This document shows, one piece after another, positions 1-64,000 of a stretch of DNA of 64,000 bases. A program made the translations under genes and the position numbers. Origin of the DNA: Microbacterium sp. (GTDB lineage: Bacteria > Actinomycetota > Actinomycetes > Actinomycetales > Microbacteriaceae); assembly GCA_017306415.1 (NCBI GenBank), contig JAFKIL010000001.1, positions 682,001 through 746,000 on the forward strand, given 5' to 3'. The first letter of the stretch is position 1. The number at the start of each line of letters is the position of its first letter. Under the pieces are notes generated by a model. That model was given only the letters and a program-made list of their open reading frames with translations, made no database searches and was not told the DNA's origin.

Positions 1-1
1 T

Positions 2-484
2 TCCATCGCGCGCCGGGTCGGCATCGACGAGGTGCACAGCGCGCTCCGGCCGGCGGAGAAGGTGCAGCTGGCGGCGGACATGCAGCCGCGGCCCGTGCTG
101 ATGGTGGGCGACGGGATCAACGACGCACCGGTCCTGGCCGCGGCCGACGTCGGCATCGCGATGGGGGCACGCGGGGGCACGGCGGCCGGCGACGCCGCCG
201 ACGTCGTCGTTCTCGTCGACACGCTCACGGGAGTGGTGGATGCCGTCGCGATCGGGCGTCACACGGTGTCGGTGGCGCTCACGGCGATCTGGATCGGCAT
301 GGCTCTGAGCGTCGCCCTCATGCTCGTCGCGATGACGGGGGTGATCCCGGCCGTCGCGGGCGCCCTCATCCAGGAAGGGGTCGACGTCGCCACGATCCTC
401 TACGCCCTGCGAGCGCTCGGGCCGGGTCGCACCGAGCGGGCAGAGGCGGCCCGCGGCGTCACTCGCCGACCGCCATGTCGATGA
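2..484 (+). CDS. Heavy-metal P-type ATPase, C-terminal fragment
   Basis: This is the last 160 residues of a P1B-type metal-translocating ATPase; the gene starts before the window and the frame is open from base 2. The hinge motif MVGDGINDAPVLAAADVGIAMG, which contributes to Mg and nucleotide handling in the P domain, lies at about residues 35-56 of the fragment. It is followed by AADVVVL and two hydrophobic segments that would be the last membrane helices, ending ALIQEGVDVATILYAL, typical of the metal-exporting subfamily. The metal-binding CPC or SPC helix lies outside the window, so the ion cannot be named. Its last 26 bases overlap the convergent alcohol dehydrogenase gene. A CtpF-type P-type ATPase is in the mycobacterial DosR regulon, but no upstream box can be checked here. 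Confidence 0.9.
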   Translation, partial: SIARRVGIDEVHSALRPAEKVQLAADMQPRPVLMVGDGINDAPVLAAADVGIAMGARGGTAAGDAADVVVLVDTLTGVVDAVAIGRHTVSVALTAIWIGMALSVALMLVAMTGVIPAVAGALIQEGVDVATILYALRALGPGRTERAEAARGVTRRPPCR

Positions 485-1481
485 CGAGCGACCCCGACGC
501 GCGGCCGGCGCGAAGATCGTCGACGGCGTCGGCGGTCCGGGCGAAGGGATAGCGCGTCACGTGGGCGCGCAGTGCCAGATGCTCGGCCAGTCGAAGGAAG
601 GCGGCACCGTCCTCCCGCGTGTTCGCGGTGACGGTGCGCAGGTCGCGCTCACGGAACAGATGATCGTCGTAGGTCATGGCGGGGATGTCGGTCATGTGGA
701 TGCCTGCCAGCACCACCGTGCCGCCGGGCGCGGTGGCCGCCAACGCATCCTGCACGAGCTCACCCGCTGGCGCGAAGACGATGGCCGCGTCGAGCGGAAC
801 GGGCGGGCGCTCGTGCTCCGACCCGACGAACGTCGCACCGACCGCGCGGGCGAGCGCCCGGTTCTCCTCGCCTCGGGTCATCGCGAACACCCGCGCCCCC
901 GATGCCATCGCGACGGCGGCGGTGAGGTGACCGCTCGAGCCGAACCCGTAGATGCCGAGATCTCCGCCCGCCGGCAGGCGCGTACGGCTCAGGGCGCGGT
1001 AGCCGATGATGCCCGCGCACAGGAGCGGGGCCGTCGCGACAGCATCCGTGGATGCCGGGAGCGCGTAGGAGAACCGTTCGTCCGCGACAGCGTAGGGCGC
1101 GAAACCGCCGTCCCGATCCCATCCCGTGAAGGTCGCCGACTTGCAGAGGTTCTCGCGACCAGAGAGGCACCACGTGCACGCGCCGCAGGTGCGGCCGAGC
1201 CATGCGACGCCGACGAGCGCGCCCGGGCGGAAGCGCACGGCATCCGCCCCGCCGTCGACGACCTCGCCCACGATCTGGTGCCCGGGCACCAGAGGCGACC
1301 TGTGCGGAGGGATCTCGGCATCGATGACGTGGAGGTCGGTCCGGCACACTCCGCACGCGCGCACGCGCAGTAGGACGTCGTGTCCGGTCGGCCGCGGCAC
1401 CTCCATCGTCACGAGGCGGAGGTCACCGGTGGACGACGTCACCCACGCGGACATGTGAGGAGGGATCTCGGCGCCAGGCAT
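459..1481 (-). CDS. Zinc-dependent alcohol dehydrogenase
   Basis: Medium-chain zinc alcohol dehydrogenase of about 340 residues, which would oxidise alcohols or reduce aldehydes with NAD(P). The catalytic zinc motif RACGVCRTDLHV and PGHQIVGEV lie near the N terminus. The structural zinc cysteines follow in CGACTWCLSGRENLC, and a Rossmann glycine motif GIYGFGSSGH sits mid-protein. A longer reading to 1538 is open, but its first codons are the regulator box at 1516-1529. I chose the ATG at 1481 because it leaves 34 bp between box and start, the spacing shared by six other starts here. ATG 1454 (MSAW) also fits the family's usual N terminus. No good Shine-Dalgarno precedes either. Likely role: fermentative redox balance under low oxygen. 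Confidence 0.9.
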   Translation of the reverse strand: MPGAEIPPHMSAWVTSSTGDLRLVTMEVPRPTGHDVLLRVRACGVCRTDLHVIDAEIPPHRSPLVPGHQIVGEVVDGGADAVRFRPGALVGVAWLGRTCGACTWCLSGRENLCKSATFTGWDRDGGFAPYAVADERFSYALPASTDAVATAPLLCAGIIGYRALSRTRLPAGGDLGIYGFGSSGHLTAAVAMASGARVFAMTRGEENRALARAVGATFVGSEHERPPVPLDAAIVFAPAGELVQDALAATAPGGTVVLAGIHMTDIPAMTYDDHLFRERDLRTVTANTREDGAAFLRLAEHLALRAHVTRYPFARTADAVDDLRAGRASGSLVIDMAVGE

Positions 1482-1515
1482 AGCGCCATCCCAGCGGCGC
1501 CCGATCCCGGTGGGG

Positions 1516-1529
1516 AGGACGAAGGTCCC
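1516..1529 (-). promoter_or_regulatory. DosR-type box before the alcohol dehydrogenase
   Basis: On the minus strand this reads GGGACCTTCGTCCT, one mismatch from the perfect arms seen at 2143. It lies 34 bp before the ATG at 1481. The -12 to -7 hexamer relative to that ATG is TGGGAT. Confidence 0.75.
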
Positions 1530-1542
1530 CCGGGTCATGGAC

Positions 1543-1574
1543 GAGGGGCGTCGCCTTCACGGACGACGCCCCTC
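1543..1574 (-). terminator. Hairpin after the universal stress protein gene
   Basis: An 11-bp perfect inverted repeat (GAGGGGCGTCG at 1543-1553 and CGACGCCCCTC at 1564-1574) encloses a 10-nt loop. It sits between the stop of the stress protein gene at 1643 and the next gene's regulator box. No T-run follows, so Rho-independent termination is inferred from the stem alone. Confidence 0.55.
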
Positions 1575-1642
1575 TCAACCCCCCCGGTGCGCGGTTCGCG
1601 GCCCCGATGCGACGCGCGCTGATCGGAACGGAGGGGGAACCA

Positions 1643-2107
1643 TCACGCTGCGACGGCGTCGCGGGGCGGGTGGTAGATCAGCACCGGACATCGCGCGTGC
1701 TCCGCGCATTGAGCGCTGACGGATCCGAGCAGGAGACCGGCGAACCCGCCATGCCCGCGGCTGCCGACGACCAGCAGGTCGGCCGCTGCACTCTGACGGA
1801 TCAGCACCTCGGCGGCGTCCCCCTCGTGGATCTCCGCTGTGATCCGGGCGGGCGGGTCGTTCGCGAACGCCCGCGTGATCGCCTCCTCGAGCCGGACCTC
1901 CGCCTCTTCGCGCAGGTCCGCGGGTCCGACCGGAAGCCCGATGTAGCCGGTCGGCGATGTCCAGGCGGTGACGGCGACGACTGTCGCCCCGAGGGTCTCG
2001 GCAAGCGCGTCGGCGTAGCGCAGTGCTGCGAGGGAATGCTCGGAGCGGTCGACGCCCACCACGATCCGCGTGATGAACTGCGGCGTATCGCCCGTGATGG
2101 CTGGCAT
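1643..2107 (-). CDS. Universal stress protein, single domain
   Basis: A 154-residue universal stress protein (UspA fold). The N-terminal strand RIVVGVDRSEHSLAAL and the C-terminal ATP-binding motif GSRGHGGFAGLLLGSVS are both intact, so it should belong to the nucleotide-binding class. The end CPVLIYHPP is typical. It is divergent from the sensor kinase gene, with a regulator box between them ending 35 bp before this ATG. No Shine-Dalgarno is visible, and GACAAT lies at -12 to -7 if transcription starts one base before the ATG. USP genes are a hallmark of the mycobacterial DosR regulon. The specific ligand or partner cannot be read from sequence. Confidence 0.93.
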   Translation of the reverse strand: MPAITGDTPQFITRIVVGVDRSEHSLAALRYADALAETLGATVVAVTAWTSPTGYIGLPVGPADLREEAEVRLEEAITRAFANDPPARITAEIHEGDAAEVLIRQSAAADLLVVGSRGHGGFAGLLLGSVSAQCAEHARCPVLIYHPPRDAVAA

Positions 2108-2142
2108 AGCCCCGATTGTCGCTCAGGGGACGCGACCGCGCC

Positions 2143-2156
2143 GGGACGAAGGTCCC
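2143..2156 (-). promoter_or_regulatory. DosR-type box between usp and dosS
   Basis: GGGACGAAGGTCCC on the plus strand, GGGACCTTCGTCCC on the minus strand. It is 35 bp from the stress protein ATG and 95 bp from the sensor kinase ATG, so it mainly fits control of the stress protein. The kinase may instead use a nearby TAGATT -10-like element at 2212-2217. Confidence 0.8.
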
Positions 2157-2251
2157 AGGGATCTCCCGCGCGACCGACCCCGGTGCCGTGACGTGGAGAC
2201 GCAGTACGGGATAGATTTGTGTCGTGCCACCGCTGGATCGAGGAGGTCGGC

Positions 2252-3970
2252 ATGCCGGGTAGTGATCCCCTCTCGTTCCCGGACGGGCCCCGCCACGACC
2301 TCGACAGGGCGCTCGCCGATCTCGTCGAGCGTGCGAACGCCGTCGCGAACACGCAGGGACGACTGCGCGATCTCCTCCGTGCCACCAGGGAGCTGATCGA
2401 AGAGACCGATCTGCCGCTGGTCCTGCGCCGTATCGTGGAGGCCGCCGTCGAACTGGTCGGCGCCCGGTACGGCGCCATGGGGGTGGTCGCGCCCGACGGC
2501 ACACTGGAGCAGTTCATCCACGTGGGAATGCCCGCGGATACGGCGGCGAGCATCGGGCACCTGCCTCGAGGCGCCGGACTCCTCGGGGCGCTCATCGCCG
2601 ACCCCACGCCGATCCGGCTCGAGCACATCACCGACGACGAGCGCTCCGTGGGATTCCCGGCGCATCATCCGCCGATGGACTCGTTCCTCGGTGTGCCCGT
2701 CAGGGTGCGGGATCAGGTGTTCGGCAACCTCTACCTCACCGACAGTGGGGCGCGCTCCTTCAGCCGAGAGGATGAGGAACTGGTGACGTCGCTGGCCGCC
2801 ACCGCGGGCTTCGCGATCGACAACGCCCGCCTGCTGCAGGAGACGCGGGTGCGTGCGCGGTGGGCGGCGGCGACCACCGAGCTCACGACGCAGCTGCTCG
2901 ATCCCGGAACGACCGACGCCGACACCGCGATCGCCGTCGCCATCGCGGTCGCCGCGGACGCCGACCTCGTCTGCATCGTCCGTGCGGGCGCCGCTGGGGA
3001 GCCGCCCCGCATCGCCGCGGCATGGGGCGCCACGGGCGAGCCGCGGGTCGGCACGGCGCTGGCCGCGACCGGCACGGCCGTCGCCGACGCCCTCGGCACC
3101 GACGCCCCCGCGACCGCCCCGCCGGGCGCTGCCGCCCCGGAGGATCCGACGAGACTCACCCGGCACGACCGGTCCGGTCCCGTTCTCGCGGTCCCGCTCT
3201 CGGTCGTCAAGAGCCCGGCCAGCGCGATCACGATCGCGCGCGATCCGGGCGCGCCGGGGTTCGGGCCGACCGACGTCGAGGCGGCGACCGATCTGGCCGC
3301 GCAGGTGAGCGTCGCCCTCGACCTCGTCCGCGCGCGCACCTTCGAGGAACGCACGATGCTGCTCGAGGACCGCGGCCGGATCGCTCGCGACCTGCACGAC
3401 CATGTGATCCAGGATCTGTTCGGCACCGGACTGCAGCTCCAGGCGCTCGCCACGATGCTGCCCGATCCCGCACAGGCGCAGCGACTGGAGCGTGCCATCG
3501 AACGGCTCGACGATGCGATCTCCCAGATCCGCTCGATCATCTTCGCGACGAGCCCCTTCGCTGGACGGGCGGATACCGCCCGCCACCGGATCATGGATCT
3601 CGCCGCCGAGCTCTCGGCGACCCTCCCGTCACCGATCTCGGTCCGCTTCTCCGGTCCGATCGACCACAGCGTGGACGAGGACCTCCTTCCCGATCTCATC
3701 GCGGTCGCGCGTGAGCTCCTCACGAACGCCGTGCGGCACGCGCGGGCGGAGTCGATCGGGATCAGGGTCGATGTCGCGGGAGGCCAGCTGACCATGGCGG
3801 TGCGAGACGACGGAGTGGGGCTCAGGACGAAGACGAGGGAGAGCGGATTGCGCAACATCACCCATAGAGCGGAGAAGCGCGGCGGCGCCGTCGTCATCGA
3901 CTCCCGGCCGGGCGCGACGTCGGTGCAGTGGTCCGTCCCGCTGCACCCCGTACGCGGGAGGAGCCGATGA
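2252..3970 (+). CDS. dosS: GAF-GAF sensor histidine kinase, DosS/DosT-like
   Basis: A 572-residue soluble sensor kinase matching the mycobacterial DosS/DosT layout. GAF1 spans about 50-195, GAF2 about 210-360, then a HisKA_3 dimerisation domain with DLHDHVIQ (phospho-acceptor His near 382) and a HATPase domain (ELLTNAVRHA, DDGVGL). GAF1 contains FPAHHPPM followed by FLGVPVRVRD. The second His (about 139) aligns with the haem-ligand position of DosS (H149), so it probably binds haem and senses O2, NO or CO. I chose ATG 2252 because AGGAGGT at 2241-2247 precedes it; an upstream GTG at 2219 lacks one. The gene overlaps dosR by ATGA. Haem binding is inferred from homology. Confidence 0.93.
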   Translation: MPGSDPLSFPDGPRHDLDRALADLVERANAVANTQGRLRDLLRATRELIEETDLPLVLRRIVEAAVELVGARYGAMGVVAPDGTLEQFIHVGMPADTAASIGHLPRGAGLLGALIADPTPIRLEHITDDERSVGFPAHHPPMDSFLGVPVRVRDQVFGNLYLTDSGARSFSREDEELVTSLAATAGFAIDNARLLQETRVRARWAAATTELTTQLLDPGTTDADTAIAVAIAVAADADLVCIVRAGAAGEPPRIAAAWGATGEPRVGTALAATGTAVADALGTDAPATAPPGAAAPEDPTRLTRHDRSGPVLAVPLSVVKSPASAITIARDPGAPGFGPTDVEAATDLAAQVSVALDLVRARTFEERTMLLEDRGRIARDLHDHVIQDLFGTGLQLQALATMLPDPAQAQRLERAIERLDDAISQIRSIIFATSPFAGRADTARHRIMDLAAELSATLPSPISVRFSGPIDHSVDEDLLPDLIAVARELLTNAVRHARAESIGIRVDVAGGQLTMAVRDDGVGLRTKTRESGLRNITHRAEKRGGAVVIDSRPGATSVQWSVPLHPVRGRSR

Positions 3971-4599
3971 CCCGCGTCTTCCTGGTCGACGACCACGAGA
4001 TCGTGCGCCGGGGGCTCGCCGACCTCCTGTCGGCGCAGCACGACATCGAGATCGTCGGCGAGGCCGGCACCGTCGCCCAGGCGCGCCGGCGCATCCCCGC
4101 CACCTCCCCCGACGTGGCGGTCCTGGACGTGCGCCTGCCGGACGGCAGCGGCATCGACCTGTGCCGGGAGCTCGCCGAGAGCGCGCCGGACGTCCGTCGC
4201 CTCATCCTCACGGCGTACGATGACGACGCCGCCCTGTTCGCGGCGGTCGTCGCCGGTGCATCCGGGTACCTGCTGAAGAGCGTGCTCGGATCCCAGCTCG
4301 TCGACGGCGTGCGGGCGGTCGCCGCGGGGACCACCCTCATCGACCCGGAGCTCGCCGCGCGTGCGACGAAGCAGATGCGGGATGCCCCGCACACGGACGA
4401 CCCCCGCATCGGGTCGCTGGGGCTCCGTGAGCGCCAGGTGCTCGCGCTCATCGCCGACGGCCTTTCCAACCGGCAGATCGGCGAGCGCCTCGGCCTGGCC
4501 GAGAAGACGGTGAAGAACTACGTCTCCTCGCTCCTCACGAAGCTCGGCCTCGAGCGGCGCACCCAAGCCGCCGTATTCGGGGTCCGCTACGCCCCCTGA
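3967..4599 (+). CDS. dosR: Response regulator DosR (NarL/LuxR family)
   Basis: A 210-residue two-component regulator. The receiver domain has the phosphorylation aspartate D54 in VLDVRLPDG, with T82 and K104 at the same numbers as in M. tuberculosis DosR. The LuxR-type C-terminal helix-turn-helix carries LAEKTVKNYVSSLLTKLG and ERRTQAAVF, nearly identical to DosR including the base-contacting K-xx-K-N residues (K180, K183, N184). The start overlaps the kinase stop as ATGA, preceded by GGGAGGAG, so the two are translationally coupled. The conserved recognition helix agrees with the GGGAC half-sites repeated across this region, making this the probable regulator of the surrounding genes. Confidence 0.96.
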   Translation: MTRVFLVDDHEIVRRGLADLLSAQHDIEIVGEAGTVAQARRRIPATSPDVAVLDVRLPDGSGIDLCRELAESAPDVRRLILTAYDDDAALFAAVVAGASGYLLKSVLGSQLVDGVRAVAAGTTLIDPELAARATKQMRDAPHTDDPRIGSLGLRERQVLALIADGLSNRQIGERLGLAEKTVKNYVSSLLTKLGLERRTQAAVFGVRYAP

Positions 4600-4607
4600 C
4601 GCCGGGC

Positions 4608-4621
4608 GGGACCTTCGACCC
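4608..4621 (+). promoter_or_regulatory. DosR-type box before the SDR gene
   Basis: GGGACCTTCGACCC begins nine bases after the dosR stop and 73 bp before the SDR ATG. The identical 14-mer recurs at 11910 and 14318. Confidence 0.8.
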
Positions 4622-4694
4622 TGCCCTGTCAGCGCGTGCGTCGTTGACTGGGCTCGGCGGCCCGGAATGGGAGGGCCCGGACAGGAGTCGAGAG

Positions 4695-5441
4695 ATGGCA
4701 CACGAATTGCTCACCGGCCGCACCGTGATCGTCACGGGCGCGGGATCGGGGATCGGGCGCGCGACCGCGGAACGGGTCGCGGCCGAGGGCGGGCGCGTGA
4801 TCGCCGTCGACATCTCCGGTGACCGGCTCTCCGCCCTGCACGGGCTGATCGGGGACGACGCGGCCTTCGTCGCGGGCGACCTCGCCGACCCTGGCACGAT
4901 CGACGCGGTGATCGCGGCGGCGGGAGACGGCGCGGACGGCCTGGCGAACATCGCGGGGATCATGGACGGCTTCGAGCCGACCGCCGAGATCCGCGACGAG
5001 ACGTGGGACCGCGTCCTCTCCGTGAACGTGACCGCGATGATGCGGCTCACCCGGGCGGTCCTCCCCGGCATGCTCGCCCGAGGCGCGGGCGCCATCGTGA
5101 ACGTCGGCTCGGAGGCCGGCCAGCGCGGGTCTGCCGCCGGGACGCCCTACACGGTGTCCAAGCACGCCGTGAACGGCTTCACCCTCAGCACCGCCTTCTT
5201 CTACACGCCCCAGGGGATCCGTTGCAACGCGGTCGCCCCCGGCCCTGTCGCGACGAACATCGAGGCGCCCTTCCACTCGGAGTGGGCGCAGCAGCGGCTG
5301 GGGCCGATCATGCAGGCCGCGATCCCCGCGATCGCCCGGCCCGAGCAGCTCGCGGCCGCGATCGTCTGGCTGCTGAGCGACGAGGCTTCCGACGTGTCCG
5401 GAGCGATCCTGAGCGTCGACGGCGGATGGGCGGCGATCTGA
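4695..5441 (+). CDS. Short-chain dehydrogenase/reductase
   Basis: A 248-residue classical SDR with the cofactor motif TGAGSGIG near residue 14, NVAG-equivalent LANIAGIMDG, the catalytic serine in NVGSEAG, and the YTVSK catalytic Tyr/Lys pair. The C terminus DVSGAILSVDGGWA is typical of the family. The acidic residue after strand 2 (IAVDIS) favours NAD(H). The substrate is unknown. The start ATG is chosen for the AGGAG at 4683-4687. It is followed after one base by the PPOX gene, so the pair is probably one transcript from the box at 4608. Confidence 0.92.
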   Translation: MAHELLTGRTVIVTGAGSGIGRATAERVAAEGGRVIAVDISGDRLSALHGLIGDDAAFVAGDLADPGTIDAVIAAAGDGADGLANIAGIMDGFEPTAEIRDETWDRVLSVNVTAMMRLTRAVLPGMLARGAGAIVNVGSEAGQRGSAAGTPYTVSKHAVNGFTLSTAFFYTPQGIRCNAVAPGPVATNIEAPFHSEWAQQRLGPIMQAAIPAIARPEQLAAAIVWLLSDEASDVSGAILSVDGGWAAI

Positions 5442-5442
5442 G

Positions 5443-6063
5443 ATGGCCGCCACGCCCCGCCCGGCGGCCGATCGTCCCGCCGAGCCCGCAGAGATCGAGC
5501 AGCTCAGCACCGCGGAGTGCTGGCGCCTCGTCGAGCGCGCCACGCTGTGCCGGCTCGCCGTGGAGCGCGCCGACGGCGGGCCCGACATCTTCCCGATGAA
5601 CTACGTCGTCCACGACGGCGGCGTCTACCTGCGCTCCGCACCGGGAGGCAAGCTCCGCACTCTGCGGTCACGCCCGGAGGTCGCCCTCGAGGTGGATGGC
5701 GAGGAGGACGGGCATCACTGGAGCGTCGTGCTCCGGGGCGCCGCCCAGCGGCTGGACACAGACGCCGAGATAGAGGCCTCCGGAGTGCTCCGGCTGCGTT
5801 CCCTGAGCCCCACCCCGAAGCACAACTTCATCCGGGTGGTCCCGCGCACCGTGAGCGGCCGCCGCTTCCGCATCGCGACGGGCCGGCCGCCGACCGTCGA
5901 CGCACCTCCCGCCGCCGCGCGGGCATCCGCCCCGGTGTCGCCGTCGACGCAGCCGGAGCCACGACCGTCCGCACCGCACACGGAACCGCACGGCAAGCCC
6001 GTACCCATCCCCCACACATCCCCGATCGTGCAGGTGGAGCTCCCGGACCGACGCCGCGACTGA
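5443..6063 (+). CDS. PPOX-family flavin-binding protein
   Basis: A 206-residue protein whose first 150 residues match the pyridoxamine-5'-phosphate-oxidase-like split-barrel family: LSTAECWRLVERATLCRLAV, then PMNYVVHDGGVYLRSAPGGKL and VALEVDG. Such proteins bind FMN, F420 or haem and do redox or ligand-sequestering jobs. Residues after about 150 form a Pro/Ala/His-rich tail likely to be disordered. It lies one base after the SDR gene. Several PPOX-like proteins occur in actinobacterial DosR regulons. The cofactor cannot be decided here. Confidence 0.88.
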   Translation: MAATPRPAADRPAEPAEIEQLSTAECWRLVERATLCRLAVERADGGPDIFPMNYVVHDGGVYLRSAPGGKLRTLRSRPEVALEVDGEEDGHHWSVVLRGAAQRLDTDAEIEASGVLRLRSLSPTPKHNFIRVVPRTVSGRRFRIATGRPPTVDAPPAAARASAPVSPSTQPEPRPSAPHTEPHGKPVPIPHTSPIVQVELPDRRRD

Positions 6064-6083
6064 GGTCGCGGCAGCGGTCGGGA

Positions 6084-6107
6084 CCCTGAGTCGGGCCTCG
6101 CTCAGGG
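6084..6107. terminator. Possible bidirectional hairpin between convergent genes
   Basis: CCCTGAG and CTCAGGG form a 7-bp stem with a 10-nt loop between the PPOX stop and the stop of the convergent membrane protein gene. It is short and has no T-run, so this is tentative. Confidence 0.3.
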
Positions 6108-6536
6108 CCGGCGCCCGCGCAGCGGGGCGCGTGGCAGCCACCCCGCCACCCCGGCCAGCGCGACGACGAGCGCGAGCTGGCCGATGCCCGTGATGAAGTA
6201 GAGCCACTGCAACCACGAGGACCCCGCGATGATGACGGTCTCGACGTAGATCCAGATGACCATCCCGAACCCCGCGACCGCGCACCAGACGAGGGCGGAT
6301 TCTCGCCGCGCGATCAGCAGCACGGCCGAGACCGTCTGCGTGCCGCCGACCACGAGAGACAGGATGAGGGCCGGCCACAGGAACGACGCGAACGGCCCCT
6401 GGCTCAGCATCGACGACGGCATGCCCATTCCGCTCGTCGTGAGCATCACGATCCCGCCGACGATGGCGGTCACCGCCTGGAACACCGTGACCACGACCAG
6501 CGCCCAGTACGCCGACCGCTGGACTGCACCGATCAT
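6102..6536 (-). CDS. Four-helix membrane protein of unknown function
   Basis: A 144-residue hydrophobic protein with about four predicted membrane helices (roughly 10-32, 48-72, 80-102, 108-132) and a basic C terminus PRAPLRGRRP. I do not recognise a named family. It follows the metallohydrolase gene by 19 bp in the same direction, so it is probably co-transcribed from the box at 8087 and belongs to the stress regulon. A Met-rich stretch (TSGMGMPSSMLSQ) lies between helices 1 and 2. Confidence 0.8.
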   Translation of the reverse strand: MIGAVQRSAYWALVVVTVFQAVTAIVGGIVMLTTSGMGMPSSMLSQGPFASFLWPALILSLVVGGTQTVSAVLLIARRESALVWCAVAGFGMVIWIYVETVIIAGSSWLQWLYFITGIGQLALVVALAGVAGWLPRAPLRGRRP

Positions 6537-6555
6537 CTCGACTCCTCGTCTCTTC

Positions 6556-8052
6556 TCATCCGTGACCCGTCGCTGCCGGGTCGAGGTGGGCCCGACGATG
6601 CCGCCGCTCCCGGGCGGCCGCGTGTGCGGCTGCCGGCGCGGGCGCCGCCGCAGTCGCGGACGTCCCGCTCGTCGCGCCGCCGCCCGCGACCGTCAGGTCG
6701 ACGCGCTGACCGAGGTCGGCGACGTGCACCGGCCAACCCAGCGTCCGTTCGATACGCAGCCGGAGCGCGTCCGCGGCATCCGGCTCCCCGTGCGTCAGGT
6801 AGGTCGCGCGCGGCGGACGGGGCGCGGTGCTCAGCCAGGCCATGATCTGATCGGCGTCCGCGTGGGCGGACATCATCTCGAGGACGTGCACTTCCGCGCG
6901 GACCTGCACGTCGCGCCCGTGGATGCGTAGCTCGCGCGCCCCGTGCTGGAGCGCGGCTCCCCGGGTGCCCCCGGCCTGGAAGCCGGTCAGCACGATCGCG
7001 TTGCGCGGATCGCCGCCGTACGCCTCGATGTGGTGCAGCACGCGCCCTCCCTCGAGCATCCCGCTCGCCGAGACGATGACCGCCGGGCCGCCGCGGAGGT
7101 TCAGGAGCTTCGAGTCGTCCACGGAGCGGACGAGGGTGGCCAGCCGGTACATGTCGCGGAACTCTGCGCCGGTCACGCGATGCTCCTCCGGGTGGTCCTG
7201 GTAGATCTCGGAGCCGTTCACCGCCATCGGGCTGTTCAGGAAGATCGGGACGTCGGGGATCGCGCCCGCCGCGTGGAGGCGGCTCAGGTGCAGGAGCAGC
7301 GTCTCCGCCCGGCCGATCGCGAACGCCGGGAGGATGACGACGCCGCCCCGCCCGCACACCCGCGTCACGATCTCGCCGAGCGCGTGGGCGGGATCCTCGG
7401 GGGGATGGATGCGGTTGCCGTACGTCGACTCGCACACGAGCACGTCCGCGCCCTCGAACGGGCGCGGCGGCCGCATGAGCGGGTCGTCCGCACGGCCGAG
7501 ATCGCCGGTGAAGTGCACCCGGGCGCCCTCGACCTCGAGCCGGAGCTGCGCGGCCCCGAGGATGTGGCCGGCCGGCAGGAACCGCGCGACGACATCGCCC
7601 ACGCGGACATCCGTGTCGAACGGGTGGGCGCGGAACTGATCGAGTGCGGCCCACGCATCCCGCTCGGTGTAGAGCGGCTCGGGCGGCGAATGGCGCGAGA
7701 AGCCGTGGCGCCCGGCGAAGTCGGCCTGCTCCTCCTGGAGATGCCCGCTGTCAGGCAGGATCAGGCGGCTGAGTTCCTCGGTCCCCTCGGTGGAGTGGAT
7801 GCTGCCACGGAAGCCGTCTCGCACGAGTGCGGGCAGGTAGCCGGTGTGATCGAGGTGCGCGTGGGTGACCACCACCGCGTCGATGCTCTCGGGAGGCACC
7901 GGGAAAGGGGCGCGGTTGCGCTCGCGGAGCACCTTATAGCCCTGGAAGAGCCCGCAGTCGACCAGGATCCGAGCGTGCGCGGTCTCGATGAGATAGCGGG
8001 ATCCCGTGACGGTGTCGGTCGCACCGAGGAAGCGGAGCCTGGCGGCGGGCAT
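6556..8052 (-). CDS. Metallo-beta-lactamase/beta-CASP RNase-like protein
   Basis: A 498-residue MBL-fold hydrolase of the beta-CASP group, which act as RNA endo- or exonucleases. It shows the zinc motif THAHLDHTG at residues 63-71, HFTGDLG, the beta-CASP segment ILPAFAIGRAETLL, SASGMLEGGRVLHH, and the Zn-RMMBL end AHADADQIMAWL. The last 40 residues are an Ala/His/Arg tail. The start ATG 8052 is set by homology at MPAARLRFLGATDTVTGS and lies 34 bp from a regulator box. No Shine-Dalgarno is visible and GATGAT occupies -12 to -7. Longer in-frame starts read through the box and are rejected. The likely role is RNA turnover during stress; the RNA target is unknown. Confidence 0.93.
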   Translation of the reverse strand: MPAARLRFLGATDTVTGSRYLIETAHARILVDCGLFQGYKVLRERNRAPFPVPPESIDAVVVTHAHLDHTGYLPALVRDGFRGSIHSTEGTEELSRLILPDSGHLQEEQADFAGRHGFSRHSPPEPLYTERDAWAALDQFRAHPFDTDVRVGDVVARFLPAGHILGAAQLRLEVEGARVHFTGDLGRADDPLMRPPRPFEGADVLVCESTYGNRIHPPEDPAHALGEIVTRVCGRGGVVILPAFAIGRAETLLLHLSRLHAAGAIPDVPIFLNSPMAVNGSEIYQDHPEEHRVTGAEFRDMYRLATLVRSVDDSKLLNLRGGPAVIVSASGMLEGGRVLHHIEAYGGDPRNAIVLTGFQAGGTRGAALQHGARELRIHGRDVQVRAEVHVLEMMSAHADADQIMAWLSTAPRPPRATYLTHGEPDAADALRLRIERTLGWPVHVADLGQRVDLTVAGGGATSGTSATAAAPAPAAAHAAARERRHRRAHLDPAATGHG

Positions 8053-8086
8053 ACCGCGATCATCGCTGCGCGCCCCGGCGGATCGA

Positions 8087-8100
8087 GGGACCTTGGTCCC
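8087..8100. promoter_or_regulatory. Shared divergent DosR-type box
   Basis: GGGACCTTGGTCCC lies almost exactly midway between two divergent starts: 34 bp to the metallohydrolase ATG (8052) and 35 bp to the 57-residue protein ATG (8136). One site could drive both genes. Confidence 0.82.
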
Positions 8101-8135
8101 GGCGCCGGCGCTCGTCGGTGGGCCACAGTGTCGCC

Positions 8136-8309
8136 ATGAATCGACCAACGACCACGGTTCCCCGCATCGATCCAGCCGACGTGTCGCTGCCTCCCACGCA
8201 GCCCATCGACCTCACCGACGTCGTCCGCTCGCACCTCGAGTACCGGGCGCCCGCGATCGACCGCGATCGCATCCTCAGCCCCGCCGCGGTGAGGATCGGG
8301 CGCGTCTGA
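8136..8309 (+). CDS. 57-residue conserved-looking small protein
   Basis: A 57-residue soluble protein of unknown function, Pro/Asp/Arg-rich, with segments RIDPADVSLPPTQPIDLTD and VVRSHLEYRAPAIDRDRIL. It has no membrane helix or recognised domain. The ATG is 35 bp from the shared box, CACAGT lies at -12 to -7, and no Shine-Dalgarno is visible; these are the same features as the neighbouring large genes. A strong hairpin follows its stop at 8326-8360. Promoter, frame and terminator together argue that it is a real monocistronic gene. Its function is not inferable. Confidence 0.65.
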   Translation: MNRPTTTVPRIDPADVSLPPTQPIDLTDVVRSHLEYRAPAIDRDRILSPAAVRIGRV

Positions 8310-8325
8310 GCGTTCCCGGCCAGAA

Positions 8326-8360
8326 GGAGGGAGACGCCCTGTGCGAGGACGTCTCCCTCC
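8326..8360 (+). terminator. Hairpin after the small gene
   Basis: An 11-bp perfect stem (GGAGGGAGACG with CGTCTCCCTCC) and a 13-nt loop lie 16 bases after the small gene's stop. No T-run follows. Confidence 0.6.
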
Positions 8361-8467
8361 GCTGCTACAGCCTGGTGACGTCGACACAGCCCATCGCGTC
8401 ACGTCCGAACCGGCTGTACGGGAGCTACCCGTGCGTCCAACCTACGAGGGACGTCCCGGTCGGGTCC

Positions 8468-8513
8468 GGGACCAAGGTCCCGCACCGTCGTGAGCACGCG
8501 GGACCTTGGACCC
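8468..8513 (+). promoter_or_regulatory. Two tandem DosR-type boxes before ppsA
   Basis: GGGACCAAGGTCCC at 8468-8481 and GGGACCTTGGACCC at 8500-8513 have centres 32 bp apart, about three helical turns. The proximal box ends 34 bp before the ppsA ATG, with GATCGT at -12 to -7 and no Shine-Dalgarno. Confidence 0.85.
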
Positions 8514-8547
8514 GTCGGCACCCCCGCCGCAGCGGGATCGTCGGTCC

Positions 8548-10932
<2,385 letters not shown>

Positions 10933-10938
10933 CGGCGT

Positions 10939-11895
10939 ATGCCCCGCCGTCCCGTGCCGGGCATGCGCGTCACGCCGGGCCCCACGACGGCCCGCGCCAC
11001 GTGGCAGCAGGAGCCGGCCCGTGCCGGGTGGCGGGTCGTCGCGAGCTGGGGGCTGACCCTCGCGCTCAGCACGGTGCCGCTGATCGTCATCGATCGGGCG
11101 ACCGGCGCGGTGCCCGGGTGGGCGCTTGCGGCCCAGCTCGCGATCGCCGCGGCCTTCACGCTCGCGTGTCTGGGCGTCCGCGCCGTCCGTCCGCTGTGGC
11201 GGTTCGGCGTCGTGATGACCGCCCTCGTCCTCCTGACTCGCGTCGTCACGATCCCGCCGCTGTCGTTCCCCGCGGTCCAGGCCGCGCTCGGCGGGTCGGC
11301 CTTCGATCGACTCATGCAGCCGCAGCAGGCCGAGCGGCTGCTCGTCGCGATCCTGATGGTCGGGGTCCTCCTACTCCTCGGGTTCGGCGTCCGCCGATCC
11401 TTCCTCCTGCCGGGGGACCTGCACGCGCGCATCCGGCCCGTCGCAGCACTCGGCTTTCCCCGCGCAGATCCCTGGACCCGGTTCGGCGCGATCTGGGGCA
11501 TCGGCATCGCTGTCGCGCTCGGCGTCGTGCAGTTCCTGATCGCACGTCCGTCGAGTGCGGCCCTGGCAGCACTCGTCCCCCTCCTCCCCTCGGTCCTGGT
11601 CTACGCCGGCCTGAATGCCGTCAGCGAGGAGGTGACGTATCGGGCCGCGATGCTCGCTCCGCTGGAACCCGCGGTGGGGAGCGCGAACGCCATGTGGCAG
11701 ACGGCGTTCTTCTTCGGCGTGGCGCACTACTACGGGGTGCCGGGCGGGCTGCTCGGCGCGACCCTGTCGATCTTCATGGGGTGGATCCTCAGCAAGGCCA
11801 TGCTCGAGACCCGCGGGCTGTTCTGGCCGTGGACGATCCACTTCCTCAGCGATGTCGTCATCTTCGGGTTCATCGCCATGGCGACCGTCGGATGA
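10939..11895 (+). CDS. CPBP-family intramembrane protease
   Basis: A 318-residue membrane protein with about eight hydrophobic segments and the three CPBP (CAAX protease/bacteriocin-processing) motifs: SEEVTYRA near residue 230 (catalytic EExxxR), FFFGVAHYYG (FxxxH) and IHFLSDVVIF near the C terminus. These are Glu-type intramembrane proteases; the substrate is unknown. It starts 6 bp after ppsA and is probably in the same message. ATG 10963 is an alternative start. The pairing of a protease with PEP synthase has no obvious metabolic reason beyond shared stress control. Confidence 0.88.
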   Translation: MPRRPVPGMRVTPGPTTARATWQQEPARAGWRVVASWGLTLALSTVPLIVIDRATGAVPGWALAAQLAIAAAFTLACLGVRAVRPLWRFGVVMTALVLLTRVVTIPPLSFPAVQAALGGSAFDRLMQPQQAERLLVAILMVGVLLLLGFGVRRSFLLPGDLHARIRPVAALGFPRADPWTRFGAIWGIGIAVALGVVQFLIARPSSAALAALVPLLPSVLVYAGLNAVSEEVTYRAAMLAPLEPAVGSANAMWQTAFFFGVAHYYGVPGGLLGATLSIFMGWILSKAMLETRGLFWPWTIHFLSDVVIFGFIAMATVG

Positions 11896-11909
11896 CGCCT
11901 CCGCGTCAC

Positions 11910-11923
11910 GGGACCTTCGACCC
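11910..11923 (+). promoter_or_regulatory. DosR-type box before the two-domain usp
   Basis: GGGACCTTCGACCC lies 57 bp before the ATG at 11981. Placing the transcription start 41.5 bp from the box centre puts CATCGT at -12 to -7 and leaves a leader of about 23 nt. Confidence 0.8.
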
Positions 11924-11980
11924 GCGTCCAGCGGGAGCCGTCGGCCATCGTGGCAGCAGGTGGAAGACGGGAGAGGCATC

Positions 11981-12835
11981 ATGCCGGGAACGATCGTGGT
12001 GGGCGTGACGGAGAAGCCCGTGTCGCGGCGCGCCGTCGACTGGGCATGCGAACGCGCGATCGCGCGCGGCCTGCGGATCGAGCTCATCTCGATCGTCGGC
12101 GGCGCGATCGGTGTCGTGGGCGAAGGGCACGTCGTCGACGAGGCGCTTCGCCGGACGAGCGACCTGCTCGAGGGCGAGGTGGCGCGGGTGCGCGAGCGCG
12201 GCGCGACGGCCGACGGCCGCGTGCGCCGCGGACGCCCCGTCGAGCAGCTCATCGCTGCGAGCGAGGATGCGGCCATGCTCGTCATCGGGAGCGACTACCG
12301 CGGGCACAGCACCGGGCCCGAGCGCGGGCAGCACGGCCTGCGGATCACCGCTGGCGCGCACTGTCCTGTTGCCGTCGTCCCCGACCTCGACCTGGCCGAG
12401 CGGACGGGGGTCGTGGTCGGCGTGGACGGGTCGGAGGTGTCGGAGGCGGCTCTCGCGTTCGCCGCGGAGGAAGCTGATCGCCTCGGCGAGCCCCTGACCG
12501 CCGTGAGCACGTGGACCCCCATCGCGCTCCCGTACGAGATGGACGGTTACCCCACGTCGTATCTCGACAACATGACGCACCTCACCGAGGAGTCGCTGTC
12601 CATCGCCCTCGCGGGCGTCCCTGAGAGCCATCCGGACCTCGCCGTGCATCGGGTGGTCGAGTACGGGTTCCCCGCGTCGACGCTCAACCGTCTCGCCGCG
12701 CACGCCCGGCTTCTGGTGGTCGGCTCGCACGGCCGCGGCGCGCTGGCCCGATTCCTGCTCGGCTCCACGAGCGAGCTGGTGCTCGCCCGGCTGGCGACGG
12801 CGACGGTCGTCGTGCGACCTCGGGAGACGCCATGA
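11981..12835 (+). CDS. Universal stress protein, tandem domains
   Basis: A 284-residue protein with two UspA domains. Domain 1 (about 1-140) has a degenerate nucleotide motif (GSDYRGHSTGPERG), so it may have lost ATP binding. Domain 2 (about 145-284) begins TGVVVGVDGSEVSEAAL and keeps GSHGRGALARFLLGSTS. The start is supported by GGGAGAGG just upstream. It overlaps the GyrI-like gene by ATGA, so both are likely translated together. M. tuberculosis has several tandem-domain USPs under DosR control. Confidence 0.92.
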   Translation: MPGTIVVGVTEKPVSRRAVDWACERAIARGLRIELISIVGGAIGVVGEGHVVDEALRRTSDLLEGEVARVRERGATADGRVRRGRPVEQLIAASEDAAMLVIGSDYRGHSTGPERGQHGLRITAGAHCPVAVVPDLDLAERTGVVVGVDGSEVSEAALAFAAEEADRLGEPLTAVSTWTPIALPYEMDGYPTSYLDNMTHLTEESLSIALAGVPESHPDLAVHRVVEYGFPASTLNRLAAHARLLVVGSHGRGALARFLLGSTSELVLARLATATVVVRPRETP

Positions 12836-13290
12836 CCGGAATCCGCGAGGTACACGAACGTGCGACGGCGACGGCCGGTGTGCGGGAGACCGTACCGACC
12901 GGGGCGTTGCCTGCCTTCTTCGCGCGCGCCCTGGCCCAGACCGCGGCCGCGCTCGATGCCCAGGGCATACATCCGATCGGGCCGCCGTACGGGCGGTACT
13001 ACTCGATGCCGGGTGCGGACGTGGACGTCGAGGTGGGATTCCCCGTCTCGGCGCCCGTGAAGCGCACCGGGAGGGTGTCGCCCGGTGAACTCCCGGGCGG
13101 GCGGGTGGTGGAAGCGCTCCACGCCGGATCCTTCGACACGCTCTCTCAGACCTACGCAGAGGTCCGGCGCTACTTCGAGGAGCACGACCTCACCCCCGGG
13201 GCGACGATGTGGGAGCAGTATCTGACCGATCCGTCGTCGGGAGCGGACCCCTCGACGTGGCGCACCCGGGTCTGCTGGCCGGTGGTTTGA
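12832..13290 (+). CDS. GyrI-like small-molecule-binding protein
   Basis: A 152-residue protein resembling the GyrI-like/AraC effector-binding fold: GALPAFFARALAQTAAAL, GPPYGRYYSMPGADVDVEVGF, GRVVEALHAGSFDTLSQTY and a final MWEQYLTDP segment. Members bind hydrophobic or cationic ligands, or act as gyrase inhibitors in enterobacteria. No DNA-binding domain is attached. It is translationally coupled to the stress protein upstream and ends 2 bp before a convergent usp gene. Confidence 0.82.
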   Translation: MTGIREVHERATATAGVRETVPTGALPAFFARALAQTAAALDAQGIHPIGPPYGRYYSMPGADVDVEVGFPVSAPVKRTGRVSPGELPGGRVVEALHAGSFDTLSQTYAEVRRYFEEHDLTPGATMWEQYLTDPSSGADPSTWRTRVCWPVV

Positions 13291-13292
13291 GC

Positions 13293-14249
13293 TCAACCCC
13301 AGGACTCGTGCTCCTCGACTTCCGCGATCTCGGGCGCATCCGTCCGGGGTGCGGGAGCGGGGACCACGAGCACAGGGCACTCGGCGTGCGCGACGCACTG
13401 GGCGCTCACGGATCCGAGCAGGAGACCGGCGAACCCGCCTGTCCCGCGTCGCCCCACGACGAGCATCCCGGCGTGGGCGCTCGACTCGATGAGGCGCGCT
13501 GCCGGTGAGCCTGCGAACGCCCAGGCGCGATAGCCCTCCGGCCGCGCACCGGGGAAGGCCCGCTCCAGCGCGTCCTCCACGATCGAGCGCGCCTGTGCGA
13601 GACGCGGCCGGACGTCCGTTTCCCCGTACGACATCCGCGCGGTCACGCTCGTCAGCACATCGAGGGGCGCATGAAGCGCGTGCGCGATCCGGGCCGCCTC
13701 CTGCAGCGCCGCGATCGAGGCGTACGACCCGTCGACGCCCACGAGCACCCGGTCGTCCCGGACGGCGCCTCCCTCGGCGGGCTCTCCCACCGTCGCCGGC
13801 GCACGGGGCGCGGAGTGCGGACGGACCACGAGCACCGGGCAGCGCGCGTACTCCGCGACCGTGCGGCTGACGGACCCGAGCAGCATCCCCACGAAGCCGC
13901 CGCGCCCGCGACCGCCGACGACGAGCATCGAGGCATCCTCGCTCCCGGTGATCAGCGCGTTCGCGGCCGCGTTCCTGGTCGCGGTGATCGAGACGCGCGC
14001 CGGTGGCGCGTCGCCGAACGCCGCTGCGATCGCCCGTCTCGCGAGCGACGCCGCATCGATATCGGTCCCGGACGTCGCGAACTGGCCGGCGACGTGCGCT
14101 CCGCTGTCGTCGTCGACTGCGCAGGTGATCACGTCGATGGGCGCGTCCAGCGCTGCCGCGAGCCGCCCTGCGTACCGCAGGGCGTCCACCGACCCGTCTG
14201 ACCCGTCCACCCCGACCACGATCCGTTCCCCGGACTGAGACCTCACCAT
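13293..14249 (-). CDS. Universal stress protein, tandem domains
   Basis: A 318-residue protein with two complete UspA domains. Domain 1 starts RIVVGVDGSDGSVDALRY and has GGRGRGGFVGMLLGSVS. Domain 2 starts RVLVGVDGSYASIAAL and has GRRGTGGFAGLLLGSVS. Both ATP motifs are intact, unlike the other tandem protein. ATG 14249 lies 34 bp from a degenerate regulator box with CAGGCT at -12 to -7 and no Shine-Dalgarno. It is divergent from pfkB. In M. tuberculosis a USP gene and pfkB (Rv2028c and Rv2029c) are also neighbours in the DosR regulon. Confidence 0.93.
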   Translation of the reverse strand: MVRSQSGERIVVGVDGSDGSVDALRYAGRLAAALDAPIDVITCAVDDDSGAHVAGQFATSGTDIDAASLARRAIAAAFGDAPPARVSITATRNAAANALITGSEDASMLVVGGRGRGGFVGMLLGSVSRTVAEYARCPVLVVRPHSAPRAPATVGEPAEGGAVRDDRVLVGVDGSYASIAALQEAARIAHALHAPLDVLTSVTARMSYGETDVRPRLAQARSIVEDALERAFPGARPEGYRAWAFAGSPAARLIESSAHAGMLVVGRRGTGGFAGLLLGSVSAQCVAHAECPVLVVPAPAPRTDAPEIAEVEEHESWG

Positions 14250-14283
14250 GCCGTCAGCCTGCCGCGGGTCCTGCGAAGCGGTG

Positions 14284-14331
14284 GGGACCAAAGTCACGTG
14301 AGCGCTGTCGTCGGCGCGGGACCTTCGACCC
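14284..14331. promoter_or_regulatory. Two DosR-type boxes between usp and pfkB
   Basis: The minus-strand box GTGACTTTGGTCCC (14284-14297) is degenerate and faces the usp gene. GGGACCTTCGACCC (14318-14331) faces pfkB, 63 bp before its ATG. Centres are 34 bp apart. A start 41.5 bp from the second centre would give GATCAT as the -10 hexamer. Confidence 0.75.
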
Positions 14332-14394
14332 GATGCCGTGCCGCCACCGGCGAGATCATCGTCTCGTCGGAACGGCACGATCTGGAGGACGGGG

Positions 14395-15345
14395 ATGACG
14401 GCACCGATCGTCACCATGACGATGAACCCCGCGCTGGACGTGGTGACGTCCGCAGAGCGGGTGATGCCCGAGCACAAGCTGAGGTGCGGACCGGTCCGCA
14501 CCTGGCCGGGCGGCGGCGGCGTCAACGTCGCCCGCACGATCCTCAACCTGGGAGGTGCGGCGAGTGCCATCTACCCCGTGGGCGGCCTCACCGGCAGCGC
14601 GTTTCAGCAACTGGTGGCGACCACGGGAATCGAGGGCCACGTCGTCCGCGTCAACGGCGAGACCAGGGAGTGCTTCACGGTCGACGAGAGCGCCACAGGC
14701 AGCCAGTACCGCTTCGTCCTGCCCGGCCCGACCCTCTCAGACGCCGAGTGGGAGGCCTGCATCTCGCTCGTCGCCGATCACGCGCCGCACGGCGGCTATC
14801 TCGTGGCGAGCGGCAGCCTGCCGCCCGGTGTGCCCGAGGACTTCTACGGAAGACTGGCGCGGATCTGCGCCGGCGAGAACGCACGCCTCGTCGTCGACGC
14901 CGCGGGCGCACCGCTGCGGGCTGCCCTCGAGGAAGGCGTCTTCCTCATCAAGCCCAGCAGGAGCGAGCTCGCGCATCTGGTGGGCGCGAGCCACGACCTG
15001 GCTCCGGATGAGCACCTCACTGCCGTGTCCGAGATCGTGCGGACCGGGCGCGCCGAGATCGTGGCGCTGACCCTCGGGGCAGCGGGAGCGCTGATCGTCT
15101 CGAAGGACGGCGCCCTGCGCCTCCCCGCCCCCGAGGTCACGGTTCTCAGCGCGGTCGGCGCGGGAGACGCGTTCCTCGCGGGACTTGTCCTCCGCCTCGC
15201 GCAAGGGGCGTCGCTCTCCGACGCCTTCCGGACGGCAGTGGCGGCCGGAACAGCGACCAGCATGCGTCCCGGGACCGAGCTGTGCACCCTCGAAGACGTG
15301 GTCGCGCTCGAGGATCTGCTTTCGCCGGCGGTCACGCCATCATGA
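14395..15345 (+). CDS. pfkB: PfkB-family phosphofructokinase
   Basis: A 316-residue ribokinase-fold sugar kinase. The PfkB signature 1 is WPGGGGVNVARTILNLGG near residue 38. The C-terminal signature AVGAGDAFLAGLVLRL carries the catalytic Asp. The N-terminal IVTMTMNPALDVV is typical of 6-phosphofructokinase II and 1-phosphofructokinase; the exact substrate (fructose-6-P, fructose-1-P or tagatose-6-P) cannot be separated by eye. GGAGG at 14384-14388 supports the ATG. Its last 14 bases overlap the convergent small membrane protein gene. pfkB is a DosR target in mycobacteria. Confidence 0.92.
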   Translation: MTAPIVTMTMNPALDVVTSAERVMPEHKLRCGPVRTWPGGGGVNVARTILNLGGAASAIYPVGGLTGSAFQQLVATTGIEGHVVRVNGETRECFTVDESATGSQYRFVLPGPTLSDAEWEACISLVADHAPHGGYLVASGSLPPGVPEDFYGRLARICAGENARLVVDAAGAPLRAALEEGVFLIKPSRSELAHLVGASHDLAPDEHLTAVSEIVRTGRAEIVALTLGAAGALIVSKDGALRLPAPEVTVLSAVGAGDAFLAGLVLRLAQGASLSDAFRTAVAAGTATSMRPGTELCTLEDVVALEDLLSPAVTPS

Positions 15346-15535
15346 ACTCGAGCAGGTGGTACACGGCGTAGACCGGCCACACCACCGCCTGCAGGAGACC
15401 GAGCACGACGGCCCAGAAGGAGCCGTCCGAGCGCGAGATGAAGTAGATCGCAGCGCCGATGTAGGCCAGCAGGAAGAAGAACCCCCACGGGCCGGTCTTC
15501 TCAACCACGCGGACGCCCCGCGACGATTCGGTCAT
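15332..15535 (-). CDS. Small two-helix membrane protein
   Basis: A 67-residue protein with two hydrophobic segments (about 17-33 and 40-58) joined by a short SRSDGS loop. The N terminus is polar and basic (MTESSRGVRVVEKTGPW). AAGGGTG lies 7 bases before the ATG. It starts 5 bp after the larger membrane protein gene in the same direction, so both probably come from the box at 16244. No named family is recognised, but the compact architecture and good Shine-Dalgarno argue that it is genuine. Confidence 0.72.
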   Translation of the reverse strand: MTESSRGVRVVEKTGPWGFFFLLAYIGAAIYFISRSDGSFWAVVLGLLQAVVWPVYAVYHLLEFMMA

Positions 15536-15540
15536 CGTGA

Positions 15541-16209
15541 TCACCCTTCTCGTTCTTCGGTCGCTCGCAGGAAGGAACTCATCGCGACCCCGGTCACGGT
15601 CGCCATCGCCGCCGCCATCACGAGGCCCGCGCCCACGCCCACGGCCACCGCGGAGAGGATGTCCCGACCCTCGTACCAGAGCGGCGTGGCGACGATGAAG
15701 AACAGGCCCAGACCGAGAAGCCAGGCCACGAAGGTGGTCAGGATCCACCACCCCGCCTGCGCGAGGTGCCTGCGCAGCTCGATCCATTGCGCGACGCCGA
15801 TCGACAGCAGGATGACGGCACCGATCGTGAGGAGGAGCGCCGTGCGGGCGACCCAGGGCCACGAGAGCCACGAGTCGGCGGCCGCGGTGAGGAAGGATGC
15901 TACGACATACGCGACGACCGCCGCGAGCGCCGTCAGTGCCACCCATGCTCTCCGGCGAAGCTCCGGCAGGCGCTTCGCCAGAACTGTCGCCTGCGCCCAT
16001 CCCAACAGTGCCCCTTCGACCGCGCCCGCGAGCGGGAGCAGCACCGGGAAGACGGGCGTGTCGTGCGCGACGACCCCGACGAGCGCGGGAACGGCGAAGC
16101 CGACGGCCTCTCCGGCGGTGACGATCAGGATCCACCACGTGAGCCAGCGGCCCGCGGCCTGCCTTCGCAGGGCCTCGGGCAGCGGCGAGTGTATCTGGTG
16201 GGACGTCAT
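15541..16209 (-). CDS. Six-helix membrane protein of unknown function
   Basis: A 222-residue integral membrane protein with about six hydrophobic segments, starting MTSHQIHSPLPEALRRQ. No transporter signature is recognised. Its ATG is 34 bp from a regulator box, CACAGT sits at -12 to -7, and there is no Shine-Dalgarno, which places it in the same leaderless-looking class as usp, ppsA and the metallohydrolase. It is probably co-transcribed with the 67-residue protein downstream. It is the last regulon gene before the arsenic block. Confidence 0.82.
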   Translation of the reverse strand: MTSHQIHSPLPEALRRQAAGRWLTWWILIVTAGEAVGFAVPALVGVVAHDTPVFPVLLPLAGAVEGALLGWAQATVLAKRLPELRRRAWVALTALAAVVAYVVASFLTAAADSWLSWPWVARTALLLTIGAVILLSIGVAQWIELRRHLAQAGWWILTTFVAWLLGLGLFFIVATPLWYEGRDILSAVAVGVGAGLVMAAAMATVTGVAMSSFLRATEEREG

Positions 16210-16243
16210 GGGGTCACTGTGCTCCCACCGACCGCCTCACCAC

Positions 16244-16257
16244 GGGCCGAACGTCCC
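16244..16257 (-). promoter_or_regulatory. DosR-type box before membrane protein genes
   Basis: Minus strand GGGACGTTCGGCCC, 34 bp before the ATG at 16209. It lies between the arsR stop (16293) and the membrane protein gene, so the latter has its own promoter. Confidence 0.7.
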
Positions 16258-16292
16258 GTGAGCCGGCTCTCGGCGGTGCCGGCATCCGCCGG

Positions 16293-16646
16293 TCAGGGCG
16301 ATGCGACGAGGATCTGCGAGATCCGGTCGAGGGCACCCGGGACGAGCGCGTAATACGCCCACGTGCCGCGCTTGCTGCGGCTGAGGAATCCGGCCGCGGT
16401 CAGCACTTTGAGGTGGTGGGAGACCGTGGGCTGGCTGAGTCCGATCGGCTCGATGAGATCGCACGCGCAGGCTTCGGCGCCCTCGGATGCCGCCACGATC
16501 GACAGCAGCCGCAAGCGCGCGGGATCTGCGAGCGCCTTCAGCGTCGTCGCCAGCAGCTCGGCCTCCTCCGCGGTCAACGGCTCGCGGACGAGGGGCGCGC
16601 AGCAGACGTCCGCGGTGATGTCGGTGACTTCGAGCAGAGCGTGCAT
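16293..16646 (-). CDS. arsR: ArsR-family arsenite-responsive repressor
   Basis: A 117-residue ArsR/SmtB winged-helix repressor with LKALADPARLRLLSIV and recognition segment LSQPTVSHHLKVL. Vicinal cysteines at C15-C16 near the N terminus match the As(III) site of Corynebacterium glutamicum ArsR (C15, C16, C55'). A further pair, C60 and C62, lies in EACACDLI and could supply the third ligand. ATG 16646 is chosen because the longer reading adds the operator region. It is divergent from the flavoprotein gene across an AT-rich region with repeated TCGAT elements, the expected autoregulatory arrangement. Confidence 0.93.
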   Translation of the reverse strand: MHALLEVTDITADVCCAPLVREPLTAEEAELLATTLKALADPARLRLLSIVAASEGAEACACDLIEPIGLSQPTVSHHLKVLTAAGFLSRSKRGTWAYYALVPGALDRISQILVASP

Positions 16647-16647
16647 A

Positions 16648-16714
16648 CATTGATCATAGTCGATATTGACAGGAATCGATATGGTGCGCCACGATGTATC
16701 GACGTTCATCGATG
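16648..16714. promoter_or_regulatory. Candidate ArsR operator/promoter region
   Basis: An unusually AT-rich divergent spacer. TCGATAT occurs at 16660-16666 and 16676-16682 (16 bp apart), and CATCGATG is a perfect 8-bp palindrome at 16707-16714. These repeated TCGAT motifs between arsR and its divergent neighbour are the likely repressor sites; the exact footprint is inferred. Confidence 0.5.
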
Positions 16715-16727
16715 TCCAGGAGGAACC

Positions 16728-18032
16728 GTGACCCTACTCGATCTCACACCGCGCGCCACGGCCGTCGCTCGGCTCGCGACGCTTCCCGTGGCGATCATCG
16801 GCGCCGGGCCGATCGGCCTCGCCGCCGCCGCCCACCTGCTCGAGCGCGGCCTCGACGTGCTCATCCTCGAGTCCGGCGATGACGTCGGCGCGAGCATCCG
16901 CGCGTGGGGCCACACACCGTTGTTCTCGCCCTGGAAGCACCTGGTCGACGCAGCGTCGCGTCGGCTCCTCGAGAGCACGGGGTGGCAGCTGCCCTCCCCC
17001 GATCGCGCACCCACCGGGCACGAGTTCGTCGAGCGCTATCTCGCGCCCCTGGCGGAGACCGCGGAGCTGCGGCCGCGCATCCGCACGGGCGTCGAGGTGC
17101 TCGCCGTGTCGCGCGAGGGAATGGATCGCACCCGCACGCGGGGACGCGCGAACGTGCCCTTCGTCGTGCGCACGCGCACGACGGCTGGGATCGAGGAGAT
17201 CGCCGCGCGCGCCGTTCTCGACGCGTCCGGCACGTACCGTTCCCCGAATCCGCTCTCCGCCAGCGGACTGGACCTCCTCGGGATGCCGGAGATCGCGGAC
17301 CGCGTGTCGAACGCCCTGCCCGACGTCCTGGGGCGGGACCGCGAACGGTTCGCCGGGCGCCACACCACCGTCGTCGGAGCGGGGCACTCCGCGGCCAACA
17401 CCCTGCTCGCGCTCGTCGAGCTGGCCCGCCAGGCGCCGGACACCACGGTGTCGTGGCTCATCCGCACCTCCCGCGCGGCTCGCGTCTCGTCCTCCACAGA
17501 CGACGAGCTGGCCGATCGGGCCCGGCTGGGCGGACGCGTCGACGACGCCGTCGCGGGCGGCCTCGTGCACCGCGTGGAGGGCTTCGAGATCATCCGGGCG
17601 CGCGCCCTGGGCGATGCGGTCGAGTTGGTCGGCCATCGCGCGGGCGACGTCGTCACGCACGTGACGGATCTCGTCGTGAATGCCACCGGGTTCCGCCCGG
17701 ATCTCGCCATGCTCCGTGAGATCAGGTTGGACCTCGACGACATCGTCGAGGCGCCGCGTCGACTCGCGCCTCTCATCGATCCGAACGTGCACTCCTGCGG
17801 GACCGTCGAGCCCCACGGCTACCGCGAACTCGCCCATCCCGAGCCGGGCTTCTTCATCGTCGGGATGAAGTCCTACGGCCGGGCGCCGACCTTCCTCCTG
17901 GCGACCGGCTACGAGCAGGTGCGCTCCGTGGCGGCCTGGCTCGCCGGCGACGCCGCAGCCGCGGGCGCGGTCGAGCTCCGGCTCCCCGCGACGGGCGTGT
18001 GCACGACGGACGCGGGATCCTGCTGCTCGTGA
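16728..18032 (+). CDS. Flavin-dependent oxidoreductase of ars clusters
   Basis: A 434-residue FAD/NAD(P)-binding protein. The FAD dinucleotide motif VAIIGAGPIGLAAAAHLLERG is near residue 20, a second one TTVVGAGHSAANTLLALVELA is mid-protein, and NATGFRPD follows. It resembles flavin monooxygenase-like proteins found beside arsR genes (ArsO-type), and its C terminus ends in a cysteine-bearing tail CTTDAGSCCS that could bind arsenic or act as a thiol relay. The GTG start is supported by AGGAGG at 16718-16723. It overlaps the acetyltransferase gene by GTGA. The reaction is not established from sequence. Confidence 0.85.
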   Translation: MTLLDLTPRATAVARLATLPVAIIGAGPIGLAAAAHLLERGLDVLILESGDDVGASIRAWGHTPLFSPWKHLVDAASRRLLESTGWQLPSPDRAPTGHEFVERYLAPLAETAELRPRIRTGVEVLAVSREGMDRTRTRGRANVPFVVRTRTTAGIEEIAARAVLDASGTYRSPNPLSASGLDLLGMPEIADRVSNALPDVLGRDRERFAGRHTTVVGAGHSAANTLLALVELARQAPDTTVSWLIRTSRAARVSSSTDDELADRARLGGRVDDAVAGGLVHRVEGFEIIRARALGDAVELVGHRAGDVVTHVTDLVVNATGFRPDLAMLREIRLDLDDIVEAPRRLAPLIDPNVHSCGTVEPHGYRELAHPEPGFFIVGMKSYGRAPTFLLATGYEQVRSVAAWLAGDAAAAGAVELRLPATGVCTTDAGSCCS

Positions 18033-18550
18033 TCGCGGTCCGGGACATGCGGGCGTCCGACTGGGAGGCCGTGGAAGCCGTCTACCGCCAGGGCATCGAT
18101 GACGGCGAGGCGACGTTCGAGTCGCGCACGCCGAGCTGGGAGGACTTCGACGCGGGAAGGCTGCGCCACCCGAGACTCGTCGCCGAGCGCGACGGCGCGG
18201 TCATCGGCTGGGCCGCCGCGTCCCTCGTCTCCCGCAGACAGGCGTACCGCGGCGTGATCGAGCACTCGGTCTACGTCGCCCGCAGCGCACGAGCGACCGG
18301 GGTCGGGTCGGCGCTGCTCGCCGCCTTCGTCGCGCAGGCGGACCACGAGGGCTACTGGACCATCCAGTCCAGCCTCTTCCCGGAGAACGCCGCGAGCCTG
18401 CGCCTCCATCTCGCGGCCGGCTTCCGCGTGGTCGGTCGCCGCGAACGGATCGCCCAGGCGGTGGTCGGCCCGCACGCCGGACAGTGGCGCGACACGATCC
18501 TCATCGAACGACGGCGAGGATCAGATCCCTCCGACGACGCGCTCGCCTAG
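18029..18550 (+). CDS. ArsN-like GNAT acetyltransferase
   Basis: A 173-residue GNAT N-acetyltransferase close to the phosphinothricin/ArsN group: YRQGIDDGEATFES, SLVSRRQAYRGVIEHSVYV, ATGVGSALLAAFVAQADHEGYWTI and LHLAAGFRVVGRRERI. In ars clusters such enzymes acetylate arsinothricin, an arsenical antibiotic, and related enzymes detoxify phosphinothricin. The start is the GTG at 18029, which overlaps the flavoprotein stop as GTGA. The context favours an arsenical substrate, but a phosphinothricin-like one cannot be excluded. Confidence 0.87.
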   Translation: MIAVRDMRASDWEAVEAVYRQGIDDGEATFESRTPSWEDFDAGRLRHPRLVAERDGAVIGWAAASLVSRRQAYRGVIEHSVYVARSARATGVGSALLAAFVAQADHEGYWTIQSSLFPENAASLRLHLAAGFRVVGRRERIAQAVVGPHAGQWRDTILIERRRGSDPSDDALA

Positions 18551-19221
18551 ACCCGGGCCGACACGCGCGGAGCGAGGTCGGCGACGCGGGCGGCGATCTC
18601 GTCGAAGGCCGCCTCGAACGCGGCGACCGAGCCGTCGGCGACGGGATCCGCCACCGACCAGTGGATCTGGCCGCTGCGAGCGAGCTCCTCGTGCGCTGCG
18701 TCGCAGACAGTGACGATGAGGTCGTCTGCCCGCAGGACGTCTCGGATGCCGCGGGGCCGCGCACCGGCAAGCGTGAGCCCGTGCCGTTCGGCGACCCGGA
18801 TCGCGCCGTCCTCGACGTTCTCGGCGGGATGCGTTCCCGCCGACGTCGCGGGCACGTCGCTCGACGCGTCCCAGAGCGACGCGGCGAGCTGAGACCGCGC
18901 GGAGTTGCCGGTGCAGACGAACACCACCCGTCGCGCGGCGAGGACGGCTGACGGTAGAAGGCCGGAGAACGCGCCGTCGATCAGCCGCAGATACGTCCGT
19001 CGACGGTCCGCCTCCGACCGCGTCCTCGTCAGGACTCCGGCGCGCTCGAGGATGCCGAGGTGATGCGCGAGCAGGCTCGACGAGCAGCCGAGCTCGCTCT
19101 GCAGCTCGACCGGGGAGGCTTCGCCGAGGGTGAGAAGGTCGGCGATCCGCAACCGCACGGGATCCGCCAGCGCCGCGAGTCGGGCGATCCGTGTCTGAAG
19201 ACTCTTTTGCTCAACGTTCAT
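18547..19221 (-). CDS. ArsR-ArsC fusion: repressor plus arsenate reductase
   Basis: A 224-residue two-domain protein. Residues 1-85 are an ArsR-type winged helix (ALADPVRLRIADLL, LGCSSSLLAHHLGIL). Residues 98-224 are a low-molecular-weight phosphatase-type arsenate reductase with the C-x5-R loop CTGNSAR (C103, R109). A second cysteine is at C173 (VTVCDAAHEEL), but the third cysteine of the thioredoxin-dependent triad is absent, which fits a mycothiol-dependent enzyme. ArsR-ArsC fusions are known in actinobacteria. The ArsR domain lacks an obvious cysteine triad, so its inducer is unclear. It is divergent from the channel gene; its stop overlaps the convergent acetyltransferase stop. Confidence 0.9.
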   Translation of the reverse strand: MNVEQKSLQTRIARLAALADPVRLRIADLLTLGEASPVELQSELGCSSSLLAHHLGILERAGVLTRTRSEADRRRTYLRLIDGAFSGLLPSAVLAARRVVFVCTGNSARSQLAASLWDASSDVPATSAGTHPAENVEDGAIRVAERHGLTLAGARPRGIRDVLRADDLIVTVCDAAHEELARSGQIHWSVADPVADGSVAAFEAAFDEIAARVADLAPRVSARV

Positions 19222-19259
19222 TACCTAAATATTGACTGAGTGATACCTCGTCGTCAAGG
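19222..19259. promoter_or_regulatory. Divergent AT-rich promoter/operator of arsRC and channel
   Basis: This 38-bp spacer is far more AT-rich than its surroundings (CCTAAATATTGACTGAG) and separates the divergent fusion and channel genes. It must hold both promoters and probably the fusion protein's own operator; TTGACT at 19232 could be a -35 element. No clean palindrome was found. Confidence 0.4.
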
Positions 19260-19268
19260 ATGGACGCG

Positions 19269-19952
19269 ATGGACACCACACCCACCTGGCGCCGCGCGGG
19301 CGCGGAGTTCGTGGGCACCGGCCTGCTCGTGTCGATCGTGGTCGGATCCGGCATCGCGGCCCAACGGCTCTCGCCCGGCGACACGGGCGTGCAGCTGCTC
19401 GAGAACTCGTTCGCGACGGCGCTCGGCCTGGCAGTGCTGATCATCGTCTTCGAGTCGGTGTCGGGTTCGCACTTCAACCCGCTCGTCACGCTCGCGGATC
19501 GGGTCCTGGGAGGCAGCCTCTCCCCCGCCCGCACGAGCGCTTACGCGGTCGCGCAGGTCACGGGGGCGATCGCGGGAGTGGTTCTGGCGAACGCCATGTT
19601 CGACACTGCGACCGCCGTCTCGGTGACCGACCGTCTCTCGACCGGACGTGTGCTCGGCGAGATCGTCGCGACCGCGGGACTCGTGCTCGTGATCTTCTCG
19701 CTGGCCCGGTCGGGACGGACGCGGCTGGTCGGCCCCGCCGTGGGCGCCTACATCGGCGCCGCGTACTGGTTCACCTCCTCGACGTCGTTCGCGAACCCGG
19801 CCGTGACGGTCGGCCGCATCTTCACCAGCACCTTCGCCGGGATCGCCCCGCTGTCCGCCCTCGTCTTCGTGCTCGCGCAGCTCGTGGGCGCCGGCGTCGG
19901 CGTCGCGCTCGTCCTCATCTTCTTCCCGCCACCTCGAAAGGCAACCCCGTGA
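19269..19952 (+). CDS. Aquaporin/MIP-family channel in ars context
   Basis: A 227-residue major intrinsic protein with six membrane helices and two pore motifs: FNPLV in the first half and ANPAV in the second, so the first NPA is altered to NPL. In ars operons such channels (AqpS-type) let arsenite from ArsC flow out down its gradient, replacing an active pump. The ATG at 19269 is preferred because AAGGA lies 8 bases upstream; ATG 19260 is also possible. It overlaps the next gene by GTGA. There is no ArsB or Acr3 nearby, which makes a channel-based exit route plausible. Confidence 0.9.
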   Translation: MDTTPTWRRAGAEFVGTGLLVSIVVGSGIAAQRLSPGDTGVQLLENSFATALGLAVLIIVFESVSGSHFNPLVTLADRVLGGSLSPARTSAYAVAQVTGAIAGVVLANAMFDTATAVSVTDRLSTGRVLGEIVATAGLVLVIFSLARSGRTRLVGPAVGAYIGAAYWFTSSTSFANPAVTVGRIFTSTFAGIAPLSALVFVLAQLVGAGVGVALVLIFFPPPRKATP

Positions 19953-21343
19953 CCCATCTCGCCATCGTCGGCGGCTCCGATGCCGGCATCTCCGCGGCCC
20001 TGCGTGCACGCGAGCTCGATCCGAGCGTCGACGTGACCGTGGTCGTCGCCGACGCGTATCCGAACTTCTCGATCTGCGGCATCCCGTACTACTTCACCGG
20101 CGAGGTCGCACCATGGCAGTCGCTCGCCCACCGCACGTCCGCCGACCTCGAGGCCACGGGCATGAACCTGCGGCTCGACACGCTCGCGACCGCGATCGAC
20201 ATCGCCGGCCGACGACTGGAGGTGCGCTCCGCGTCCGGACAGGTCGACCGCATTCCGTACGACGAGCTCATCGTCGGGACGGGCGCGCTGCCCGCACACG
20301 CCGGGATCGCGGGGCTCGACCGCCTCGGGCCGGCCGACGGCGTCCACGTCATCCACTCGATGGGCGACACGTTCGCCCTGGAGGAAGACCTCCGCGCGCG
20401 CGAGCCACGGTCGGCCATCATCGTGGGCGCCGGCTACGTCGGGCTGGAGATGGCGGAGGCGTTCGTCACGCGCGGGATGGCGGTGACCCAGCTCCAGCGT
20501 GGCCCGGAGGTCCTCTCCACCCTCGATCCCGAGCTCGGTGCGCTCGTGCACGAGGAGCTGGCCGCGCACGGCGTCGATGTCGTGATCGGCACCACCGTCA
20601 CCGCGATCGAGAAGTCCGGCACCGGACTGATCGTCACTGGCGTCCGTGGCGGAGAGCCCTTCACCCGCACCGCGGACCTGGTCCTCGCGGTCATCGGGGT
20701 GCGCCCCAACACGGAGCTGCTGGAGCGCGCCGGGGCCGCGCTCGGCGCGGGCAGTGCGGTCGCGGTCGACGACCGGATGCGCACCGGCATCCCGCATGTC
20801 TGGGCAGCGGGCGACGGCATCGTCACGCACCACCGACTGCTCGGGATCACCTACCTGCCGCTCGGCACGACCTCGCACAAGCAGGGCCGCGTCGCCGGCG
20901 AGAACGCCCTCGGCGGCGATCGGGCCTTCCGCGGATCGGTCGGAACCCAGGTGGTGAAGGTGTTCGACCTCGTGGCGGCGCGGACCGGGCTTCACGATCG
21001 AGATGCGGCGGCGATCGGCTTCCGCCCGCTGACCACGTCGAGTGCCGCCGACGACCACAAGCGCTACTACCCGGGTGCGCATCCGATCCGGTTCCGCATC
21101 ACCGGAGACGAGAGGGACGGCCGCCTGCTCGGGGCGCAGCTGGTCGGCCGACGCGGCACCGAGGTCGCCAAGCGCGTCGACACGTTCGCGACCGCGCTCC
21201 ACAGCGGACTCGCCGTCGACGAGCTGAGCGATCTCGACCTCTCCTACACGCCTCCGCTCGGCTCCCCCTGGGATGCCGTGCAGGTCGCCGCGCAGGACTG
21301 GACCCGGCAGTTCCGCAGCCGAACGGTCGATGCCTCGGCCTAG
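19949..21343 (+). CDS. CoA-disulfide-reductase-like FAD oxidoreductase
   Basis: A 464-residue pyridine nucleotide-disulfide oxidoreductase. FAD motif HLAIVGGSDAGISAALRA starts at residue 3. The single redox cysteine is C43 in NFSICGIPYY, the position of the catalytic Cys of CoA-disulfide reductases. An NAD motif AIIVGAGYVGLEMAEAF lies near 155, AAGDGI near 290, and the dimerisation domain follows. It probably keeps a low-molecular-weight thiol (CoA or possibly mycothiol) reduced, which would support arsenate reduction. GTG start overlapping the channel stop; its own stop overlaps the convergent VOC gene. Confidence 0.9.
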   Translation: MTHLAIVGGSDAGISAALRARELDPSVDVTVVVADAYPNFSICGIPYYFTGEVAPWQSLAHRTSADLEATGMNLRLDTLATAIDIAGRRLEVRSASGQVDRIPYDELIVGTGALPAHAGIAGLDRLGPADGVHVIHSMGDTFALEEDLRAREPRSAIIVGAGYVGLEMAEAFVTRGMAVTQLQRGPEVLSTLDPELGALVHEELAAHGVDVVIGTTVTAIEKSGTGLIVTGVRGGEPFTRTADLVLAVIGVRPNTELLERAGAALGAGSAVAVDDRMRTGIPHVWAAGDGIVTHHRLLGITYLPLGTTSHKQGRVAGENALGGDRAFRGSVGTQVVKVFDLVAARTGLHDRDAAAIGFRPLTTSSAADDHKRYYPGAHPIRFRITGDERDGRLLGAQLVGRRGTEVAKRVDTFATALHSGLAVDELSDLDLSYTPPLGSPWDAVQVAAQDWTRQFRSRTVDASA

Positions 21344-21777
21344 GCCTTCGTCAGGTCCTGCGCGAGCATCACGAGGATGCCGCTGGGGCCGCGCAGATAG
21401 GTGAGCTTGTAGACGTCCCGGTAGTTCGCCACACCCCGCAGCGGATGGCAGCCGTGTCTCGCGGCGATCTCGAGCGCCTCATCGATGTCGTCGACGGAGA
21501 ACGCTACCCGGTGCATCCCGATCTCGTTCGGACGCGTCGGCTCGGTCTCGATCGCATCGGGATGGATGTACTCGAACAGCTCGAGCTGACCGTGGCCGTC
21601 CGGTGTCTGCAGCACCGCGATGCGGGCGTGGTTGCCGTCGAGCCCGACGGCGGTGTCGGCCCACTCGCCGCTGACGGTGTCGCGGCCGAGCACGGTCAGG
21701 CCGAGGTCGGTGAAGAAGGCGATCGTGGCGTCGAGGTCACGGACGGCGATGCCGACGTTCTCCAGTTTGATGGGCAT
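21340..21777 (-). CDS. VOC-family (glyoxalase-like) protein
   Basis: A 145-residue vicinal-oxygen-chelate protein with two paired beta-alpha-beta modules: IKLENVGIAVRDLDATIAFFTDLGL in the first and MHRVAFSVDDIDEALEIAARHG in the second, with QLELFEY between them. Metal-ligand candidates are H and E residues in these strands. Such folds include glyoxalases, dioxygenases and resistance proteins; VOC proteins also occur in ars clusters as organoarsenical lyases, but no such motif is evident. ATG 21786 is an alternative start. The stop overlaps that of the convergent reductase gene. Confidence 0.85.
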   Translation of the reverse strand: MPIKLENVGIAVRDLDATIAFFTDLGLTVLGRDTVSGEWADTAVGLDGNHARIAVLQTPDGHGQLELFEYIHPDAIETEPTRPNEIGMHRVAFSVDDIDEALEIAARHGCHPLRGVANYRDVYKLTYLRGPSGILVMLAQDLTKA

Positions 21778-21821
21778 GTCGTGCATGCTACCGACCGGCG
21801 CAGACGTCCGGTCGCTGCGAG

Positions 21822-22046
21822 GCGCATGATCGCCATCACGCCGGCAGCCTCACCAAGGCCGCGTGGCTCTCCGCCCGCAATGACGCGCTCGCCAACCTGG
21901 CGATCGTCGCCGTCGGCATCCTCACGTTCTGGGTCGCCACCGGCTGGCTGGACATCGTCGTCGGCATAGCGATCGCGATCCTGAACCTCGATGCGGCCAG
22001 GGCCGTGTGGCGGGCTGCGCGCCGCGAGGCAGAGCCGACGCCCTGA
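21822..22046 (+). pseudogene. 5'-truncated cation diffusion facilitator remnant
   Basis: An open frame with no usable start encodes about 74 residues matching the C-terminal part of a CDF-type cation transporter: LTKAAWLSARNDALANLAIV, a hydrophobic helix, LDIVVGIAIAILNLDAARAVW and a basic end, terminated by TGA at 22044. Intact relatives are several times longer with four to six helices, so the 5' part is missing. The break lies just beyond the VOC gene start, suggesting a deletion or insertion scar at the right edge of the arsenic block. Confidence 0.72.
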
Positions 22047-22065
22047 CCCTCCCCGCGGCGAGGAC

Positions 22066-22079
22066 GGGACTTTCGGCCC
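22066..22079 (+). promoter_or_regulatory. DosR-type box before the bactofilin-like gene
   Basis: GGGACTTTCGGCCC, the copy whose left arm matches the mycobacterial GGGACT half-site. It is 107 bp before the ATG. A start near 22115 would place GAGACT as the -10 hexamer. Confidence 0.65.
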
Positions 22080-22186
22080 GGTGTCCGGGGTGCGTGCCTG
22101 ACGAGACTGGGTGCAGGCAACGCCTCCAGCACACATGATCCGCCCGACGCATCGAGCGATGCGCCCGAGGCTCGAAGGGGACTCCG

Positions 22187-23329
22187 ATGAGCGTTCCGTC
22201 ATTCACCCGCCGCGTCGTGAGGCTGAGCGCCGCTCTCGCGGCAGGCATCCTGGTCGTCGGCTCCGGCGTCGGCGCCGCGGATGCCACACCCCTGTCGACG
22301 CCGTCACCAACTGTCGTCGCGGCCACCGACCGCACCGGCCCGCAGTTCTACGCGGGCACGTCGATAGACGTCACCGGCACGGTCGACGGAGACGTCTACG
22401 CCGCCGGTCAGAGCGTGACGATCAGCGGCGACGTCACGGGCGACGTGATCGCCGCCGCACAGACCATCACGATCAGCGGCACCGTCGAGGGCAATGTGCG
22501 ACTGGCCGGACAGGACATCCGCATCACCGGTGACGTCGGCCGAAGCGGCACGGTCTTCGGATCGAACGTCGTCGTCGGCGAAGCTGCGACCCTTGGCGAC
22601 GACCTGGTGGCCGGCGCGAGCGAGATCCGCATCGCCGGGGATGTCGGACGCGACATGTTCCTCACTGTCGGCGAACTACGGATCGACGGGACGGTCGGCG
22701 GCGACGTCACGTACACGAGCGGCAACAAGGCGCGCATCGCGGACGGCGCCGTCCAGGGCACCGTGAAGCACATCGAGTCGAGCAGATCGCGAACCGTCGA
22801 GGTCTCGCCGTGGGCCGTCTTCCTCGCGTGGTTCCTCGGAGTGCTGTACGCCCTCGTCGCCCTCAGCCTGATCACGCTGTGCGCGGGGCTGCTCGTCCCG
22901 CGGTGGCTTGCGCGCGTCACCGATCATCTGGTTCCCTCGCCCTGGAAAGCGTTGCTGGTCGGTTTCCTGGCCGCCATCGTCGTCCCTCCCGCGCTGCTGT
23001 TCCTGCTCGTGACGATCGTCGGCGCTCCCCTCGCGCTGGGCGGCCTGCTCGTCTGGGTACTCCTGACGCTCGCGACGTTCGTGTACGGGGCGTTCTACCT
23101 GGGCCGCCTGGTGCTGCGCGGGAACCAGCATCCCGTCCTGAAGTCGTTCGTCGGCGGACTGATCCTGATCGTCGGGCTGCAGATCCCCTGGCTGAACATC
23201 CTCGTGTGGCTCGCGATGGTCTTCTTCGGCCTCGGCGCACAGCTGCTGGAGTTCTACAGCCAGCGACCCTGGTCGACCAAAGCCGCACCGGCACCAGCAC
23301 CCGACACCACCCAAGGAGGTTCAGCATGA
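22187..23329 (+). CDS. Exported bactofilin-like polymer-forming membrane protein
   Basis: A 380-residue protein. Residues 1-31 form a signal peptide (RRVVRLSAALAAGILVVGSG). Residues 55-200 hold repeated short strands of the type GTVDGDVYAAGQSVTISGDV, typical of polymer-forming (bactofilin-like) beta-helices. About four membrane helices follow from residue 206 and the tail is Ala/Pro-rich. Bactofilins form filaments that scaffold wall enzymes, but the extracytoplasmic placement here differs from cytoplasmic bactofilins. GAAGGGGAC precedes the ATG. It overlaps the flavodoxin gene by ATGA and has a regulator box upstream, so it is probably stress-induced. The role is inferred only from fold. Confidence 0.83.
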   Translation: MSVPSFTRRVVRLSAALAAGILVVGSGVGAADATPLSTPSPTVVAATDRTGPQFYAGTSIDVTGTVDGDVYAAGQSVTISGDVTGDVIAAAQTITISGTVEGNVRLAGQDIRITGDVGRSGTVFGSNVVVGEAATLGDDLVAGASEIRIAGDVGRDMFLTVGELRIDGTVGGDVTYTSGNKARIADGAVQGTVKHIESSRSRTVEVSPWAVFLAWFLGVLYALVALSLITLCAGLLVPRWLARVTDHLVPSPWKALLVGFLAAIVVPPALLFLLVTIVGAPLALGGLLVWVLLTLATFVYGAFYLGRLVLRGNQHPVLKSFVGGLILIVGLQIPWLNILVWLAMVFFGLGAQLLEFYSQRPWSTKAAPAPAPDTTQGGSA

Positions 23330-23862
23330 AGGTCTTGGTCGCTTACGAGAGCAAGTACGGCGCCACACAGGGCATCGCCGAACGGATCGGCGAACGGCTC
23401 CGCGGCCACGGACTCGAAGTCGAAGTCGTCCGCTGCAGCGTCCTGCGCGACGCCACCGGTTTCGACGCCTACGTCGTCGGATCCGCAACCTATGAGTTCA
23501 ACTGGCGCAAGGGCGCACGAAAGTTCGTCGAGCACAACGCCGGCGTCCTCTCGACCCACCCCACATGGCTCTTCAGCAGCGGGCCGCTCGGCACCGAGAC
23601 GGTCGACAAGGACGGCAAGGACGTCCTCAAGGGGGCCGAGCCCAAGCAGTTCGCCGACTTCGGGTATCTCGTTCATCCGAAGGGCACCCAGGTCTTCCGA
23701 GGCGCGTACCACCACGACGAGACGCGCGGCGGCGACCGCATCCTCGCGTGGATGCCCGCGATCCGCGACATCCTGCCGGAGGGCGACTTCCGGGAGTGGG
23801 AGGCGATGGATGCCTGGGCTGACGCGATCGCCGACGAACTCGGAGCGAAGACTCCCGCCTGA
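23326..23862 (+). CDS. Flavodoxin-domain protein
   Basis: A 178-residue flavodoxin-fold protein beginning KVLVAYESKYGATQGIAERI, where SKYGAT is the FMN phosphate loop. It also shows AYVVGSATYEFNWRKGARKFV and LFSSGPLG. It resembles the flavodoxin/HemG-like group that donates electrons from FMN. The ATG overlaps the upstream stop and follows AAGGAGGT. Coupling to the exported bactofilin-like protein suggests co-induction from the box at 22066; the electron acceptor is unknown. Confidence 0.9.
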   Translation: MKVLVAYESKYGATQGIAERIGERLRGHGLEVEVVRCSVLRDATGFDAYVVGSATYEFNWRKGARKFVEHNAGVLSTHPTWLFSSGPLGTETVDKDGKDVLKGAEPKQFADFGYLVHPKGTQVFRGAYHHDETRGGDRILAWMPAIRDILPEGDFREWEAMDAWADAIADELGAKTPA

Positions 23863-23918
23863 GTCTGCACCTCACGAACTTCTGTCTCATTTCGACACAA
23901 TGGACTAGCGTTCGTGGA

Positions 23919-25037
23919 GTGACGAAGGTGTTGATCGTCGGCGGCGGGCCTGCCGGCATGGCGAGCGCGATCGCGCTGGCGCAGGCGGAGGTGGACAGCG
24001 AGATCGTCGAGGTGTCCGAGGACTGGCGACCGGGCGGGATCGGCATCGCGCTGCAGAGCGCACCGCTGCGAGCGACCAAGCAGCTCGGCATCTTCGACGA
24101 TCTGCTGCGTGTGGGCCGGCCGCACCACGTGATCGACATGTGCGGCGCCGACGGCACGCGGTTCGCCGAGCTCCCGCAGGTCAACGTCAACGACGCGGAC
24201 GATCCCCCGTTCCTCGGGATGGCACGCGAGTCCCTGCACGAGGTCATGGCTGCGGCGGTCGCCCGCGCGCGGGTGGCCGTGCGTCTCGGCGTCACCGTGG
24301 CGGAGCTCGCTGCGACCGGCGACCACGTCGACGTCACCTTCACGGATGGGACCTCGGGCCGCTACGACTACGTGGTCGCGGCGGAAGGGGCGAACTCCGC
24401 GCTGCGCTCCCGCATCCTGCCCGGCGCTCCCGCCCCGAGCTTCGCCGGGCAGGTCATCTGGCGGGCGGCGGCGTCCGCTCCCGCCGGTCTCGAGCGATAC
24501 ACCATGATGCTCGGCGGGCCGATCCGCCTCGGACTGGTCCCGCTGCCCGACGGCCGGCTGTACCTGTGGATGCTGGACAGCACGATCGGTCCGGAGCGTC
24601 CGCCGCGCGAGGAGCTGCTCGCGCTGTTCCATGACAGGATCAGCCGGTTCGGCGGCCACGCCCCCGCCGTCGCCGCGCAGCTGACCGACGCTGCGCAGGT
24701 GGACTTCCGGGCGCTGCACTCGCTTGTCGTCCCGCCGCCCTGGCACGCGGAGCGCGTGCTGTTCGTGGGAGACGCCGTCCACACGACGACACCGCACATC
24801 GCGTTCGGTGCCGGCCTTGCGATCGAGGATGCCGTCGTCCTGGGTGAGCTCGCGGCATCCGCTCTGCCGTTCGACGATCTGGCAGCGGCGCTCACCGCTC
24901 GCCGGTACGAGCGCACGAGGCTCGTCGTGGAGACGTCGCTGCAGCTCTCGCGCTGGGAGCAGGAGCCCGGGCGGCCGAACCCTGCGGCCGGGCGGCTCAT
25001 CGGAGAGACGATGGCCGCGCTCGCGGCACCGATCTAG
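23919..25037 (+). CDS. FAD-dependent monooxygenase (PHBH-like)
   Basis: A 372-residue class A flavoprotein monooxygenase. GxGxxG motif VLIVGGGPAGMASAIALAQA at residue 4, the DG-type motif YVVAAEGANSALRSRI near 155, and the GD motif LFVGDAVHTTTPHIAFGAGLAIED near 280. Such enzymes hydroxylate aromatic or polyketide-like substrates with NAD(P)H and O2. The GTG start is inferred. The 56-bp gap upstream contains TGTC-N7-GACA, a possible weak operator. It is convergent with the HxlR-type regulator gene 5 bp away; the substrate is unknown. Confidence 0.88.
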   Translation: MTKVLIVGGGPAGMASAIALAQAEVDSEIVEVSEDWRPGGIGIALQSAPLRATKQLGIFDDLLRVGRPHHVIDMCGADGTRFAELPQVNVNDADDPPFLGMARESLHEVMAAAVARARVAVRLGVTVAELAATGDHVDVTFTDGTSGRYDYVVAAEGANSALRSRILPGAPAPSFAGQVIWRAAASAPAGLERYTMMLGGPIRLGLVPLPDGRLYLWMLDSTIGPERPPREELLALFHDRISRFGGHAPAVAAQLTDAAQVDFRALHSLVVPPPWHAERVLFVGDAVHTTTPHIAFGAGLAIEDAVVLGELAASALPFDDLAAALTARRYERTRLVVETSLQLSRWEQEPGRPNPAAGRLIGETMAALAAPI

Positions 25038-25041
25038 ATGC

Positions 25042-25320
25042 TCACGCGTCGGCTGCCCATCGTCCGAGCGCATCGATCGCGTCGCGCAGCGCACGCCCAT
25101 GATCGGTGAGGGCGTAGGCGCGGGTGTTGTGCCGCAACGGAAGGCGGGTCAGCACCCCGGCCGCTTCGAGCTCGCGAAGACGGATGGCGAGCATGTTCGT
25201 CGGCACGCCCAGGTCGCGCTGCAGGTCGCCGTAGCGCTGCGGTCCCTCGAGGAGCCGCTCCACGATGAGCAGCGCCCACCGTGCGCCGACGACGTCGAGG
25301 GCCGCGGCGAGGTCGCTCAC
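25042..25320 (-). CDS. HxlR-family transcriptional regulator
   Basis: A 92-residue winged-helix HxlR regulator: VVGARWALLIVERLLEGPQRYGDLQRDLGVPTNMLAIRLRELEAAGVLTRLP and a C-terminal helix. It begins at GTG 25320, overlapping the VOC stop by GTGA. It lacks the usual N-terminal cysteine of redox-sensing HxlR/HypR members, so a small-molecule or constitutive mode is more likely. It is co-transcribed with the VOC gene, and the inverted repeat at 25729 is its probable operator. Confidence 0.88.
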   Translation of the reverse strand: MSDLAAALDVVGARWALLIVERLLEGPQRYGDLQRDLGVPTNMLAIRLRELEAAGVLTRLPLRHNTRAYALTDHGRALRDAIDALGRWAADA

Positions 25321-25721
25321 TCGACCGGGTCGGCGTCCGGCTTCATCCAGAACGGCGAGTAGTGGTAGCCGTCGGGGTCGTCGAACTGCCGCTGGTACAT
25401 GAAGGGGTAGTCGTCGGTGTCGCCGATCCTGCCACCGGCGGCGCCCGCGCGCTCGACGAGCTCGTCGACCGCCTCCCTGCTGGGGAGGTCGAACGACACC
25501 GTGACCTTCGACGGGGTGTCGGGGCCGCCGATCAGCTCCTCGACGCCGCCGACGCTCGCGTACATCTCGCGGCTGCCCAGCATGACGTACTGCTCGGGCG
25601 CGATCGCGAAGCACGACACGTTGTGGTCGGACATCTCGGCGTTGAGGGTCCAGCCGAGGGCGGTGTAGAAGGCCGTCGCGCGCTCGACGCTTTCGACCGG
25701 GCAGGTGATGAAGAGGCTCAT
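25317..25721 (-). CDS. VOC-family protein (PhnB/glyoxalase-like)
   Basis: A 134-residue vicinal-oxygen-chelate protein: LFITCPVESVERATAFYTALGW, SKVTVSFDLPSREAVDELVE and the aromatic-rich end DDPDGYHYSPFWMKP. It would bind a metal and a small substrate or act as a resistance protein. ATG 25721 is chosen because upstream codons read through the inverted repeat. It leads a two-gene operon with the HxlR regulator. Confidence 0.85.
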   Translation of the reverse strand: MSLFITCPVESVERATAFYTALGWTLNAEMSDHNVSCFAIAPEQYVMLGSREMYASVGGVEELIGGPDTPSKVTVSFDLPSREAVDELVERAGAAGGRIGDTDDYPFMYQRQFDDPDGYHYSPFWMKPDADPVE

Positions 25722-25728
25722 GCGCTCA

Positions 25729-25747
25729 CACTTTGAAAATACAAGTG
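25729..25747 (-). promoter_or_regulatory. Inverted repeat operator before VOC-HxlR operon
   Basis: CACTTTGAAAATACAAGTG has arms CACTT and AAGTG around an AT-rich centre, unusual in this GC-rich DNA. It lies 7 bp before the ATG, well placed for autorepression by the HxlR protein. Confidence 0.55.
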
Positions 25748-25827
25748 CCACGTCAAGGCTCTGGGCTGATACCTCGACCTGCCTGAAGGTCATCGCATTC
25801 CTCCTCCTCGCTCCCTACGATCGAGTC

Positions 25828-26187
25828 GTGGCAGCTGCGCAATGGGAAGACTTCATCCGCGGACTCGATGACGAGGACCTCGCGAAGATCTCCGCGTTTC
25901 GCGACTTCTGCCGGAGCCTTCCGGGCGTAGCCGAACGAATCCATTCCGCCGACGTGACGTATGCACGCACGCGCTCCTTCGCGTCCGCGTACATCAAGAG
26001 CCACTATCTCGAAATCGGCATCGAACTGTTGCGCACGGTCACCGATCCGAAGCCGAGGACGTCCTTCTCGACATCGAAGAAGATCACGATGCACCGATAC
26101 AGCATCCGCCACCTCGAGGACTTCGACGACTCGATCAGAGCGCTCATCACGGAAGCGTCCGAGACCGTCGGTCCCGGCACGCGCTGA
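25828..26187 (+). CDS. DUF5655-like protein
   Basis: A 119-residue soluble protein beginning at GTG 25828. Its second half (TYARTRSFASAYIKSHYLEIGIEL then SKKITMHRYSIRHLEDFDDSI) resembles DUF5655, a domain of unknown function seen alone or fused to restriction-like proteins. A reading from 25705 is longer, but its extra codons overlap the divergent operator region and lack family character. A strong bidirectional hairpin follows at 26259. Confidence 0.68.
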   Translation: MAAAQWEDFIRGLDDEDLAKISAFRDFCRSLPGVAERIHSADVTYARTRSFASAYIKSHYLEIGIELLRTVTDPKPRTSFSTSKKITMHRYSIRHLEDFDDSIRALITEASETVGPGTR

Positions 26188-26258
26188 GTCTTCCCGTACT
26201 CAGAGTCGCCGGCCGGCCCAGGCGCGACGGGCTCGCCGATCTCGCGGGGCGAGATACG

Positions 26259-26306
26259 AAGGAGGCCCCGGGTTCCGCGCACTCACGCGGAACCCGGGGC
26301 CTCCTT
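26259..26306. terminator. Strong bidirectional terminator hairpin
   Basis: A perfect 21-bp stem (26259-26279 with 26286-26306) and a 6-nt loop lie 15 bases after the tmRNA 3' end and 71 bases after the DUF5655 stop, so it can end both transcripts. A short AA/TT flank stands in for a U-tract. Confidence 0.85.
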
Positions 26307-26321
26307 CAGGTGACAGCGGTC

Positions 26322-26690
26322 TGGTGGAGATGGGGGGAATCGAACCCCCGTCCATCGCTGGGTCTCTGCGCCTTCTCCGGGTGCAGTCTGTGCAGACGTT
26401 CTGCTCGGCTCCGACCTTTGTCACAGACACCCAAGTCGACGAGCCCAGCCTGGGAAGAGTCCCACGTGACGTCCAGACGCCGTCACGCAGCAAGTTCCCT
26501 AGATGACGCCAGGGTCCGTAGCGGGAACGCCTACGGTCTGACGGACTTCAGGCTCGCTTACGCAGCGAGGGCGAAGTCAGTGCGCTTTGCATCGGCACTT
26601 ATTGTTTTGCAGAGATCGTTAACGAGATAACCCTGCATCCTCGGCCCGCTTCTCGCAGATTCGAAGACGATGTCGAAACCGATCATCCCC
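26322..26690 (-). ncRNA. ssrA: Transfer-messenger RNA
   Basis: A 369-nt tmRNA on the minus strand. The 5' end GGGGATGATCGGTTTCGAC pairs with the 3' end CATCTCCACCA to form the tRNA-like acceptor stem (one G-U pair), with the T-arm GGGGGTTCGATTCCCCC present and CCA encoded. The tag reading frame gives ADAKRTDFALAA followed by TAA (stop at 26558-26560), a typical proteolysis tag ending in ALAA. It rescues ribosomes together with SmpB, encoded about 3.7 kb away. Confidence 0.97.
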
Positions 26691-26832
26691 GAGATCCTTC
26701 TTCCGAAGGGACCGCTGTCACTCTGTGGAATTGCCAGCTCGGGCATCGAAACACCCGAGCATCCCAGACTACAACGTTCGCGGCATCCTCACCATTCCGC
26801 GCCATCCGCCCGCCCCGCGTAGGCTCGGCGGC

Positions 26833-27507
26833 ATGAACGATGTCGTCATCAGCGTGCGCGGCGAGCACGAGATCCGCCGCGCCCCCGAGGAGGCGGTCGC
26901 GCGCCTCACGATCCGGGCCGAGGGTCCCGAACGCGGCGCTGTCGTCGAGCGGATCTCGGCCCTCACGGAGCCCGTTCGCGACGACCTGATCGCGCGGAAG
27001 GAGGCGGGCGGCGTCGTGGAATGGTCGAGCCAGCGCGTCTCGGTCTGGTCCGATCGCCCGTGGAACGCCGACGGCAAGCGCCTCGCGCCGGTGCACTACG
27101 CGTCGGTCGAGGTCGTCGCCACCTTCACCGATTTCGCCGCCCTGTCGTGGTGGGTCGGCGACGCGGCCGAGCGCGAGGGTGTGCAGATCGGCGAGGTCGA
27201 ATGGCGCCTCTCCCCCGCGACGCGCGTCCAGGTGGAGCGGGATGCCGCCACCGAGGCCGTTCACGTCGCCGTCTGGCGGGCCGAGGCCTATGCCGCCGCG
27301 CTGGGCATCGGCTCGGTCACGGCACTCGAGGTCGCCGACGTCGGACTCCTCTCCCGGCAGTCCGACGGTGCCGGGCAGCCGCCGATGCTGAAGGGGATGC
27401 GCGCCGCGTCGTTCGCCGCCGACGCCGGCGGCGGCTCCGGGTTGCACTTCGAGCCGGAGGACATCGTCGTCACGGCCGCCGTCGAGGCCCGCTTCGTCGC
27501 GCGATGA
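26833..27507 (+). CDS. SIMPL-domain (DUF541) protein
   Basis: A 224-residue protein with the SIMPL/DUF541 fold: ISVRGEHEIRRAPEEAVARLTI at the start, VEWSSQRVSVWSDRPWNADG, and the end EPEDIVVTAAVEARFVAR. Family members are often exported or associated with signalling, but no signal peptide is visible here, so it is probably cytoplasmic. The ATG at 26833 is chosen because upstream codons lack conservation and overlap the ssrA promoter region. It overlaps the peptidase gene by ATGA. Confidence 0.85.
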   Translation: MNDVVISVRGEHEIRRAPEEAVARLTIRAEGPERGAVVERISALTEPVRDDLIARKEAGGVVEWSSQRVSVWSDRPWNADGKRLAPVHYASVEVVATFTDFAALSWWVGDAAEREGVQIGEVEWRLSPATRVQVERDAATEAVHVAVWRAEAYAAALGIGSVTALEVADVGLLSRQSDGAGQPPMLKGMRAASFAADAGGGSGLHFEPEDIVVTAAVEARFVAR

Positions 27508-28850
27508 GCTCCGCCGTCACCTCTCCCCGCGCGGGCATCGCCGACCGCTTGTCACGCATGATCCAGCTGCCGACGGTGTCAGCCGAACTCGCGCAACGAG
27601 GAATGGCCCCCTTCGACGACCTCGTCGCCCTCATCGCCGAGCTCTACCCGCTGGCACACGAGCATCTCGACGTGGAGCACCACACCGACCTCGGCCTGCT
27701 CTTCCGGTGGAAGGGGCGGCGCGAGGCATCCGACGGCCCCGTCGTGCTGATGGCGCACTACGACGTCGTCCCGGTCGACGAGACCGACCCGTGGACGTAC
27801 CCGCCCTTCGAGGGACGCGTCGCCGACGGCTGGGTCTACGGCCGTGGGGCGCTCGACGACAAGGGGCCGTTGATCGTCATCCTCGAGGCGGTCGAGAACC
27901 TGCTCGCCGCGGGGTTCGTCCCGGCCCGCGACGTGTACCTGTCGTTCGGCGGCAACGAGGAGACATTCGGGGATGCCGCCCGCACGATTGCGGCGTCCTT
28001 CCAGGAGCGGGGCGTGACGCCGTGGCTCGTGCTCGATGAGGGCGGTGCCGTCGTCGCCGATCCCCTGCCGTTCGTCCGAGGCAGTGCGGCGATGGTCGGC
28101 GTCGCGGAGAAGGGCGTCGTGACGCTCCGCCTCTCCACGCGCGGCGACGGCGGGCATGCCTCCGCACCGCCGACAGTGACAGCCGTCCGCCGCATCGCCC
28201 GGGCGCTGGACCGCCTCGGCCCCGGCACGTTCCCCGCGCGTACGCCGCGCACGATCTCGCGGATGCTGCGGCAGTTCGCCGCGCTCAGCTCGGGCGCTCC
28301 GCGTCTGCTGTACCGCGTCCTCGCCGCCGTGCCGCCTCTCAACGCCCGCGTGTTCGCGCTGATGGGCGGGGAGCCGGCCGCGTTCGTCCGCACCACGGTC
28401 GCTGCGACGATGCAGTCGGGCGGCACGGCGGCGAACGTCCTGCCCTCGCAGGCGGACGCCACGGTGAACCTGCGGCTCGCCGTCGGCGACACCGTCGAGG
28501 GCGCGGTCCAGCGTCTGCGCCGCCGCATCCGCGACCCGAAGGTCGAAGTCACGGTGATCGAAGGCGACGACCCGACCCCCGAGTCCGCGATCGACAATGC
28601 GCAGTTCGCCCTGATCCGCGCGGCCGTGAGTGCGTCGCATCCGACCGCGACCACCGTCCCGTACCTGATGATGCAGGCGAGCGATTCGCGCCACTTCCAC
28701 CGGTTCTCCCCCGCCGTCTACCGCTTCGCCCCGCTCGCGATGTCGGCTGCGCAGCGGGCGTCCATCCACGGCGTCGACGAGCGGGTCGAGATAGCGGAGC
28801 TCGAGCGCGGCGAGCGTTTCCACCGCGCCCTCATCGAGCGGCTACAGTGA
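27504..28850 (+). CDS. M20-family metallopeptidase
   Basis: A 448-residue M20 peptidase/deacetylase with the two-zinc site: LMAHYDVVPVD (H and D), YGRGALDDKGPL, and FGGNEETFGDA (catalytic Glu followed by metal Glu). The lid domain carries GDGGHASAPPTVTAVRRI, and a C-terminal His (HGVDERVEI) is present. It would hydrolyse dipeptides or N-acyl amino acids. It is translationally coupled to the SIMPL protein. The substrate is not predictable from sequence. Confidence 0.92.
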   Translation: MSSAVTSPRAGIADRLSRMIQLPTVSAELAQRGMAPFDDLVALIAELYPLAHEHLDVEHHTDLGLLFRWKGRREASDGPVVLMAHYDVVPVDETDPWTYPPFEGRVADGWVYGRGALDDKGPLIVILEAVENLLAAGFVPARDVYLSFGGNEETFGDAARTIAASFQERGVTPWLVLDEGGAVVADPLPFVRGSAAMVGVAEKGVVTLRLSTRGDGGHASAPPTVTAVRRIARALDRLGPGTFPARTPRTISRMLRQFAALSSGAPRLLYRVLAAVPPLNARVFALMGGEPAAFVRTTVAATMQSGGTAANVLPSQADATVNLRLAVGDTVEGAVQRLRRRIRDPKVEVTVIEGDDPTPESAIDNAQFALIRAAVSASHPTATTVPYLMMQASDSRHFHRFSPAVYRFAPLAMSAAQRASIHGVDERVEIAELERGERFHRALIERLQ

Positions 28851-28881
28851 TCGCACCCGACATCCGTTGCAGAGGAGCACG

Positions 28882-30351
28882 ATGACGAACAGCGCGCCCG
28901 CACGCGTGACCCTCGGAACCCTCGCCGGCGTCGTCGGCTTCCTCGCGTTCGTCGAGTTCACCAGTGGTGTGCTGCAGGGCTACTACACGCCGCTGCTCAC
29001 GAACATCGCCCGCCACCTCGGCATCCACGACGCCGACGTCAACTGGCTCGAGGGCACGCAGCTCATGCTGTCCGCCCTCGTCGTCCCGGCCTTCGCGAAG
29101 CTCGGCGACATGATCGGTCACAAGCGGATGCTGCTGATCTCGACCGCGCTCACGGGGCTCGCGTCGCTCGTGCTGCCCTTCACCGACAACTTCGGCATCT
29201 TCCTCGCCGGATGGGCGCTGATGGGGTTCTACGTCGTGTGGCTGCCACTGGAGATCGCCCTCATCTGGTCGCGCTCGCGCCGGATGCAGGGCCGCGCCAC
29301 GATCACCGCACGCGCCGCGGGCATCCTGGTCGCCGCGCTCGAGACCGGAGCCATCGTGGGCGCCCTGGTCGGCGGGGCGCTCGGCGACATCCTGCCGCTG
29401 TGGATCGTGCTCCTCGTGCCGAGCGTCATGATCGTGATCTGCTTCTTCGTCGTGCTGTTCGGCGTGAAGGAGTCGCCGGACACGACGGGCGGCGTCTTCG
29501 ACACGGTCGGGCTCGTGCTCATCTCGCTCGCCCTCATCGCCTTCACGGGCGGCCTCAGCCTCCTCCGCATCAACGGGCCGGCCGACATCCTCTCGTGGCT
29601 CGTCGTCATTCTGGGCATCGCGCTCGTCGGACCCTTCGTGCTGTGGGAGCTGCGCCACAAGGACCCGCTCATCGACGTCCGGATGTTCCGCTCCCCCGCC
29701 CTCGGCCCGGTCTTCCTCACTGCCGGGCTCTTCGGGGTCAGCGTGCTCGGCGCGCAGGCTCCGCTGTCGACGTTCGCGCGCACGGACCCGTCGACCTACG
29801 GCTACGGCCTCGGCACGAGCGGATTCGCGACGTCGCTCATCATCGGCGTCTACCTCATCGCGATGATCACCGGCGCCCTGCTCTATCCGCTCATCGCGCG
29901 GCGGACCGCACCGCGACTCACCCTCATCGGCGCCGCGATCCTCGTCGGCGTCGGGTTCCTGCTCTTCCTGCCGTTCCACGCCAGCTACGCCGAGGTCATC
30001 GTGAACATGGTGATCGTCGGCCTCGGCTCCGGCGCGCTCGTGGCGGCGCTGCCGGCGGCTGCGGCATCCGCTGCGCCGGCGACCCAGACAGGCGTCGCCA
30101 CCGGGCTGACGAACTCGGTGAAGACCGTCGGCGGTGCGATCGCCTCGTGCGTCTTCGGCATCGCACTGCTGCACGGGGCCACGGGCGCGGCAGCGGAGGG
30201 CACCGCGGGATCGTTCGCCGGCTACGTCACCGTGTGGCTCGTGTGCGGCCTCACCGCGTTCGCCTCGGCCGTGCTGCTGCTGTTCGTGCCGAAGGATGCC
30301 TTCAGCGATCGCGCCGTCGCGGCCGCCGAGACTCAGCCGGCCGCGCGCTGA
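28882..30351 (+). CDS. MFS transporter (DHA2-like, 14-helix type)
   Basis: A 489-residue major facilitator with about 14 hydrophobic segments. The loop 2-3 motif AKLGDMIGHKRMLL is the canonical MFS signature A region. Length and helix count suggest a drug:H+ antiporter of the DHA2 type; the substrate is unknown. AGAGGAG precedes the ATG. It is 31 bp after the peptidase stop and may be co-transcribed. It is convergent with smpB. Confidence 0.9.
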   Translation: MTNSAPARVTLGTLAGVVGFLAFVEFTSGVLQGYYTPLLTNIARHLGIHDADVNWLEGTQLMLSALVVPAFAKLGDMIGHKRMLLISTALTGLASLVLPFTDNFGIFLAGWALMGFYVVWLPLEIALIWSRSRRMQGRATITARAAGILVAALETGAIVGALVGGALGDILPLWIVLLVPSVMIVICFFVVLFGVKESPDTTGGVFDTVGLVLISLALIAFTGGLSLLRINGPADILSWLVVILGIALVGPFVLWELRHKDPLIDVRMFRSPALGPVFLTAGLFGVSVLGAQAPLSTFARTDPSTYGYGLGTSGFATSLIIGVYLIAMITGALLYPLIARRTAPRLTLIGAAILVGVGFLLFLPFHASYAEVIVNMVIVGLGSGALVAALPAAAASAAPATQTGVATGLTNSVKTVGGAIASCVFGIALLHGATGAAAEGTAGSFAGYVTVWLVCGLTAFASAVLLLFVPKDAFSDRAVAAAETQPAAR

Positions 30352-30372
30352 AGCGGACGTCGTGCGGCGGGG

Positions 30373-30849
30373 TCAGTCGCCCAGACGGTTGCGCGAGCGC
30401 ATGGCGCGCTCGGCCTCGCGCTTGTCCTCGCGCTCACGGATGGTCTGGCGCTTCTCGTACTCGCGCTTGCCCTTGGCGACCGCGATCTCGACCTTCGCCC
30501 GGCCGTCCGAGAAGTACAGCTTGAGCGGGACGAGCGTGTAGCCGCCCGCGGAGATCGCGTGCGACAGCTTCACGATCTCGTCCTTGTGCAGCAGCAGCTT
30601 GCGCGTGCGCTTGGCCGCGTGATTGGTCCAGTGGCCCTGCGAGTACTCCGGGATGTTCACCGCGTCGAGGAACGCCTCGCCCCCGTCGATGTACGCGTAG
30701 CCGTCGCTGAGGTTCGCGCGCCCCTGGCGGAGCGACTTTACCTCGGTCCCGGTCAGGACGAGACCGGCCTCGTACGTCTTCTCGATGCTGTACTCGTGGC
30801 GCGCGCGACGATTGGTCGCGACGACCTTCTCACCGCGTTCCCTGGGCAT
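30373..30849 (-). CDS. smpB: SsrA-binding protein SmpB
   Basis: A 158-residue SmpB, the tmRNA partner in trans-translation. It has [29 protein letters not shown], the internal [17 protein letters not shown] and [24 protein letters not shown], and a basic C-terminal tail rich in Arg/Glu ([23 protein letters not shown]) that enters the mRNA channel. ATG 30849 follows GAGGAG. It is last in a prfB-ftsE-ftsX-smpB run on the minus strand. Confidence 0.98.
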
Positions 30850-30912
30850 GACGTACTCCTCGTTCGATGCCGGCGGGCGCACGGCAGCCCATCAGCATAC
30901 CCGAGTCGGGGC

Positions 30913-31827
30913 TCAGGCGCGCAGCCAGCGGCGGATCGCGAAGCCCGCGGAGATCGCGGACAGTGCGACGCCGATCACGATCACGATGGGGATGACGTAC
31001 GCGACGTCGCCCATTCCCACCCACGTGGCCACGAAGTCGATGCGCGACCGCAGGTAGCCGTTGACGCCGAACTGCACGCCCGCCCACACGGCGACGCCCG
31101 CGAGGACCGAGCCGATGAGGGCGGCGAACACCCCCTCGAGGATGAACGGGGTCTGGATGAACCGGTTGGATGCCCCGACGAGGCGCATGATGCCGAGCTC
31201 CCGCCGTCGGGCGAAGGCGGAGAGGCGGATCGTCGTGGCGATCAGCAGGACCGCGGCGATCAGCATCAGGCCGGCGATGCCGACGGCGATGTAGGTCGCG
31301 ACCGTCAGCGCGGAGAAGAGCGGCTGCAGCAGCTGCATCTGGTCCTGAACGCCTTGGATGCCCTTCTTGCCCGCGAACGCCTCTGTGATCACCTCGGAGT
31401 TCTCCGGATCGACGAGGTTGATGTAGAAGCTCGCGCCGAACTGCGACGGCGAGAGGATGTCCTTGTAGTCGTTGCCGAGCAGCGTGAGCGCGTTCTTGTA
31501 CGCCTGTTCCGGCGTCTCATACCGGACGTTGCGAATGAGCGGCTTCAGCGCCGACCCGTTCAGCCGGTCCTTGACCGACTGGATCTGGGCATCCGTCGCG
31601 GCACCGCCGTCGCAGGTCGCCTGACGCGCGCCGTCGACGCACATCGACACCTGCACCTGGGCCCGATCGGTCCAGAAGTCCCGCATCTTGCCGATCTGCG
31701 CCTGCATGAGGATCGCGGCGCCGACGAAGGTCAGCGACACGAACGTGACCAGCACGATCGAGATCACCATCGACGCGTTCCGACGGAGCCCGGACAGGGC
31801 CTCCGACAGGATCAGTCCCACCCTCAT
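30913..31827 (-). CDS. ftsX: Cell-division ABC permease FtsX
   Basis: A 304-residue FtsX. One N-terminal helix (about 20-43) is followed by an extracellular domain of about 120 residues containing [13 protein letters not shown], whose two cysteines may form a disulfide. Three C-terminal helices follow, with [24 protein letters not shown] between them. With FtsE it signals to peptidoglycan hydrolases at the septum. It overlaps ftsE by ATGA. Confidence 0.97.
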
Positions 31828-32921
31828 CGCGTCGGGCCCACTTCGTCGTTAGAGTCGTCGAGGCCCAGGCGATCGGCCAGGCCGAGCTCATCGAGGTCCA
31901 CCTCCACGATGTCGAGCGAAGCGGTCCGCGGACGCGCGGGCTCGGAGGCATCGGCGCCGTCAGGTGCCGGGGCGGCGGCGGATGCCGCATCCTCTGTCGG
32001 CCCAGCCTGCGCGAGCGCAGCGGCGGCCTGGGCGGCGGCGAGGTCCTGCGCCTCCACCGTCTGCCGCGCGAGCTCGGGCTCGGCCGCCTGCTCGGCGGCT
32101 GCCACCGCGGCATCCACGACTTCCGGCTCGACGGCACCGGTCTCGACGATCTCGCGGTGCAGCTCGAGCACGGCGGTGAGAGCGGCGACGGACGCGGCGC
32201 CCCGCTCGGTCTCGGGCGCGAGCTTCGGGATGGCGGACGTGTCGCCGTATCCGCCGTGGCGCTCGTCGCGCACCAGCTCGCCCTCGTGCAGCTCGATGAC
32301 GCGTCGCTGCATCTGGTCGACGAAGCCCGCCTCGTGCGTCGCCATGACGACCGTCGTGCCTCCCGCGTTGATGCGCGCGAGCAGCTGCATGATGTCGACC
32401 GAGGTCGCGGGGTCGAGGTTGCCGGTCGGCTCGTCGGCCAGCAGGACCTGGGGGCGGTTGACGAGGGCGCGGGCGATCGCGACGCGCTGCTGCTCGCCAC
32501 CGGACAGCTCGTGCGGGAGCCGCTTCCCCTTGCCTTCCAGCCCGACGAGGGCGAGGGCCTCGGGGACGGCCTGCTGGATGAACGCGCGGGACGCTCCGAT
32601 GACCTGCAGGGCGAACGCGACGTTCTGCGACACGGTCTTCGTCGGCAGCAGCCGGAAGTCCTGGAACACGGCGCCGATGTGGCGGCGGAAGTAGGGCACC
32701 TTGCGGCTGGAGAGCGTGCGCAGGTCGCGCCCGAGCACCACGACCCGCCCCTCGCTGGGCGTGTCCTCGCGGAGGATCATGCGCAGGCACGACGACTTCC
32801 CCGACCCGGAAGGGCCGACGAGGAAGACGAACTCCCCGCGCAGCACCTCGTAGTCCACGTTCATCAGCGCGGGTTTGGAGGTGCCCCGATACCGTTTGGT
32901 GACGTTCTCGAACCGGATCAT
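31824..32921 (-). CDS. ftsE: Cell-division ABC ATPase FtsE with long C-terminal extension
   Basis: A 365-residue FtsE. The ATPase core (1-225) has Walker [10 protein letters not shown], signature [15 protein letters not shown] and Walker [13 protein letters not shown]. Most FtsE proteins end near residue 230; here about 140 further residues form an Ala/Glu-rich, probably helical region ([17 protein letters not shown]) ending in an acidic segment [11 protein letters not shown]. The extension keeps the same reading frame and overlaps ftsX by ATGA, so it is not an annotation artefact. It might dock a cytoplasmic division partner; that is inference. Confidence 0.95.
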
Positions 32922-33020
32922 GGCTGTGTCAGCCTAAGCGCGGGGCCGTTCAGCGCTTCGAGCGACACCCGCTCATTCGCGAAAGTTCACGAAACCGCGA
33001 ACCGCGGGAGGAATCGGGCG

Positions 33021-34130
33021 TCAGTCCTCGTCGCGGCGCTTGCGCCAGCGGATGCCCGCGGCGATGAAGCCGTCGATGTCGCCATCGAAGACCGGTGCAG
33101 GGTTGCCCACCTCGTAGCCGGTGCGGAGGTCCTTGACGAGCTGCTGCCCGTAGAGGAAGTAGGAGCGCATCTGGTCACCCCAGCTCGCGGTGATGACACC
33201 GGCGAGCTCCTTCTTCTTGGCCGCCTCCTCTTCGCGCTGCAGCAGCATGAGTCGCGTCTGGAGGACGCGCATGGCGGCGGCGCGGTTCTGGATCTGCGAC
33301 TTCTCGTTCTGCATCGACACCACGATGCCGGTCGGGATGTGGGTGATCCGCACGGCGGAGTCGGTCGTGTTGACGGACTGGCCGCCGGGACCGGACGAAC
33401 GGAACACATCGACGCGGATGTCGCCTTCCGGGACCTCCACCGCCTGGGCCTCCTCCATGACGGGGATGACCTCGACGGCGGCGAAGCTCGTCTGCCGCTT
33501 GTCTGCCGAGCCGAAGGGGCTGATGCGCGCCAGGCGGTGCGTGCCCGCCTCGACCGAGAGCGTGCCGTACGCATACGGCGCGTCGACCTCGAAGGTCGCA
33601 GACTTGATGCCGGCGCCCTCCGCGTAGGAGGTGTCCATCACCTTGACGGGGTACTTGTGGCGCTCGGCCCAGCGCAGGTACATGCGCAGCAGCATCTCTG
33701 CGAAGTCGGTGGCGTCGTCGCCCCCGGCGCCCGAGCGGATCGTGACGACGGCGGAGCGCTCGTCGTACTCGCCGTCGAGGAGCGTCTGCACCTCGAGCTG
33801 GCCGACGATGTCCTCCAGCTCGGCGAGCTCGTGCCGTGCCTCTTCGGCGGAGTCCTCGTCGTCCATCTCGTTGGCGAGCTCGACGAGCACCTCGAGGTCA
33901 TCGAGCCGCTGCTCGATGTCGGTGATGCGCTTGAGCTCGGACTGGCGGTGGCTCAGCGCGCTCGTGACCTTCTGCGCCTGCTCGACGTCGTCCCACAGAT
34001 CGGGGGCGCCGGCCTTCTCGCTGAGCTCGGCGATGTCGGCCTGGAGCCGCGGAACGTCGACCACCGCCTGGATGTCGGCGAAGGTGGATCGCAGGGCCTG
34101 GATGTCGGCAGACAGATCGAATTCGAGCAT
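33021..34130 (-). CDS. prfB: Peptide chain release factor 2
   Basis: A 369-residue RF2. The stop-codon recognition motif SPF lies in [16 protein letters not shown] and the catalytic GGQ in [18 protein letters not shown]. The N-terminal coiled-coil domain spans about 1-110. It starts [13 protein letters not shown] with no in-frame stop, so the autoregulatory +1 frameshift of many RF2 genes is absent. Upstream and divergent is an MFS gene 24 bp away. The 98-bp gap to ftsE holds TTCGCG...CGCGAA inverted arms (32976-33001) that may be a weak attenuator. Confidence 0.97.
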
Positions 34131-34154
34131 GACACTCCAGACTAACGTGGAAGG

Positions 34155-35444
34155 GTGACCGACGACTCCGCGCCCGTCCGCGTGGGAACGGTCCTCCTGC
34201 GATTCGGCCCGATGATCTATGGCCCGACGGTGCTGTTCTCGCTCGGCGAGGGCGCCGTCATCCCCCTCATCCCGGTGATCGCCTCGCAGCTCGGCGCGAA
34301 CCTGGCCCTCGCCGCCCTCGTGACGTCGGCGCTCGTGGTCGGGCAGCTGTGCGGCAACATCCCCGCGGGCTGGGCGGTCGCCCGCTTCGGCGAGCGCTAC
34401 GCCATGGCCGCCGGCGGCATCGTCGCGATCGTGAGCGGCGTGGCGCTGCTGTTCGCGCCGAACCTCGCGACGCTCACGATCGCCGTGTTCGTGCTGGGCT
34501 TCTGCGCGGCCGTGTTCGGCCTGGCGCGGCACTCCTTCATGACGACGCGGGTTCCGTTGACGTTCCGCGCTCGGTCCCTCTCACTCCTCGGTGGATCGTT
34601 CCGTCTCGGGACGTTCGTGGGGCCGTTCATCGCCGCGGGGCTCCTGGCGATCTTCGGCGACGAGCACTCCGCGATCTGGTTCGCGCTCGCGTGCCTCGTG
34701 GGCGTCGTGCTGCTCGTCCTTCTCGGACCGGACCCCGAGAAGCGGGTGGCGACCGCGCTGGCGGGCACCCCCGCGGACTCCCGTGCGACGGATGTGGCAG
34801 ATGACTCCGGCGAGGTCGTGACCGGGTCGATCCCGACGAGCGAGCGGGTGGGGGTGTTCCGGACGATGTGGCAGCACCGCGGCGTGCTGTCGCGGCTCGG
34901 GCTCGCCGCGGCATCTCTCTCCGCACAGCGCTCCGCGAGGCAGGTGGTGCTGCCGCTGTGGGGCGTGTCGATCGGGCTGGACGCGCAGACGATCGCGCTC
35001 GTGGTGGGAGTCTCGGGCGCGATCGACTTCGCCCTGTTCTATGCGAGCGGGCAGGTGATGGACCGCTTCGGCCGGCTGTGGGCGGCGCTGCCCGCGATGC
35101 TGCTGATGGGCGCCGGGTTCCTCGCGCTGTCGTTCACCCACGACCTGCCGACGGCGGCGATGTGGTTCGCGATGTTCGGGGCGGTGCTGGGCGTCGGCAA
35201 CGGCCTGTCCAGCGGCATCCTCCTGACCCTCGGCGCCGACGTTGCCCCACGAGCCGACCCCGCGCCGTTCCTCGGATCGTGGCGCACGCTCACGGATGGC
35301 GGCGGGGCGATCGCACCGCTGATCGTCACCGGCGTCACGGCGCTGCTGTCACTCTCCGCCGCGACCGGCGTCGTCGGAGTCATCGGTCTGCTCGGCGCCG
35401 TCGCCTTCGTCCGCTGGGTGCCGCGCTTCGTCCCGCGGCGCTGA
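34155..35444 (+). CDS. MFS transporter
   Basis: A 429-residue major facilitator with about 12 hydrophobic segments and a cytoplasmic loop of about 50 residues between helices 6 and 7 ([18 protein letters not shown]). The motif [15 protein letters not shown] is the loop 2-3 signature. The substrate is unknown. The GTG start lies 24 bp from the divergent prfB start, so the two promoters must overlap. Confidence 0.88.
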
Positions 35445-35461
35445 ATTCCGGATGCCTCAGC

Positions 35462-36028
35462 TCACGCGGAGACCTCCGGCCGGAAGCGCATCGCGACCGC
35501 GCCGGAGCGGAACTCCCGACGCTCCACCAGCTCGAGACGGATGCGTTCGCGGAGGCCCGCGAGCAGTGTCGGCCCGTGCCCGGCGAGGACCGGGTGCACG
35601 ACGAACTCGTACTCATCGATGAGGTCGAGATCCGCGAGCGCCAGGGGCAGCGTCACACCGCCCACCGCCAGGTCGTCACCCGGCTGCTCCCTGAGCCGCT
35701 GGACCGCCGCGCCCAGATCGCCCCGGATCAGCTCGGCGTTCCAATCCACCTCGCGCAGCGTGCCCGACACGACGTACTTCTTCTTCGCATCGATGGCCTC
35801 GGCGAACGGAGTCTCCCACTCGCGCATCCAGTCGGGCCACCGCCCCGAGTCGGGCCTCCGCCACGCGGACTCCATCATCTCGTAGGTCACGCGGCCGTAG
35901 ATGAGGGCATCCGCCCGTTCCATCTTCTCGGTCCAGAACTGCATCAGCTCTTCATCCGGCGCGACCCCCGCCTCATGATGGACGCACCCGTCGAGCGTGA
36001 CGTTGATCGAGTATCGAAGTGTTCTCAT
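35462..36028 (-). CDS. Dihydrofolate-reductase-like (RibD C-terminal) protein
   Basis: A 188-residue protein of the RibD_C/DHFR-like family, common in actinobacteria: RTLRYSINVTLDGCVHHEAG, ALIYGRVTYEMMESAW, KKKYVVSGTLREVDWNAELI, LAVGGVTLPLALADLDLIDEYEF and HPVLAGHGPTLL. It probably reduces a pterin- or riboflavin-like substrate with NADPH; the true substrate is unknown for this subgroup. ATG 36028 (MRTLRYS) is chosen over an upstream one by homology. Confidence 0.88.
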   Translation of the reverse strand: MRTLRYSINVTLDGCVHHEAGVAPDEELMQFWTEKMERADALIYGRVTYEMMESAWRRPDSGRWPDWMREWETPFAEAIDAKKKYVVSGTLREVDWNAELIRGDLGAAVQRLREQPGDDLAVGGVTLPLALADLDLIDEYEFVVHPVLAGHGPTLLAGLRERIRLELVERREFRSGAVAMRFRPEVSA

Positions 36029-36121
36029 CCGTCGCTCCTCGCCGATGGCCGGCACCGCTGCTCGGCTCGCGATTCAGACTACGACGGGGCCGCGACACCG
36101 CTCCAAGAGCCCCGTCGTGCC

Positions 36122-36550
36122 TCACCGCAGGGCGGTCCGGCTCGTCGCTGTCGCGGTGAGCTCGACGCCCTCGGGGACGAAGAGGGTCAGCACCGGCGGA
36201 TGCCACGTCCCGCCCACCGTCACCCTGGCCGACCGCCCGTCCGGGGTGTCCGCTGAAACGAGCACGGCGCCCTCCGCCACGTCATCCACCAGTCCGCGGG
36301 CCTGACTCCGGACGCCTTGCGAGGTGAGTGTCGCGCGTACCTCCCCGCCGTGCAGATCCAGTGCGAATCCGTCCGCGGCGGCGAGGGCCGCGGCATCCGC
36401 TACCGCATCCAGGCGCTTCTGCTCCAGGTAGAGGGACGTGGCATCCACACAGATGAGCACCGCGACCAAGGCGAGCACCGCGTACCCGATCGTCAGGAGC
36501 ATCACGCTCCCGTCTTCATCCTCTCGATGTCGTAGTCTCGCGCGCCTCAT
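36122..36550 (-). CDS. TadG-like pilus assembly protein
   Basis: A 142-residue protein with an N-terminal membrane helix (GSVMLLTIGYAVLALVAVLI) followed by DATSLYLEQKRLDAVADAAALAAADGFA, the hallmark of TadE/TadG-like proteins. The rest is an exported beta-rich domain. It is a minor pilin or assembly factor of the Flp pilus, at the 3' end of the tad operon. ATG 36550 overlaps the preceding gene by ATGA. Confidence 0.85.
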   Translation of the reverse strand: MRRARLRHREDEDGSVMLLTIGYAVLALVAVLICVDATSLYLEQKRLDAVADAAALAAADGFALDLHGGEVRATLTSQGVRSQARGLVDDVAEGAVLVSADTPDGRSARVTVGGTWHPPVLTLFVPEGVELTATATSRTALR

Positions 36551-37002
36551 CCGGCACCCCAGTACCGTGATATCCGCTGCGCTGCCGAGGCCGCGACATC
36601 CACGCGCGCGAGCCGATCCAGGCCCAGTACTGGCGGGACGAGCGGCAGGCCGACGCGCGTGCGCACGGTGACCACCAGTGTCGCTCCCGCGCTCGGACAC
36701 GCGACGCCCGCAGGACGGCACCGGAACGCCACCTCGACCTCCTTCGCGTCGAGACCGTACTCGTCGACGACGTCGCGCAGCACCTCGTCCGCCCGCGCAC
36801 GTGCCGTTTCGATGTCGGGCGCGAGGGACACCGCGCGCGCGATGTGCCGCGCTCCCGCCTCCACCCCCATCGTCTGTCCCTGGATGAGGCCGAGGGTCAC
36901 GACCAGATAGACGACGGGGACCAGCAGCACGAGGCCCATGAGGATGAATTCGAGCGCCGCAGATCCGGCCTCGTCGTCAATCCAGAGTCTCCACCGGCGC
37001 AC
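36547..37002 (-). CDS. TadE-like pseudopilin
   Basis: A 151-residue TadE-family protein with DEAGSAALEFILMGLVLLVPVVYLVV near the N terminus, where the E after the small residues is the pseudopilin feature. The exported domain contains CRPAGVAC, a possible disulfide pair. It overlaps the upstream TadE-like gene by 26 bases and the downstream TadG-like gene by 4, so it sits inside the operon. Confidence 0.88.
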   Translation of the reverse strand: MRRWRLWIDDEAGSAALEFILMGLVLLVPVVYLVVTLGLIQGQTMGVEAGARHIARAVSLAPDIETARARADEVLRDVVDEYGLDAKEVEVAFRCRPAGVACPSAGATLVVTVRTRVGLPLVPPVLGLDRLARVDVAASAAQRISRYWGAG

Positions 37003-37378
37003 GGGCGGTCACCTCCCACGCGTTCGGCGCACCGAGCAGCCCGATCAGAGGCAAGGTCGCGTGCACGGTCACTTCAATCGACTGGTGCTCGCGGGGCCCG
37101 ACCACCCTGGCCCGGACATCCGATGCGTAGTCGGAACCGATCGCGCGCGTGATGATCTCGCGCGTCCGAACGATCCCCTCCGCGGCGCCCGTATCCGCCA
37201 ACGCACCGTGATACGCGCCCTCGACCGCGGCGTCATGCACGACGTTCCGCACATAGATCGCCAGGCCCAGCTGCAGGACTCCGAGCGTCAAGAGGGTCAG
37301 CAGCGCGCCGACCAGCACGAACTCGACGGGACTCGACCCGGTTTCCTCCGCGAGCAGACGACGTAGTCGGCTCGCCAC
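36977..37378 (-). CDS. TadE-like pseudopilin
   Basis: A 133-residue TadE-family protein: EETGSSPVEFVLVGALLTLLTLGVLQLGLAIYVRNVVHDAAVEGA. A GTG at 37378, just after the Flp-like stop, is the most credible start; longer readings would run antiparallel through the Flp-like gene in another frame. It is a second minor pilin of the Tad system. Confidence 0.85.
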   Translation of the reverse strand: MASRLRRLLAEETGSSPVEFVLVGALLTLLTLGVLQLGLAIYVRNVVHDAAVEGAYHGALADTGAAEGIVRTREIITRAIGSDYASDVRARVVGPREHQSIEVTVHATLPLIGLLGAPNAWEVTARAPVETLD

Positions 37379-37380
37379 GG

Positions 37381-37578
37381 CTAGAGTCCGGATACGCGGG
37401 CGATGGCCTGCTGGAACAGGTCCGAGAGAGCCGGTCCGGCGAGCGCCCAGATCAGGACGACGAGCCCCGCCGTCATCAGCGTGATCAGCACCCATCCGGG
37501 CACATCCCCGCGTTCGTCCGCGTGTATCCCTCCGATGGTCGAACGCAGGCTGCGCATCGCACGACGGAACATGGTCAT
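37381..37578 (-). CDS. Flp-type small pilin-like protein
   Basis: A 65-residue protein with one hydrophobic segment: a basic N terminus, then ADERGDVPGWVLITLMTAGLVVLIWALAGPAL and a short C-terminal helix. Its position between tadC and tadE is where the major Flp pilin gene is expected. The classical G/A-x4-E processing site is not obvious (RGDVPGWV), so it may be an atypical pilin. ATG 37572 is an alternative start. Confidence 0.75.
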   Translation of the reverse strand: MTMFRRAMRSLRSTIGGIHADERGDVPGWVLITLMTAGLVVLIWALAGPALSDLFQQAIARVSGL

Positions 37579-37602
37579 GTCGTCTCCTTTCGATGGGGCG
37601 GG

Positions 37603-38532
37603 TCACCCGATGCCCAGCCGCAGCATGAAGACACCGGGGAACACCGCGAACAGGACGGACAGCGGGAGGATGAGGAAGACAAGCGGCAGGAGCATCAGGA
37701 TCTCCTTACGGCCCGCCCCCTCGATCAGGATGCGCTTCGCGTCCTCACGGGCATCGCCGGCCTGCGCCTGCAGCACCAGCGCGAGTGGAGCACCACGATC
37801 CAGCGCGGCGACGATGTGGTCGACGGACCGCGACAGGGCAGGCAGCTGAACGCGGCGCGAGAGGTCGGTGAGCGCATCTCCGAGCGACGACCCGGTGCCG
37901 ACGGCGAGGACCACCGCGCGGATCTCGGCGGTCAGCTCACCCGCCCCGACACCGGCGACCCGTCGGAGCGCGTCGAGGATGCCCTCCCCCGCGGAAAGGC
38001 AGAGCGCGAGGAACTCGAGCACCGTCGGCAGCTCCTCCGCGATCCGGGCGACCCGCGCCTTGGCGGCACGGGTGAGCAGGAGGTCCGCCGCGAGCGTGGC
38101 GGCCGCAGCAGTCACGATGGGCAGTCCTGTGGCGGGAGCGGAGAAGCGACCGGCCAGGGCGAGCCCGATGAGCGCGACGCCCCCGATGCCGAGACCGATG
38201 AGCGCCCACGCGAGCTGCCTGCCACGGAAGGCCGCGACGTCACCCGGTCGACCCGCCTGCCGGAGCCGCACACTCACCGATTCGGAACCGCCGATCGCGT
38301 TTCCGATCCGCGCCTGGACGGCATCCCACAGCGCCCGGGGGTCGCGCAGAGCGCCCCCGACGGGTGAGAGCCCCACCGGATCCGCGATGTCGCGGATGTA
38401 CGGCATGATCCGGCGCTCCAGGCTCGGCGCGCCCCAGCGCGGGACGACCGCCAGCACGAGGCACACCCCGACGCCGAACGCGCCGCCCAGGAGCACCGCG
38501 AGCGCGACATCGGCGGGTTGCACGGCGATCAC
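37603..38532 (-). CDS. tadC: Tad secretion inner-membrane protein TadC
   Basis: A 309-residue type II/IV secretion F-family membrane protein: hydrophobic segments near the N terminus and in the middle, the cytoplasmic GspF-like helix bundle ELPTVLEFLALCLSAGEGILDALRRVAG, and C-terminal ILMLLPLVFLILPLSVLFAVFPG. It is the platform partner of TadB and TadA. GTG start overlapping the tadB stop as GTGA; the first part of longer readings is out-of-frame tadB sequence. Confidence 0.92.
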   Translation of the reverse strand: MIAVQPADVALAVLLGGAFGVGVCLVLAVVPRWGAPSLERRIMPYIRDIADPVGLSPVGGALRDPRALWDAVQARIGNAIGGSESVSVRLRQAGRPGDVAAFRGRQLAWALIGLGIGGVALIGLALAGRFSAPATGLPIVTAAAATLAADLLLTRAAKARVARIAEELPTVLEFLALCLSAGEGILDALRRVAGVGAGELTAEIRAVVLAVGTGSSLGDALTDLSRRVQLPALSRSVDHIVAALDRGAPLALVLQAQAGDAREDAKRILIEGAGRKEILMLLPLVFLILPLSVLFAVFPGVFMLRLGIG

Positions 38533-39386
38533 CCGAACCACCGCCGCGGTTCCGGCAGCCGGCCGATCCGCACCATGATGCGGTAGGCGACGAATGAGAC
38601 GATCGCGCCGACGACCACGAGCGCGACGCCCTCCGGACTGTTGTAGGCCTTCGCGCCCTCCGGGCGCATCGCGAGGAGTGCCAGGATCGCCCACGGCGCG
38701 ACGACTCCGAGCACCGCCGCGCCGCGGATCCACGACTGCCGAGCCTCGACCTCTGCCCGGAGGGTGGTGTCGGCACGGACGGAGGCGGCGAGCGCGCGGA
38801 GCACGGGCACGAGTTCGGTGCCACCCACCTGGCGCGCCATCCGCAGTGTCTCCAGAATGCGATCCGCGATGGGATCGGCAAGCACGGCCTTCACCCTGTT
38901 CACGCTCGAGTCGAAGTGACCGGATGCCGCGACATCCCGCGCGAAGCCGACGAAGGCCGGTCGCAGCGTCGCCGGAGCCGACACAGCGAGCGATGTCACC
39001 GCATCGGGCAGCGACATGCCGGCCCGCACGGAAGCGATCAGCAAGTCGCAGACGTCCGGCCACAGCCCGCGGCGCGAGCGCAGGAGACGATGTCGTCGGG
39101 CGCGCAACCAGAGGATCGGCGCACCAGCACCCGCGATGCCACCCAGGAGCGCGAGCACGGGCACCGGAATGAACAGCCAGGCGGCAGACGCAGCCACGGC
39201 CGCCGCGGGCGTGGTCACGAGAGCGAGCACCCGTGTGGGCACGTGGGCGTACCCCGCCGTGTCGAGCAGGCGACGGCCGATGGCCGATTCCTCGGCCGGC
39301 GTCGCGGTGACTCGTCGCGGCCACACCCACGGCGACACGACGAGCAGGATGCCGGCAGCGAGCGTCGCCCCCAGAACGTAGGTCAC
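38529..39386 (-). CDS. tadB: Tad secretion inner-membrane protein TadB
   Basis: A 285-residue T2SF-family protein with an N-terminal helix, paired helices at about 55-95, the cytoplasmic GLWPDVCDLLIASVRAGMSLPDAV segment and C-terminal helices. It pairs with TadC to form the pilus assembly platform. GTG 39386 overlaps the tadA stop by GTGA. Confidence 0.92.
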   Translation of the reverse strand: MTYVLGATLAAGILLVVSPWVWPRRVTATPAEESAIGRRLLDTAGYAHVPTRVLALVTTPAAAVAASAAWLFIPVPVLALLGGIAGAGAPILWLRARRHRLLRSRRGLWPDVCDLLIASVRAGMSLPDAVTSLAVSAPATLRPAFVGFARDVAASGHFDSSVNRVKAVLADPIADRILETLRMARQVGGTELVPVLRALAASVRADTTLRAEVEARQSWIRGAAVLGVVAPWAILALLAMRPEGAKAYNSPEGVALVVVGAIVSFVAYRIMVRIGRLPEPRRWFG

Positions 39387-40537
39387 CCGCGTCCCCCCGT
39401 GTACACCGTGCGCGCTTCGACCGTTCCGTCGACGACGCGCCCGGTCGGCGCGATGATCTCCGCGACGCGGCGGCGCCCTGACCCATCCCGCATGCAGTGG
39501 GCGACCAGGTGAACGGATGAGGCGACCGCGGGCCGCACGAATTGCCCGTCGATGTTCCGGCCTGCCAGCAACGGCAGTGCCGACAGCTTGTCCAGCGCCT
39601 CCCGTGCCGAGTTGGCGTGGATGGTGGCCGCACCGGGCACGCCCGTGTTCAACGCGAGGAGCAGATCGAGTGCCTCGGCATCGCGCACCTCGCCGACGAC
39701 GAGCCGGTCCGGACGCATGCGGAGCGCCTCCTTCACCAGACGCCGCAGCGTGACTTCCCCTGTCCCCTCCAGACTCGGCTGCCGACCCTGGAGCGCGACC
39801 AGGTCTGGCGCGTCCACCGCGAGCTCGAACGTCTCCTCCACGGTGACGATCCGGTGCTCCGCGGGGCATGCGGCGATGAGAGCGCCCAAGAGCGTGGTCT
39901 TGCCGGCGTGGGTCGGCCCGGACACGAGGATGCTCGCACCCGCGGCGATCGCATCACGGAGGAGGTCCGCGCCCTCCTGGTCCAGCGAGCCGGCAGCGAC
40001 CAGACCATCGAGATCGCGGTAGCCGGGCAGGAACTTGCGCACGTTCACCGACCACTCCTGGCGGGTGATGTCCGGGATCACGACGTGCAGACGGGAGCCG
40101 TCCGGGAGCGACGCGTCCACGAACGGCTGGCTCAGGTCGACGCGACGGCCGCTCGCATGCAGCATCCGCTCGACGAGATCGCGGACCGCGCTGTGGCTCA
40201 GCGCGATCGGTACCCGCTCGGGCACACCCGCACGAGCGACGAACACCCGGTCGGGCGCGTTGATCCAGAGCTCCTCCACCGTCGGGTCGTCGAGATACGC
40301 CTGCAGGGGGCCGTACCCCGCGACGGATGCCACGATCTCGCGAACGCACGCACTCTCGTCGTCGACCAGCTCGAGGCCTCGTGCCAGCGCGTAGTCGTTG
40401 TGACGACGGACCTCCTCCTGCGCGATGCGCGCGGCGATGCCCGGCTCGTGCGCCGGGTCTCTCTGCTCGGCGCGCAACCGCTCACGCACCTGCTCCGCGA
40501 TCCTGAGGACAGGGGCGTCGAGAGCGGCGGAAAGCAT
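39383..40537 (-). CDS. tadA: Tad pilus secretion ATPase TadA (CpaF)
   Basis: A 384-residue CpaF/TadA ATPase that powers Flp pilus assembly. It has EELWINAPDRVFV, Walker A SGPTHAGKTTLLGALIA, the Asp box VTVEETFELAVDAPDLVALQ and Walker B LVVGEVRDAEALDLLLALNTG with ATIHANSAREAL. It is the first gene of the tad operon. ATG 40537 follows GAGGA; TTG 40561 is an alternative. No tadZ or prepilin peptidase gene is seen in the window. Confidence 0.94.
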   Translation of the reverse strand: MLSAALDAPVLRIAEQVRERLRAEQRDPAHEPGIAARIAQEEVRRHNDYALARGLELVDDESACVREIVASVAGYGPLQAYLDDPTVEELWINAPDRVFVARAGVPERVPIALSHSAVRDLVERMLHASGRRVDLSQPFVDASLPDGSRLHVVIPDITRQEWSVNVRKFLPGYRDLDGLVAAGSLDQEGADLLRDAIAAGASILVSGPTHAGKTTLLGALIAACPAEHRIVTVEETFELAVDAPDLVALQGRQPSLEGTGEVTLRRLVKEALRMRPDRLVVGEVRDAEALDLLLALNTGVPGAATIHANSAREALDKLSALPLLAGRNIDGQFVRPAVASSVHLVAHCMRDGSGRRRVAEIIAPTGRVVDGTVEARTVYTGGRG

Positions 40538-40640
40538 CCGAGCATCCTCGCAAGGATCCAACGACCGGCCGGAGAGTTATCCACAAATGCCCAGATGCAC
40601 ACGCATTTAAGCACGGCCCGATCAGACCGACATCGCTCTC

Positions 40641-41939
40641 CTACCGCGGCGCTGACAGCCCCAGTACAGGGTAGAAGAGGCTGAACGCGTCGGTGAGCGA
40701 ATCGTGCACGTTCGCACCCACGTGTCCGACGCCGGGGATCACCGTGTAGGTGACCTTCATCCCGGCCGCCTTGGCCGCCGCTGAAACCTGCGACGCCTCG
40801 CCCTGGAACTTGGGGTCGAGCTGTCCGGCGCTGAAGAACGCCGTGACGCCGTCGTACGCGCCCCGCGGCGCCGCCTGCATGATCGCGATCGGCTTCGCCG
40901 CGTCGAACGCCGCCGCGCTGCCGCCGTAGATCGTGTCCGTCACGCTCTGCGGATCCTCAGAGCCCGGATAGATCTCCCCCGAGATGTCGATCAGGTTCTT
41001 GAAGACGTTCGGCTCCTGCGCGACGTACTTCACGGCGCAGCCTCCGCCGTTCGAGTAGCCGGCGATGATCCAGTAGCGCGGATCGTCGATGATGTTCAGG
41101 TTCTTGCGGGCCCAGTTCACGACATCCGTCTTGATGTAGGTCTCGGCATTCCCGTACGCCTTCGAGTCGGCGCAGGCAGGGTCGGTGTCGCTGCTGCCGA
41201 GCTGATCGGCCACGATGATGATCGGCGCCAGCCCCTCGTGCTGCGCGGCGAACTCGTCGGCCACGCCGCTCACATACGTCGGGTCGGGCGATCCCGGCTG
41301 GCCCATCATCATGATCATCAGCGGCAGTGGCGGCGCGCTCGACACCAGCGCCGCCGGCGGCAGGTAGATGCCGGCATCGCGCGCCGGGAACCCCGAGACC
41401 AGACCCGCGATGGGCTGCGATCCGGTCTTACCCTGCTTCGGCATGTCCGCGGGCGGCTTCCACGTCTCGTAGATCGGGCGCTCGGGGGCACTGTTGCCGC
41501 GGTGCGGCGTCGGCTTGACGATGGGGTGCCCGGCCACGATGCCGACGAGGTCCCCGACGGTGTCGTTGAGCCCGTAGGCGGCGTTGATCCCGATCGTGCC
41601 GGCGATGGCGAAGATCGGGATGCCGACGACGGCGATCACCTTCCGCCACCACCGCGACCGCCAGAGGTTGACCACGGCGAGCCCGATCGCCCCGAGGGTC
41701 GCCATGCCCCACCACAGGACGGCGATCAGCAGAGGGTCTCCGAGTCCGCCGGTGACCTTCCCCCATACGAAGACGCCGAGCCCGGCGAAGGCGCCGACGA
41801 CGATCCCGAGGACGGCGGTGACGACCCATACAACCGAGGGCTTGCGGACCAGGAGATAGAGCGCGAACGCTATCGCGAGCAGGTAGCAGATCCCGGGCAC
41901 CGGCCCCGCGATGATGGGCAGGTCGAGGATGGCGTCCAT
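40641..41939 (-). CDS. Membrane-anchored alpha/beta-hydrolase (esterase D/antigen-85-like)
   Basis: A 432-residue protein. Four N-terminal membrane helices (about 10-31, 37-60, 67-92, 101-122) anchor an extracellular hydrolase domain starting near 190. The nucleophile Ser296 lies in AGYSNGGG, an aspartate candidate is in FSAGQLDPKF, and the His is in PGVGHVGANVHDS. The fold matches putative esterases related to mycolyltransferases. The substrate is unknown; corynebacterial mycolic acids are not expected in this lineage, so an envelope ester or polysaccharide acyl group is more likely. Confidence 0.87.
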   Translation of the reverse strand: MDAILDLPIIAGPVPGICYLLAIAFALYLLVRKPSVVWVVTAVLGIVVGAFAGLGVFVWGKVTGGLGDPLLIAVLWWGMATLGAIGLAVVNLWRSRWWRKVIAVVGIPIFAIAGTIGINAAYGLNDTVGDLVGIVAGHPIVKPTPHRGNSAPERPIYETWKPPADMPKQGKTGSQPIAGLVSGFPARDAGIYLPPAALVSSAPPLPLMIMMMGQPGSPDPTYVSGVADEFAAQHEGLAPIIIVADQLGSSDTDPACADSKAYGNAETYIKTDVVNWARKNLNIIDDPRYWIIAGYSNGGGCAVKYVAQEPNVFKNLIDISGEIYPGSEDPQSVTDTIYGGSAAAFDAAKPIAIMQAAPRGAYDGVTAFFSAGQLDPKFQGEASQVSAAAKAAGMKVTYTVIPGVGHVGANVHDSLTDAFSLFYPVLGLSAPR

Positions 41940-42095
41940 GCGGGCTCCCGGGCCGAGGGTCGCCGTCGCGACCGAATCCTCAGATCGTACTCATCACCTC
42001 TCAGCGAAGTCTGGAAGATCGAGGAGCGCCGCGCCCGATCCGGGGGGTCGTCCCCACAGCGGTCGCACAGGTCCCTCACTAGACTGAGGACACCA

Positions 42096-42177
42096 GCGGG
42101 AGTGGTGAAATCGGCAGACACGCAGGATTTAGGTTCCTGTGCCCTCGGGCGTGTGGGTTCAAGTCCCACCTTCCGCA
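42096..42177 (+). tRNA. tRNA-Leu, anticodon UAG
   Basis: An 82-nt type II tRNA. The acceptor stem GCGGGAG pairs with CTTCCGC. The anticodon arm CAGGA-TTTAGGT-TCCTG gives anticodon TAG. A long variable arm and T-loop GGGTTCAAGTCCC are present. CCA is not encoded. Confidence 0.93.
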
Positions 42178-42237
42178 CGGCGCGCCGATACCACCTCTCG
42201 CGCTCCGACCTGCCGACCGCCTCACGACGGGAACTCC

Positions 42238-43026
42238 GTGCACTCCGCAGCCCTCATCCCCTGGCTCAACCCCGAGACGCTGATCCAGCATGCCGGCCCG
42301 TGGGCGCTGCTTCTCGTGTGCTTCATCGTGTTCGCCGAGACGGGTCTCCTGGTAGGGTTCCTCCTCCCCGGCGACACCCTGCTGGTGATCTCCGGGCTCC
42401 TCTCGCACTCCACGGCGACCGCGCCCAATGGAGTCTTCGGCATCAACGTATGGATCGTCGCACTGCTGATCGCGGTCGCGGCCTTCCTCGGCGGCGAGGT
42501 CGGCTACTTCATCGGCCACAAGGCGGGGCCCGCGATCTTCGAACGCAAAGAGTCGGGTCTTTTCAGTCGGAAGAACGTCGAGCGCACGAACGGGTTCTTC
42601 GAACGCTACGGCGGCATGACGGTCATCCTCGCCCGATTCGTGCCGATCGTCCGCACGTTCGCGCCCGTCGCCGCCGGTGTCGGCCATATGCCATGGCGTC
42701 GATATTCCCTTTACAACCTCATCGGCGCGCTGCTGTGGGGGTTCGGCCTGACGATGCTCGGTTACGCGATCGGGTTCGTGCCGTTGATCCGCAACATCGT
42801 CACTCGCTACATCGACGTCATCCTCATCGGGGTCGTGGTTCTGACGATCGCCGTGACCGCCTTCCACTACCTCCGCGAGCGGGCGAAGGCACGCAAGGAG
42901 CAGGCTACGGGAGAAGGATCGACGATCGATCCCGCGGCGTCGAGCGCCCTCGTGCTCGACCCCGAGGTCTTCGAGGGCGGGCACGCGCACGACGACCGGG
43001 GGGACGCCCCCACGTCGAAGCCGTAG
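42238..43026 (+). CDS. DedA-family membrane protein
   Basis: A 262-residue DedA/SNARE-associated-type membrane protein with about five helices. Key features are FIVFAETGLLVGFLLPGDTLLV, GGEVGYFIGHKAG, ARFVPIVRTFAPVAAGVGHMPWRRY and NLIGALLWG, which include the re-entrant loop residues of the family. These proteins flip lipids such as undecaprenyl phosphate or phosphatidylethanolamine. The His/Asp-rich tail is soluble. GTG 42238 is chosen; upstream codons read through the tRNA. Confidence 0.92.
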   Translation: MHSAALIPWLNPETLIQHAGPWALLLVCFIVFAETGLLVGFLLPGDTLLVISGLLSHSTATAPNGVFGINVWIVALLIAVAAFLGGEVGYFIGHKAGPAIFERKESGLFSRKNVERTNGFFERYGGMTVILARFVPIVRTFAPVAAGVGHMPWRRYSLYNLIGALLWGFGLTMLGYAIGFVPLIRNIVTRYIDVILIGVVVLTIAVTAFHYLRERAKARKEQATGEGSTIDPAASSALVLDPEVFEGGHAHDDRGDAPTSKP

Positions 43027-43027
43027 C

Positions 43028-43921
43028 TCAGGACGCCTTCGCCGACTTCTTCTTCGGTGCGGCTTCCTTCTTCGTCGCAGGCGCCTTCTTGGCCGGCTTC
43101 TTCTCGCCCGGGTCGGAAGACCCGGTCCGCGCGGCACGGGAGCGCTCGACGCTCGCGCGGAGCGCCTCCATCAGGTCGATCACCTCGCCACCGCCCGCCT
43201 CGGCCTCGTCGTGCTCGCCGAAGGTCTGCGCGGTGTCGATCGCGTCGCCCTTCTCGAGCTTGGCGTCGATCAGGGTGCGCAGCTCCTCCTGGTAGTCGTC
43301 GGTGAACGCGGCCGGGTCGAAATCCGCCGCGAAGCTGTCGACGAGGGAGGCCGACAGCTCGAGCTCCTTCGCCGAGATCCGCACGGGCTCGTCGAGCGAG
43401 GGGAATGCGGCCTCGCGCACCTCGTCGGCCCAGCGCAGGGTCTGCAGCACCAGGACGTCGCCGTGCACGCGGAGGGCGGCGAGCCGTGTCTTCTGCCGGA
43501 GGGAGAACCGCACGATCGCCGTCCGATCGGTCTCCTCCAGCGTGCGCCGCAGGAGGACGTACGCCTTCGGAGACGCGGAGTCGGGCTCCAGGTAATACGC
43601 GTTGTCGAAGAGGATCGGATCGAGCTGATCACTCGGCACGAACTCCACCACGTCGATCTCGCGGCTGCGCTCCGCCGGGAGCGACTCGATGTCCTCCTTC
43701 GTGAGGACGACTGTGCGCTCGCCGTCGTCGTAGGCCCGGTCGATGTCGGCGTAGGGCACGACCTCTCCGTCGATCTCGCAGATGCGCTGATAGCGGATGC
43801 GGCCGCCGTCCTTGTTGTGCACCTGATGCAGCGAGACATCGTGATCCTCTGTCGCGGCATAGACCTTCACCGGGACGTTCACGAGTCCGAACGTCAATGC
43901 GCCCTTCCAGATGGCCCTCAT
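43028..43921 (-). CDS. ku: Ku DNA end-binding protein
   Basis: A 297-residue bacterial Ku: RAIWKGALTFGLVNVPVKVYAATEDHDVSLHQVH at the start, RICEIDGEVVPYADI, EFVPSDQLDPILFDNAYYLEPD and the core ending DLMEALRAS. A Lys/Ala-rich tail (KKPAKKAPATKKEAAPKKKSAK) gives DNA affinity. It binds double-strand ends and recruits LigD, encoded divergently 58 bp away, for non-homologous end joining. Confidence 0.97.
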   Translation of the reverse strand: MRAIWKGALTFGLVNVPVKVYAATEDHDVSLHQVHNKDGGRIRYQRICEIDGEVVPYADIDRAYDDGERTVVLTKEDIESLPAERSREIDVVEFVPSDQLDPILFDNAYYLEPDSASPKAYVLLRRTLEETDRTAIVRFSLRQKTRLAALRVHGDVLVLQTLRWADEVREAAFPSLDEPVRISAKELELSASLVDSFAADFDPAAFTDDYQEELRTLIDAKLEKGDAIDTAQTFGEHDEAEAGGGEVIDLMEALRASVERSRAARTGSSDPGEKKPAKKAPATKKEAAPKKKSAKAS

Positions 43922-43979
43922 CCCTCCAGTGAACACCAGGCGGACGACACCGAGCCACCCCATGGGAGAGGATGAGGCC

Positions 43980-46454
43980 ATGGCGGGCGACGAGCAGCTG
44001 GTGCGCATCGGCGGTCGACGGCTGCGTCTGACGAATCTCGAGAAGGTCCTGTACCCCGAGACCGGCACCACCAAAGGGGAGGTGATCGACTACTACACCC
44101 GCATCGCCCCGTTGCTCATCCCCCACGTCGCCGGCCGTCCCGTGACCCGCAAACGCTGGCCGGAAGGGGTCGACGGCGAGCCGTTCTTCGCGAAGGACCT
44201 CGAACGCGGCGCCCCCTCGTGGGTGCACCGCATTCCCATCGACCACTCGACCGGCGCGAAGGACTATCCGCTCGTCGGCGACGTGCCGACCCTCGTGTAT
44301 CTCGCCCAGGTCGCCAGCCTCGAGTTGCACGTGCCGCAGTGGCGGTTCACCCCTGAGGGCGGCAGGGGGAACCCGGACCGGATCGTGCTCGACCTCGACC
44401 CGGGCCCCGGCACCGGGCTGGCCGAATGCGCCCAGGTCGCCACCTGGGCACGCGAGATCCTCATGGGCATGGGGCTGGAGCCGTATCCCGTGACGAGCGG
44501 GAGCAAGGGCATCCACCTGTACGCGGGCCTGCCCGGATCGCAGACGAGCGACGAGGTCTCGTCCGTCGCCCGTGAGCTGGCGCGCGCCATCGAGGCCGAT
44601 CATCCCGACCTCGTCGTCAGCCAGATGGCCAAGTCCGCCCGCCCGGGTCGCGTCTTCATCGACTGGAGCCAGAACAACGGGTCGAAGACGACGATCGCTC
44701 CGTATTCGCTCCGGGGACGGGCGCACCCGACCGTGGCGGCCCCACGCACGTGGGACGAACTCGACGACCCGGGACTGCGACATCTGCTCTTCGACCAGGT
44801 CCTGATGCGCGCCGAGGCCGTCGGAGACCCGATGGCGCCGCTCGGCTTCCGCGCGGGCGGACGGTTCGACGCGACCGGCCCGCTCTCGGCCTACATCGCC
44901 AAGCGCAGCGCCGAGCGGACACCCGAACCCGTGCCCGAGAATCCGCTCGCCGCCGCGACGAAGCCGGGAGACCGGCCGCGGTTCGTGATCCAGGAGCACC
45001 ATGCGTCGCGCCTGCACTGGGACTTCCGCCTCGAGCACGACGGCGTCTTCGTGAGCTGGGCGGTGCCGCGCGGCGTGCCCGCGACGAGCGGACGCAACAA
45101 CCTCGCCGTCATGACCGAGGACCATCCGCTCGAGTACGGCTCCTTCGAGGGGACCATCCCGCGCGGCGAATACGGTGGCGGGACGGTGACGATCTGGGAT
45201 GACGGCCGGTACGACCTCGAGAAGTGGCGCGACGACGAGATCATCCTCACCGCGGAGGGACGCCCCGGCGGCCCGCTCGGGCGGGTCCGGCTGGCGTTGA
45301 TCCGCACCGACGGCTCCGGCGAGAAGTCCACGTGGCTGCTGCATCGCATGAAGACGGATGCCGAGGGCCGGCCGCAGCCCGACGGAGAGGTCGTCGAGCC
45401 GTCCGTCCAGGCGGACGAGCCGTCCGCCTCGGCCGAGGACCCGATGTCGGCGAGAACCCCCCGCATCTCGGCGGAGCCGGCATCGGCCCGGCCCGTCAAG
45501 CCGATGCTGTCGACCTCGGCGACGCCGGGCATCGCGACGGAGTCCGCGCGGCGCTGGGGAGCCTGGGCGGAGGTCAAGTGGGACGGGATTCGCGCGATCG
45601 GCGTGTGGGACGGCTCCCGGCTGCGGCTCTTCGCCCGCAGCGGCACGGACGTGACCGCCCGCTACCCGGAGCTCACCGCGGAGGACCCCGGCCTGTCGGC
45701 GACGGCGGCGGTTCTCGACGGCGAGATCGTGGCGCTCGACACGCAAGGCCGGCCGAGCTTCACCCGCCTGCAGAATCGTATGCATCTCACCAAGCCCCGT
45801 GAGATCGCGGCCGAGTCGCAGCGCACGCCGGTCCGGTACCACCTGTTCGACGTCGTCGAGCTGGACGGGAAGGACGTCTCGTCCCTTCCACTCTCCCAGC
45901 GCCGAGAGCTCCTCGAGGACGTCGCCGCGACCGCCATCGCACCGATCGTCGTCCCCCCGGTCTTCGACGACGTCGGCGCCGCCCTGGCTGCGAGCCGCCG
46001 GTTTGGGCTCGAAGGCATCGTGGTGAAGAACCCCGGCTCCCCCTATCGACGCGGCATCCGCTCGGAGAGCTGGCTCAAGGTCAAGCTCACCCACACGCAG
46101 GAGGTCGTGATCGGCGGCATCCGCCCCGGACGAGGCGGGCGGAGGGGGTCCATCGGCTCACTCCTCGTCGGGATCCCCGGCCCGTCCGGGATCCAGTACG
46201 CGGGCAGGGTCGGGTCGGGTTTCAGCGAGTCGACGCTCGCGCGTCTGGATGCCGTGCTGACCCCGTTGCGATCGGACACGGATCCGTTCGTCGGCGTCCC
46301 CGCCGCGGACGCGTCCGACGCGCTCTGGGTCCTGCCGGAGCTCGTCGGCGAGGTCGAGTACGCCGAGCTCACCCCCGGCGGCATCCTGCGTCACGCGCGC
46401 TGGCGCGGCCTGCGGCCGGACAAATCCCCGCGCGACGTCCGCCGGGAGGAGTGA
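43980..46454 (+). CDS. ligD: Multifunctional DNA ligase LigD (POL-PE-LIG)
   Basis: An 824-residue LigD in the mycobacterial order. The POL domain (about 15-290) has LDLDPGPGTG with the metal aspartates and PVTSGSKGIHLYA. The 3'-phosphoesterase domain carries LHWDFRLEHDG (H346, D348, R350). The ATP-dependent ligase domain has the adenylated lysine K533 in VKWDGIR, then DGEIVALD and LEGIVVKNP. It fills, trims and seals double-strand breaks with Ku. ATG 43980 is preferred (GGAGAGGA 8 bases upstream); ATG 43962 is possible. Confidence 0.97.
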   Translation: MAGDEQLVRIGGRRLRLTNLEKVLYPETGTTKGEVIDYYTRIAPLLIPHVAGRPVTRKRWPEGVDGEPFFAKDLERGAPSWVHRIPIDHSTGAKDYPLVGDVPTLVYLAQVASLELHVPQWRFTPEGGRGNPDRIVLDLDPGPGTGLAECAQVATWAREILMGMGLEPYPVTSGSKGIHLYAGLPGSQTSDEVSSVARELARAIEADHPDLVVSQMAKSARPGRVFIDWSQNNGSKTTIAPYSLRGRAHPTVAAPRTWDELDDPGLRHLLFDQVLMRAEAVGDPMAPLGFRAGGRFDATGPLSAYIAKRSAERTPEPVPENPLAAATKPGDRPRFVIQEHHASRLHWDFRLEHDGVFVSWAVPRGVPATSGRNNLAVMTEDHPLEYGSFEGTIPRGEYGGGTVTIWDDGRYDLEKWRDDEIILTAEGRPGGPLGRVRLALIRTDGSGEKSTWLLHRMKTDAEGRPQPDGEVVEPSVQADEPSASAEDPMSARTPRISAEPASARPVKPMLSTSATPGIATESARRWGAWAEVKWDGIRAIGVWDGSRLRLFARSGTDVTARYPELTAEDPGLSATAAVLDGEIVALDTQGRPSFTRLQNRMHLTKPREIAAESQRTPVRYHLFDVVELDGKDVSSLPLSQRRELLEDVAATAIAPIVVPPVFDDVGAALAASRRFGLEGIVVKNPGSPYRRGIRSESWLKVKLTHTQEVVIGGIRPGRGGRRGSIGSLLVGIPGPSGIQYAGRVGSGFSESTLARLDAVLTPLRSDTDPFVGVPAADASDALWVLPELVGEVEYAELTPGGILRHARWRGLRPDKSPRDVRREE

Positions 46455-46462
46455 GCGCTCCG

Positions 46463-47371
46463 CTAGACGTGAGCGTCGTTCTCGACGTGACCGGACGGCT
46501 CGATCTGGAACGTCGAGTGCTCGACGTCGAAGTGCTGGGCGAGGCATCCCTGCAGCTGCGTGAGGATGCGGCCCGCGCCCCCGTCCCGCAGAGCGTTCTC
46601 GTCCACCACGACGTGAGCACTGAAGACGGGGGCTCCCCGCGTGAGCTGCCACACGTGCACGTCGTGCACGTCGCGCACACCCGCCGTGGACAGGATGTGA
46701 TCACGGATCTCCTGCACGTGCATCCCCTTCGGTGCTCCCTCGCTCAGCACGGAGGCGACCTCGCGCAGCAGTCCGACGGCGCGGGGGACGATCATCGCGG
46801 CGATGAGAAGGGACGCGATCGCGTCGGCCGGCATCCAGCCCGTCACGAGGATGACGATCGCCGCGACGATGACGGCGGCCGACCCGATGAGATCGCCCAT
46901 CACCTCGAGGTACGCGCCACGGACGTTGATGCTGCGCCGCTGGGCGGCGCTGAGCAGCCACATCGCGACCGCGTTCGCACACAGTCCGATGACCGCGACG
47001 ATGAGCATCGCGCCGCCCGCGACCTCGAGCTCCCCCGGGTGGACGAGCCGCAGGATCGCCTCGACCGCCACCCACACGGACAGGACGATCAGGATGACGC
47101 CGTTGGCGAGCGCACCGAACACCTCCGCGCGCTGGTAGCCGAACGTGCGCCGATCGTTCGCCGGGCGCGCCGCTACGGCACTCGCGATGAGAGCGATGAC
47201 GAGGGCCGCGGCATCCGTGAACATGTGCACCGCGTCCGCGAGCAGCGCGAGGGAGCCGGACAGCACGGCCCCGACGATCTGGACGACCATCACGGTCGAC
47301 GTGATGCCGAGAGACAGCGCGAGCAGCCGACGGTTGTCGGACCCGCGCACTCCCGCGGCGTGATCGTGCAT
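46463..47371 (-). CDS. Cation diffusion facilitator (CzcD/ZitB-like)
   Basis: A 302-residue CDF metal/H+ antiporter with six helices. HMFTDAAALVIAL carries the first metal ligands (H and D in the HxxxD motif of helix 2), and YLEVMGDLIGSAAVIVA carries the helix 5 D. The C-terminal cytoplasmic domain has VRDVHDVHVWQLTRGAPVFSAHVVV. It exports Zn, Cd or Co. It is unrelated in position to the CDF fragment at 21822. It is convergent with ligD 8 bp away. Confidence 0.93.
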   Translation of the reverse strand: MHDHAAGVRGSDNRRLLALSLGITSTVMVVQIVGAVLSGSLALLADAVHMFTDAAALVIALIASAVAARPANDRRTFGYQRAEVFGALANGVILIVLSVWVAVEAILRLVHPGELEVAGGAMLIVAVIGLCANAVAMWLLSAAQRRSINVRGAYLEVMGDLIGSAAVIVAAIVILVTGWMPADAIASLLIAAMIVPRAVGLLREVASVLSEGAPKGMHVQEIRDHILSTAGVRDVHDVHVWQLTRGAPVFSAHVVVDENALRDGGAGRILTQLQGCLAQHFDVEHSTFQIEPSGHVENDAHV

Positions 47372-47471
47372 GAGGCCAGGGTAGGCCCCGCGAGCACACG
47401 CCCGGCGGGGACTCACCTACTCGGGAATGATCGTGATTCTCACGCTCATCCGCCGCCCGCAGCGGAACGGG

Positions 47472-48089
47472 TCAGAGACCGGCCAGCAGCGGCGCGAGCT
47501 CGCGGAAGGCCCGCGCGCGATGGGACGCGACGGACTTCTCCGCATCCGTCCACTCTCCGACCGTGCGCTCGGCGGTGGGGTCCTGACCGTCGGGGATGAA
47601 GATCGGGTCGTAGCCGAAGCCGCCCGCACCCCGCGCGCCGGGGGCGATCCGCCCGGGCCAGACGCCCTCGACGACGTGCTCGGAGCCGCCAGGGGTGACC
47701 ATCGCGATCACCGACACGAAGTGCGCCCCGCGGTGCGGATCGGGGATGTCCGAGATCTGGTCGAGGAGAAGGTGGAGGTTGGCGACGGGATCCTTCGCAT
47801 GGCCCGCCCAATAGGCGGAGAAGATCCCCGGCGATCCGCCCAGGACATCGACGCAGATCCCGGAGTCGTCTGCGAACGCCGTCCGCCCCGCGTGGGCCGC
47901 CGCCGCGCGCGCCTTGATGAGCGCGTTCTCGGCGAACGAGACCCCGTCCTCGACGGGTTCGGGCCCGTCGTAGCCGATCAGGACGAGGTCGGGCCGCGTC
48001 GCGGCCACGATCGCGCCGAACTCGGCCACCTTGTGCGGATTGTGGGTGGCCAGCACCAGCTCGCGCGCGGGCTGGCGGCGCTCAGGCAC
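47472..48089 (-). CDS. rdgB: Non-canonical purine NTP pyrophosphatase RdgB/HAM1
   Basis: A 205-residue ITP/XTP pyrophosphatase that removes deaminated purine nucleotides from the pool. [10 protein letters not shown] binds the base, [14 protein letters not shown] and [19 protein letters not shown] carry acidic metal residues, and [12 protein letters not shown] is the family signature. GTG 48089 overlaps the rph stop, so it is translated from the murI-rph-rdgB message. Confidence 0.95.
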
Positions 48090-48828
48090 CGGTCGTGCCC
48101 TCGAGGGCCGCGGACTGGAGATCGCGCAGCTGCCCGCATCCGGCCACGCCGAGCGCGAGCAGGGCGTCGAGCTCCGACTTGTCGAACGGCGCGCCCTCGG
48201 CGGTCCCCTGCACCTCGACGAACAGGCCACGACCCGTGACCACGACGTTCATGTCGGTCTCGGCGCGTACGTCCTCGACGTACGCGAGGTCGAGCATGGG
48301 CTCACCGTCGATGATGCCGACCGACACCGCGGCGACCGAGTCGAAGAGGACCTTCGCCTTCTGCCCGATGAACTTCTTGCCGCGGCCCCACTCGATGGCG
48401 TCAGCGAGGGCGACATATGCGCCGGTGATGGCGGCCGTGCGGGTCCCGCCGTCGGCCTGCAGCACATCGCAGTCGATCACGATCGTGTTCTCGCCGAGGG
48501 CCTTCGTGTCGACGACGGCGCGCAGCGCGCGGCCGATCAGCCGGGAGATCTCGTGGGTGCGGCCGCCGATGCGTCCCTTCACCGATTCGCGGTCGTTGCG
48601 GTCGTTCGTCGCCCGCGGCAGCATGGCGTACTCGGCGGTCACCCAGCCCTTGCCCTTCCCCGTGAGCCAGCGCGGCACGCCGTTCGTGAACGACGCCGTG
48701 CAGAGCACCTTCGTGTTGCCGAAGCTGATGAGCGCCGAGCCCTCGGCCTGAGTGCTCCAGCCGCGTTCGATGGTGATGGGTCGCAGCTGATCGACGGCAC
48801 GGCCGTCCGCACGGGTGATGTCGGTCAT
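48082..48828 (-). CDS. rph: Ribonuclease PH
   Basis: A 248-residue phosphorolytic 3'-exonuclease for tRNA maturation. It shows the [16 protein letters not shown]-type start (as [19 protein letters not shown]), [16 protein letters not shown], the conserved [17 protein letters not shown] core (here [19 protein letters not shown]), and [18 protein letters not shown] phosphate loop residues. It lies between murI and rdgB. Confidence 0.96.
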
Positions 48829-48865
48829 TTCTCTCCTCTGACGGGGTCTTGCACGACGGGGAGCC

Positions 48866-49684
48866 TCACCGAGGCAGGTCTATGGCGCCGGTCTGGACCA
48901 GGCGGACGTCGCGCACCTCACGGCCCATCAGGCGGTGCGCCAGCCGCACGAACTCATCGGCGGAGTCGCCGGTGGCCTCGTACACGTGCGACGCCACCGC
49001 GTCGGCCGGCGCGAGCAGGTCGCGGGACACCAGCTGGCGGTACACGTCCTTCGCCGTCTCCGTGTCGCTCGAGACGAGCGACACGTCGGGACCCATGACG
49101 TAGCTGATCGCCCCTTCGAGGAAGGGGTAGTGGGTGCAGCCCAGAACGAGCGTATCGACACCCGCGTGGCGGAGGGGGGCCAGATACTCCTCCGCGACCG
49201 CCAGCACCTCGGGCGTGTCGGTGACGCCGGCCTCCACGAACTCCACGAACCGCGGACACGCAGCCGCGAGCACGGTCAGGCTCTCGTTCACCCCGAGCAT
49301 GTCCTGGTAGACACCGGAGCCGATCGTCCCCTCCGTGCCGATCACGCCGATCCGCCCGTTCCGTGTGGTCGAGTTCGCCGTCCGCACCGCGGGGCCGATC
49401 ACCTCGACGACGGGGACGTCGTACCGCTCGCGGGCATCGCGCAGCACGGCGGCCGACGCGGTGTTGCACGCGATCACGAGCATCTTCACGCCCTCGTCGA
49501 CGAGCGCGTCGAGGACCTCGATCGAGTAGCGCCGGACGTCGGCGATCGGCTTGGGTCCGTACGGCGAATGCGCCGTGTCACCGACATAGAGGACGGACTC
49601 GCGCGGCAGCAGCGCCGAAACCGCCCTGGCGACCGTCAGACCTCCCACGCCGGAGTCGAAGATGCCGATGGGCGCGTGGTTCAC
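48866..49684 (-). CDS. murI: Glutamate racemase
   Basis: A 272-residue MurI supplying D-glutamate for peptidoglycan. [17 protein letters not shown] is the N-terminal signature. The two catalytic cysteines are C73 in [10 protein letters not shown] and C183 in [13 protein letters not shown] 49684 is chosen because longer readings lack family similarity. It leads the murI-rph-rdgB group. Confidence 0.96.
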
Positions 49685-49769
49685 GGTGACCCAGCCTACC
49701 CGCGCACAGCCGGACCGATGGCGGTGACGGCGAGGTCGGGTCGTCCGGCCCGTCGGTAGAGTGGCGCTC

Positions 49770-51098
49770 ATGACGGAGCACAGCACCGCACTCCACACCG
49801 ACCGGTACGAGCTCACCATGCTGGAGGCGGCGCTCCGCGATGGAACGGCCGGGCGCCGGTGCGTCTTCGAACTGTTCGCGCGTCGACTGTCGGGCGGTCG
49901 CCGGTTCGGCGTGGTCGCGGGGACGGGTCGCCTCCTGACACTCATCCGCGACTTCCGTTTCGGGGAGAGCGAGCTGCGCTATCTGCGCGACGAGAAGGTC
50001 GTGGATGCGGCGACCGTCGCCTTCCTGGAGGACTACCGCTTCTCGGGCTCGATCACGGGGTACCGGGAGGGCGAGCTGTTCTTCCCGGGATCGCCCATCC
50101 TGACGGTGGAGGGGACGTTCGCCGAAGCCGTCATCCTGGAGACGCTCGCGCTCAGCGTGCTGAACCACGACTCGGCGGTCGCGACGGCTGCGGCGCGGAT
50201 GTCGATCGCCGCGGGCGACCGACCCTTGGCCGAGATGGGTTCGCGTCGCGCGGGAGAGCAGTCGGCGGTTGCCGCCGCACGCGCGGCCTACGTGGTCGGG
50301 TTCGGCGCCACGAGCAATCTCGAGGCGGGCCGCGTATGGGGCATCCCGACCATGGGCACGGCCGCGCACGCGTTCACGCTCCTGCACGACACCGAAGAAC
50401 AGGCGTTCCGCTCTCAGATCGAGGCGCTCGGCGTCGGCACGACGCTCCTCATCGACACGTACGACATCCCGCGCGGGGTCGAGACCGCCGTCCGCGTCGC
50501 GGGCCCGTCGCTGGGCGGTGTCCGGATCGACTCCGGCGACCTTCCGATCGTCGCCGCCGAGGTCCGCGCCCAGCTCGATGCGCTGGGCGCCACGTCCACG
50601 AGGATCACGGTCACCAGCGACCTCGACGAGTACGCGATCGCCGCGCTCGCCGCATCGCCGGTCGACGCCTACGGGGTCGGCACGTCGGTCGTGACCGGAT
50701 CCGGCACCCCGACGGCCGGCATGGTGTACAAGCTCGTGGCCCGGCAATCCTCCGACGAGGGATGGGTCGCGGTCGCGAAGACGTCGACCGACAAGGCTTC
50801 GAAGGGCGGCCGCAAGTCCGCGTTCCGCACCCTCGACGGCGGCACGGCCACGAGCGAACTGATCGCCGTCGCCGACGGGTTCGAGCAGATCGCCACGGGC
50901 GCCCAGCATCCCGATGCCCGGCCTCTGCAGGTCCCTCTCGTCGTCGCGGGAGACATCGACACCGCCCACGAAGGGCCGGTCGGGGTATCGGCGGCGCGCG
51001 CGCACCACGCGCGCGTGCGGGAGGAGCTGCCCGTGCAGGCGCTCGCTCTCAGTCGTTCCGATCCGGCGATACCGACCGTCTACGCCGACGTGGCCTGA
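49770..51098 (+). CDS. pncB: Nicotinate phosphoribosyltransferase
   Basis: A 442-residue NAPRTase that salvages nicotinate into [16 protein letters not shown] marks the start, GSPILTVEG and [24 protein letters not shown] the active-site loop, [24 protein letters not shown], and GVGTSVVTG the PRPP-binding region. Many actinobacterial homologues carry TH where this has AG after SRR. ATG 49770 is favoured over a GTG at 49761. Confidence 0.95.
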
Positions 51099-51365
51099 TC
51101 AGCGCTGCAGGGACTCGTAGATCTCCTTGCAGGTCGGGCACACGGGGAACTTCTCCGGATCCCTACCCGGTGTCCATTTCTTCCCGCAGAGCGCGCGCAC
51201 CGGCTTGCCGGTGATCGCGGACTCGAGGATCTTCTCCTTCTTGACGTAGTGGGAGAAGCGCTCATGATCGCCCGGTTCGATGTTCTCCTCGCGGACGAGC
51301 TCTTCGAGCTCTCGGTCGAGGGTGGCAAGACCCCCCGGGTCCGGGCTGTCGATCGGGGTGCTCAT
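51099..51365 (-). CDS. DUF3039 protein with CxxC motif
   Basis: An 88-residue conserved actinobacterial protein (DUF3039): ELEELVREENIEPGDHERFSHYVKKEKI, then VRALCGKKWTPGRDPEKFPVCPTCKEIYE. The three cysteines (C near 60 and the CPTC pair) and nearby His suggest a small zinc ribbon. The function is unknown. It ends directly against the convergent pncB stop. Confidence 0.92.
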   Translation of the reverse strand: MSTPIDSPDPGGLATLDRELEELVREENIEPGDHERFSHYVKKEKILESAITGKPVRALCGKKWTPGRDPEKFPVCPTCKEIYESLQR

Positions 51366-51424
51366 GGTGGCCCAGTCTAGCCGCGGACGACGTTCACGGG
51401 TCCGATGCGGCGGTCCGGATCGGC

Positions 51425-52993
51425 TCAGCCCGACTCGGCGAACTCCATCAGCCGACCGCCGCGTCGTTCGAAGGCGAGTGAGCCGACTGCGACGCCGACG
51501 AGCAGGACAGCGAGACCGATGGCGATCCCTCCCCACATGCCCAGCGCGGCATAGGAGATGTCGTGGGACATCGCGAGCCACGCCCACCACAGACTCGGGG
51601 CAGCGACCACGATCGCACCGAGAAGCACGACCGCCTGGGTGATCGGAGCCGACGAGCCGACGCGTTCGGGCTGCTGGAACGGGCTCTCTCCTGGCCGTGA
51701 CACCGCGTACGGGGCCACGGCGGAGGAGATGCTCGACAGGCCGAGGCCGCCGAGGAACAGACTGGCGCAGACGCCGACCATGGCGGGCAGGAGGGCCCAC
51801 CGTCCGTGCAGGGAGATGGCGAGCGGAATGCACACGGCCAAGACGGGGAGGCCGATCAACAGCATGGGGACGATGCGACCCAGCCGGTCGGCGACGCCGC
51901 GTGTGCCGCTCGCGATGTGCAGCCAGACGGCGGTGGAATCGTAGGCGAGATCGTTGTGCGGGAGCCATCCGAAGAACAGGGCGACGATCGGCACCGGAAC
52001 CAGCACGACATAGGCGAAGGGCACGCCCGCGATGAGGAGGGGGACCATGGCCAACAGTGCGGCGATCGGCACGATGAGCAGGTTCATCAGGTAGCGCGGA
52101 TCGCGCAGCCAGTAGACGAGACTGCGCGCGGCGACAGCACCACCGGCGTTCCCGGGGGCGACCGCGAACCATCCGAGGCCGCTGCGTTCGCGGCCCGACT
52201 CGGGCCGCTCGGTAGAGGTGAGGACACGCTGCACGATCCATGCCCACGCGGCTCCGAGGAGGGCCACCGACGCCACCGCGACGACGAGACTGAGCCACGC
52301 GGAGGCATCCCCCGCGGCCACACGCGCCGGCAGCGCCCATGCCGCGCCGAGCGGCGTGTCGGCCAGGATGTCGGCGGCCTGGGCGAGCTGCGACGGGACC
52401 CGTCCACCCCACTGCAGCGACGCGAGGAACAGGCCGACGGGAACGACGACCACCAGGATCGCGAGGATGAAGAGCCCCGTGAGCTCCCGTGATCGTCGTC
52501 CGCGGAGGAACATCGCGACCAGGGCCATGCAGACGCGGGCGAGCAGGCCGCAGGTCACCACGCCCAGGACGACCCCGACCGCGCTCGCGACCCACGGCAC
52601 CTCGTGCGCCGTCCAGACGATCACCAGGCACACGCCCAACGCGACCAGGCCGAGGATGGGGACGCTCATCAGACCCGCGAGGGCGAGCAGCGACGCCAGC
52701 GACGCCGGACGGACGTCGAACAGGACGAACCGGCGGGGATCCAACGGGTCGACCGCGCCCGCGATCAGCGGGGCGGCGACGAAGCCGGCGGTGAGCGCTG
52801 AACCGGCGAGCACCGTGACGACGAACGCCACCTCCGTCGGCGCCGACCGCAGCGTGAGCAGACCCCAGCATCCCGCCCCCGTCGCGAGCGCGAGCAGGAC
52901 GAACACGACCACCGTGCGAACGACGTGCGACGGATCTCCGCGCAGCGCGCCGACGAGCAGCGTCGCCCTCAGCCGGAGAATGTGTGCAGCCAC
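51425..52993 (-). CDS. ABC-2-type exporter permease
   Basis: A 522-residue integral membrane protein with about 12 hydrophobic segments arranged as two related halves. It starts at GTG 52993 within the 3' end of the ATPase gene (25-base overlap). It has no recognisable substrate-binding domain. With the ATPase it should form an exporter; related two-gene systems move lipids, peptides or antibiotics, and nothing here selects among them. Confidence 0.86.
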   Translation of the reverse strand: MAAHILRLRATLLVGALRGDPSHVVRTVVVFVLLALATGAGCWGLLTLRSAPTEVAFVVTVLAGSALTAGFVAAPLIAGAVDPLDPRRFVLFDVRPASLASLLALAGLMSVPILGLVALGVCLVIVWTAHEVPWVASAVGVVLGVVTCGLLARVCMALVAMFLRGRRSRELTGLFILAILVVVVPVGLFLASLQWGGRVPSQLAQAADILADTPLGAAWALPARVAAGDASAWLSLVVAVASVALLGAAWAWIVQRVLTSTERPESGRERSGLGWFAVAPGNAGGAVAARSLVYWLRDPRYLMNLLIVPIAALLAMVPLLIAGVPFAYVVLVPVPIVALFFGWLPHNDLAYDSTAVWLHIASGTRGVADRLGRIVPMLLIGLPVLAVCIPLAISLHGRWALLPAMVGVCASLFLGGLGLSSISSAVAPYAVSRPGESPFQQPERVGSSAPITQAVVLLGAIVVAAPSLWWAWLAMSHDISYAALGMWGGIAIGLAVLLVGVAVGSLAFERRGGRLMEFAESG

Positions 52994-54705
52994 TCCAGCC
53001 CCTCCACGTCGCTGAGACCGCCGGCGAGCTCGATGAACCGCTGCTCCAAGGTGAGCTCGCCGCGCACGTCGTCGACGGTGCCCTCGGCCAGGACCTGGCC
53101 CGCGACGATCACCGCGACGCGCGAGCACACTCGCTCGACCAGATCCATTCCGTGGCTGGACAGGATCACGGTGCCGCCGTGAGCGACGTAGGCCGAGAGG
53201 ATCTCGAGGATCACCGAGCTCGAGACCGGATCGACCGCCTCGAACGGCTCGTCGAGGACCAGCAGCCGCGGCGAGTGGATCATCGCGCCCGCCAGCATCA
53301 CCTTCTTGGTCATGCCGGCTGAGTAGTCCGACACCGGGCGCCCGAGCGCGTCCGCGAGGTCGAAGGCACGGGCCAGATCGGCGGCACGGCTCTCGACGAC
53401 CGCGGAGTCGAGTCCGCGCAGGACGCCGCAGTAATAGAGCAGCTGACGGCCGGTGAGTCGGTCGAAGGTGCGCAGTCGATCGGGAAGGACTCCCATCAGC
53501 CGCTTGGCGTCTCGAGGACGTGAACCCGCATCGACGCCGTTGACGGAGATCTCACCGCGATCCGGCTGCAGGAGTCCCGCGATCATCGACAGCGTCGTGG
53601 TCTTCCCCGCGCCGTTCGGTCCGACGAGGCCGTAGAACGTACCCGCAGGAACCGTGAGATCGATGCCGTCGACCGCCCGCGTGTCACCGAAGGACTTCGT
53701 CACGCCACGCACCCGCAGGGCCGGGACGTCAGCGTCCACCACCACGGCCGGGCCGGGTGCGACGTCGGGAGCGACGAGCGCGGAATCCGGGTCGACGACG
53801 GCCTGGTCGTCTGCGCTCCCCTGAGCCTCCTCGACCGGGAGGACCTCGTCGTGCGCGACGTCGACGGGAGCCGCCTCGACACGGTCGACGACGGCCACCC
53901 CTGTGGCGACGTCCGTCTCCTCGACCTCGGCGCGCGGCTCTGCGGGTGACGACGTGCCGACGGATGTCGCGTCGGCTGTGTCGACGTCGACGGATGCGGG
54001 AGCGACGTTCTCGGCGTCCGCCGACGACGTCTGCACGGCGCCGCCGTCGGAGGGGACGGACGCCTCGCTCTTGCGGGCGGAGTCAGGGGTCACCGCCGGA
54101 TCAACGGCGGGGGCGGGCAACGGCGGCATCGGGGGGACGACGACACCGTCGATCGCCGCGGGCGCGCCCGTCACATCGGCCGGGAGCGGAGGCGGCGGAC
54201 CGGGCGCGACGGGACTCTTCGCCGAGGGAGCTGAGCGGGGCTTGCGCGGTCGTGGGGATGCGGAGGGCGGCTTCGGAGCGACGGGCTTCCGGGGAGCGCT
54301 CGACGACTTCGTCGTGGACGTCGCCGGGGCGACCTCGCCGGTCGACGATGTTTCCGACGTGGAAGGGGTCGCAGGCTTCCGCGGAGCCGCGGGCTTCCGC
54401 GCCTGCGTGCGAGGGGCGGGACGGGACGCCGGCTCTCCCCCGGCAGGTTCACTGGCAGCCGACGCTGCGTTCCGGGCCGGTGACGGCACGCTCGCGCGCG
54501 GGGCGCGAGGTGCACGAGGAGTGCGAGGAGTGCCGGCCGGCCGATCAGACGCCGTCGACGGCACTGCGTCGCCGTCGGTTCTGGCGGCCGCCGCCGACGA
54601 CACCGCGCGGGGCGCGGTCCGCCCCGCCCCGGCGGCCTTCGGGCCACGCTCTCCGGCGGCATCGTCGTCACGCGGATCCTGCGGCACGGAGGGGGAGGCT
54701 GTCAC
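52969..54705 (-). CDS. ABC exporter ATPase with long low-complexity N-terminal head
   Basis: A 578-residue protein. Residues 1 to about 325 are Pro/Ala/Ser/Arg/Asp-rich low-complexity sequence with repeats such as TPRTPRAPRAPRA and RKPAAPRKPATP, a basic first half and an acidic second half. Residues 328-560 are an ABC ATPase: LRVRGVTKSFGDTRAVDGID, Walker A GPNGAGKTT, signature YSAGMTKKV and Walker B LLVLDEPFEAVDP. Normal ATPases of this class are 230-330 residues. The head is in frame from a GTG at 54705; an internal start cannot be ruled out. Confidence 0.88.
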   Translation of the reverse strand: MTASPSVPQDPRDDDAAGERGPKAAGAGRTAPRAVSSAAAARTDGDAVPSTASDRPAGTPRTPRAPRAPRASVPSPARNAASAASEPAGGEPASRPAPRTQARKPAAPRKPATPSTSETSSTGEVAPATSTTKSSSAPRKPVAPKPPSASPRPRKPRSAPSAKSPVAPGPPPPLPADVTGAPAAIDGVVVPPMPPLPAPAVDPAVTPDSARKSEASVPSDGGAVQTSSADAENVAPASVDVDTADATSVGTSSPAEPRAEVEETDVATGVAVVDRVEAAPVDVAHDEVLPVEEAQGSADDQAVVDPDSALVAPDVAPGPAVVVDADVPALRVRGVTKSFGDTRAVDGIDLTVPAGTFYGLVGPNGAGKTTTLSMIAGLLQPDRGEISVNGVDAGSRPRDAKRLMGVLPDRLRTFDRLTGRQLLYYCGVLRGLDSAVVESRAADLARAFDLADALGRPVSDYSAGMTKKVMLAGAMIHSPRLLVLDEPFEAVDPVSSSVILEILSAYVAHGGTVILSSHGMDLVERVCSRVAVIVAGQVLAEGTVDDVRGELTLEQRFIELAGGLSDVEGLEWLHTFSG

Positions 54706-54772
54706 CGGACCACGGTATCAAGCGCACCCGATCGTGACATCAGACTCGCGATGTACGGGCGATGCGGCGATA

Positions 54773-54790
54773 TTGTTTGTTACGAAACAA
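54773..54790. promoter_or_regulatory. AT-rich inverted repeat upstream of nucleotidyltransferase gene
   Basis: TTGTTT and AAACAA arms flank GTTACG in a 201-bp intergenic region between divergent genes. It is 67 bp from the ABC ATPase start and 116 bp from the transferase start. It looks like a TetR-type operator, but which gene it controls is unclear. The rest of the spacer shows no gene. Confidence 0.45.
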
Positions 54791-54906
54791 CAACGGAGGC
54801 GGCATCCTCTGCGGCTTCCCAGGCGGCTTGGTTAGCATGGAGGTCGGCACGACGGTGTGTCTCATCGGTGAACCGATGGTGAACACACGCACTTCAGGAG
54901 CAGACT

Positions 54907-55599
54907 TTGACTCTTCAGACCGTCATCCTCGCCGCGGGCATGGGCTCGCGGCTCGGCCGCAGCCTCCCCAAGCCTCTCACCGAACTGAGCGACGGGCGCA
55001 GCATCATGCAGCAGCAGCACGACAACATTCGCGCTGCATTCGGCGCCGATGTCCGCATCACCACGGTCGTGGGCTACCGCGCTGAGACGATCGTCGAGGC
55101 GTTCCCGGAGGTCGACTACGTCTACAACGACCGATACGACCAGACCAACACCTCCAAGAGCCTGCTTCGCGCACTTTCTGCGACCGGCCGAAACGGTGTT
55201 CTCTGGATGAACGGTGACGTCGTGTTCGACCCCCGCATCCTCGGCCGCGCCATCGAGATGATCGAGCGCGAGCAGTCGTTCGTGACGGTCAACACCGCGA
55301 AGGTGAGCGACGAAGAGGTGAAGTACACCACGACCCCGGATGGTCGCATCGACAAGCTGTCCAAGACCGTCGCCGGCGGCATCGGCGAGGCGGTCGGCAT
55401 CAACTTCATCTCCACGCGCGACAAGAAGGCCTTCATGCGCCACCTTCAGCGTGTCGACGACCAGGACTACTTCGAGCGCGGCCTGGAGCTCGCTATCGCG
55501 GAGGACGGCATCGTCGTCCACCCTCTCGACATCTCCGACCTGTATGCCGTCGAGGTGGACTTCGCCGAGGATCTCGAGCGCGCGAACCTCTTCGTCTGA
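54907..55599 (+). CDS. Nucleotidyltransferase-fold protein (LicC/GlmU-like)
   Basis: A 230-residue single-domain nucleotidyltransferase: TVILAAGMGSRLGRSLPKPLTEL (phosphate loop and Lys), VLWMNGDVVFDP (metal-binding Asp), and EAVGINFISTRDKKAF. The size and NTSKSLLRAL segment suit phosphocholine- or sugar-1-phosphate cytidylyltransferases. It may supply an activated building block for envelope glycopolymers, encoded 4 kb further on. TTG start at 54907, with AGGAG 6 bases before. Confidence 0.88.
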   Translation: MTLQTVILAAGMGSRLGRSLPKPLTELSDGRSIMQQQHDNIRAAFGADVRITTVVGYRAETIVEAFPEVDYVYNDRYDQTNTSKSLLRALSATGRNGVLWMNGDVVFDPRILGRAIEMIEREQSFVTVNTAKVSDEEVKYTTTPDGRIDKLSKTVAGGIGEAVGINFISTRDKKAFMRHLQRVDDQDYFERGLELAIAEDGIVVHPLDISDLYAVEVDFAEDLERANLFV

Positions 55600-55650
55600 C
55601 TTCGCGCCCTGCGCGGCGCTTTCTCGGCGGCGCCACATAGGATCGCCGTC

Positions 55651-56601
55651 ATGGTCGACAAGGTGCACCGCATCCACTCGCTCCCCGACGGGGCGCCGTG
55701 GGCCGGCGGACTGCCTCCGGAGGGCTCCTCCGAGCATCCGCGCACCATTCGCGCGCTCGACCGGGTGCTCTCGATCCAGCGGCCCGTCGTGCTGGCTCAT
55801 CTCCGCAGCATCCGTCTGCGCCACCCCGATGCGACGCCCGCAGAGATCGTCAGGATCCTGGAGCGGCGCTATCTGGCCGCCGTTACGACGGGTGGTGCCG
55901 CCGTGGGCGCCACGGCCGTCGTTCCCGGGATCGGCACCGGCATCACACTCGCCCTCAGTGGCATCGAGACCGTCGCGTTCGTCGAGGCGACGGCGCTGTT
56001 CGCCCAGTCCTTGGCCGAGGTTCACGGCATCCGGGTCGAGAATCCCGATCGAGCGCGCGCGCTCGTTCTGACGCTCATGCTCGGGAAGGAGGGCGTCGAT
56101 CTGCTGTCGCAGCTCGCCGGCCAGGCCACCGGAAAAGGACCGTCGCGATCCGCGTACTGGGGGGAGCTGGTGACCACGGCACTCCCCCGCGCGGCGGTCG
56201 GACCCATCGTCGACCGACTGAAGAGCACCTTCATCAAGCACTTCGCCGTGTCGGGCGGCGCATCGTGGATCGGCAAGGCTCTGCCGTTCGGTGTCGGCGC
56301 CGCCGTCGGCGGCGTCGGGAACGGGATCCTGGGGAGGCGCGTGCTCGTGACCTCCCGCCGCGCGTTCGGTCTGGCGCCTCTCGATCTCCCGCGCGAACTG
56401 GAGCCGCGACCCGGTGCGACCAGGGTCGAGCATGCAGCGGGCCAGGGCATCCGACGCGCAGGCGACATGGTCCGCGGCTCGGCGACCGCCGCTGTCGGCG
56501 CCCTCGGTGCCGTCGGACGTCGTGCCGGCGGTGCGTTCGCGACGCGCCGCCGAATCGGCGCGTCCCCGGACGCGGACGGCGCGGACAGCCCGGGCGACTG
56601 A
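55651..56601 (+). CDS. Conserved-looking hypothetical protein with hydrophobic core
   Basis: A 316-residue protein I do not recognise with confidence. It has a DNA-like polar N terminus, a Gly/Ala/Thr-rich hydrophobic stretch TTGGAAVGATAVVPGIGTGITLALSG near 88-113 that may insert in the membrane, and a second Gly-rich segment PFGVGAAVGGVGNGILGRR. The C terminus is basic and Ala/Gly-rich. The pattern loosely resembles EcsC-like proteins. It follows the nucleotidyltransferase by 51 bp in the same direction. Confidence 0.75.
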   Translation: MVDKVHRIHSLPDGAPWAGGLPPEGSSEHPRTIRALDRVLSIQRPVVLAHLRSIRLRHPDATPAEIVRILERRYLAAVTTGGAAVGATAVVPGIGTGITLALSGIETVAFVEATALFAQSLAEVHGIRVENPDRARALVLTLMLGKEGVDLLSQLAGQATGKGPSRSAYWGELVTTALPRAAVGPIVDRLKSTFIKHFAVSGGASWIGKALPFGVGAAVGGVGNGILGRRVLVTSRRAFGLAPLDLPRELEPRPGATRVEHAAGQGIRRAGDMVRGSATAAVGALGAVGRRAGGAFATRRRIGASPDADGADSPGD

Positions 56602-56711
56602 CCGTCACGCCTCCTCCCCACCGATCTCGGCCCGCGCGCTCTCCCCAGGCCCGCGGGTCCGACGTCGACGACACCGCTCCAGAGTCGGATGCCGTGCCTA
56701 GCGTGGACCGC

Positions 56712-57008
56712 ATGCTGCGCGCCATAGACCCCGTCGGTTCTCACCCGTACCGCGTGCCATGGCGCGTCGACCGCATTCATGGCACGCATCCTCTGGTCAG
56801 GAACTCCGACCACGACGCCCTCGAGCACGTGCGGATCTTCGTCGATGTGGGGCACCGAGTCAGGGAGACCCAGCATTGGGGACGCGTGGGCGCTGGTGAA
56901 GTCGTCGAACTGTGTCTGTGCGATCACGATCCCGCCGACACCATCGTGACGATGGCGTGGTTCAGGTCGGAGGATGGGGTGGAATACCTGTGGAGGTTCG
57001 TGCTGTGA
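56712..57008 (+). CDS. Small hypothetical protein
   Basis: A 98-residue protein with a compact alpha/beta look: RAIDPVGSHPYRVPWRVDRIH, DALEHVRIFVDVGHRVRETQHWG, VVELCLCDHDPADTIVTMAWF and a final YLWRFVL. It has no known family. An upstream GTG (56703) is an alternative start. It is followed by another small gene 35 bp downstream. Strand alternation and a conserved-like stop context make a real gene likely. Confidence 0.6.
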   Translation: MLRAIDPVGSHPYRVPWRVDRIHGTHPLVRNSDHDALEHVRIFVDVGHRVRETQHWGRVGAGEVVELCLCDHDPADTIVTMAWFRSEDGVEYLWRFVL

Positions 57009-57043
57009 GACCCCGCGGCCCACCCGCGCAGGAGAATGGACAC

Positions 57044-57262
57044 ATGGGAATCTTCGCGTCACGTCCGGAAGAGCCGTTCGAGTGGGCTGGACTGCCCGCG
57101 GAGCCGGCTGAGCCGGAATCCGCCGTCGATCGCCTCGACGGGGCGATGATCGAGGCAGGGGGGCTGGGGGGCGCAACGATCGAGTCGATCGTGGTGCCCA
57201 TCGCCATGCCGATCGAGATCGTTGGAACGAACGACCCGGACGACTCGAGCGACGGCGACTGA
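57044..57262 (+). CDS. Small acidic hypothetical protein
   Basis: A 72-residue acidic protein with GIFASRPEEPFEWAGLPAEPAEP at the N terminus and a hydrophobic TIESIVVPIAMPIEIVG before an Asp-rich end. GGAG lies 9 bases before the ATG. Similar small proteins with an EWAGLPxEP motif are common in Actinobacteria, recalled rather than searched. It ends 1 bp before the convergent XRE gene. Confidence 0.68.
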   Translation: MGIFASRPEEPFEWAGLPAEPAEPESAVDRLDGAMIEAGGLGGATIESIVVPIAMPIEIVGTNDPDDSSDGD

Positions 57263-57263
57263 G

Positions 57264-57581
57264 TCAGCGGCGGTCACCCGGCCCTTGGCGTCGGCGCAGT
57301 TCCCGGCGGAAGTCAGCCTCGGAGTAGGGCTTGATGTCATCGGGCAGATCGTTCGCGGTGAGCCCGCGTACGAAGCGCTCCGGCTCGATGTCCAACGCGG
57401 TCGCCAGCTGGATCATGACGTAAAGCGTGGGGTTGCCCTGGCCGCTCTCGATGCGCGCCAGGTGCGAGACGTCCATGTCGGCGCGTTCGGCCAGCAGCTT
57501 GCGACTCATCGTCGCCTGGTGGCGCAGGTCGCGCACGAGGTCGCCGATGTGCTCCGAGGCGCGCGAACGCGGTTCCTTCAT
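57264..57581 (-). CDS. XRE-family helix-turn-helix regulator
   Basis: A 105-residue Cro/CI-type DNA-binding protein: RDLRHQATMSRKLLAERADMDVSHLARIESGQGNPTLYVMIQLATALDIEPERFV contains the HTH. A polar C-terminal segment (DDIKPYSEADFRRELRRRQGPGDRR) follows. It has no effector domain. It is divergent from the maltokinase region and may regulate itself or neighbours; the target is unknown. Confidence 0.9.
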   Translation of the reverse strand: MKEPRSRASEHIGDLVRDLRHQATMSRKLLAERADMDVSHLARIESGQGNPTLYVMIQLATALDIEPERFVRGLTANDLPDDIKPYSEADFRRELRRRQGPGDRR

Positions 57582-57677
57582 GCATCCTGACTACTGGCGT
57601 CTGGACTGGAAGTGATACGGCTTTACACATGCGCTTGAATCCGGTACGCACATATGCGTTCATCGTCGAACGTCCGC

Positions 57678-57691
57678 TGCAAGCGCTTCCA
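57678..57691 (+). promoter_or_regulatory. LacI-family operator before maltokinase
   Basis: TGCAAGCGCTTCCA matches the LacI/CRE consensus TGNAANCGNTTNCA at all ten defined positions and is centred on the palindrome AAGCGCTT. It lies 44 bp before the maltokinase ATG. Confidence 0.65.
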
Positions 57692-57735
57692 CGCGCACTC
57701 GACACGCGCGCGAGCCGACCAATAGCCTCAGGGGT

Positions 57736-59121
57736 ATGGATAGCACACTGGCGTGTCTCGCGGCATGGATGCCGCGGCAGCGCTGGTACGCGTCGAAAGG
57801 CCGCACCCCCGCGCTGCGTCTCGCAGCGACCTGGGATATGCCGACGGCCGATGCCGATGCCGATGCCGATGCCGATGCGCGGGCGCGGACGCTCCTGGTC
57901 TGGGACGAGAGCTCGCTGCCTCCGGTTCTCTACCAGATCCCGGTGGTCGCCAGATCGACCGAAACCGTGGATGCGCCGATCGATCACATCATCGGCAGCC
58001 CGGAGCCGGGTACGACCCTCATCGACGGCCCGTTCGATCGCTCGTACACCGCGGCTCTGCTCCGGCTCGTCACAGAGGGAGGACGCGGGGTCGGCGCACA
58101 TGCGCGAGCGACAGGAAGGCCCGCGGCGTACGCTCCGACGGTCGGCGACGATCTGCCCGCGAACGTTCTGGTGGGCGAGCAGTCCAACACCTCGATGATC
58201 TACCGCGCACCGAACGGTGGCTCGCCCGTCATCTGCAAGATCTACCGTCAGCTGCACGCCGGATCCAACCCGGACATCGAGCTCCAGACCGCCCTCGCCG
58301 AGGCAGGATCACCGTATGTGCCGCGCGCGGTCGGACACGTCGACGGCGAGTGGCCGGATGCCTCCGCTCACGCGACCGCATCCGGCTCGCTCGCGTTCGC
58401 GCAGGAGTTCCTGGACGGCGTCGACGATGCCTGGCGGGTCGCGTTGAGGGCCGCCGCGGCCGGCGAGGACTTCACCGAGCGGGCGTGGGCCCTCGGTGTC
58501 GCCACCGCCGACGTCCACGCATCTCTCGCGACGCTCTTTCCCGTCGCACCGACGACGTCGGCGGACCGCGCCGCGATTGCGGCGGGATGGCGCGGGCGGC
58601 TGAGTACCGCGATCGCGGAGATCCCAGGCCTCGGCGACCGGCGGTCTGCGATCGAAGCCGTCTACGATCGGGCGCTGACACACGACTGGCCGGATCAGCA
58701 GCGCATCCACGGCGACTTCCATCTCGGCCAGGTGATCCTGGCCCCCGACCGGGGCTGGGTGCTGCTCGATTTCGAGGGCGAACCGATGCGACCCATCGCG
58801 GAACGTGTGCGCCCCGACCTGGCGCTGCGCGATGTCGCCGGAATGCTGCGCTCGTTCGACTACGTGGCCGGATCAATCCGCCTCGATCAGCCGGACCGAT
58901 CGCGAGAGTCGGTCCGGTCGTGGGCGCGCTCGGCACGCGTCGCCTTCCTCGGAGGGTTCGCGGAGGCGTCCGGCACCGACCTCGCAACCGTCGGTCCTCT
59001 GCTCGATGCGCTCGAGCTCGACAAGGCCGTCTACGAAGCGATCTACGAAGCCCGCAATCGCCCGACTTGGATCACCATTCCCCTGCGTGCGATCGCAAGG
59101 CTCTCCGACCCGACGCGGTGA
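57736..59121 (+). CDS. mak: Maltokinase-like protein
   Basis: A 461-residue aminoglycoside-phosphotransferase-fold kinase. MPRQRWYASKGR near the N terminus, VICKIYRQL (ATP Lys), RIHGDFHLGQVI (catalytic HGDxH with Asp) and LLDFEGEPMRP (metal DFE) are the maltokinase motifs. It phosphorylates maltose to maltose-1-phosphate for GlgE-type alpha-glucan synthesis, usually with TreS. No treS or glgE is adjacent here. A (GCCGAT)5 run encodes an Ala-Asp repeat near residue 38. A LacI operator upstream suggests sugar-dependent control. Confidence 0.9.
   Translation: MDSTLACLAAWMPRQRWYASKGRTPALRLAATWDMPTADADADADADARARTLLVWDESSLPPVLYQIPVVARSTETVDAPIDHIIGSPEPGTTLIDGPFDRSYTAALLRLVTEGGRGVGAHARATGRPAAYAPTVGDDLPANVLVGEQSNTSMIYRAPNGGSPVICKIYRQLHAGSNPDIELQTALAEAGSPYVPRAVGHVDGEWPDASAHATASGSLAFAQEFLDGVDDAWRVALRAAAAGEDFTERAWALGVATADVHASLATLFPVAPTTSADRAAIAAGWRGRLSTAIAEIPGLGDRRSAIEAVYDRALTHDWPDQQRIHGDFHLGQVILAPDRGWVLLDFEGEPMRPIAERVRPDLALRDVAGMLRSFDYVAGSIRLDQPDRSRESVRSWARSARVAFLGGFAEASGTDLATVGPLLDALELDKAVYEAIYEARNRPTWITIPLRAIARLSDPTR
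57847..57876 (+). repeat. In-frame hexanucleotide repeat (GCCGAT)5
   Basis: Five perfect copies of GCCGAT encode ADADADADAD in the N-terminal region of the maltokinase. A gain or loss of units keeps the frame. Confidence 0.9.
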
Positions 59122-59136
59122 AGGGAGCACACTCGC

Positions 59137-60411
59137 TCAGTCCTCCAGATCAGCGTCCTCGAGGTCGGACTCGTCCGACCCGTCTTCCACCGATTGCGCG
59201 TGCCAGCGCTCCCACTCCTTCATGAGTCGGTCGATCGCGGCGTGGAATCTCGCCGTCGCCGCACCAGGCGACGTGTCACCGAAGTAATGCCTGACCCAGT
59301 GCTCCAGCCTCTCCACCGAATCCGGGTCGGCGAGTACGCGATCGGTCTCGGCGACGACGGCGGATGCCGCAGCCGCATCGAGCCACTCGCAGTCGCTCAG
59401 GTAGCCGTTGAGATCCACATGGGCTGCGGGATCAGTGGGCCGCGTCACGAGAAGCGGCTTGTCGGCGGCCAACCGGTCGTACACCATCGCGGAGATGTCC
59501 ACGATCGCGACATCCGCCGCTGCGAGTTGCCACCCCAGCTCGGGGCCGTCGTCGAAGACGTGGCGGGCCGCGGGGTCGGATGCGTTCGCTGCCGCGAGCG
59601 CGGCGATGATCCGCTGGTTCGCGGCGCCATAGGCCGGATCGACGACCCCGGATCGCGGATGCGGACGGTAGACGACCCGGTGTCGTCCCGTGCGCAGCAG
59701 TGCGGCCACCAGCGACTCGCCGTGGGTCGCCACGGACCCGTAGTGGGCGGACGGACGATCCCCCTCCCATGTGGGCGCGTAGAGCACCACGGTGCGCTCA
59801 TCGGGGTCGTACGGGAGTGTTCCGGAGTAGTGGTCGGCCTGCGGCCGACCGATCCGAATGGTGCGCGCGTCGAGGTCGTAGTCCCACAGCACTCGCGACA
59901 GACGTTCGCGGGCCGCGTCTCCCGCGATGAACGCATAGTCATACGCCTTGTACTGATTGGTGGTCATGTACATCTTGTCGGACTCGCCGTGGTTGATGAA
60001 CACGTGCCACCGCCGGCCGTAGCGGAACATCTGGAAATTACGCGTGTTCTGATTCACGTACAGCACCACGCGGATGTCCTGAGAGGCGATGAACCGTTCC
60101 AGGTCCCGGACGGTGGGGACGAACGCGACGGGCAGGGCGCCCTCGGCGAGGAGTGCTCGTGCACCGGAGGGCGAACGGCTGAGGACCACGACCGGCCACG
60201 TCTCGGCCAGCTCCGCGAGTGGCCGGTACCACTGTCGCATCTGGTACATGTTCACATCCCCGTCCGCGAAGTACACCGCGACGCGATAATGCTGGGGAGC
60301 GTGCTCGTCCTGGTCGCGCAGCCGCGCGCGGACGTCGCGGACCGCGCGACGCCGGGTCAATGCCTTGCGCAGCAGGCCCATCGCCTTCTGCGCATCGGAC
60401 ACGGCCACCAT
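59137..60411 (-). CDS. CDP-glycerol glycerophosphotransferase-family protein
   Basis: A 424-residue protein whose C-terminal half matches the TagB/TagF group: VVLYAPTWEGDRPSAHYGS, RPHPRSG, ELGWQLAAADVAIVDISAMVYDRLAADKPLLVTRP. These enzymes transfer glycerol-phosphate-type units in wall teichoic-acid-like polymers. The N-terminal half is less typical and includes YFADGDVNMYQMRQWYRPLAELAETW. The C terminus is strongly acidic (DGSDESDLEDADLED). It may act in the cluster continuing to the right. Confidence 0.87.
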   Translation of the reverse strand: MVAVSDAQKAMGLLRKALTRRRAVRDVRARLRDQDEHAPQHYRVAVYFADGDVNMYQMRQWYRPLAELAETWPVVVLSRSPSGARALLAEGALPVAFVPTVRDLERFIASQDIRVVLYVNQNTRNFQMFRYGRRWHVFINHGESDKMYMTTNQYKAYDYAFIAGDAARERLSRVLWDYDLDARTIRIGRPQADHYSGTLPYDPDERTVVLYAPTWEGDRPSAHYGSVATHGESLVAALLRTGRHRVVYRPHPRSGVVDPAYGAANQRIIAALAAANASDPAARHVFDDGPELGWQLAAADVAIVDISAMVYDRLAADKPLLVTRPTDPAAHVDLNGYLSDCEWLDAAAASAVVAETDRVLADPDSVERLEHWVRHYFGDTSPGAATARFHAAIDRLMKEWERWHAQSVEDGSDESDLEDADLED

Positions 60412-60453
60412 CCGTCCAGCCTACCGATCGCACCCGCATGACATGATCGACGG

Positions 60454-61548
60454 GTGCAGGACGAGGCAGACGGACACAGAGACGCCGAGGTCCCGGCCCC
60501 CGATGCCGGTGTCTCGTTCGTGATGCCCGTTCTCAACGAGGTCGCGTATCTGGAGCGCGCGATCGCGACCGTCCTCGCGCAGGACGTTCCCGGCCCCACG
60601 GAGCTGGTGCTCGCCCTGGGGCCGTCGACCGACGGCACGACCGAGCTGGCGCGCCGACTCGCTGCGAACGACCCGCGCATCGTGCTCGTCGACAACCCCG
60701 GCGCCGACATCCCCTTGGGCCTCAACCTCGCCATCTCCGCGAGCAGGCTGCCCACCGTGCTGCGCGTGGACGCGCACTCCGAACTCTCCCCCGGTTACGC
60801 ACGCCGGGCGCTGTCCACCCTCGCGCGGACCCGCGCAGCGAATGTGGGGGGCGTCATGCGCGCCGACGGCCGGTCGCCGTTCCAGCGCGCAGTCGCGCGC
60901 GCGTACAACTCGCCGATCGGGCTGGGCGGCGGGGCGTATCACGGCGGCACGCAGGAGGGCCCCGCCGAATCCGCGTACCTCGGTGTGATGCGTCGCGACG
61001 TGCTCGAGGAGATCGGCCTCTTCGACGAGTCCATCCGCCGCGGCGAGGACTGGGAGCTCAACCTCCGGATCCGCCGCGCCGGCTATCGCGTGTGGTTCGA
61101 TCCCGAGCTCGCGGTGACCTACTGGCCGCGCGAGAGCTGGACGAGGCTCGCCCGCCAGTTCCGCGCCACCGGCGCGTGGCGCGGAGAGCTCGTCCGTCGC
61201 TACGGCCGCCGCAACTCGGTCCGGTTCTTCGCGCCCCCTGCCCTCGTCGTCGTCATCGCCGCCGCCGTCCTGATCGCGGTACTGCAGGCGACGCACGTCC
61301 TGCACGGCTGGGGCGCCGCCGTCGCATCACTGGTCTACGTCCCGCTCGCCCTCTACGTGGTACTGGTGGTCGTCGTCGCCGCCGGCCGCGGCGGCGGTCG
61401 GGGATGGCGCGACAAGCTGTGGACGATGGCGGTCCTCCCGACGATGCACCTGTCGTGGGGGGCGGGGTTCCTGCGCGGGGTGCTCACGGGCGCCCACGAC
61501 ACCGTCGACACGTCGCGGCTCGGAGACCGCAACACCCCACTGCCCTGA
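60454..61548 (+). CDS. Glycosyltransferase family 2 with C-terminal membrane helices
   Basis: A 364-residue GT-A fold transferase: VSFVMPVLNEVAYLERAIATVL, GPSTDGTTELARRLAA, VLRVDAHSELSPGYA (DxD-like DAH), AYLGVMRRDVLEEIGLFDES and RRGEDWELNLRIRRAGYRVWF (catalytic ED). Two or three hydrophobic segments near 265-345 anchor it in the membrane. It resembles ExoA-type exopolysaccharide transferases. GTG start at 60454, 42 bp from the divergent transferase. The sugar is unknown. Confidence 0.9.
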   Translation: MQDEADGHRDAEVPAPDAGVSFVMPVLNEVAYLERAIATVLAQDVPGPTELVLALGPSTDGTTELARRLAANDPRIVLVDNPGADIPLGLNLAISASRLPTVLRVDAHSELSPGYARRALSTLARTRAANVGGVMRADGRSPFQRAVARAYNSPIGLGGGAYHGGTQEGPAESAYLGVMRRDVLEEIGLFDESIRRGEDWELNLRIRRAGYRVWFDPELAVTYWPRESWTRLARQFRATGAWRGELVRRYGRRNSVRFFAPPALVVVIAAAVLIAVLQATHVLHGWGAAVASLVYVPLALYVVLVVVVAAGRGGGRGWRDKLWTMAVLPTMHLSWGAGFLRGVLTGAHDTVDTSRLGDRNTPLP

Positions 61549-61560
61549 CGCGACGGCCGC

Positions 61561-63012
61561 TCAGCGCGCGACGAAGCCCTGGTCGAGGATGCGGGCCACC
61601 ACGCGCTCGGCGGCGCGCCCGTCGTCGCGGGCGTTGAACTTGTCGCGCCACCGGGCATACTTCGCGGCGAACGAAGCGGGCTCGTGGTTGCGCAGCGCGG
61701 CGACGAGATCCGCTTGCGTGCGGACGACCGGCCCGGGAGCGTGCGCGACCAGATCGAAGTAGAACCCGCGCAGCTCCCCGCGATAGTGCTCCATGTCCGG
61801 CACGAGGAAGAACATCGGCTTGCCCGTGACCGAGAAGTCGAACATCACCGAAGAGTAGTCGGTGATCAGCGCGTCCGCAGCGAGGAACAGCTGCGCGGTG
61901 TCGGGGAACCCGGTGACGTCGATGACGCGGGCACCCGCGGCATCCGTCCCCGGAATGAGGGTCCGCGAATGGCCGCGGACGAGCACGACAGCGTCGACGT
62001 CGCGAGCCAGCTCCTCCGGATCCACGAAGTCGACCATCTGCTCCCGGTCGTCCCGCCATGTGGGTGCATAGAGCAGCACCCGCTCGTCGGCGCCGATGCC
62101 GAGGGCCGCGCGCGTGGCGGCACCGTCACCCATGACGAGCACGTCGTTGCGCGGGTAGCCCTCCACCCAGATCGGTCGGGTGAGGAAGGCGTACGCCTTG
62201 CGGAGGATGCCGGCGGCGTACGCATTCTGCGCGAGCAGCACGTTCCAGCGCCGCGCCTCGCGGACGACGGCGGCCGCGCGGCGGGGATCGAACCCCGGAC
62301 GGTGCAGGGCCAGCCGCTTGAGCGGAGTGCCGTGCCAGGTCTGGACGACCTTCTGACCCGGGCGGCGCTCGAAACGCCGACGCAGCCAGTCGTTCACGAC
62401 GAGGAGACGCGCAGCGCCCCGCGCGCGCCACCAGTCGGGGCTTCCCTCGACCACGGGAACAGCACCGTCGGGCACCTGGACGGAGAAGTCGACGACGCTC
62501 CAATAGCGGGTCACACCGGGAGCGCGGCGCGCGAGCTCGCGATCGATCGCGAGCGGGTTGTCGCTGGCGTTCCGCCCGTAGAAGCTCTCGAAGAAGACCG
62601 CATTCTCCAGCCCTCCCGGCCGGTTCGCGTAGCGGCGCTCCAGTGCCGCCTGACCCTCACCCGAATCGTAGGCGGGATCGATCGGCGGCCCGACCGCGAG
62701 CGTAGAGCCCTGCAATGACGCTCGCACGGTGCCCAGCATCGTCATGGGCAGCCCGTCGAGCTCTTCCTCCGCTTCGGCGCCGTCTGTCGCCGTGACGCGC
62801 ACCCGGTAGTCGCCGGTCGGGAGCGGGAGTCGCGGTCCTCCCCAGCGGGCAGCGGTGAGCGGAAGGGCGGCGCGCCAGGTCGCACCCCGGCCGGACAGGA
62901 CGCCCTCGACCCGTGCGCGGCGACCGACCAGCTCGACGCGAGCGGGGCGCGGGCCCTTGCCTACGAGCACGAGTGCGACCCCGCCGTCCGTCGTGAAACG
63001 GGCTTCGGTCAT
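61561..63012 (-). CDS. CDP-glycerol glycerophosphotransferase-family protein
   Basis: A 483-residue TagF-like transferase. An N-terminal beta-rich region (1-110) precedes QKVVQTWHGTPLKRLALH, VLLAQNAYAAGILRKAY, VLLYAPTWRDDREQMVDFV, VVLVRGHSRTLIPG and FLAADALITDYSSVMFDFSVTGKPMFFL, the family's catalytic core. It would polymerise glycerol-phosphate or a similar polyol phosphate. Its ATG overlaps the stop of the upstream paralogue by ATGA, so the two form an operon. Confidence 0.92.
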   Translation of the reverse strand: MTEARFTTDGGVALVLVGKGPRPARVELVGRRARVEGVLSGRGATWRAALPLTAARWGGPRLPLPTGDYRVRVTATDGAEAEEELDGLPMTMLGTVRASLQGSTLAVGPPIDPAYDSGEGQAALERRYANRPGGLENAVFFESFYGRNASDNPLAIDRELARRAPGVTRYWSVVDFSVQVPDGAVPVVEGSPDWWRARGAARLLVVNDWLRRRFERRPGQKVVQTWHGTPLKRLALHRPGFDPRRAAAVVREARRWNVLLAQNAYAAGILRKAYAFLTRPIWVEGYPRNDVLVMGDGAATRAALGIGADERVLLYAPTWRDDREQMVDFVDPEELARDVDAVVLVRGHSRTLIPGTDAAGARVIDVTGFPDTAQLFLAADALITDYSSVMFDFSVTGKPMFFLVPDMEHYRGELRGFYFDLVAHAPGPVVRTQADLVAALRNHEPASFAAKYARWRDKFNARDDGRAAERVVARILDQGFVAR

Positions 63013-64000
63013 GAGACTCCCTCCGGGCGCAGGTCGCGGCGCGCGCGACCGAGTCTTGACAGGATCGCACGGTACACGCGCTCGGTGTTCCGCCCGTCTC
63101 GGAACTCGTGCACCCGGGAACTCACCGCGCGGGCGTGTTCGATCCGGCGCTGATGGTCCTCCGCGTCGCCCAGCACAGCGGCCAGGCGAGGGATGACTGA
63201 CACCCAATCGCGAGCCCACCCCGACTCCGCGACGTCGTCGTACGACCCGTAGAAGCCGCGGGTGCGCGAGTAGTCCTCGGCGTCGGGCGCGAGGTAGACG
63301 ACGGGCACGGGGACGAGCGCAGAGTCGAAGATCAGTGACGAATAGTCGGTGATGAGCACATCGATGCCGGGGAGAATCGGTGTGACGTCGGGGACGAGCC
63401 CGCTGCCCAGGCTGCGCACCCGATCGGTCGGCGCGGGCGGCAGGTACTCCCCCGCGCCGAGCGGATGGGAACGGACGAGCAGGAGCGCGTCCTCGCGCCG
63501 GAGGATCTCCGTAAGAGCCGCCCAGTCGTGCGCGTCCGGAATGGCCGGATCCTGCTCGCCGTCCCGCCACGTCGGCGCGTAGAGCACGATCCTGGTCGCG
63601 GGATCGAAGGGCCCGGTCGCTGCGGCGATCGCCGCCCGCGCAGTGGCGCGTCGATCCGCGGGGTCTCCGTGAGCGAGCACGTCCACGCGCGGCTCGCCCG
63701 TCACGGGCACGCGGTCGTCCGGGAGCGAGAAGGCGGACTCCAGCCGGCCGCGGACGAGCTGCGACGCGGCCGGGATCACGTCGATGCCGCGCGTCGTCGC
63801 CCGGTAGAGGACAGCGAGGAGCCGTCGCGCGATCGGAGCGAGCGGCGTCCGCTCAATCGCGCGCGGCACTCGCACCGTCACCGGAGAGTCGATCCCGATG
63901 CGCTTCAGCGGAATCCCGTGCCACAGCTGGACGACGAAGGCGCCGGATACGCCGTAGCGGTTGACGTCCCCGAACCCGTGCGTGACGACGACGACGCGCG
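63009..64000 (-). CDS. CDP-glycerol glycerophosphotransferase-family protein, partial
   Basis: The C-terminal 330 residues of a second TagF-like enzyme; the 5' end lies beyond the window and the frame is open to base 63998. Visible motifs include VVVVTHGFGDVN and FVVQLWHGIPLKRIGID near the cut, then IVLYAPTWRDGEQDPA, LLLVRSHPLGAGEYLP and DVLITDYSSLIFDSALVPVPVVYLAP. It is followed with ATGA overlap by the paralogue at 61561. Two tandem paralogues suggest primase and polymerase roles in wall-polymer synthesis; that division is inference. Confidence 0.9.
   Translation of the reverse strand, partial: RVVVVTHGFGDVNRYGVSGAFVVQLWHGIPLKRIGIDSPVTVRVPRAIERTPLAPIARRLLAVLYRATTRGIDVIPAASQLVRGRLESAFSLPDDRVPVTGEPRVDVLAHGDPADRRATARAAIAAATGPFDPATRIVLYAPTWRDGEQDPAIPDAHDWAALTEILRREDALLLVRSHPLGAGEYLPPAPTDRVRSLGSGLVPDVTPILPGIDVLITDYSSLIFDSALVPVPVVYLAPDAEDYSRTRGFYGSYDDVAESGWARDWVSVIPRLAAVLGDAEDHQRRIEHARAVSSRVHEFRDGRNTERVYRAILSRLGRARRDLRPEGVS

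What the first reader, a model, noticed from the sequence alone, without database searches (positions are those of the whole stretch)
1481..16257. Fixed box-to-ATG geometry suggests leaderless DosR targets
At seven starts (1481, 2107, 8052, 8136, 8548, 14249, 16209) exactly 34 or 35 bp separate the box from the start codon, putting the box centre at about -41.5, the classic class II activator position, if transcription begins at the start codon. Six of these have A at -11 and T at -7 (GATCGT, GATGAT, CACAGT, GACAAT, CAGGCT, CACAGT); the alcohol dehydrogenase has TGGGAT. None has a clear Shine-Dalgarno. Genes with wider gaps (4695, 11981, 14395, 22187) all have one.
Basis: seen in the sequence. 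Interest (0 to 1): 0.85.

Follow-up and report, generated by a model that had tools for sequence, protein, structure and literature searches.

The report
Leaderless hypoxia-regulon promoters in Microbacterium
In this bacterium the low-oxygen regulator DosR appears to bind at a fixed distance before the promoter of its target genes, and in many of those genes the message seems to begin on the start codon itself, without a ribosome-binding leader; two known features are combined here, and the pattern recurs in relatives.

Summary
In detail: all seven starts lie 34 or 35 bp from a GGGACNNNNGNCCC-type palindrome near dosS/dosR genes, probably in Microbacterium. The interpretation also holds, with one change of emphasis. 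What is fixed is the distance box to -10 to predicted transcription start, whether or not a start codon sits there. In own DNA the A/T pair of the -10 lies at box+23 in 19 of 48 box sides, 1.2 expected; in 40 other Microbacterium DosR neighbourhoods in 76 of 244, about 6 per other offset. Where a start codon lies there, the gene looks leaderless: the ATG follows the -10 rather than the box, and an SD-led alternative start exists in 1 of 28 cases against 70 of 104 other promoters. Leadered targets share the -10. DosR boxes overlapping -35 are known in Mycobacterium and leaderless mRNA is common in actinobacteria (roughly a third of genes here), so this combines known features. New here: a 1-bp shorter box-to-promoter spacing in Microbacterium and, near dosR, a -10 that lacks its first T. 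No transcription start has been measured.

The parts
2219..3970 (+). dosS-like histidine kinase (GAF, HisKA_3, HATPase)
   Evidence: Pfam; PDB relatives are DosT/DevS GAF domains (2vzw E 3e-46); start codon not settled (2219 GTG or 2252 ATG)
3967..4599 (+). dosR-like response regulator
   Evidence: Pfam (run from 3928); best PDB match 3c3w DevR E 5.5e-69, Asp54 and LAEKTVKNYVS kept
1516..1529 (-). DosR box, 34 bp from ATG 1481
1488..1493 (-). -10-like TGGGAT for 1481 (lacks A at -11)
462..1481 (-). zinc alcohol dehydrogenase, possibly leaderless; start uncertain (1481 or 1454)
   Evidence: Pfam; N-terminus
2143..2156 (-). DosR box, 35 bp from ATG 2107
2115..2120 (-). -10 GACAAT (box+22 to +27)
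1646..2107 (-). single-domain universal stress protein, leaderless-type; homologs in relatives often leaderless-type too
   Evidence: Pfam
8087..8100 (.). one DosR box between divergent starts 8052- (34 bp) and 8136+ (35 bp)
8059..8064 (-). -10 GATGAT for 8052
6559..8052 (-). MBL/beta-CASP protein, leaderless-type
   Evidence: Pfam; homolog L172 has ATG at gap 35 but no A/T pair there; homologs L163, L164, L171 have longer gaps
8124..8129 (+). -10 CACAGT for 8136 (box+23 to +28, shifted one base together with the ATG)
8136..8309 (+). 57-aa ORF, leaderless-type; PPTQPID motif also in L185 and L188
8468..8481 (+). second, upstream DosR box of the 8548 promoter
8500..8513 (+). promoter-proximal DosR box, 34 bp from ATG 8548
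8536..8541 (+). -10 GATCGT for 8548
8548..10932 (+). phosphoenolpyruvate synthase, leaderless-type; the L051/L022 ortholog also has a box at gap 34
   Evidence: NCBIfam
11910..11923 (+). DosR box of leadered USP 11981
11946..11951 (+). -10 CATCGT at the same distance; predicted transcription start about 11958
14284..14297 (-). DosR box, 34 bp from ATG 14249
14256..14261 (-). -10 CAGGCT for 14249
13296..14249 (-). two-domain USP, leaderless-type
   Evidence: Pfam
14318..14331 (+). DosR box of leadered PfkB 14395
14354..14359 (+). -10 GATCAT; predicted transcription start about 14366
16244..16257 (-). DosR box, 34 bp from ATG 16209
16216..16221 (-). -10 CACAGT for 16209
15544..16209 (-). 222-aa protein without family match, leaderless-type
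22066..22079 (+). DosR box of leadered gene 22187
22103..22108 (+). -10 GAGACT (box+23 to +28)
4608..4621 (+). DosR box before SDR gene 4695; no -10 at the usual distance

Best explanation
These are promoters activated by DosR. A DosR dimer sits on the palindrome, in the place of the -35 element, and helps RNA polymerase onto a -10 element at a fixed distance (A and T at box+23 and box+27). Transcription starts 34 bp, sometimes 35, after the box, so the box centre is at about -41.5. In a good part of the targets (about 9 or 10 of 19 in the own genome, 28 of 132 in the genus) the start codon lies at that first base or one base after it, so the mRNA is leaderless and is translated without a Shine-Dalgarno. 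The other targets start at the same place but carry a leader, most with a Shine-Dalgarno. Shown here: boxes, distances, -10 elements, their recurrence, and the dosS/dosR genes. Inferred: DosR binding, induction by hypoxia, the transcription starts and leaderless translation.
For: Own genome: A....T at box+23 in 19 of 48 sides, 1.2 expected. Outside the window: USP ATG at gap 34, P-type ATPase GTG at gap 34, and a GTG at gap 34 on another contig with TAGCGT. 40 Microbacterium DosR neighbourhoods: 76 (box+23) and 26 (box+24) of 244 sides against 6.0 per offset; ATG at 34/35 28 times against 8.8 expected in 317 sides. Box quality: boxes with such a -10 on at least one side rise from 7% (323 weakest) to 77% (62 best). 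In relatives, ATG gap minus A position is 11 in 36 and 12 in 13 cases, 3 or fewer at any other value from 5 to 17; A23 goes with gap 34 (18) over 35 (3), A24 with gap 35 (12) or 36 (8) and never 34; Fisher on 34 against 35 1.3e-6. Among 61 promoters with no start codon there, a pyrimidine-purine step stands at box+33/34 in 35. SD-led alternative start: 1 of 28 leaderless-type against 70 of 104 others. DosR and DosS resemble DevR and DosT/DevS.
Against: No transcript data. 1481 lacks A(-11) and its start codon is doubtful. 4695 has no -10 at the expected place; four of 13 boxes outside the window (L003, L007, L013, L020) have none on either side. 7 of 28 leaderless-type starts in relatives carry an SD-like 4-mer, as does 16209. 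The pyrimidine-purine step is also frequent at box+28/29 (30 of 61; 4 to 19 at the other offsets). In the order-level set another offset, box+47, reaches 9 of 54, near the peak of 10. MBL homologs keep neither the gap nor the -10 well. Leaderless-looking starts are common in ordinary genes. Related species are not independent, so the p-values are nominal; the weight matrix was built from the window's own boxes.
Confidence: 0.88

Rival explanations
1. Class II DosR promoters are real, but the true translation starts lie elsewhere or transcription begins further upstream, so the mRNAs have short or SD-less leaders.
For: 1481 has a possible internal start; SD-less leadered mRNAs are common in M. 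smegmatis (53% of leadered coding sequences, PMC6448022 passages).
Against: ATG tracks the -10 at 11 or 12 bases; of 14 box-bearing USP hits listed, 8 keep an in-frame ATG at gap 34 and 2 at gap 35; only 1 of 28 leaderless-type promoters has an SD-led alternative start.
Confidence: 0.08
2. The 34/35 spacing is a by-product of general leaderlessness: DosR places the -10, and ATGs sit at the start as they do for any leaderless gene, with no special selection for DosR targets. This is compatible with the best explanation as to mechanism.
For: About a third of ordinary genes carry A/T at -11/-7 or -12/-8 (rough); leaderless-type is 28 of 132 promoter sides across the genus.
Against: The own genome has about 9 or 10 of 19 gene-facing promoters leaderless-type, somewhat above that share (my count); small numbers.
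Confidence: 0.6
3. The boxes are repressor or nucleoid sites unrelated to DosR, and the -10 elements are ordinary promoters.
For: No binding data.
Against: The boxes match the DosR-type palindrome, lie in DosR neighbourhoods (122 boxes of score 15 or more in 37 of 40 relatives) at a -35-replacing distance, and the -10 of Microbacterium DosR promoters mostly lacks T(-12) (17 of 92 have it, against 14 of 17 non-DosR leaderless-looking starts of the own genome), which fits activator dependence.
Confidence: 0.03

Closest known systems
DevR/DosR-activated promoters of Mycobacterium tuberculosis
   Same: DosR regulator, heme-GAF-type kinase, palindromic box, TSP-proximal box overlapping the -35 element (PMC3029386, passages).
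   Different: In Microbacterium the -10 is usually 1 bp nearer the box (box+23) than in the other genera examined here (+24/25).
OsdR regulon of Streptomyces coelicolor
   Same: DosR ortholog with palindromic sites around its own locus and USP genes (PMC5069765, passages).
   Different: The word leaderless does not occur in its main text; no box-to-start geometry in the passages seen.
Leaderless transcripts of mycobacteria
   Same: -10 TANNNT 7-12 bp before 73% of primary transcription starts (PMC3898074, passages); 24% leaderless in M. smegmatis and 38-40% of primary starts in M. marinum (PMC6448022, PMC8022548, passages).
   Different: DosR promoters in Microbacterium mostly lack T(-12). No paper on leaderless mRNA in Microbacterium or Microbacteriaceae appeared in the listings.

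Membership tests
DosR (DevR) regulon | DosR ortholog present | tested here: met
   3c3w DevR E 5.5e-69 over residues 1-206
DosR (DevR) regulon | DosS/DosT-type heme GAF kinase beside it | tested here: met
   2vzw and DevS GAF chains; heme binding itself not testable
DosR (DevR) regulon | GGGAC-type palindrome upstream of targets | tested here: met
   11 boxes in the window (they seed the matrix), 24 in own DNA held at score 12.4 or more
DosR (DevR) regulon | induction by hypoxia or NO through DosR | not testable with these tools
   no expression data
class II activator promoter | activator site centred near -41.5 in place of the -35 element | tested here: met
   fixed box to -10 distance; the true +1 is inferred. 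The two-hexamer promoter scan found none in 1400-16400, but shuffles give only 0.5, so it says nothing
class II activator promoter | contact of activator with sigma region 4 or RNA polymerase | not testable with these tools
   -
leaderless genes | -10 element 7-12 bases before the start codon | tested here: met
   6 of 7 starts (2107 shifted by one base); 1481 not
leaderless genes | no Shine-Dalgarno at the start | tested here: met
   6 of 7 window starts lack AGGA/GGAG/GAGG at -17 to -6; 16209 has GGAG at the far edge. In relatives 21 of 28 lack it
leaderless genes | 5' end of mRNA within about 5 nt of the start codon | not testable with these tools
   needs 5'-end sequencing

The most novel reading that the evidence does not exclude
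Microbacterium has re-set the DosR promoter. The box is one base pair nearer the -10 than in other actinobacterial genera, and around dosR the -10 has lost its T(-12), so the promoter depends fully on DosR. Because transcription start and start codon coincide in many targets, one short cassette (box, 34 bp, ATG) makes a complete leaderless, DosR-dependent hypoxia gene that is easy to gain and move, even back to back on one box as at 8087. (Probability lowered from 0.40 to 0.35 on checking: four of the five promoter sides at remote boxes in the own genome keep T(-12).)
Probability: 0.35. Interest if true: 0.65.

Novelty: new variant of a known kind. Interest (0 to 1): 0.5.

Why it matters
A regulator site that predicts the transcription start to within a base or two would let one predict starts, leaders and translation mode for hypoxia regulons in many actinobacteria without expression data, and correct gene starts. 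The translated box reads like G/V-T-F-x-P in several relatives, with a start codon inside it in some, so annotation may extend proteins through it. The same geometry, one or two bases longer, appears before Tgs1-like, nitroreductase-like and USP genes in a more distant family, so it can be checked against published start maps. The spacing shift in one genus is a natural test of how DosR touches RNA polymerase.

Tried and rejected
The PEP synthase scan of genome contigs was of little use: 7 of its 80 loci held a box of score 14 or more. A DNA-pattern count over the genome had too little signal by itself (37 forward and 35 reverse against 27 and 25 in the reversed control), and a 1-mismatch scan of the window was no better than shuffles (55 found, 61.7 expected); a weight matrix and the -10 test were needed. 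Rfam and tRNA scans of the window gave only tmRNA and one tRNA. Back-to-back use of one box as a general rule was rejected: among 159 boxes of score 13 or more in relatives both sides carry the -10 in 12, fewer than the 27.4 expected from independence. Special enrichment of leaderlessness among DosR targets across the genus was not found: 28 of 132 against roughly a third for ordinary genes. The genus shift should not come from register choice, because the box is a palindrome.
Full report
What was checked. The window (about 67-73% GC in 4-kb steps) is part of a 3.76 Mb, 13-contig genome. Its closest PEP synthase relatives in named genomes are Microbacterium, so I call the genome Microbacterium; that name is inferred. 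The region holds a dosS-like kinase (2219-3970) and a dosR-like regulator (3967-4599). The regulator's best solved relative is DevR (3c3w, E 5.5e-69), with Asp54 and the stretch LAEKTVKNYVS kept. The kinase's GAF domain matches those of DosT and DevS. That Asp54 is phosphorylated is from an abstract seen in the listing. The role of other helix or heme residues is recalled and comes from no call.

The observation. Boxes and gaps are as stated: 34 bp at 1481, 8052, 8548, 14249 and 16209, and 35 bp at 2107 and 8136. A(-11)/T(-7) holds at 5 of 7 counted from the ATG, plus 2107 shifted by one base; 1481 lacks the A. By a simple 4-mer rule at -17 to -6, 6 of 7 lack a Shine-Dalgarno (16209 has GGAG at -16 to -13) and 3 of the 4 wide-gap genes have one (22187 has only GAAGGGG).

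More than chance. I built a 14-mer weight matrix from eleven window boxes and looked at every box side without gene calls. In own DNA (24 boxes, 48 sides, 298 kb held) the pair A....T lies at box+23 in 19 sides; 1.2 are expected and no other offset from 10 to 59 exceeds 4. The 13 boxes outside the window were chosen without regard to their -10: nine carry it on at least one side, and L003, L007, L013 and L020 do not. Among them are a USP with ATG at gap 34, a P-type ATPase with GTG at gap 34, and a 214-aa ORF without family match on another contig with GTG at gap 34 and TAGCGT. The window boxes also seed the matrix, but the matrix does not reach the -10.

Relatives. DosR at E 1e-50 or better occurs in 45 of 149 genomes searched, the own genome included. 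I took the neighbourhood in 40 of the 44 others. 122 boxes of score 15 or more lie in 37 of the 40. A....T peaks at box+23 (76 of 244 sides) and box+24 (26), against 6.0 at other offsets. ATG at gap 34 or 35 occurs 28 times against 8.8 expected in 317 sides (score 13 or more). The share of boxes with a -10 on at least one side rises with box quality from 7% to 77%.

Why leaderless. Across 497 sides in relatives, the ATG lies 11 bases (36 cases) or 12 bases (13) after the A of the -10, and 3 or fewer times at any other distance from 5 to 17. When the -10 moves by one base relative to the box, the ATG moves with it: A23 has gap 34 in 18 and gap 35 in 3; A24 has gap 34 in 0, 35 in 12 and 36 in 8 (Fisher on 34 against 35 1.3e-6, nominal because species are related). 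In Microbacterium, 1 of 28 leaderless-type promoters has an SD-led start further on, against 70 of 104 others; 7 of the 28 do have an SD-like 4-mer upstream. In 61 promoters with no start codon at the place, a pyrimidine-purine step stands at box+33/34 in 35; the next highest offset is box+28/29 with 30, the rest 4 to 19. So the predicted transcription start does not rest on the ATG alone. Of 14 box-bearing USP hits listed, 8 have an in-frame ATG at gap 34 and 2 at gap 35, while L174 has gap 64 behind the same kind of promoter. The MBL homologs are less conserved: L172 has ATG at gap 35 without the A/T pair, and L163, L164 and L171 have longer gaps.

The fixed quantity is the distance from box to promoter. 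Leadered genes share it: 11981 has CATCGT, 14395 GATCAT and 22187 GAGACT at the same place, and many dehydrogenase orthologs with ATG at gap 55-61 and AGGAG have it too (output partly cut). Leaderlessness is common here anyway: among 327 candidate starts of 111 genes in 192 kb, A/T pairs stand at -11/-7 in 28 and at -12/-8 in 25, against about 5 and 12 at offsets of the same codon phase, which suggests about a third of genes (rough, as starts were not annotated). In the own genome about 9 or 10 of 19 gene-facing promoters are leaderless-type (my count, after leaving out four of 23 sides: two whose motif lies in a neighbouring box, 14284+ and 14318-, and two that face no gene that I accept, 8468- and L004 2963+; the tenth is L001 2889-, which also has an SD-led start). 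In the genus it is 28 of 132.

Variation. In other genera of the order the pair lies at box+24 (10) and +25 (6) of 54 sides and at +23 in 1; there box+47 also reaches 9, unexplained. In 20 class-level loci it is 12, 6 and 0 of 72; in 14 loci of an unnamed family with Tgs1-like and nitroreductase-like targets it is 8, 5 and 0 of 40 (Pfam). Box+23 against box+24/25: Microbacterium 92 to 50, the rest 3 to 52. ATG excess at gaps 35/36 in these sets is weaker: 5 against 1.4, 5 against 1.3 and 7 against 1.1. In DosR promoters of Microbacterium the first base of the -10 is T in 17 of 92, against 14 of 17 non-DosR leaderless-looking starts of the own genome and 17 of 34 in relatives (p 0.001 for the latter, nominal). 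In the own genome it is T in 5 of 23 sides: 1 of 18 near dosR and 4 of 5 at remote boxes, so the loss is a feature of the cluster more than of every target. Activator dependence is the natural reading, but untested.

Literature. Overlap of the promoter-proximal DevR site with the -35 element is reported for M. tuberculosis (PMC3029386, passages). Leaderless transcripts and the TANNNT -10 are reported for mycobacteria (PMC3898074, PMC6448022, PMC8022548, passages). PMC6448022 also found DosR motifs upstream of mapped starts in hypoxia; whether those are leaderless was not visible. The Streptomyces OsdR paper (PMC5069765, passages) does not use the word leaderless in its main text. Listings for Microbacterium with DosR (7 papers), leaderless with Microbacteriaceae (3) or Microbacterium (9 of 10 listed), DosR with leaderless (20 of 50 listed) and DevR, dormancy, leaderless (15 of 78 listed), with passages of five of those papers, showed none that joins the two features. 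Supplements were not available, and subscription journals are mostly not held. The term class II and its -41.5 position are recalled from E. coli work.

Verdict. It is a variant of a known promoter type joined to a common mode of translation, with a clear, testable base-level prediction.

Noticed in passing
window 8087-8100: One palindrome stands between two divergent leaderless-type starts with a -10 on each side; two-sided boxes are rarer than expected in relatives but recur between ADH and USP genes (L168, L175, L176, L181).
   Followed up: partly
L208 9502+, L203 4901+, L236 10221-: In other genera dosR itself looks leaderless behind its own box (gap 36 GTG, gap 37 ATG, gap 36 ATG).
   Followed up: no
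L001 2889- and 12810-: GTG stands at gap 34 although the gene has an SD-led ATG further on (gaps 100 and 98); in the first case the GTG is in frame with the dehydrogenase, possibly a second, leaderless start.
   Followed up: no
L201-L220, box+47: In other genera of the order an A....T pair also stands at box+47 in 9 of 54 sides; no explanation.
   Followed up: no
G000:C4:373897-376263: A second PEP synthase copy (74% identical) lies elsewhere in the genome.
   Followed up: no
window 8136-8309: 57-aa ORF without family match; a PPTQPID motif recurs in L185 and L188.
   Followed up: partly
L172, L186, L185 upstream of USP: The DosR box translates in frame as T-F-V-P preceded by a GTG or ATG within or at the box, so gene starts may be annotated too far upstream.
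   Followed up: no
window 26322-26690: tmRNA gene on the minus strand.
   Followed up: no
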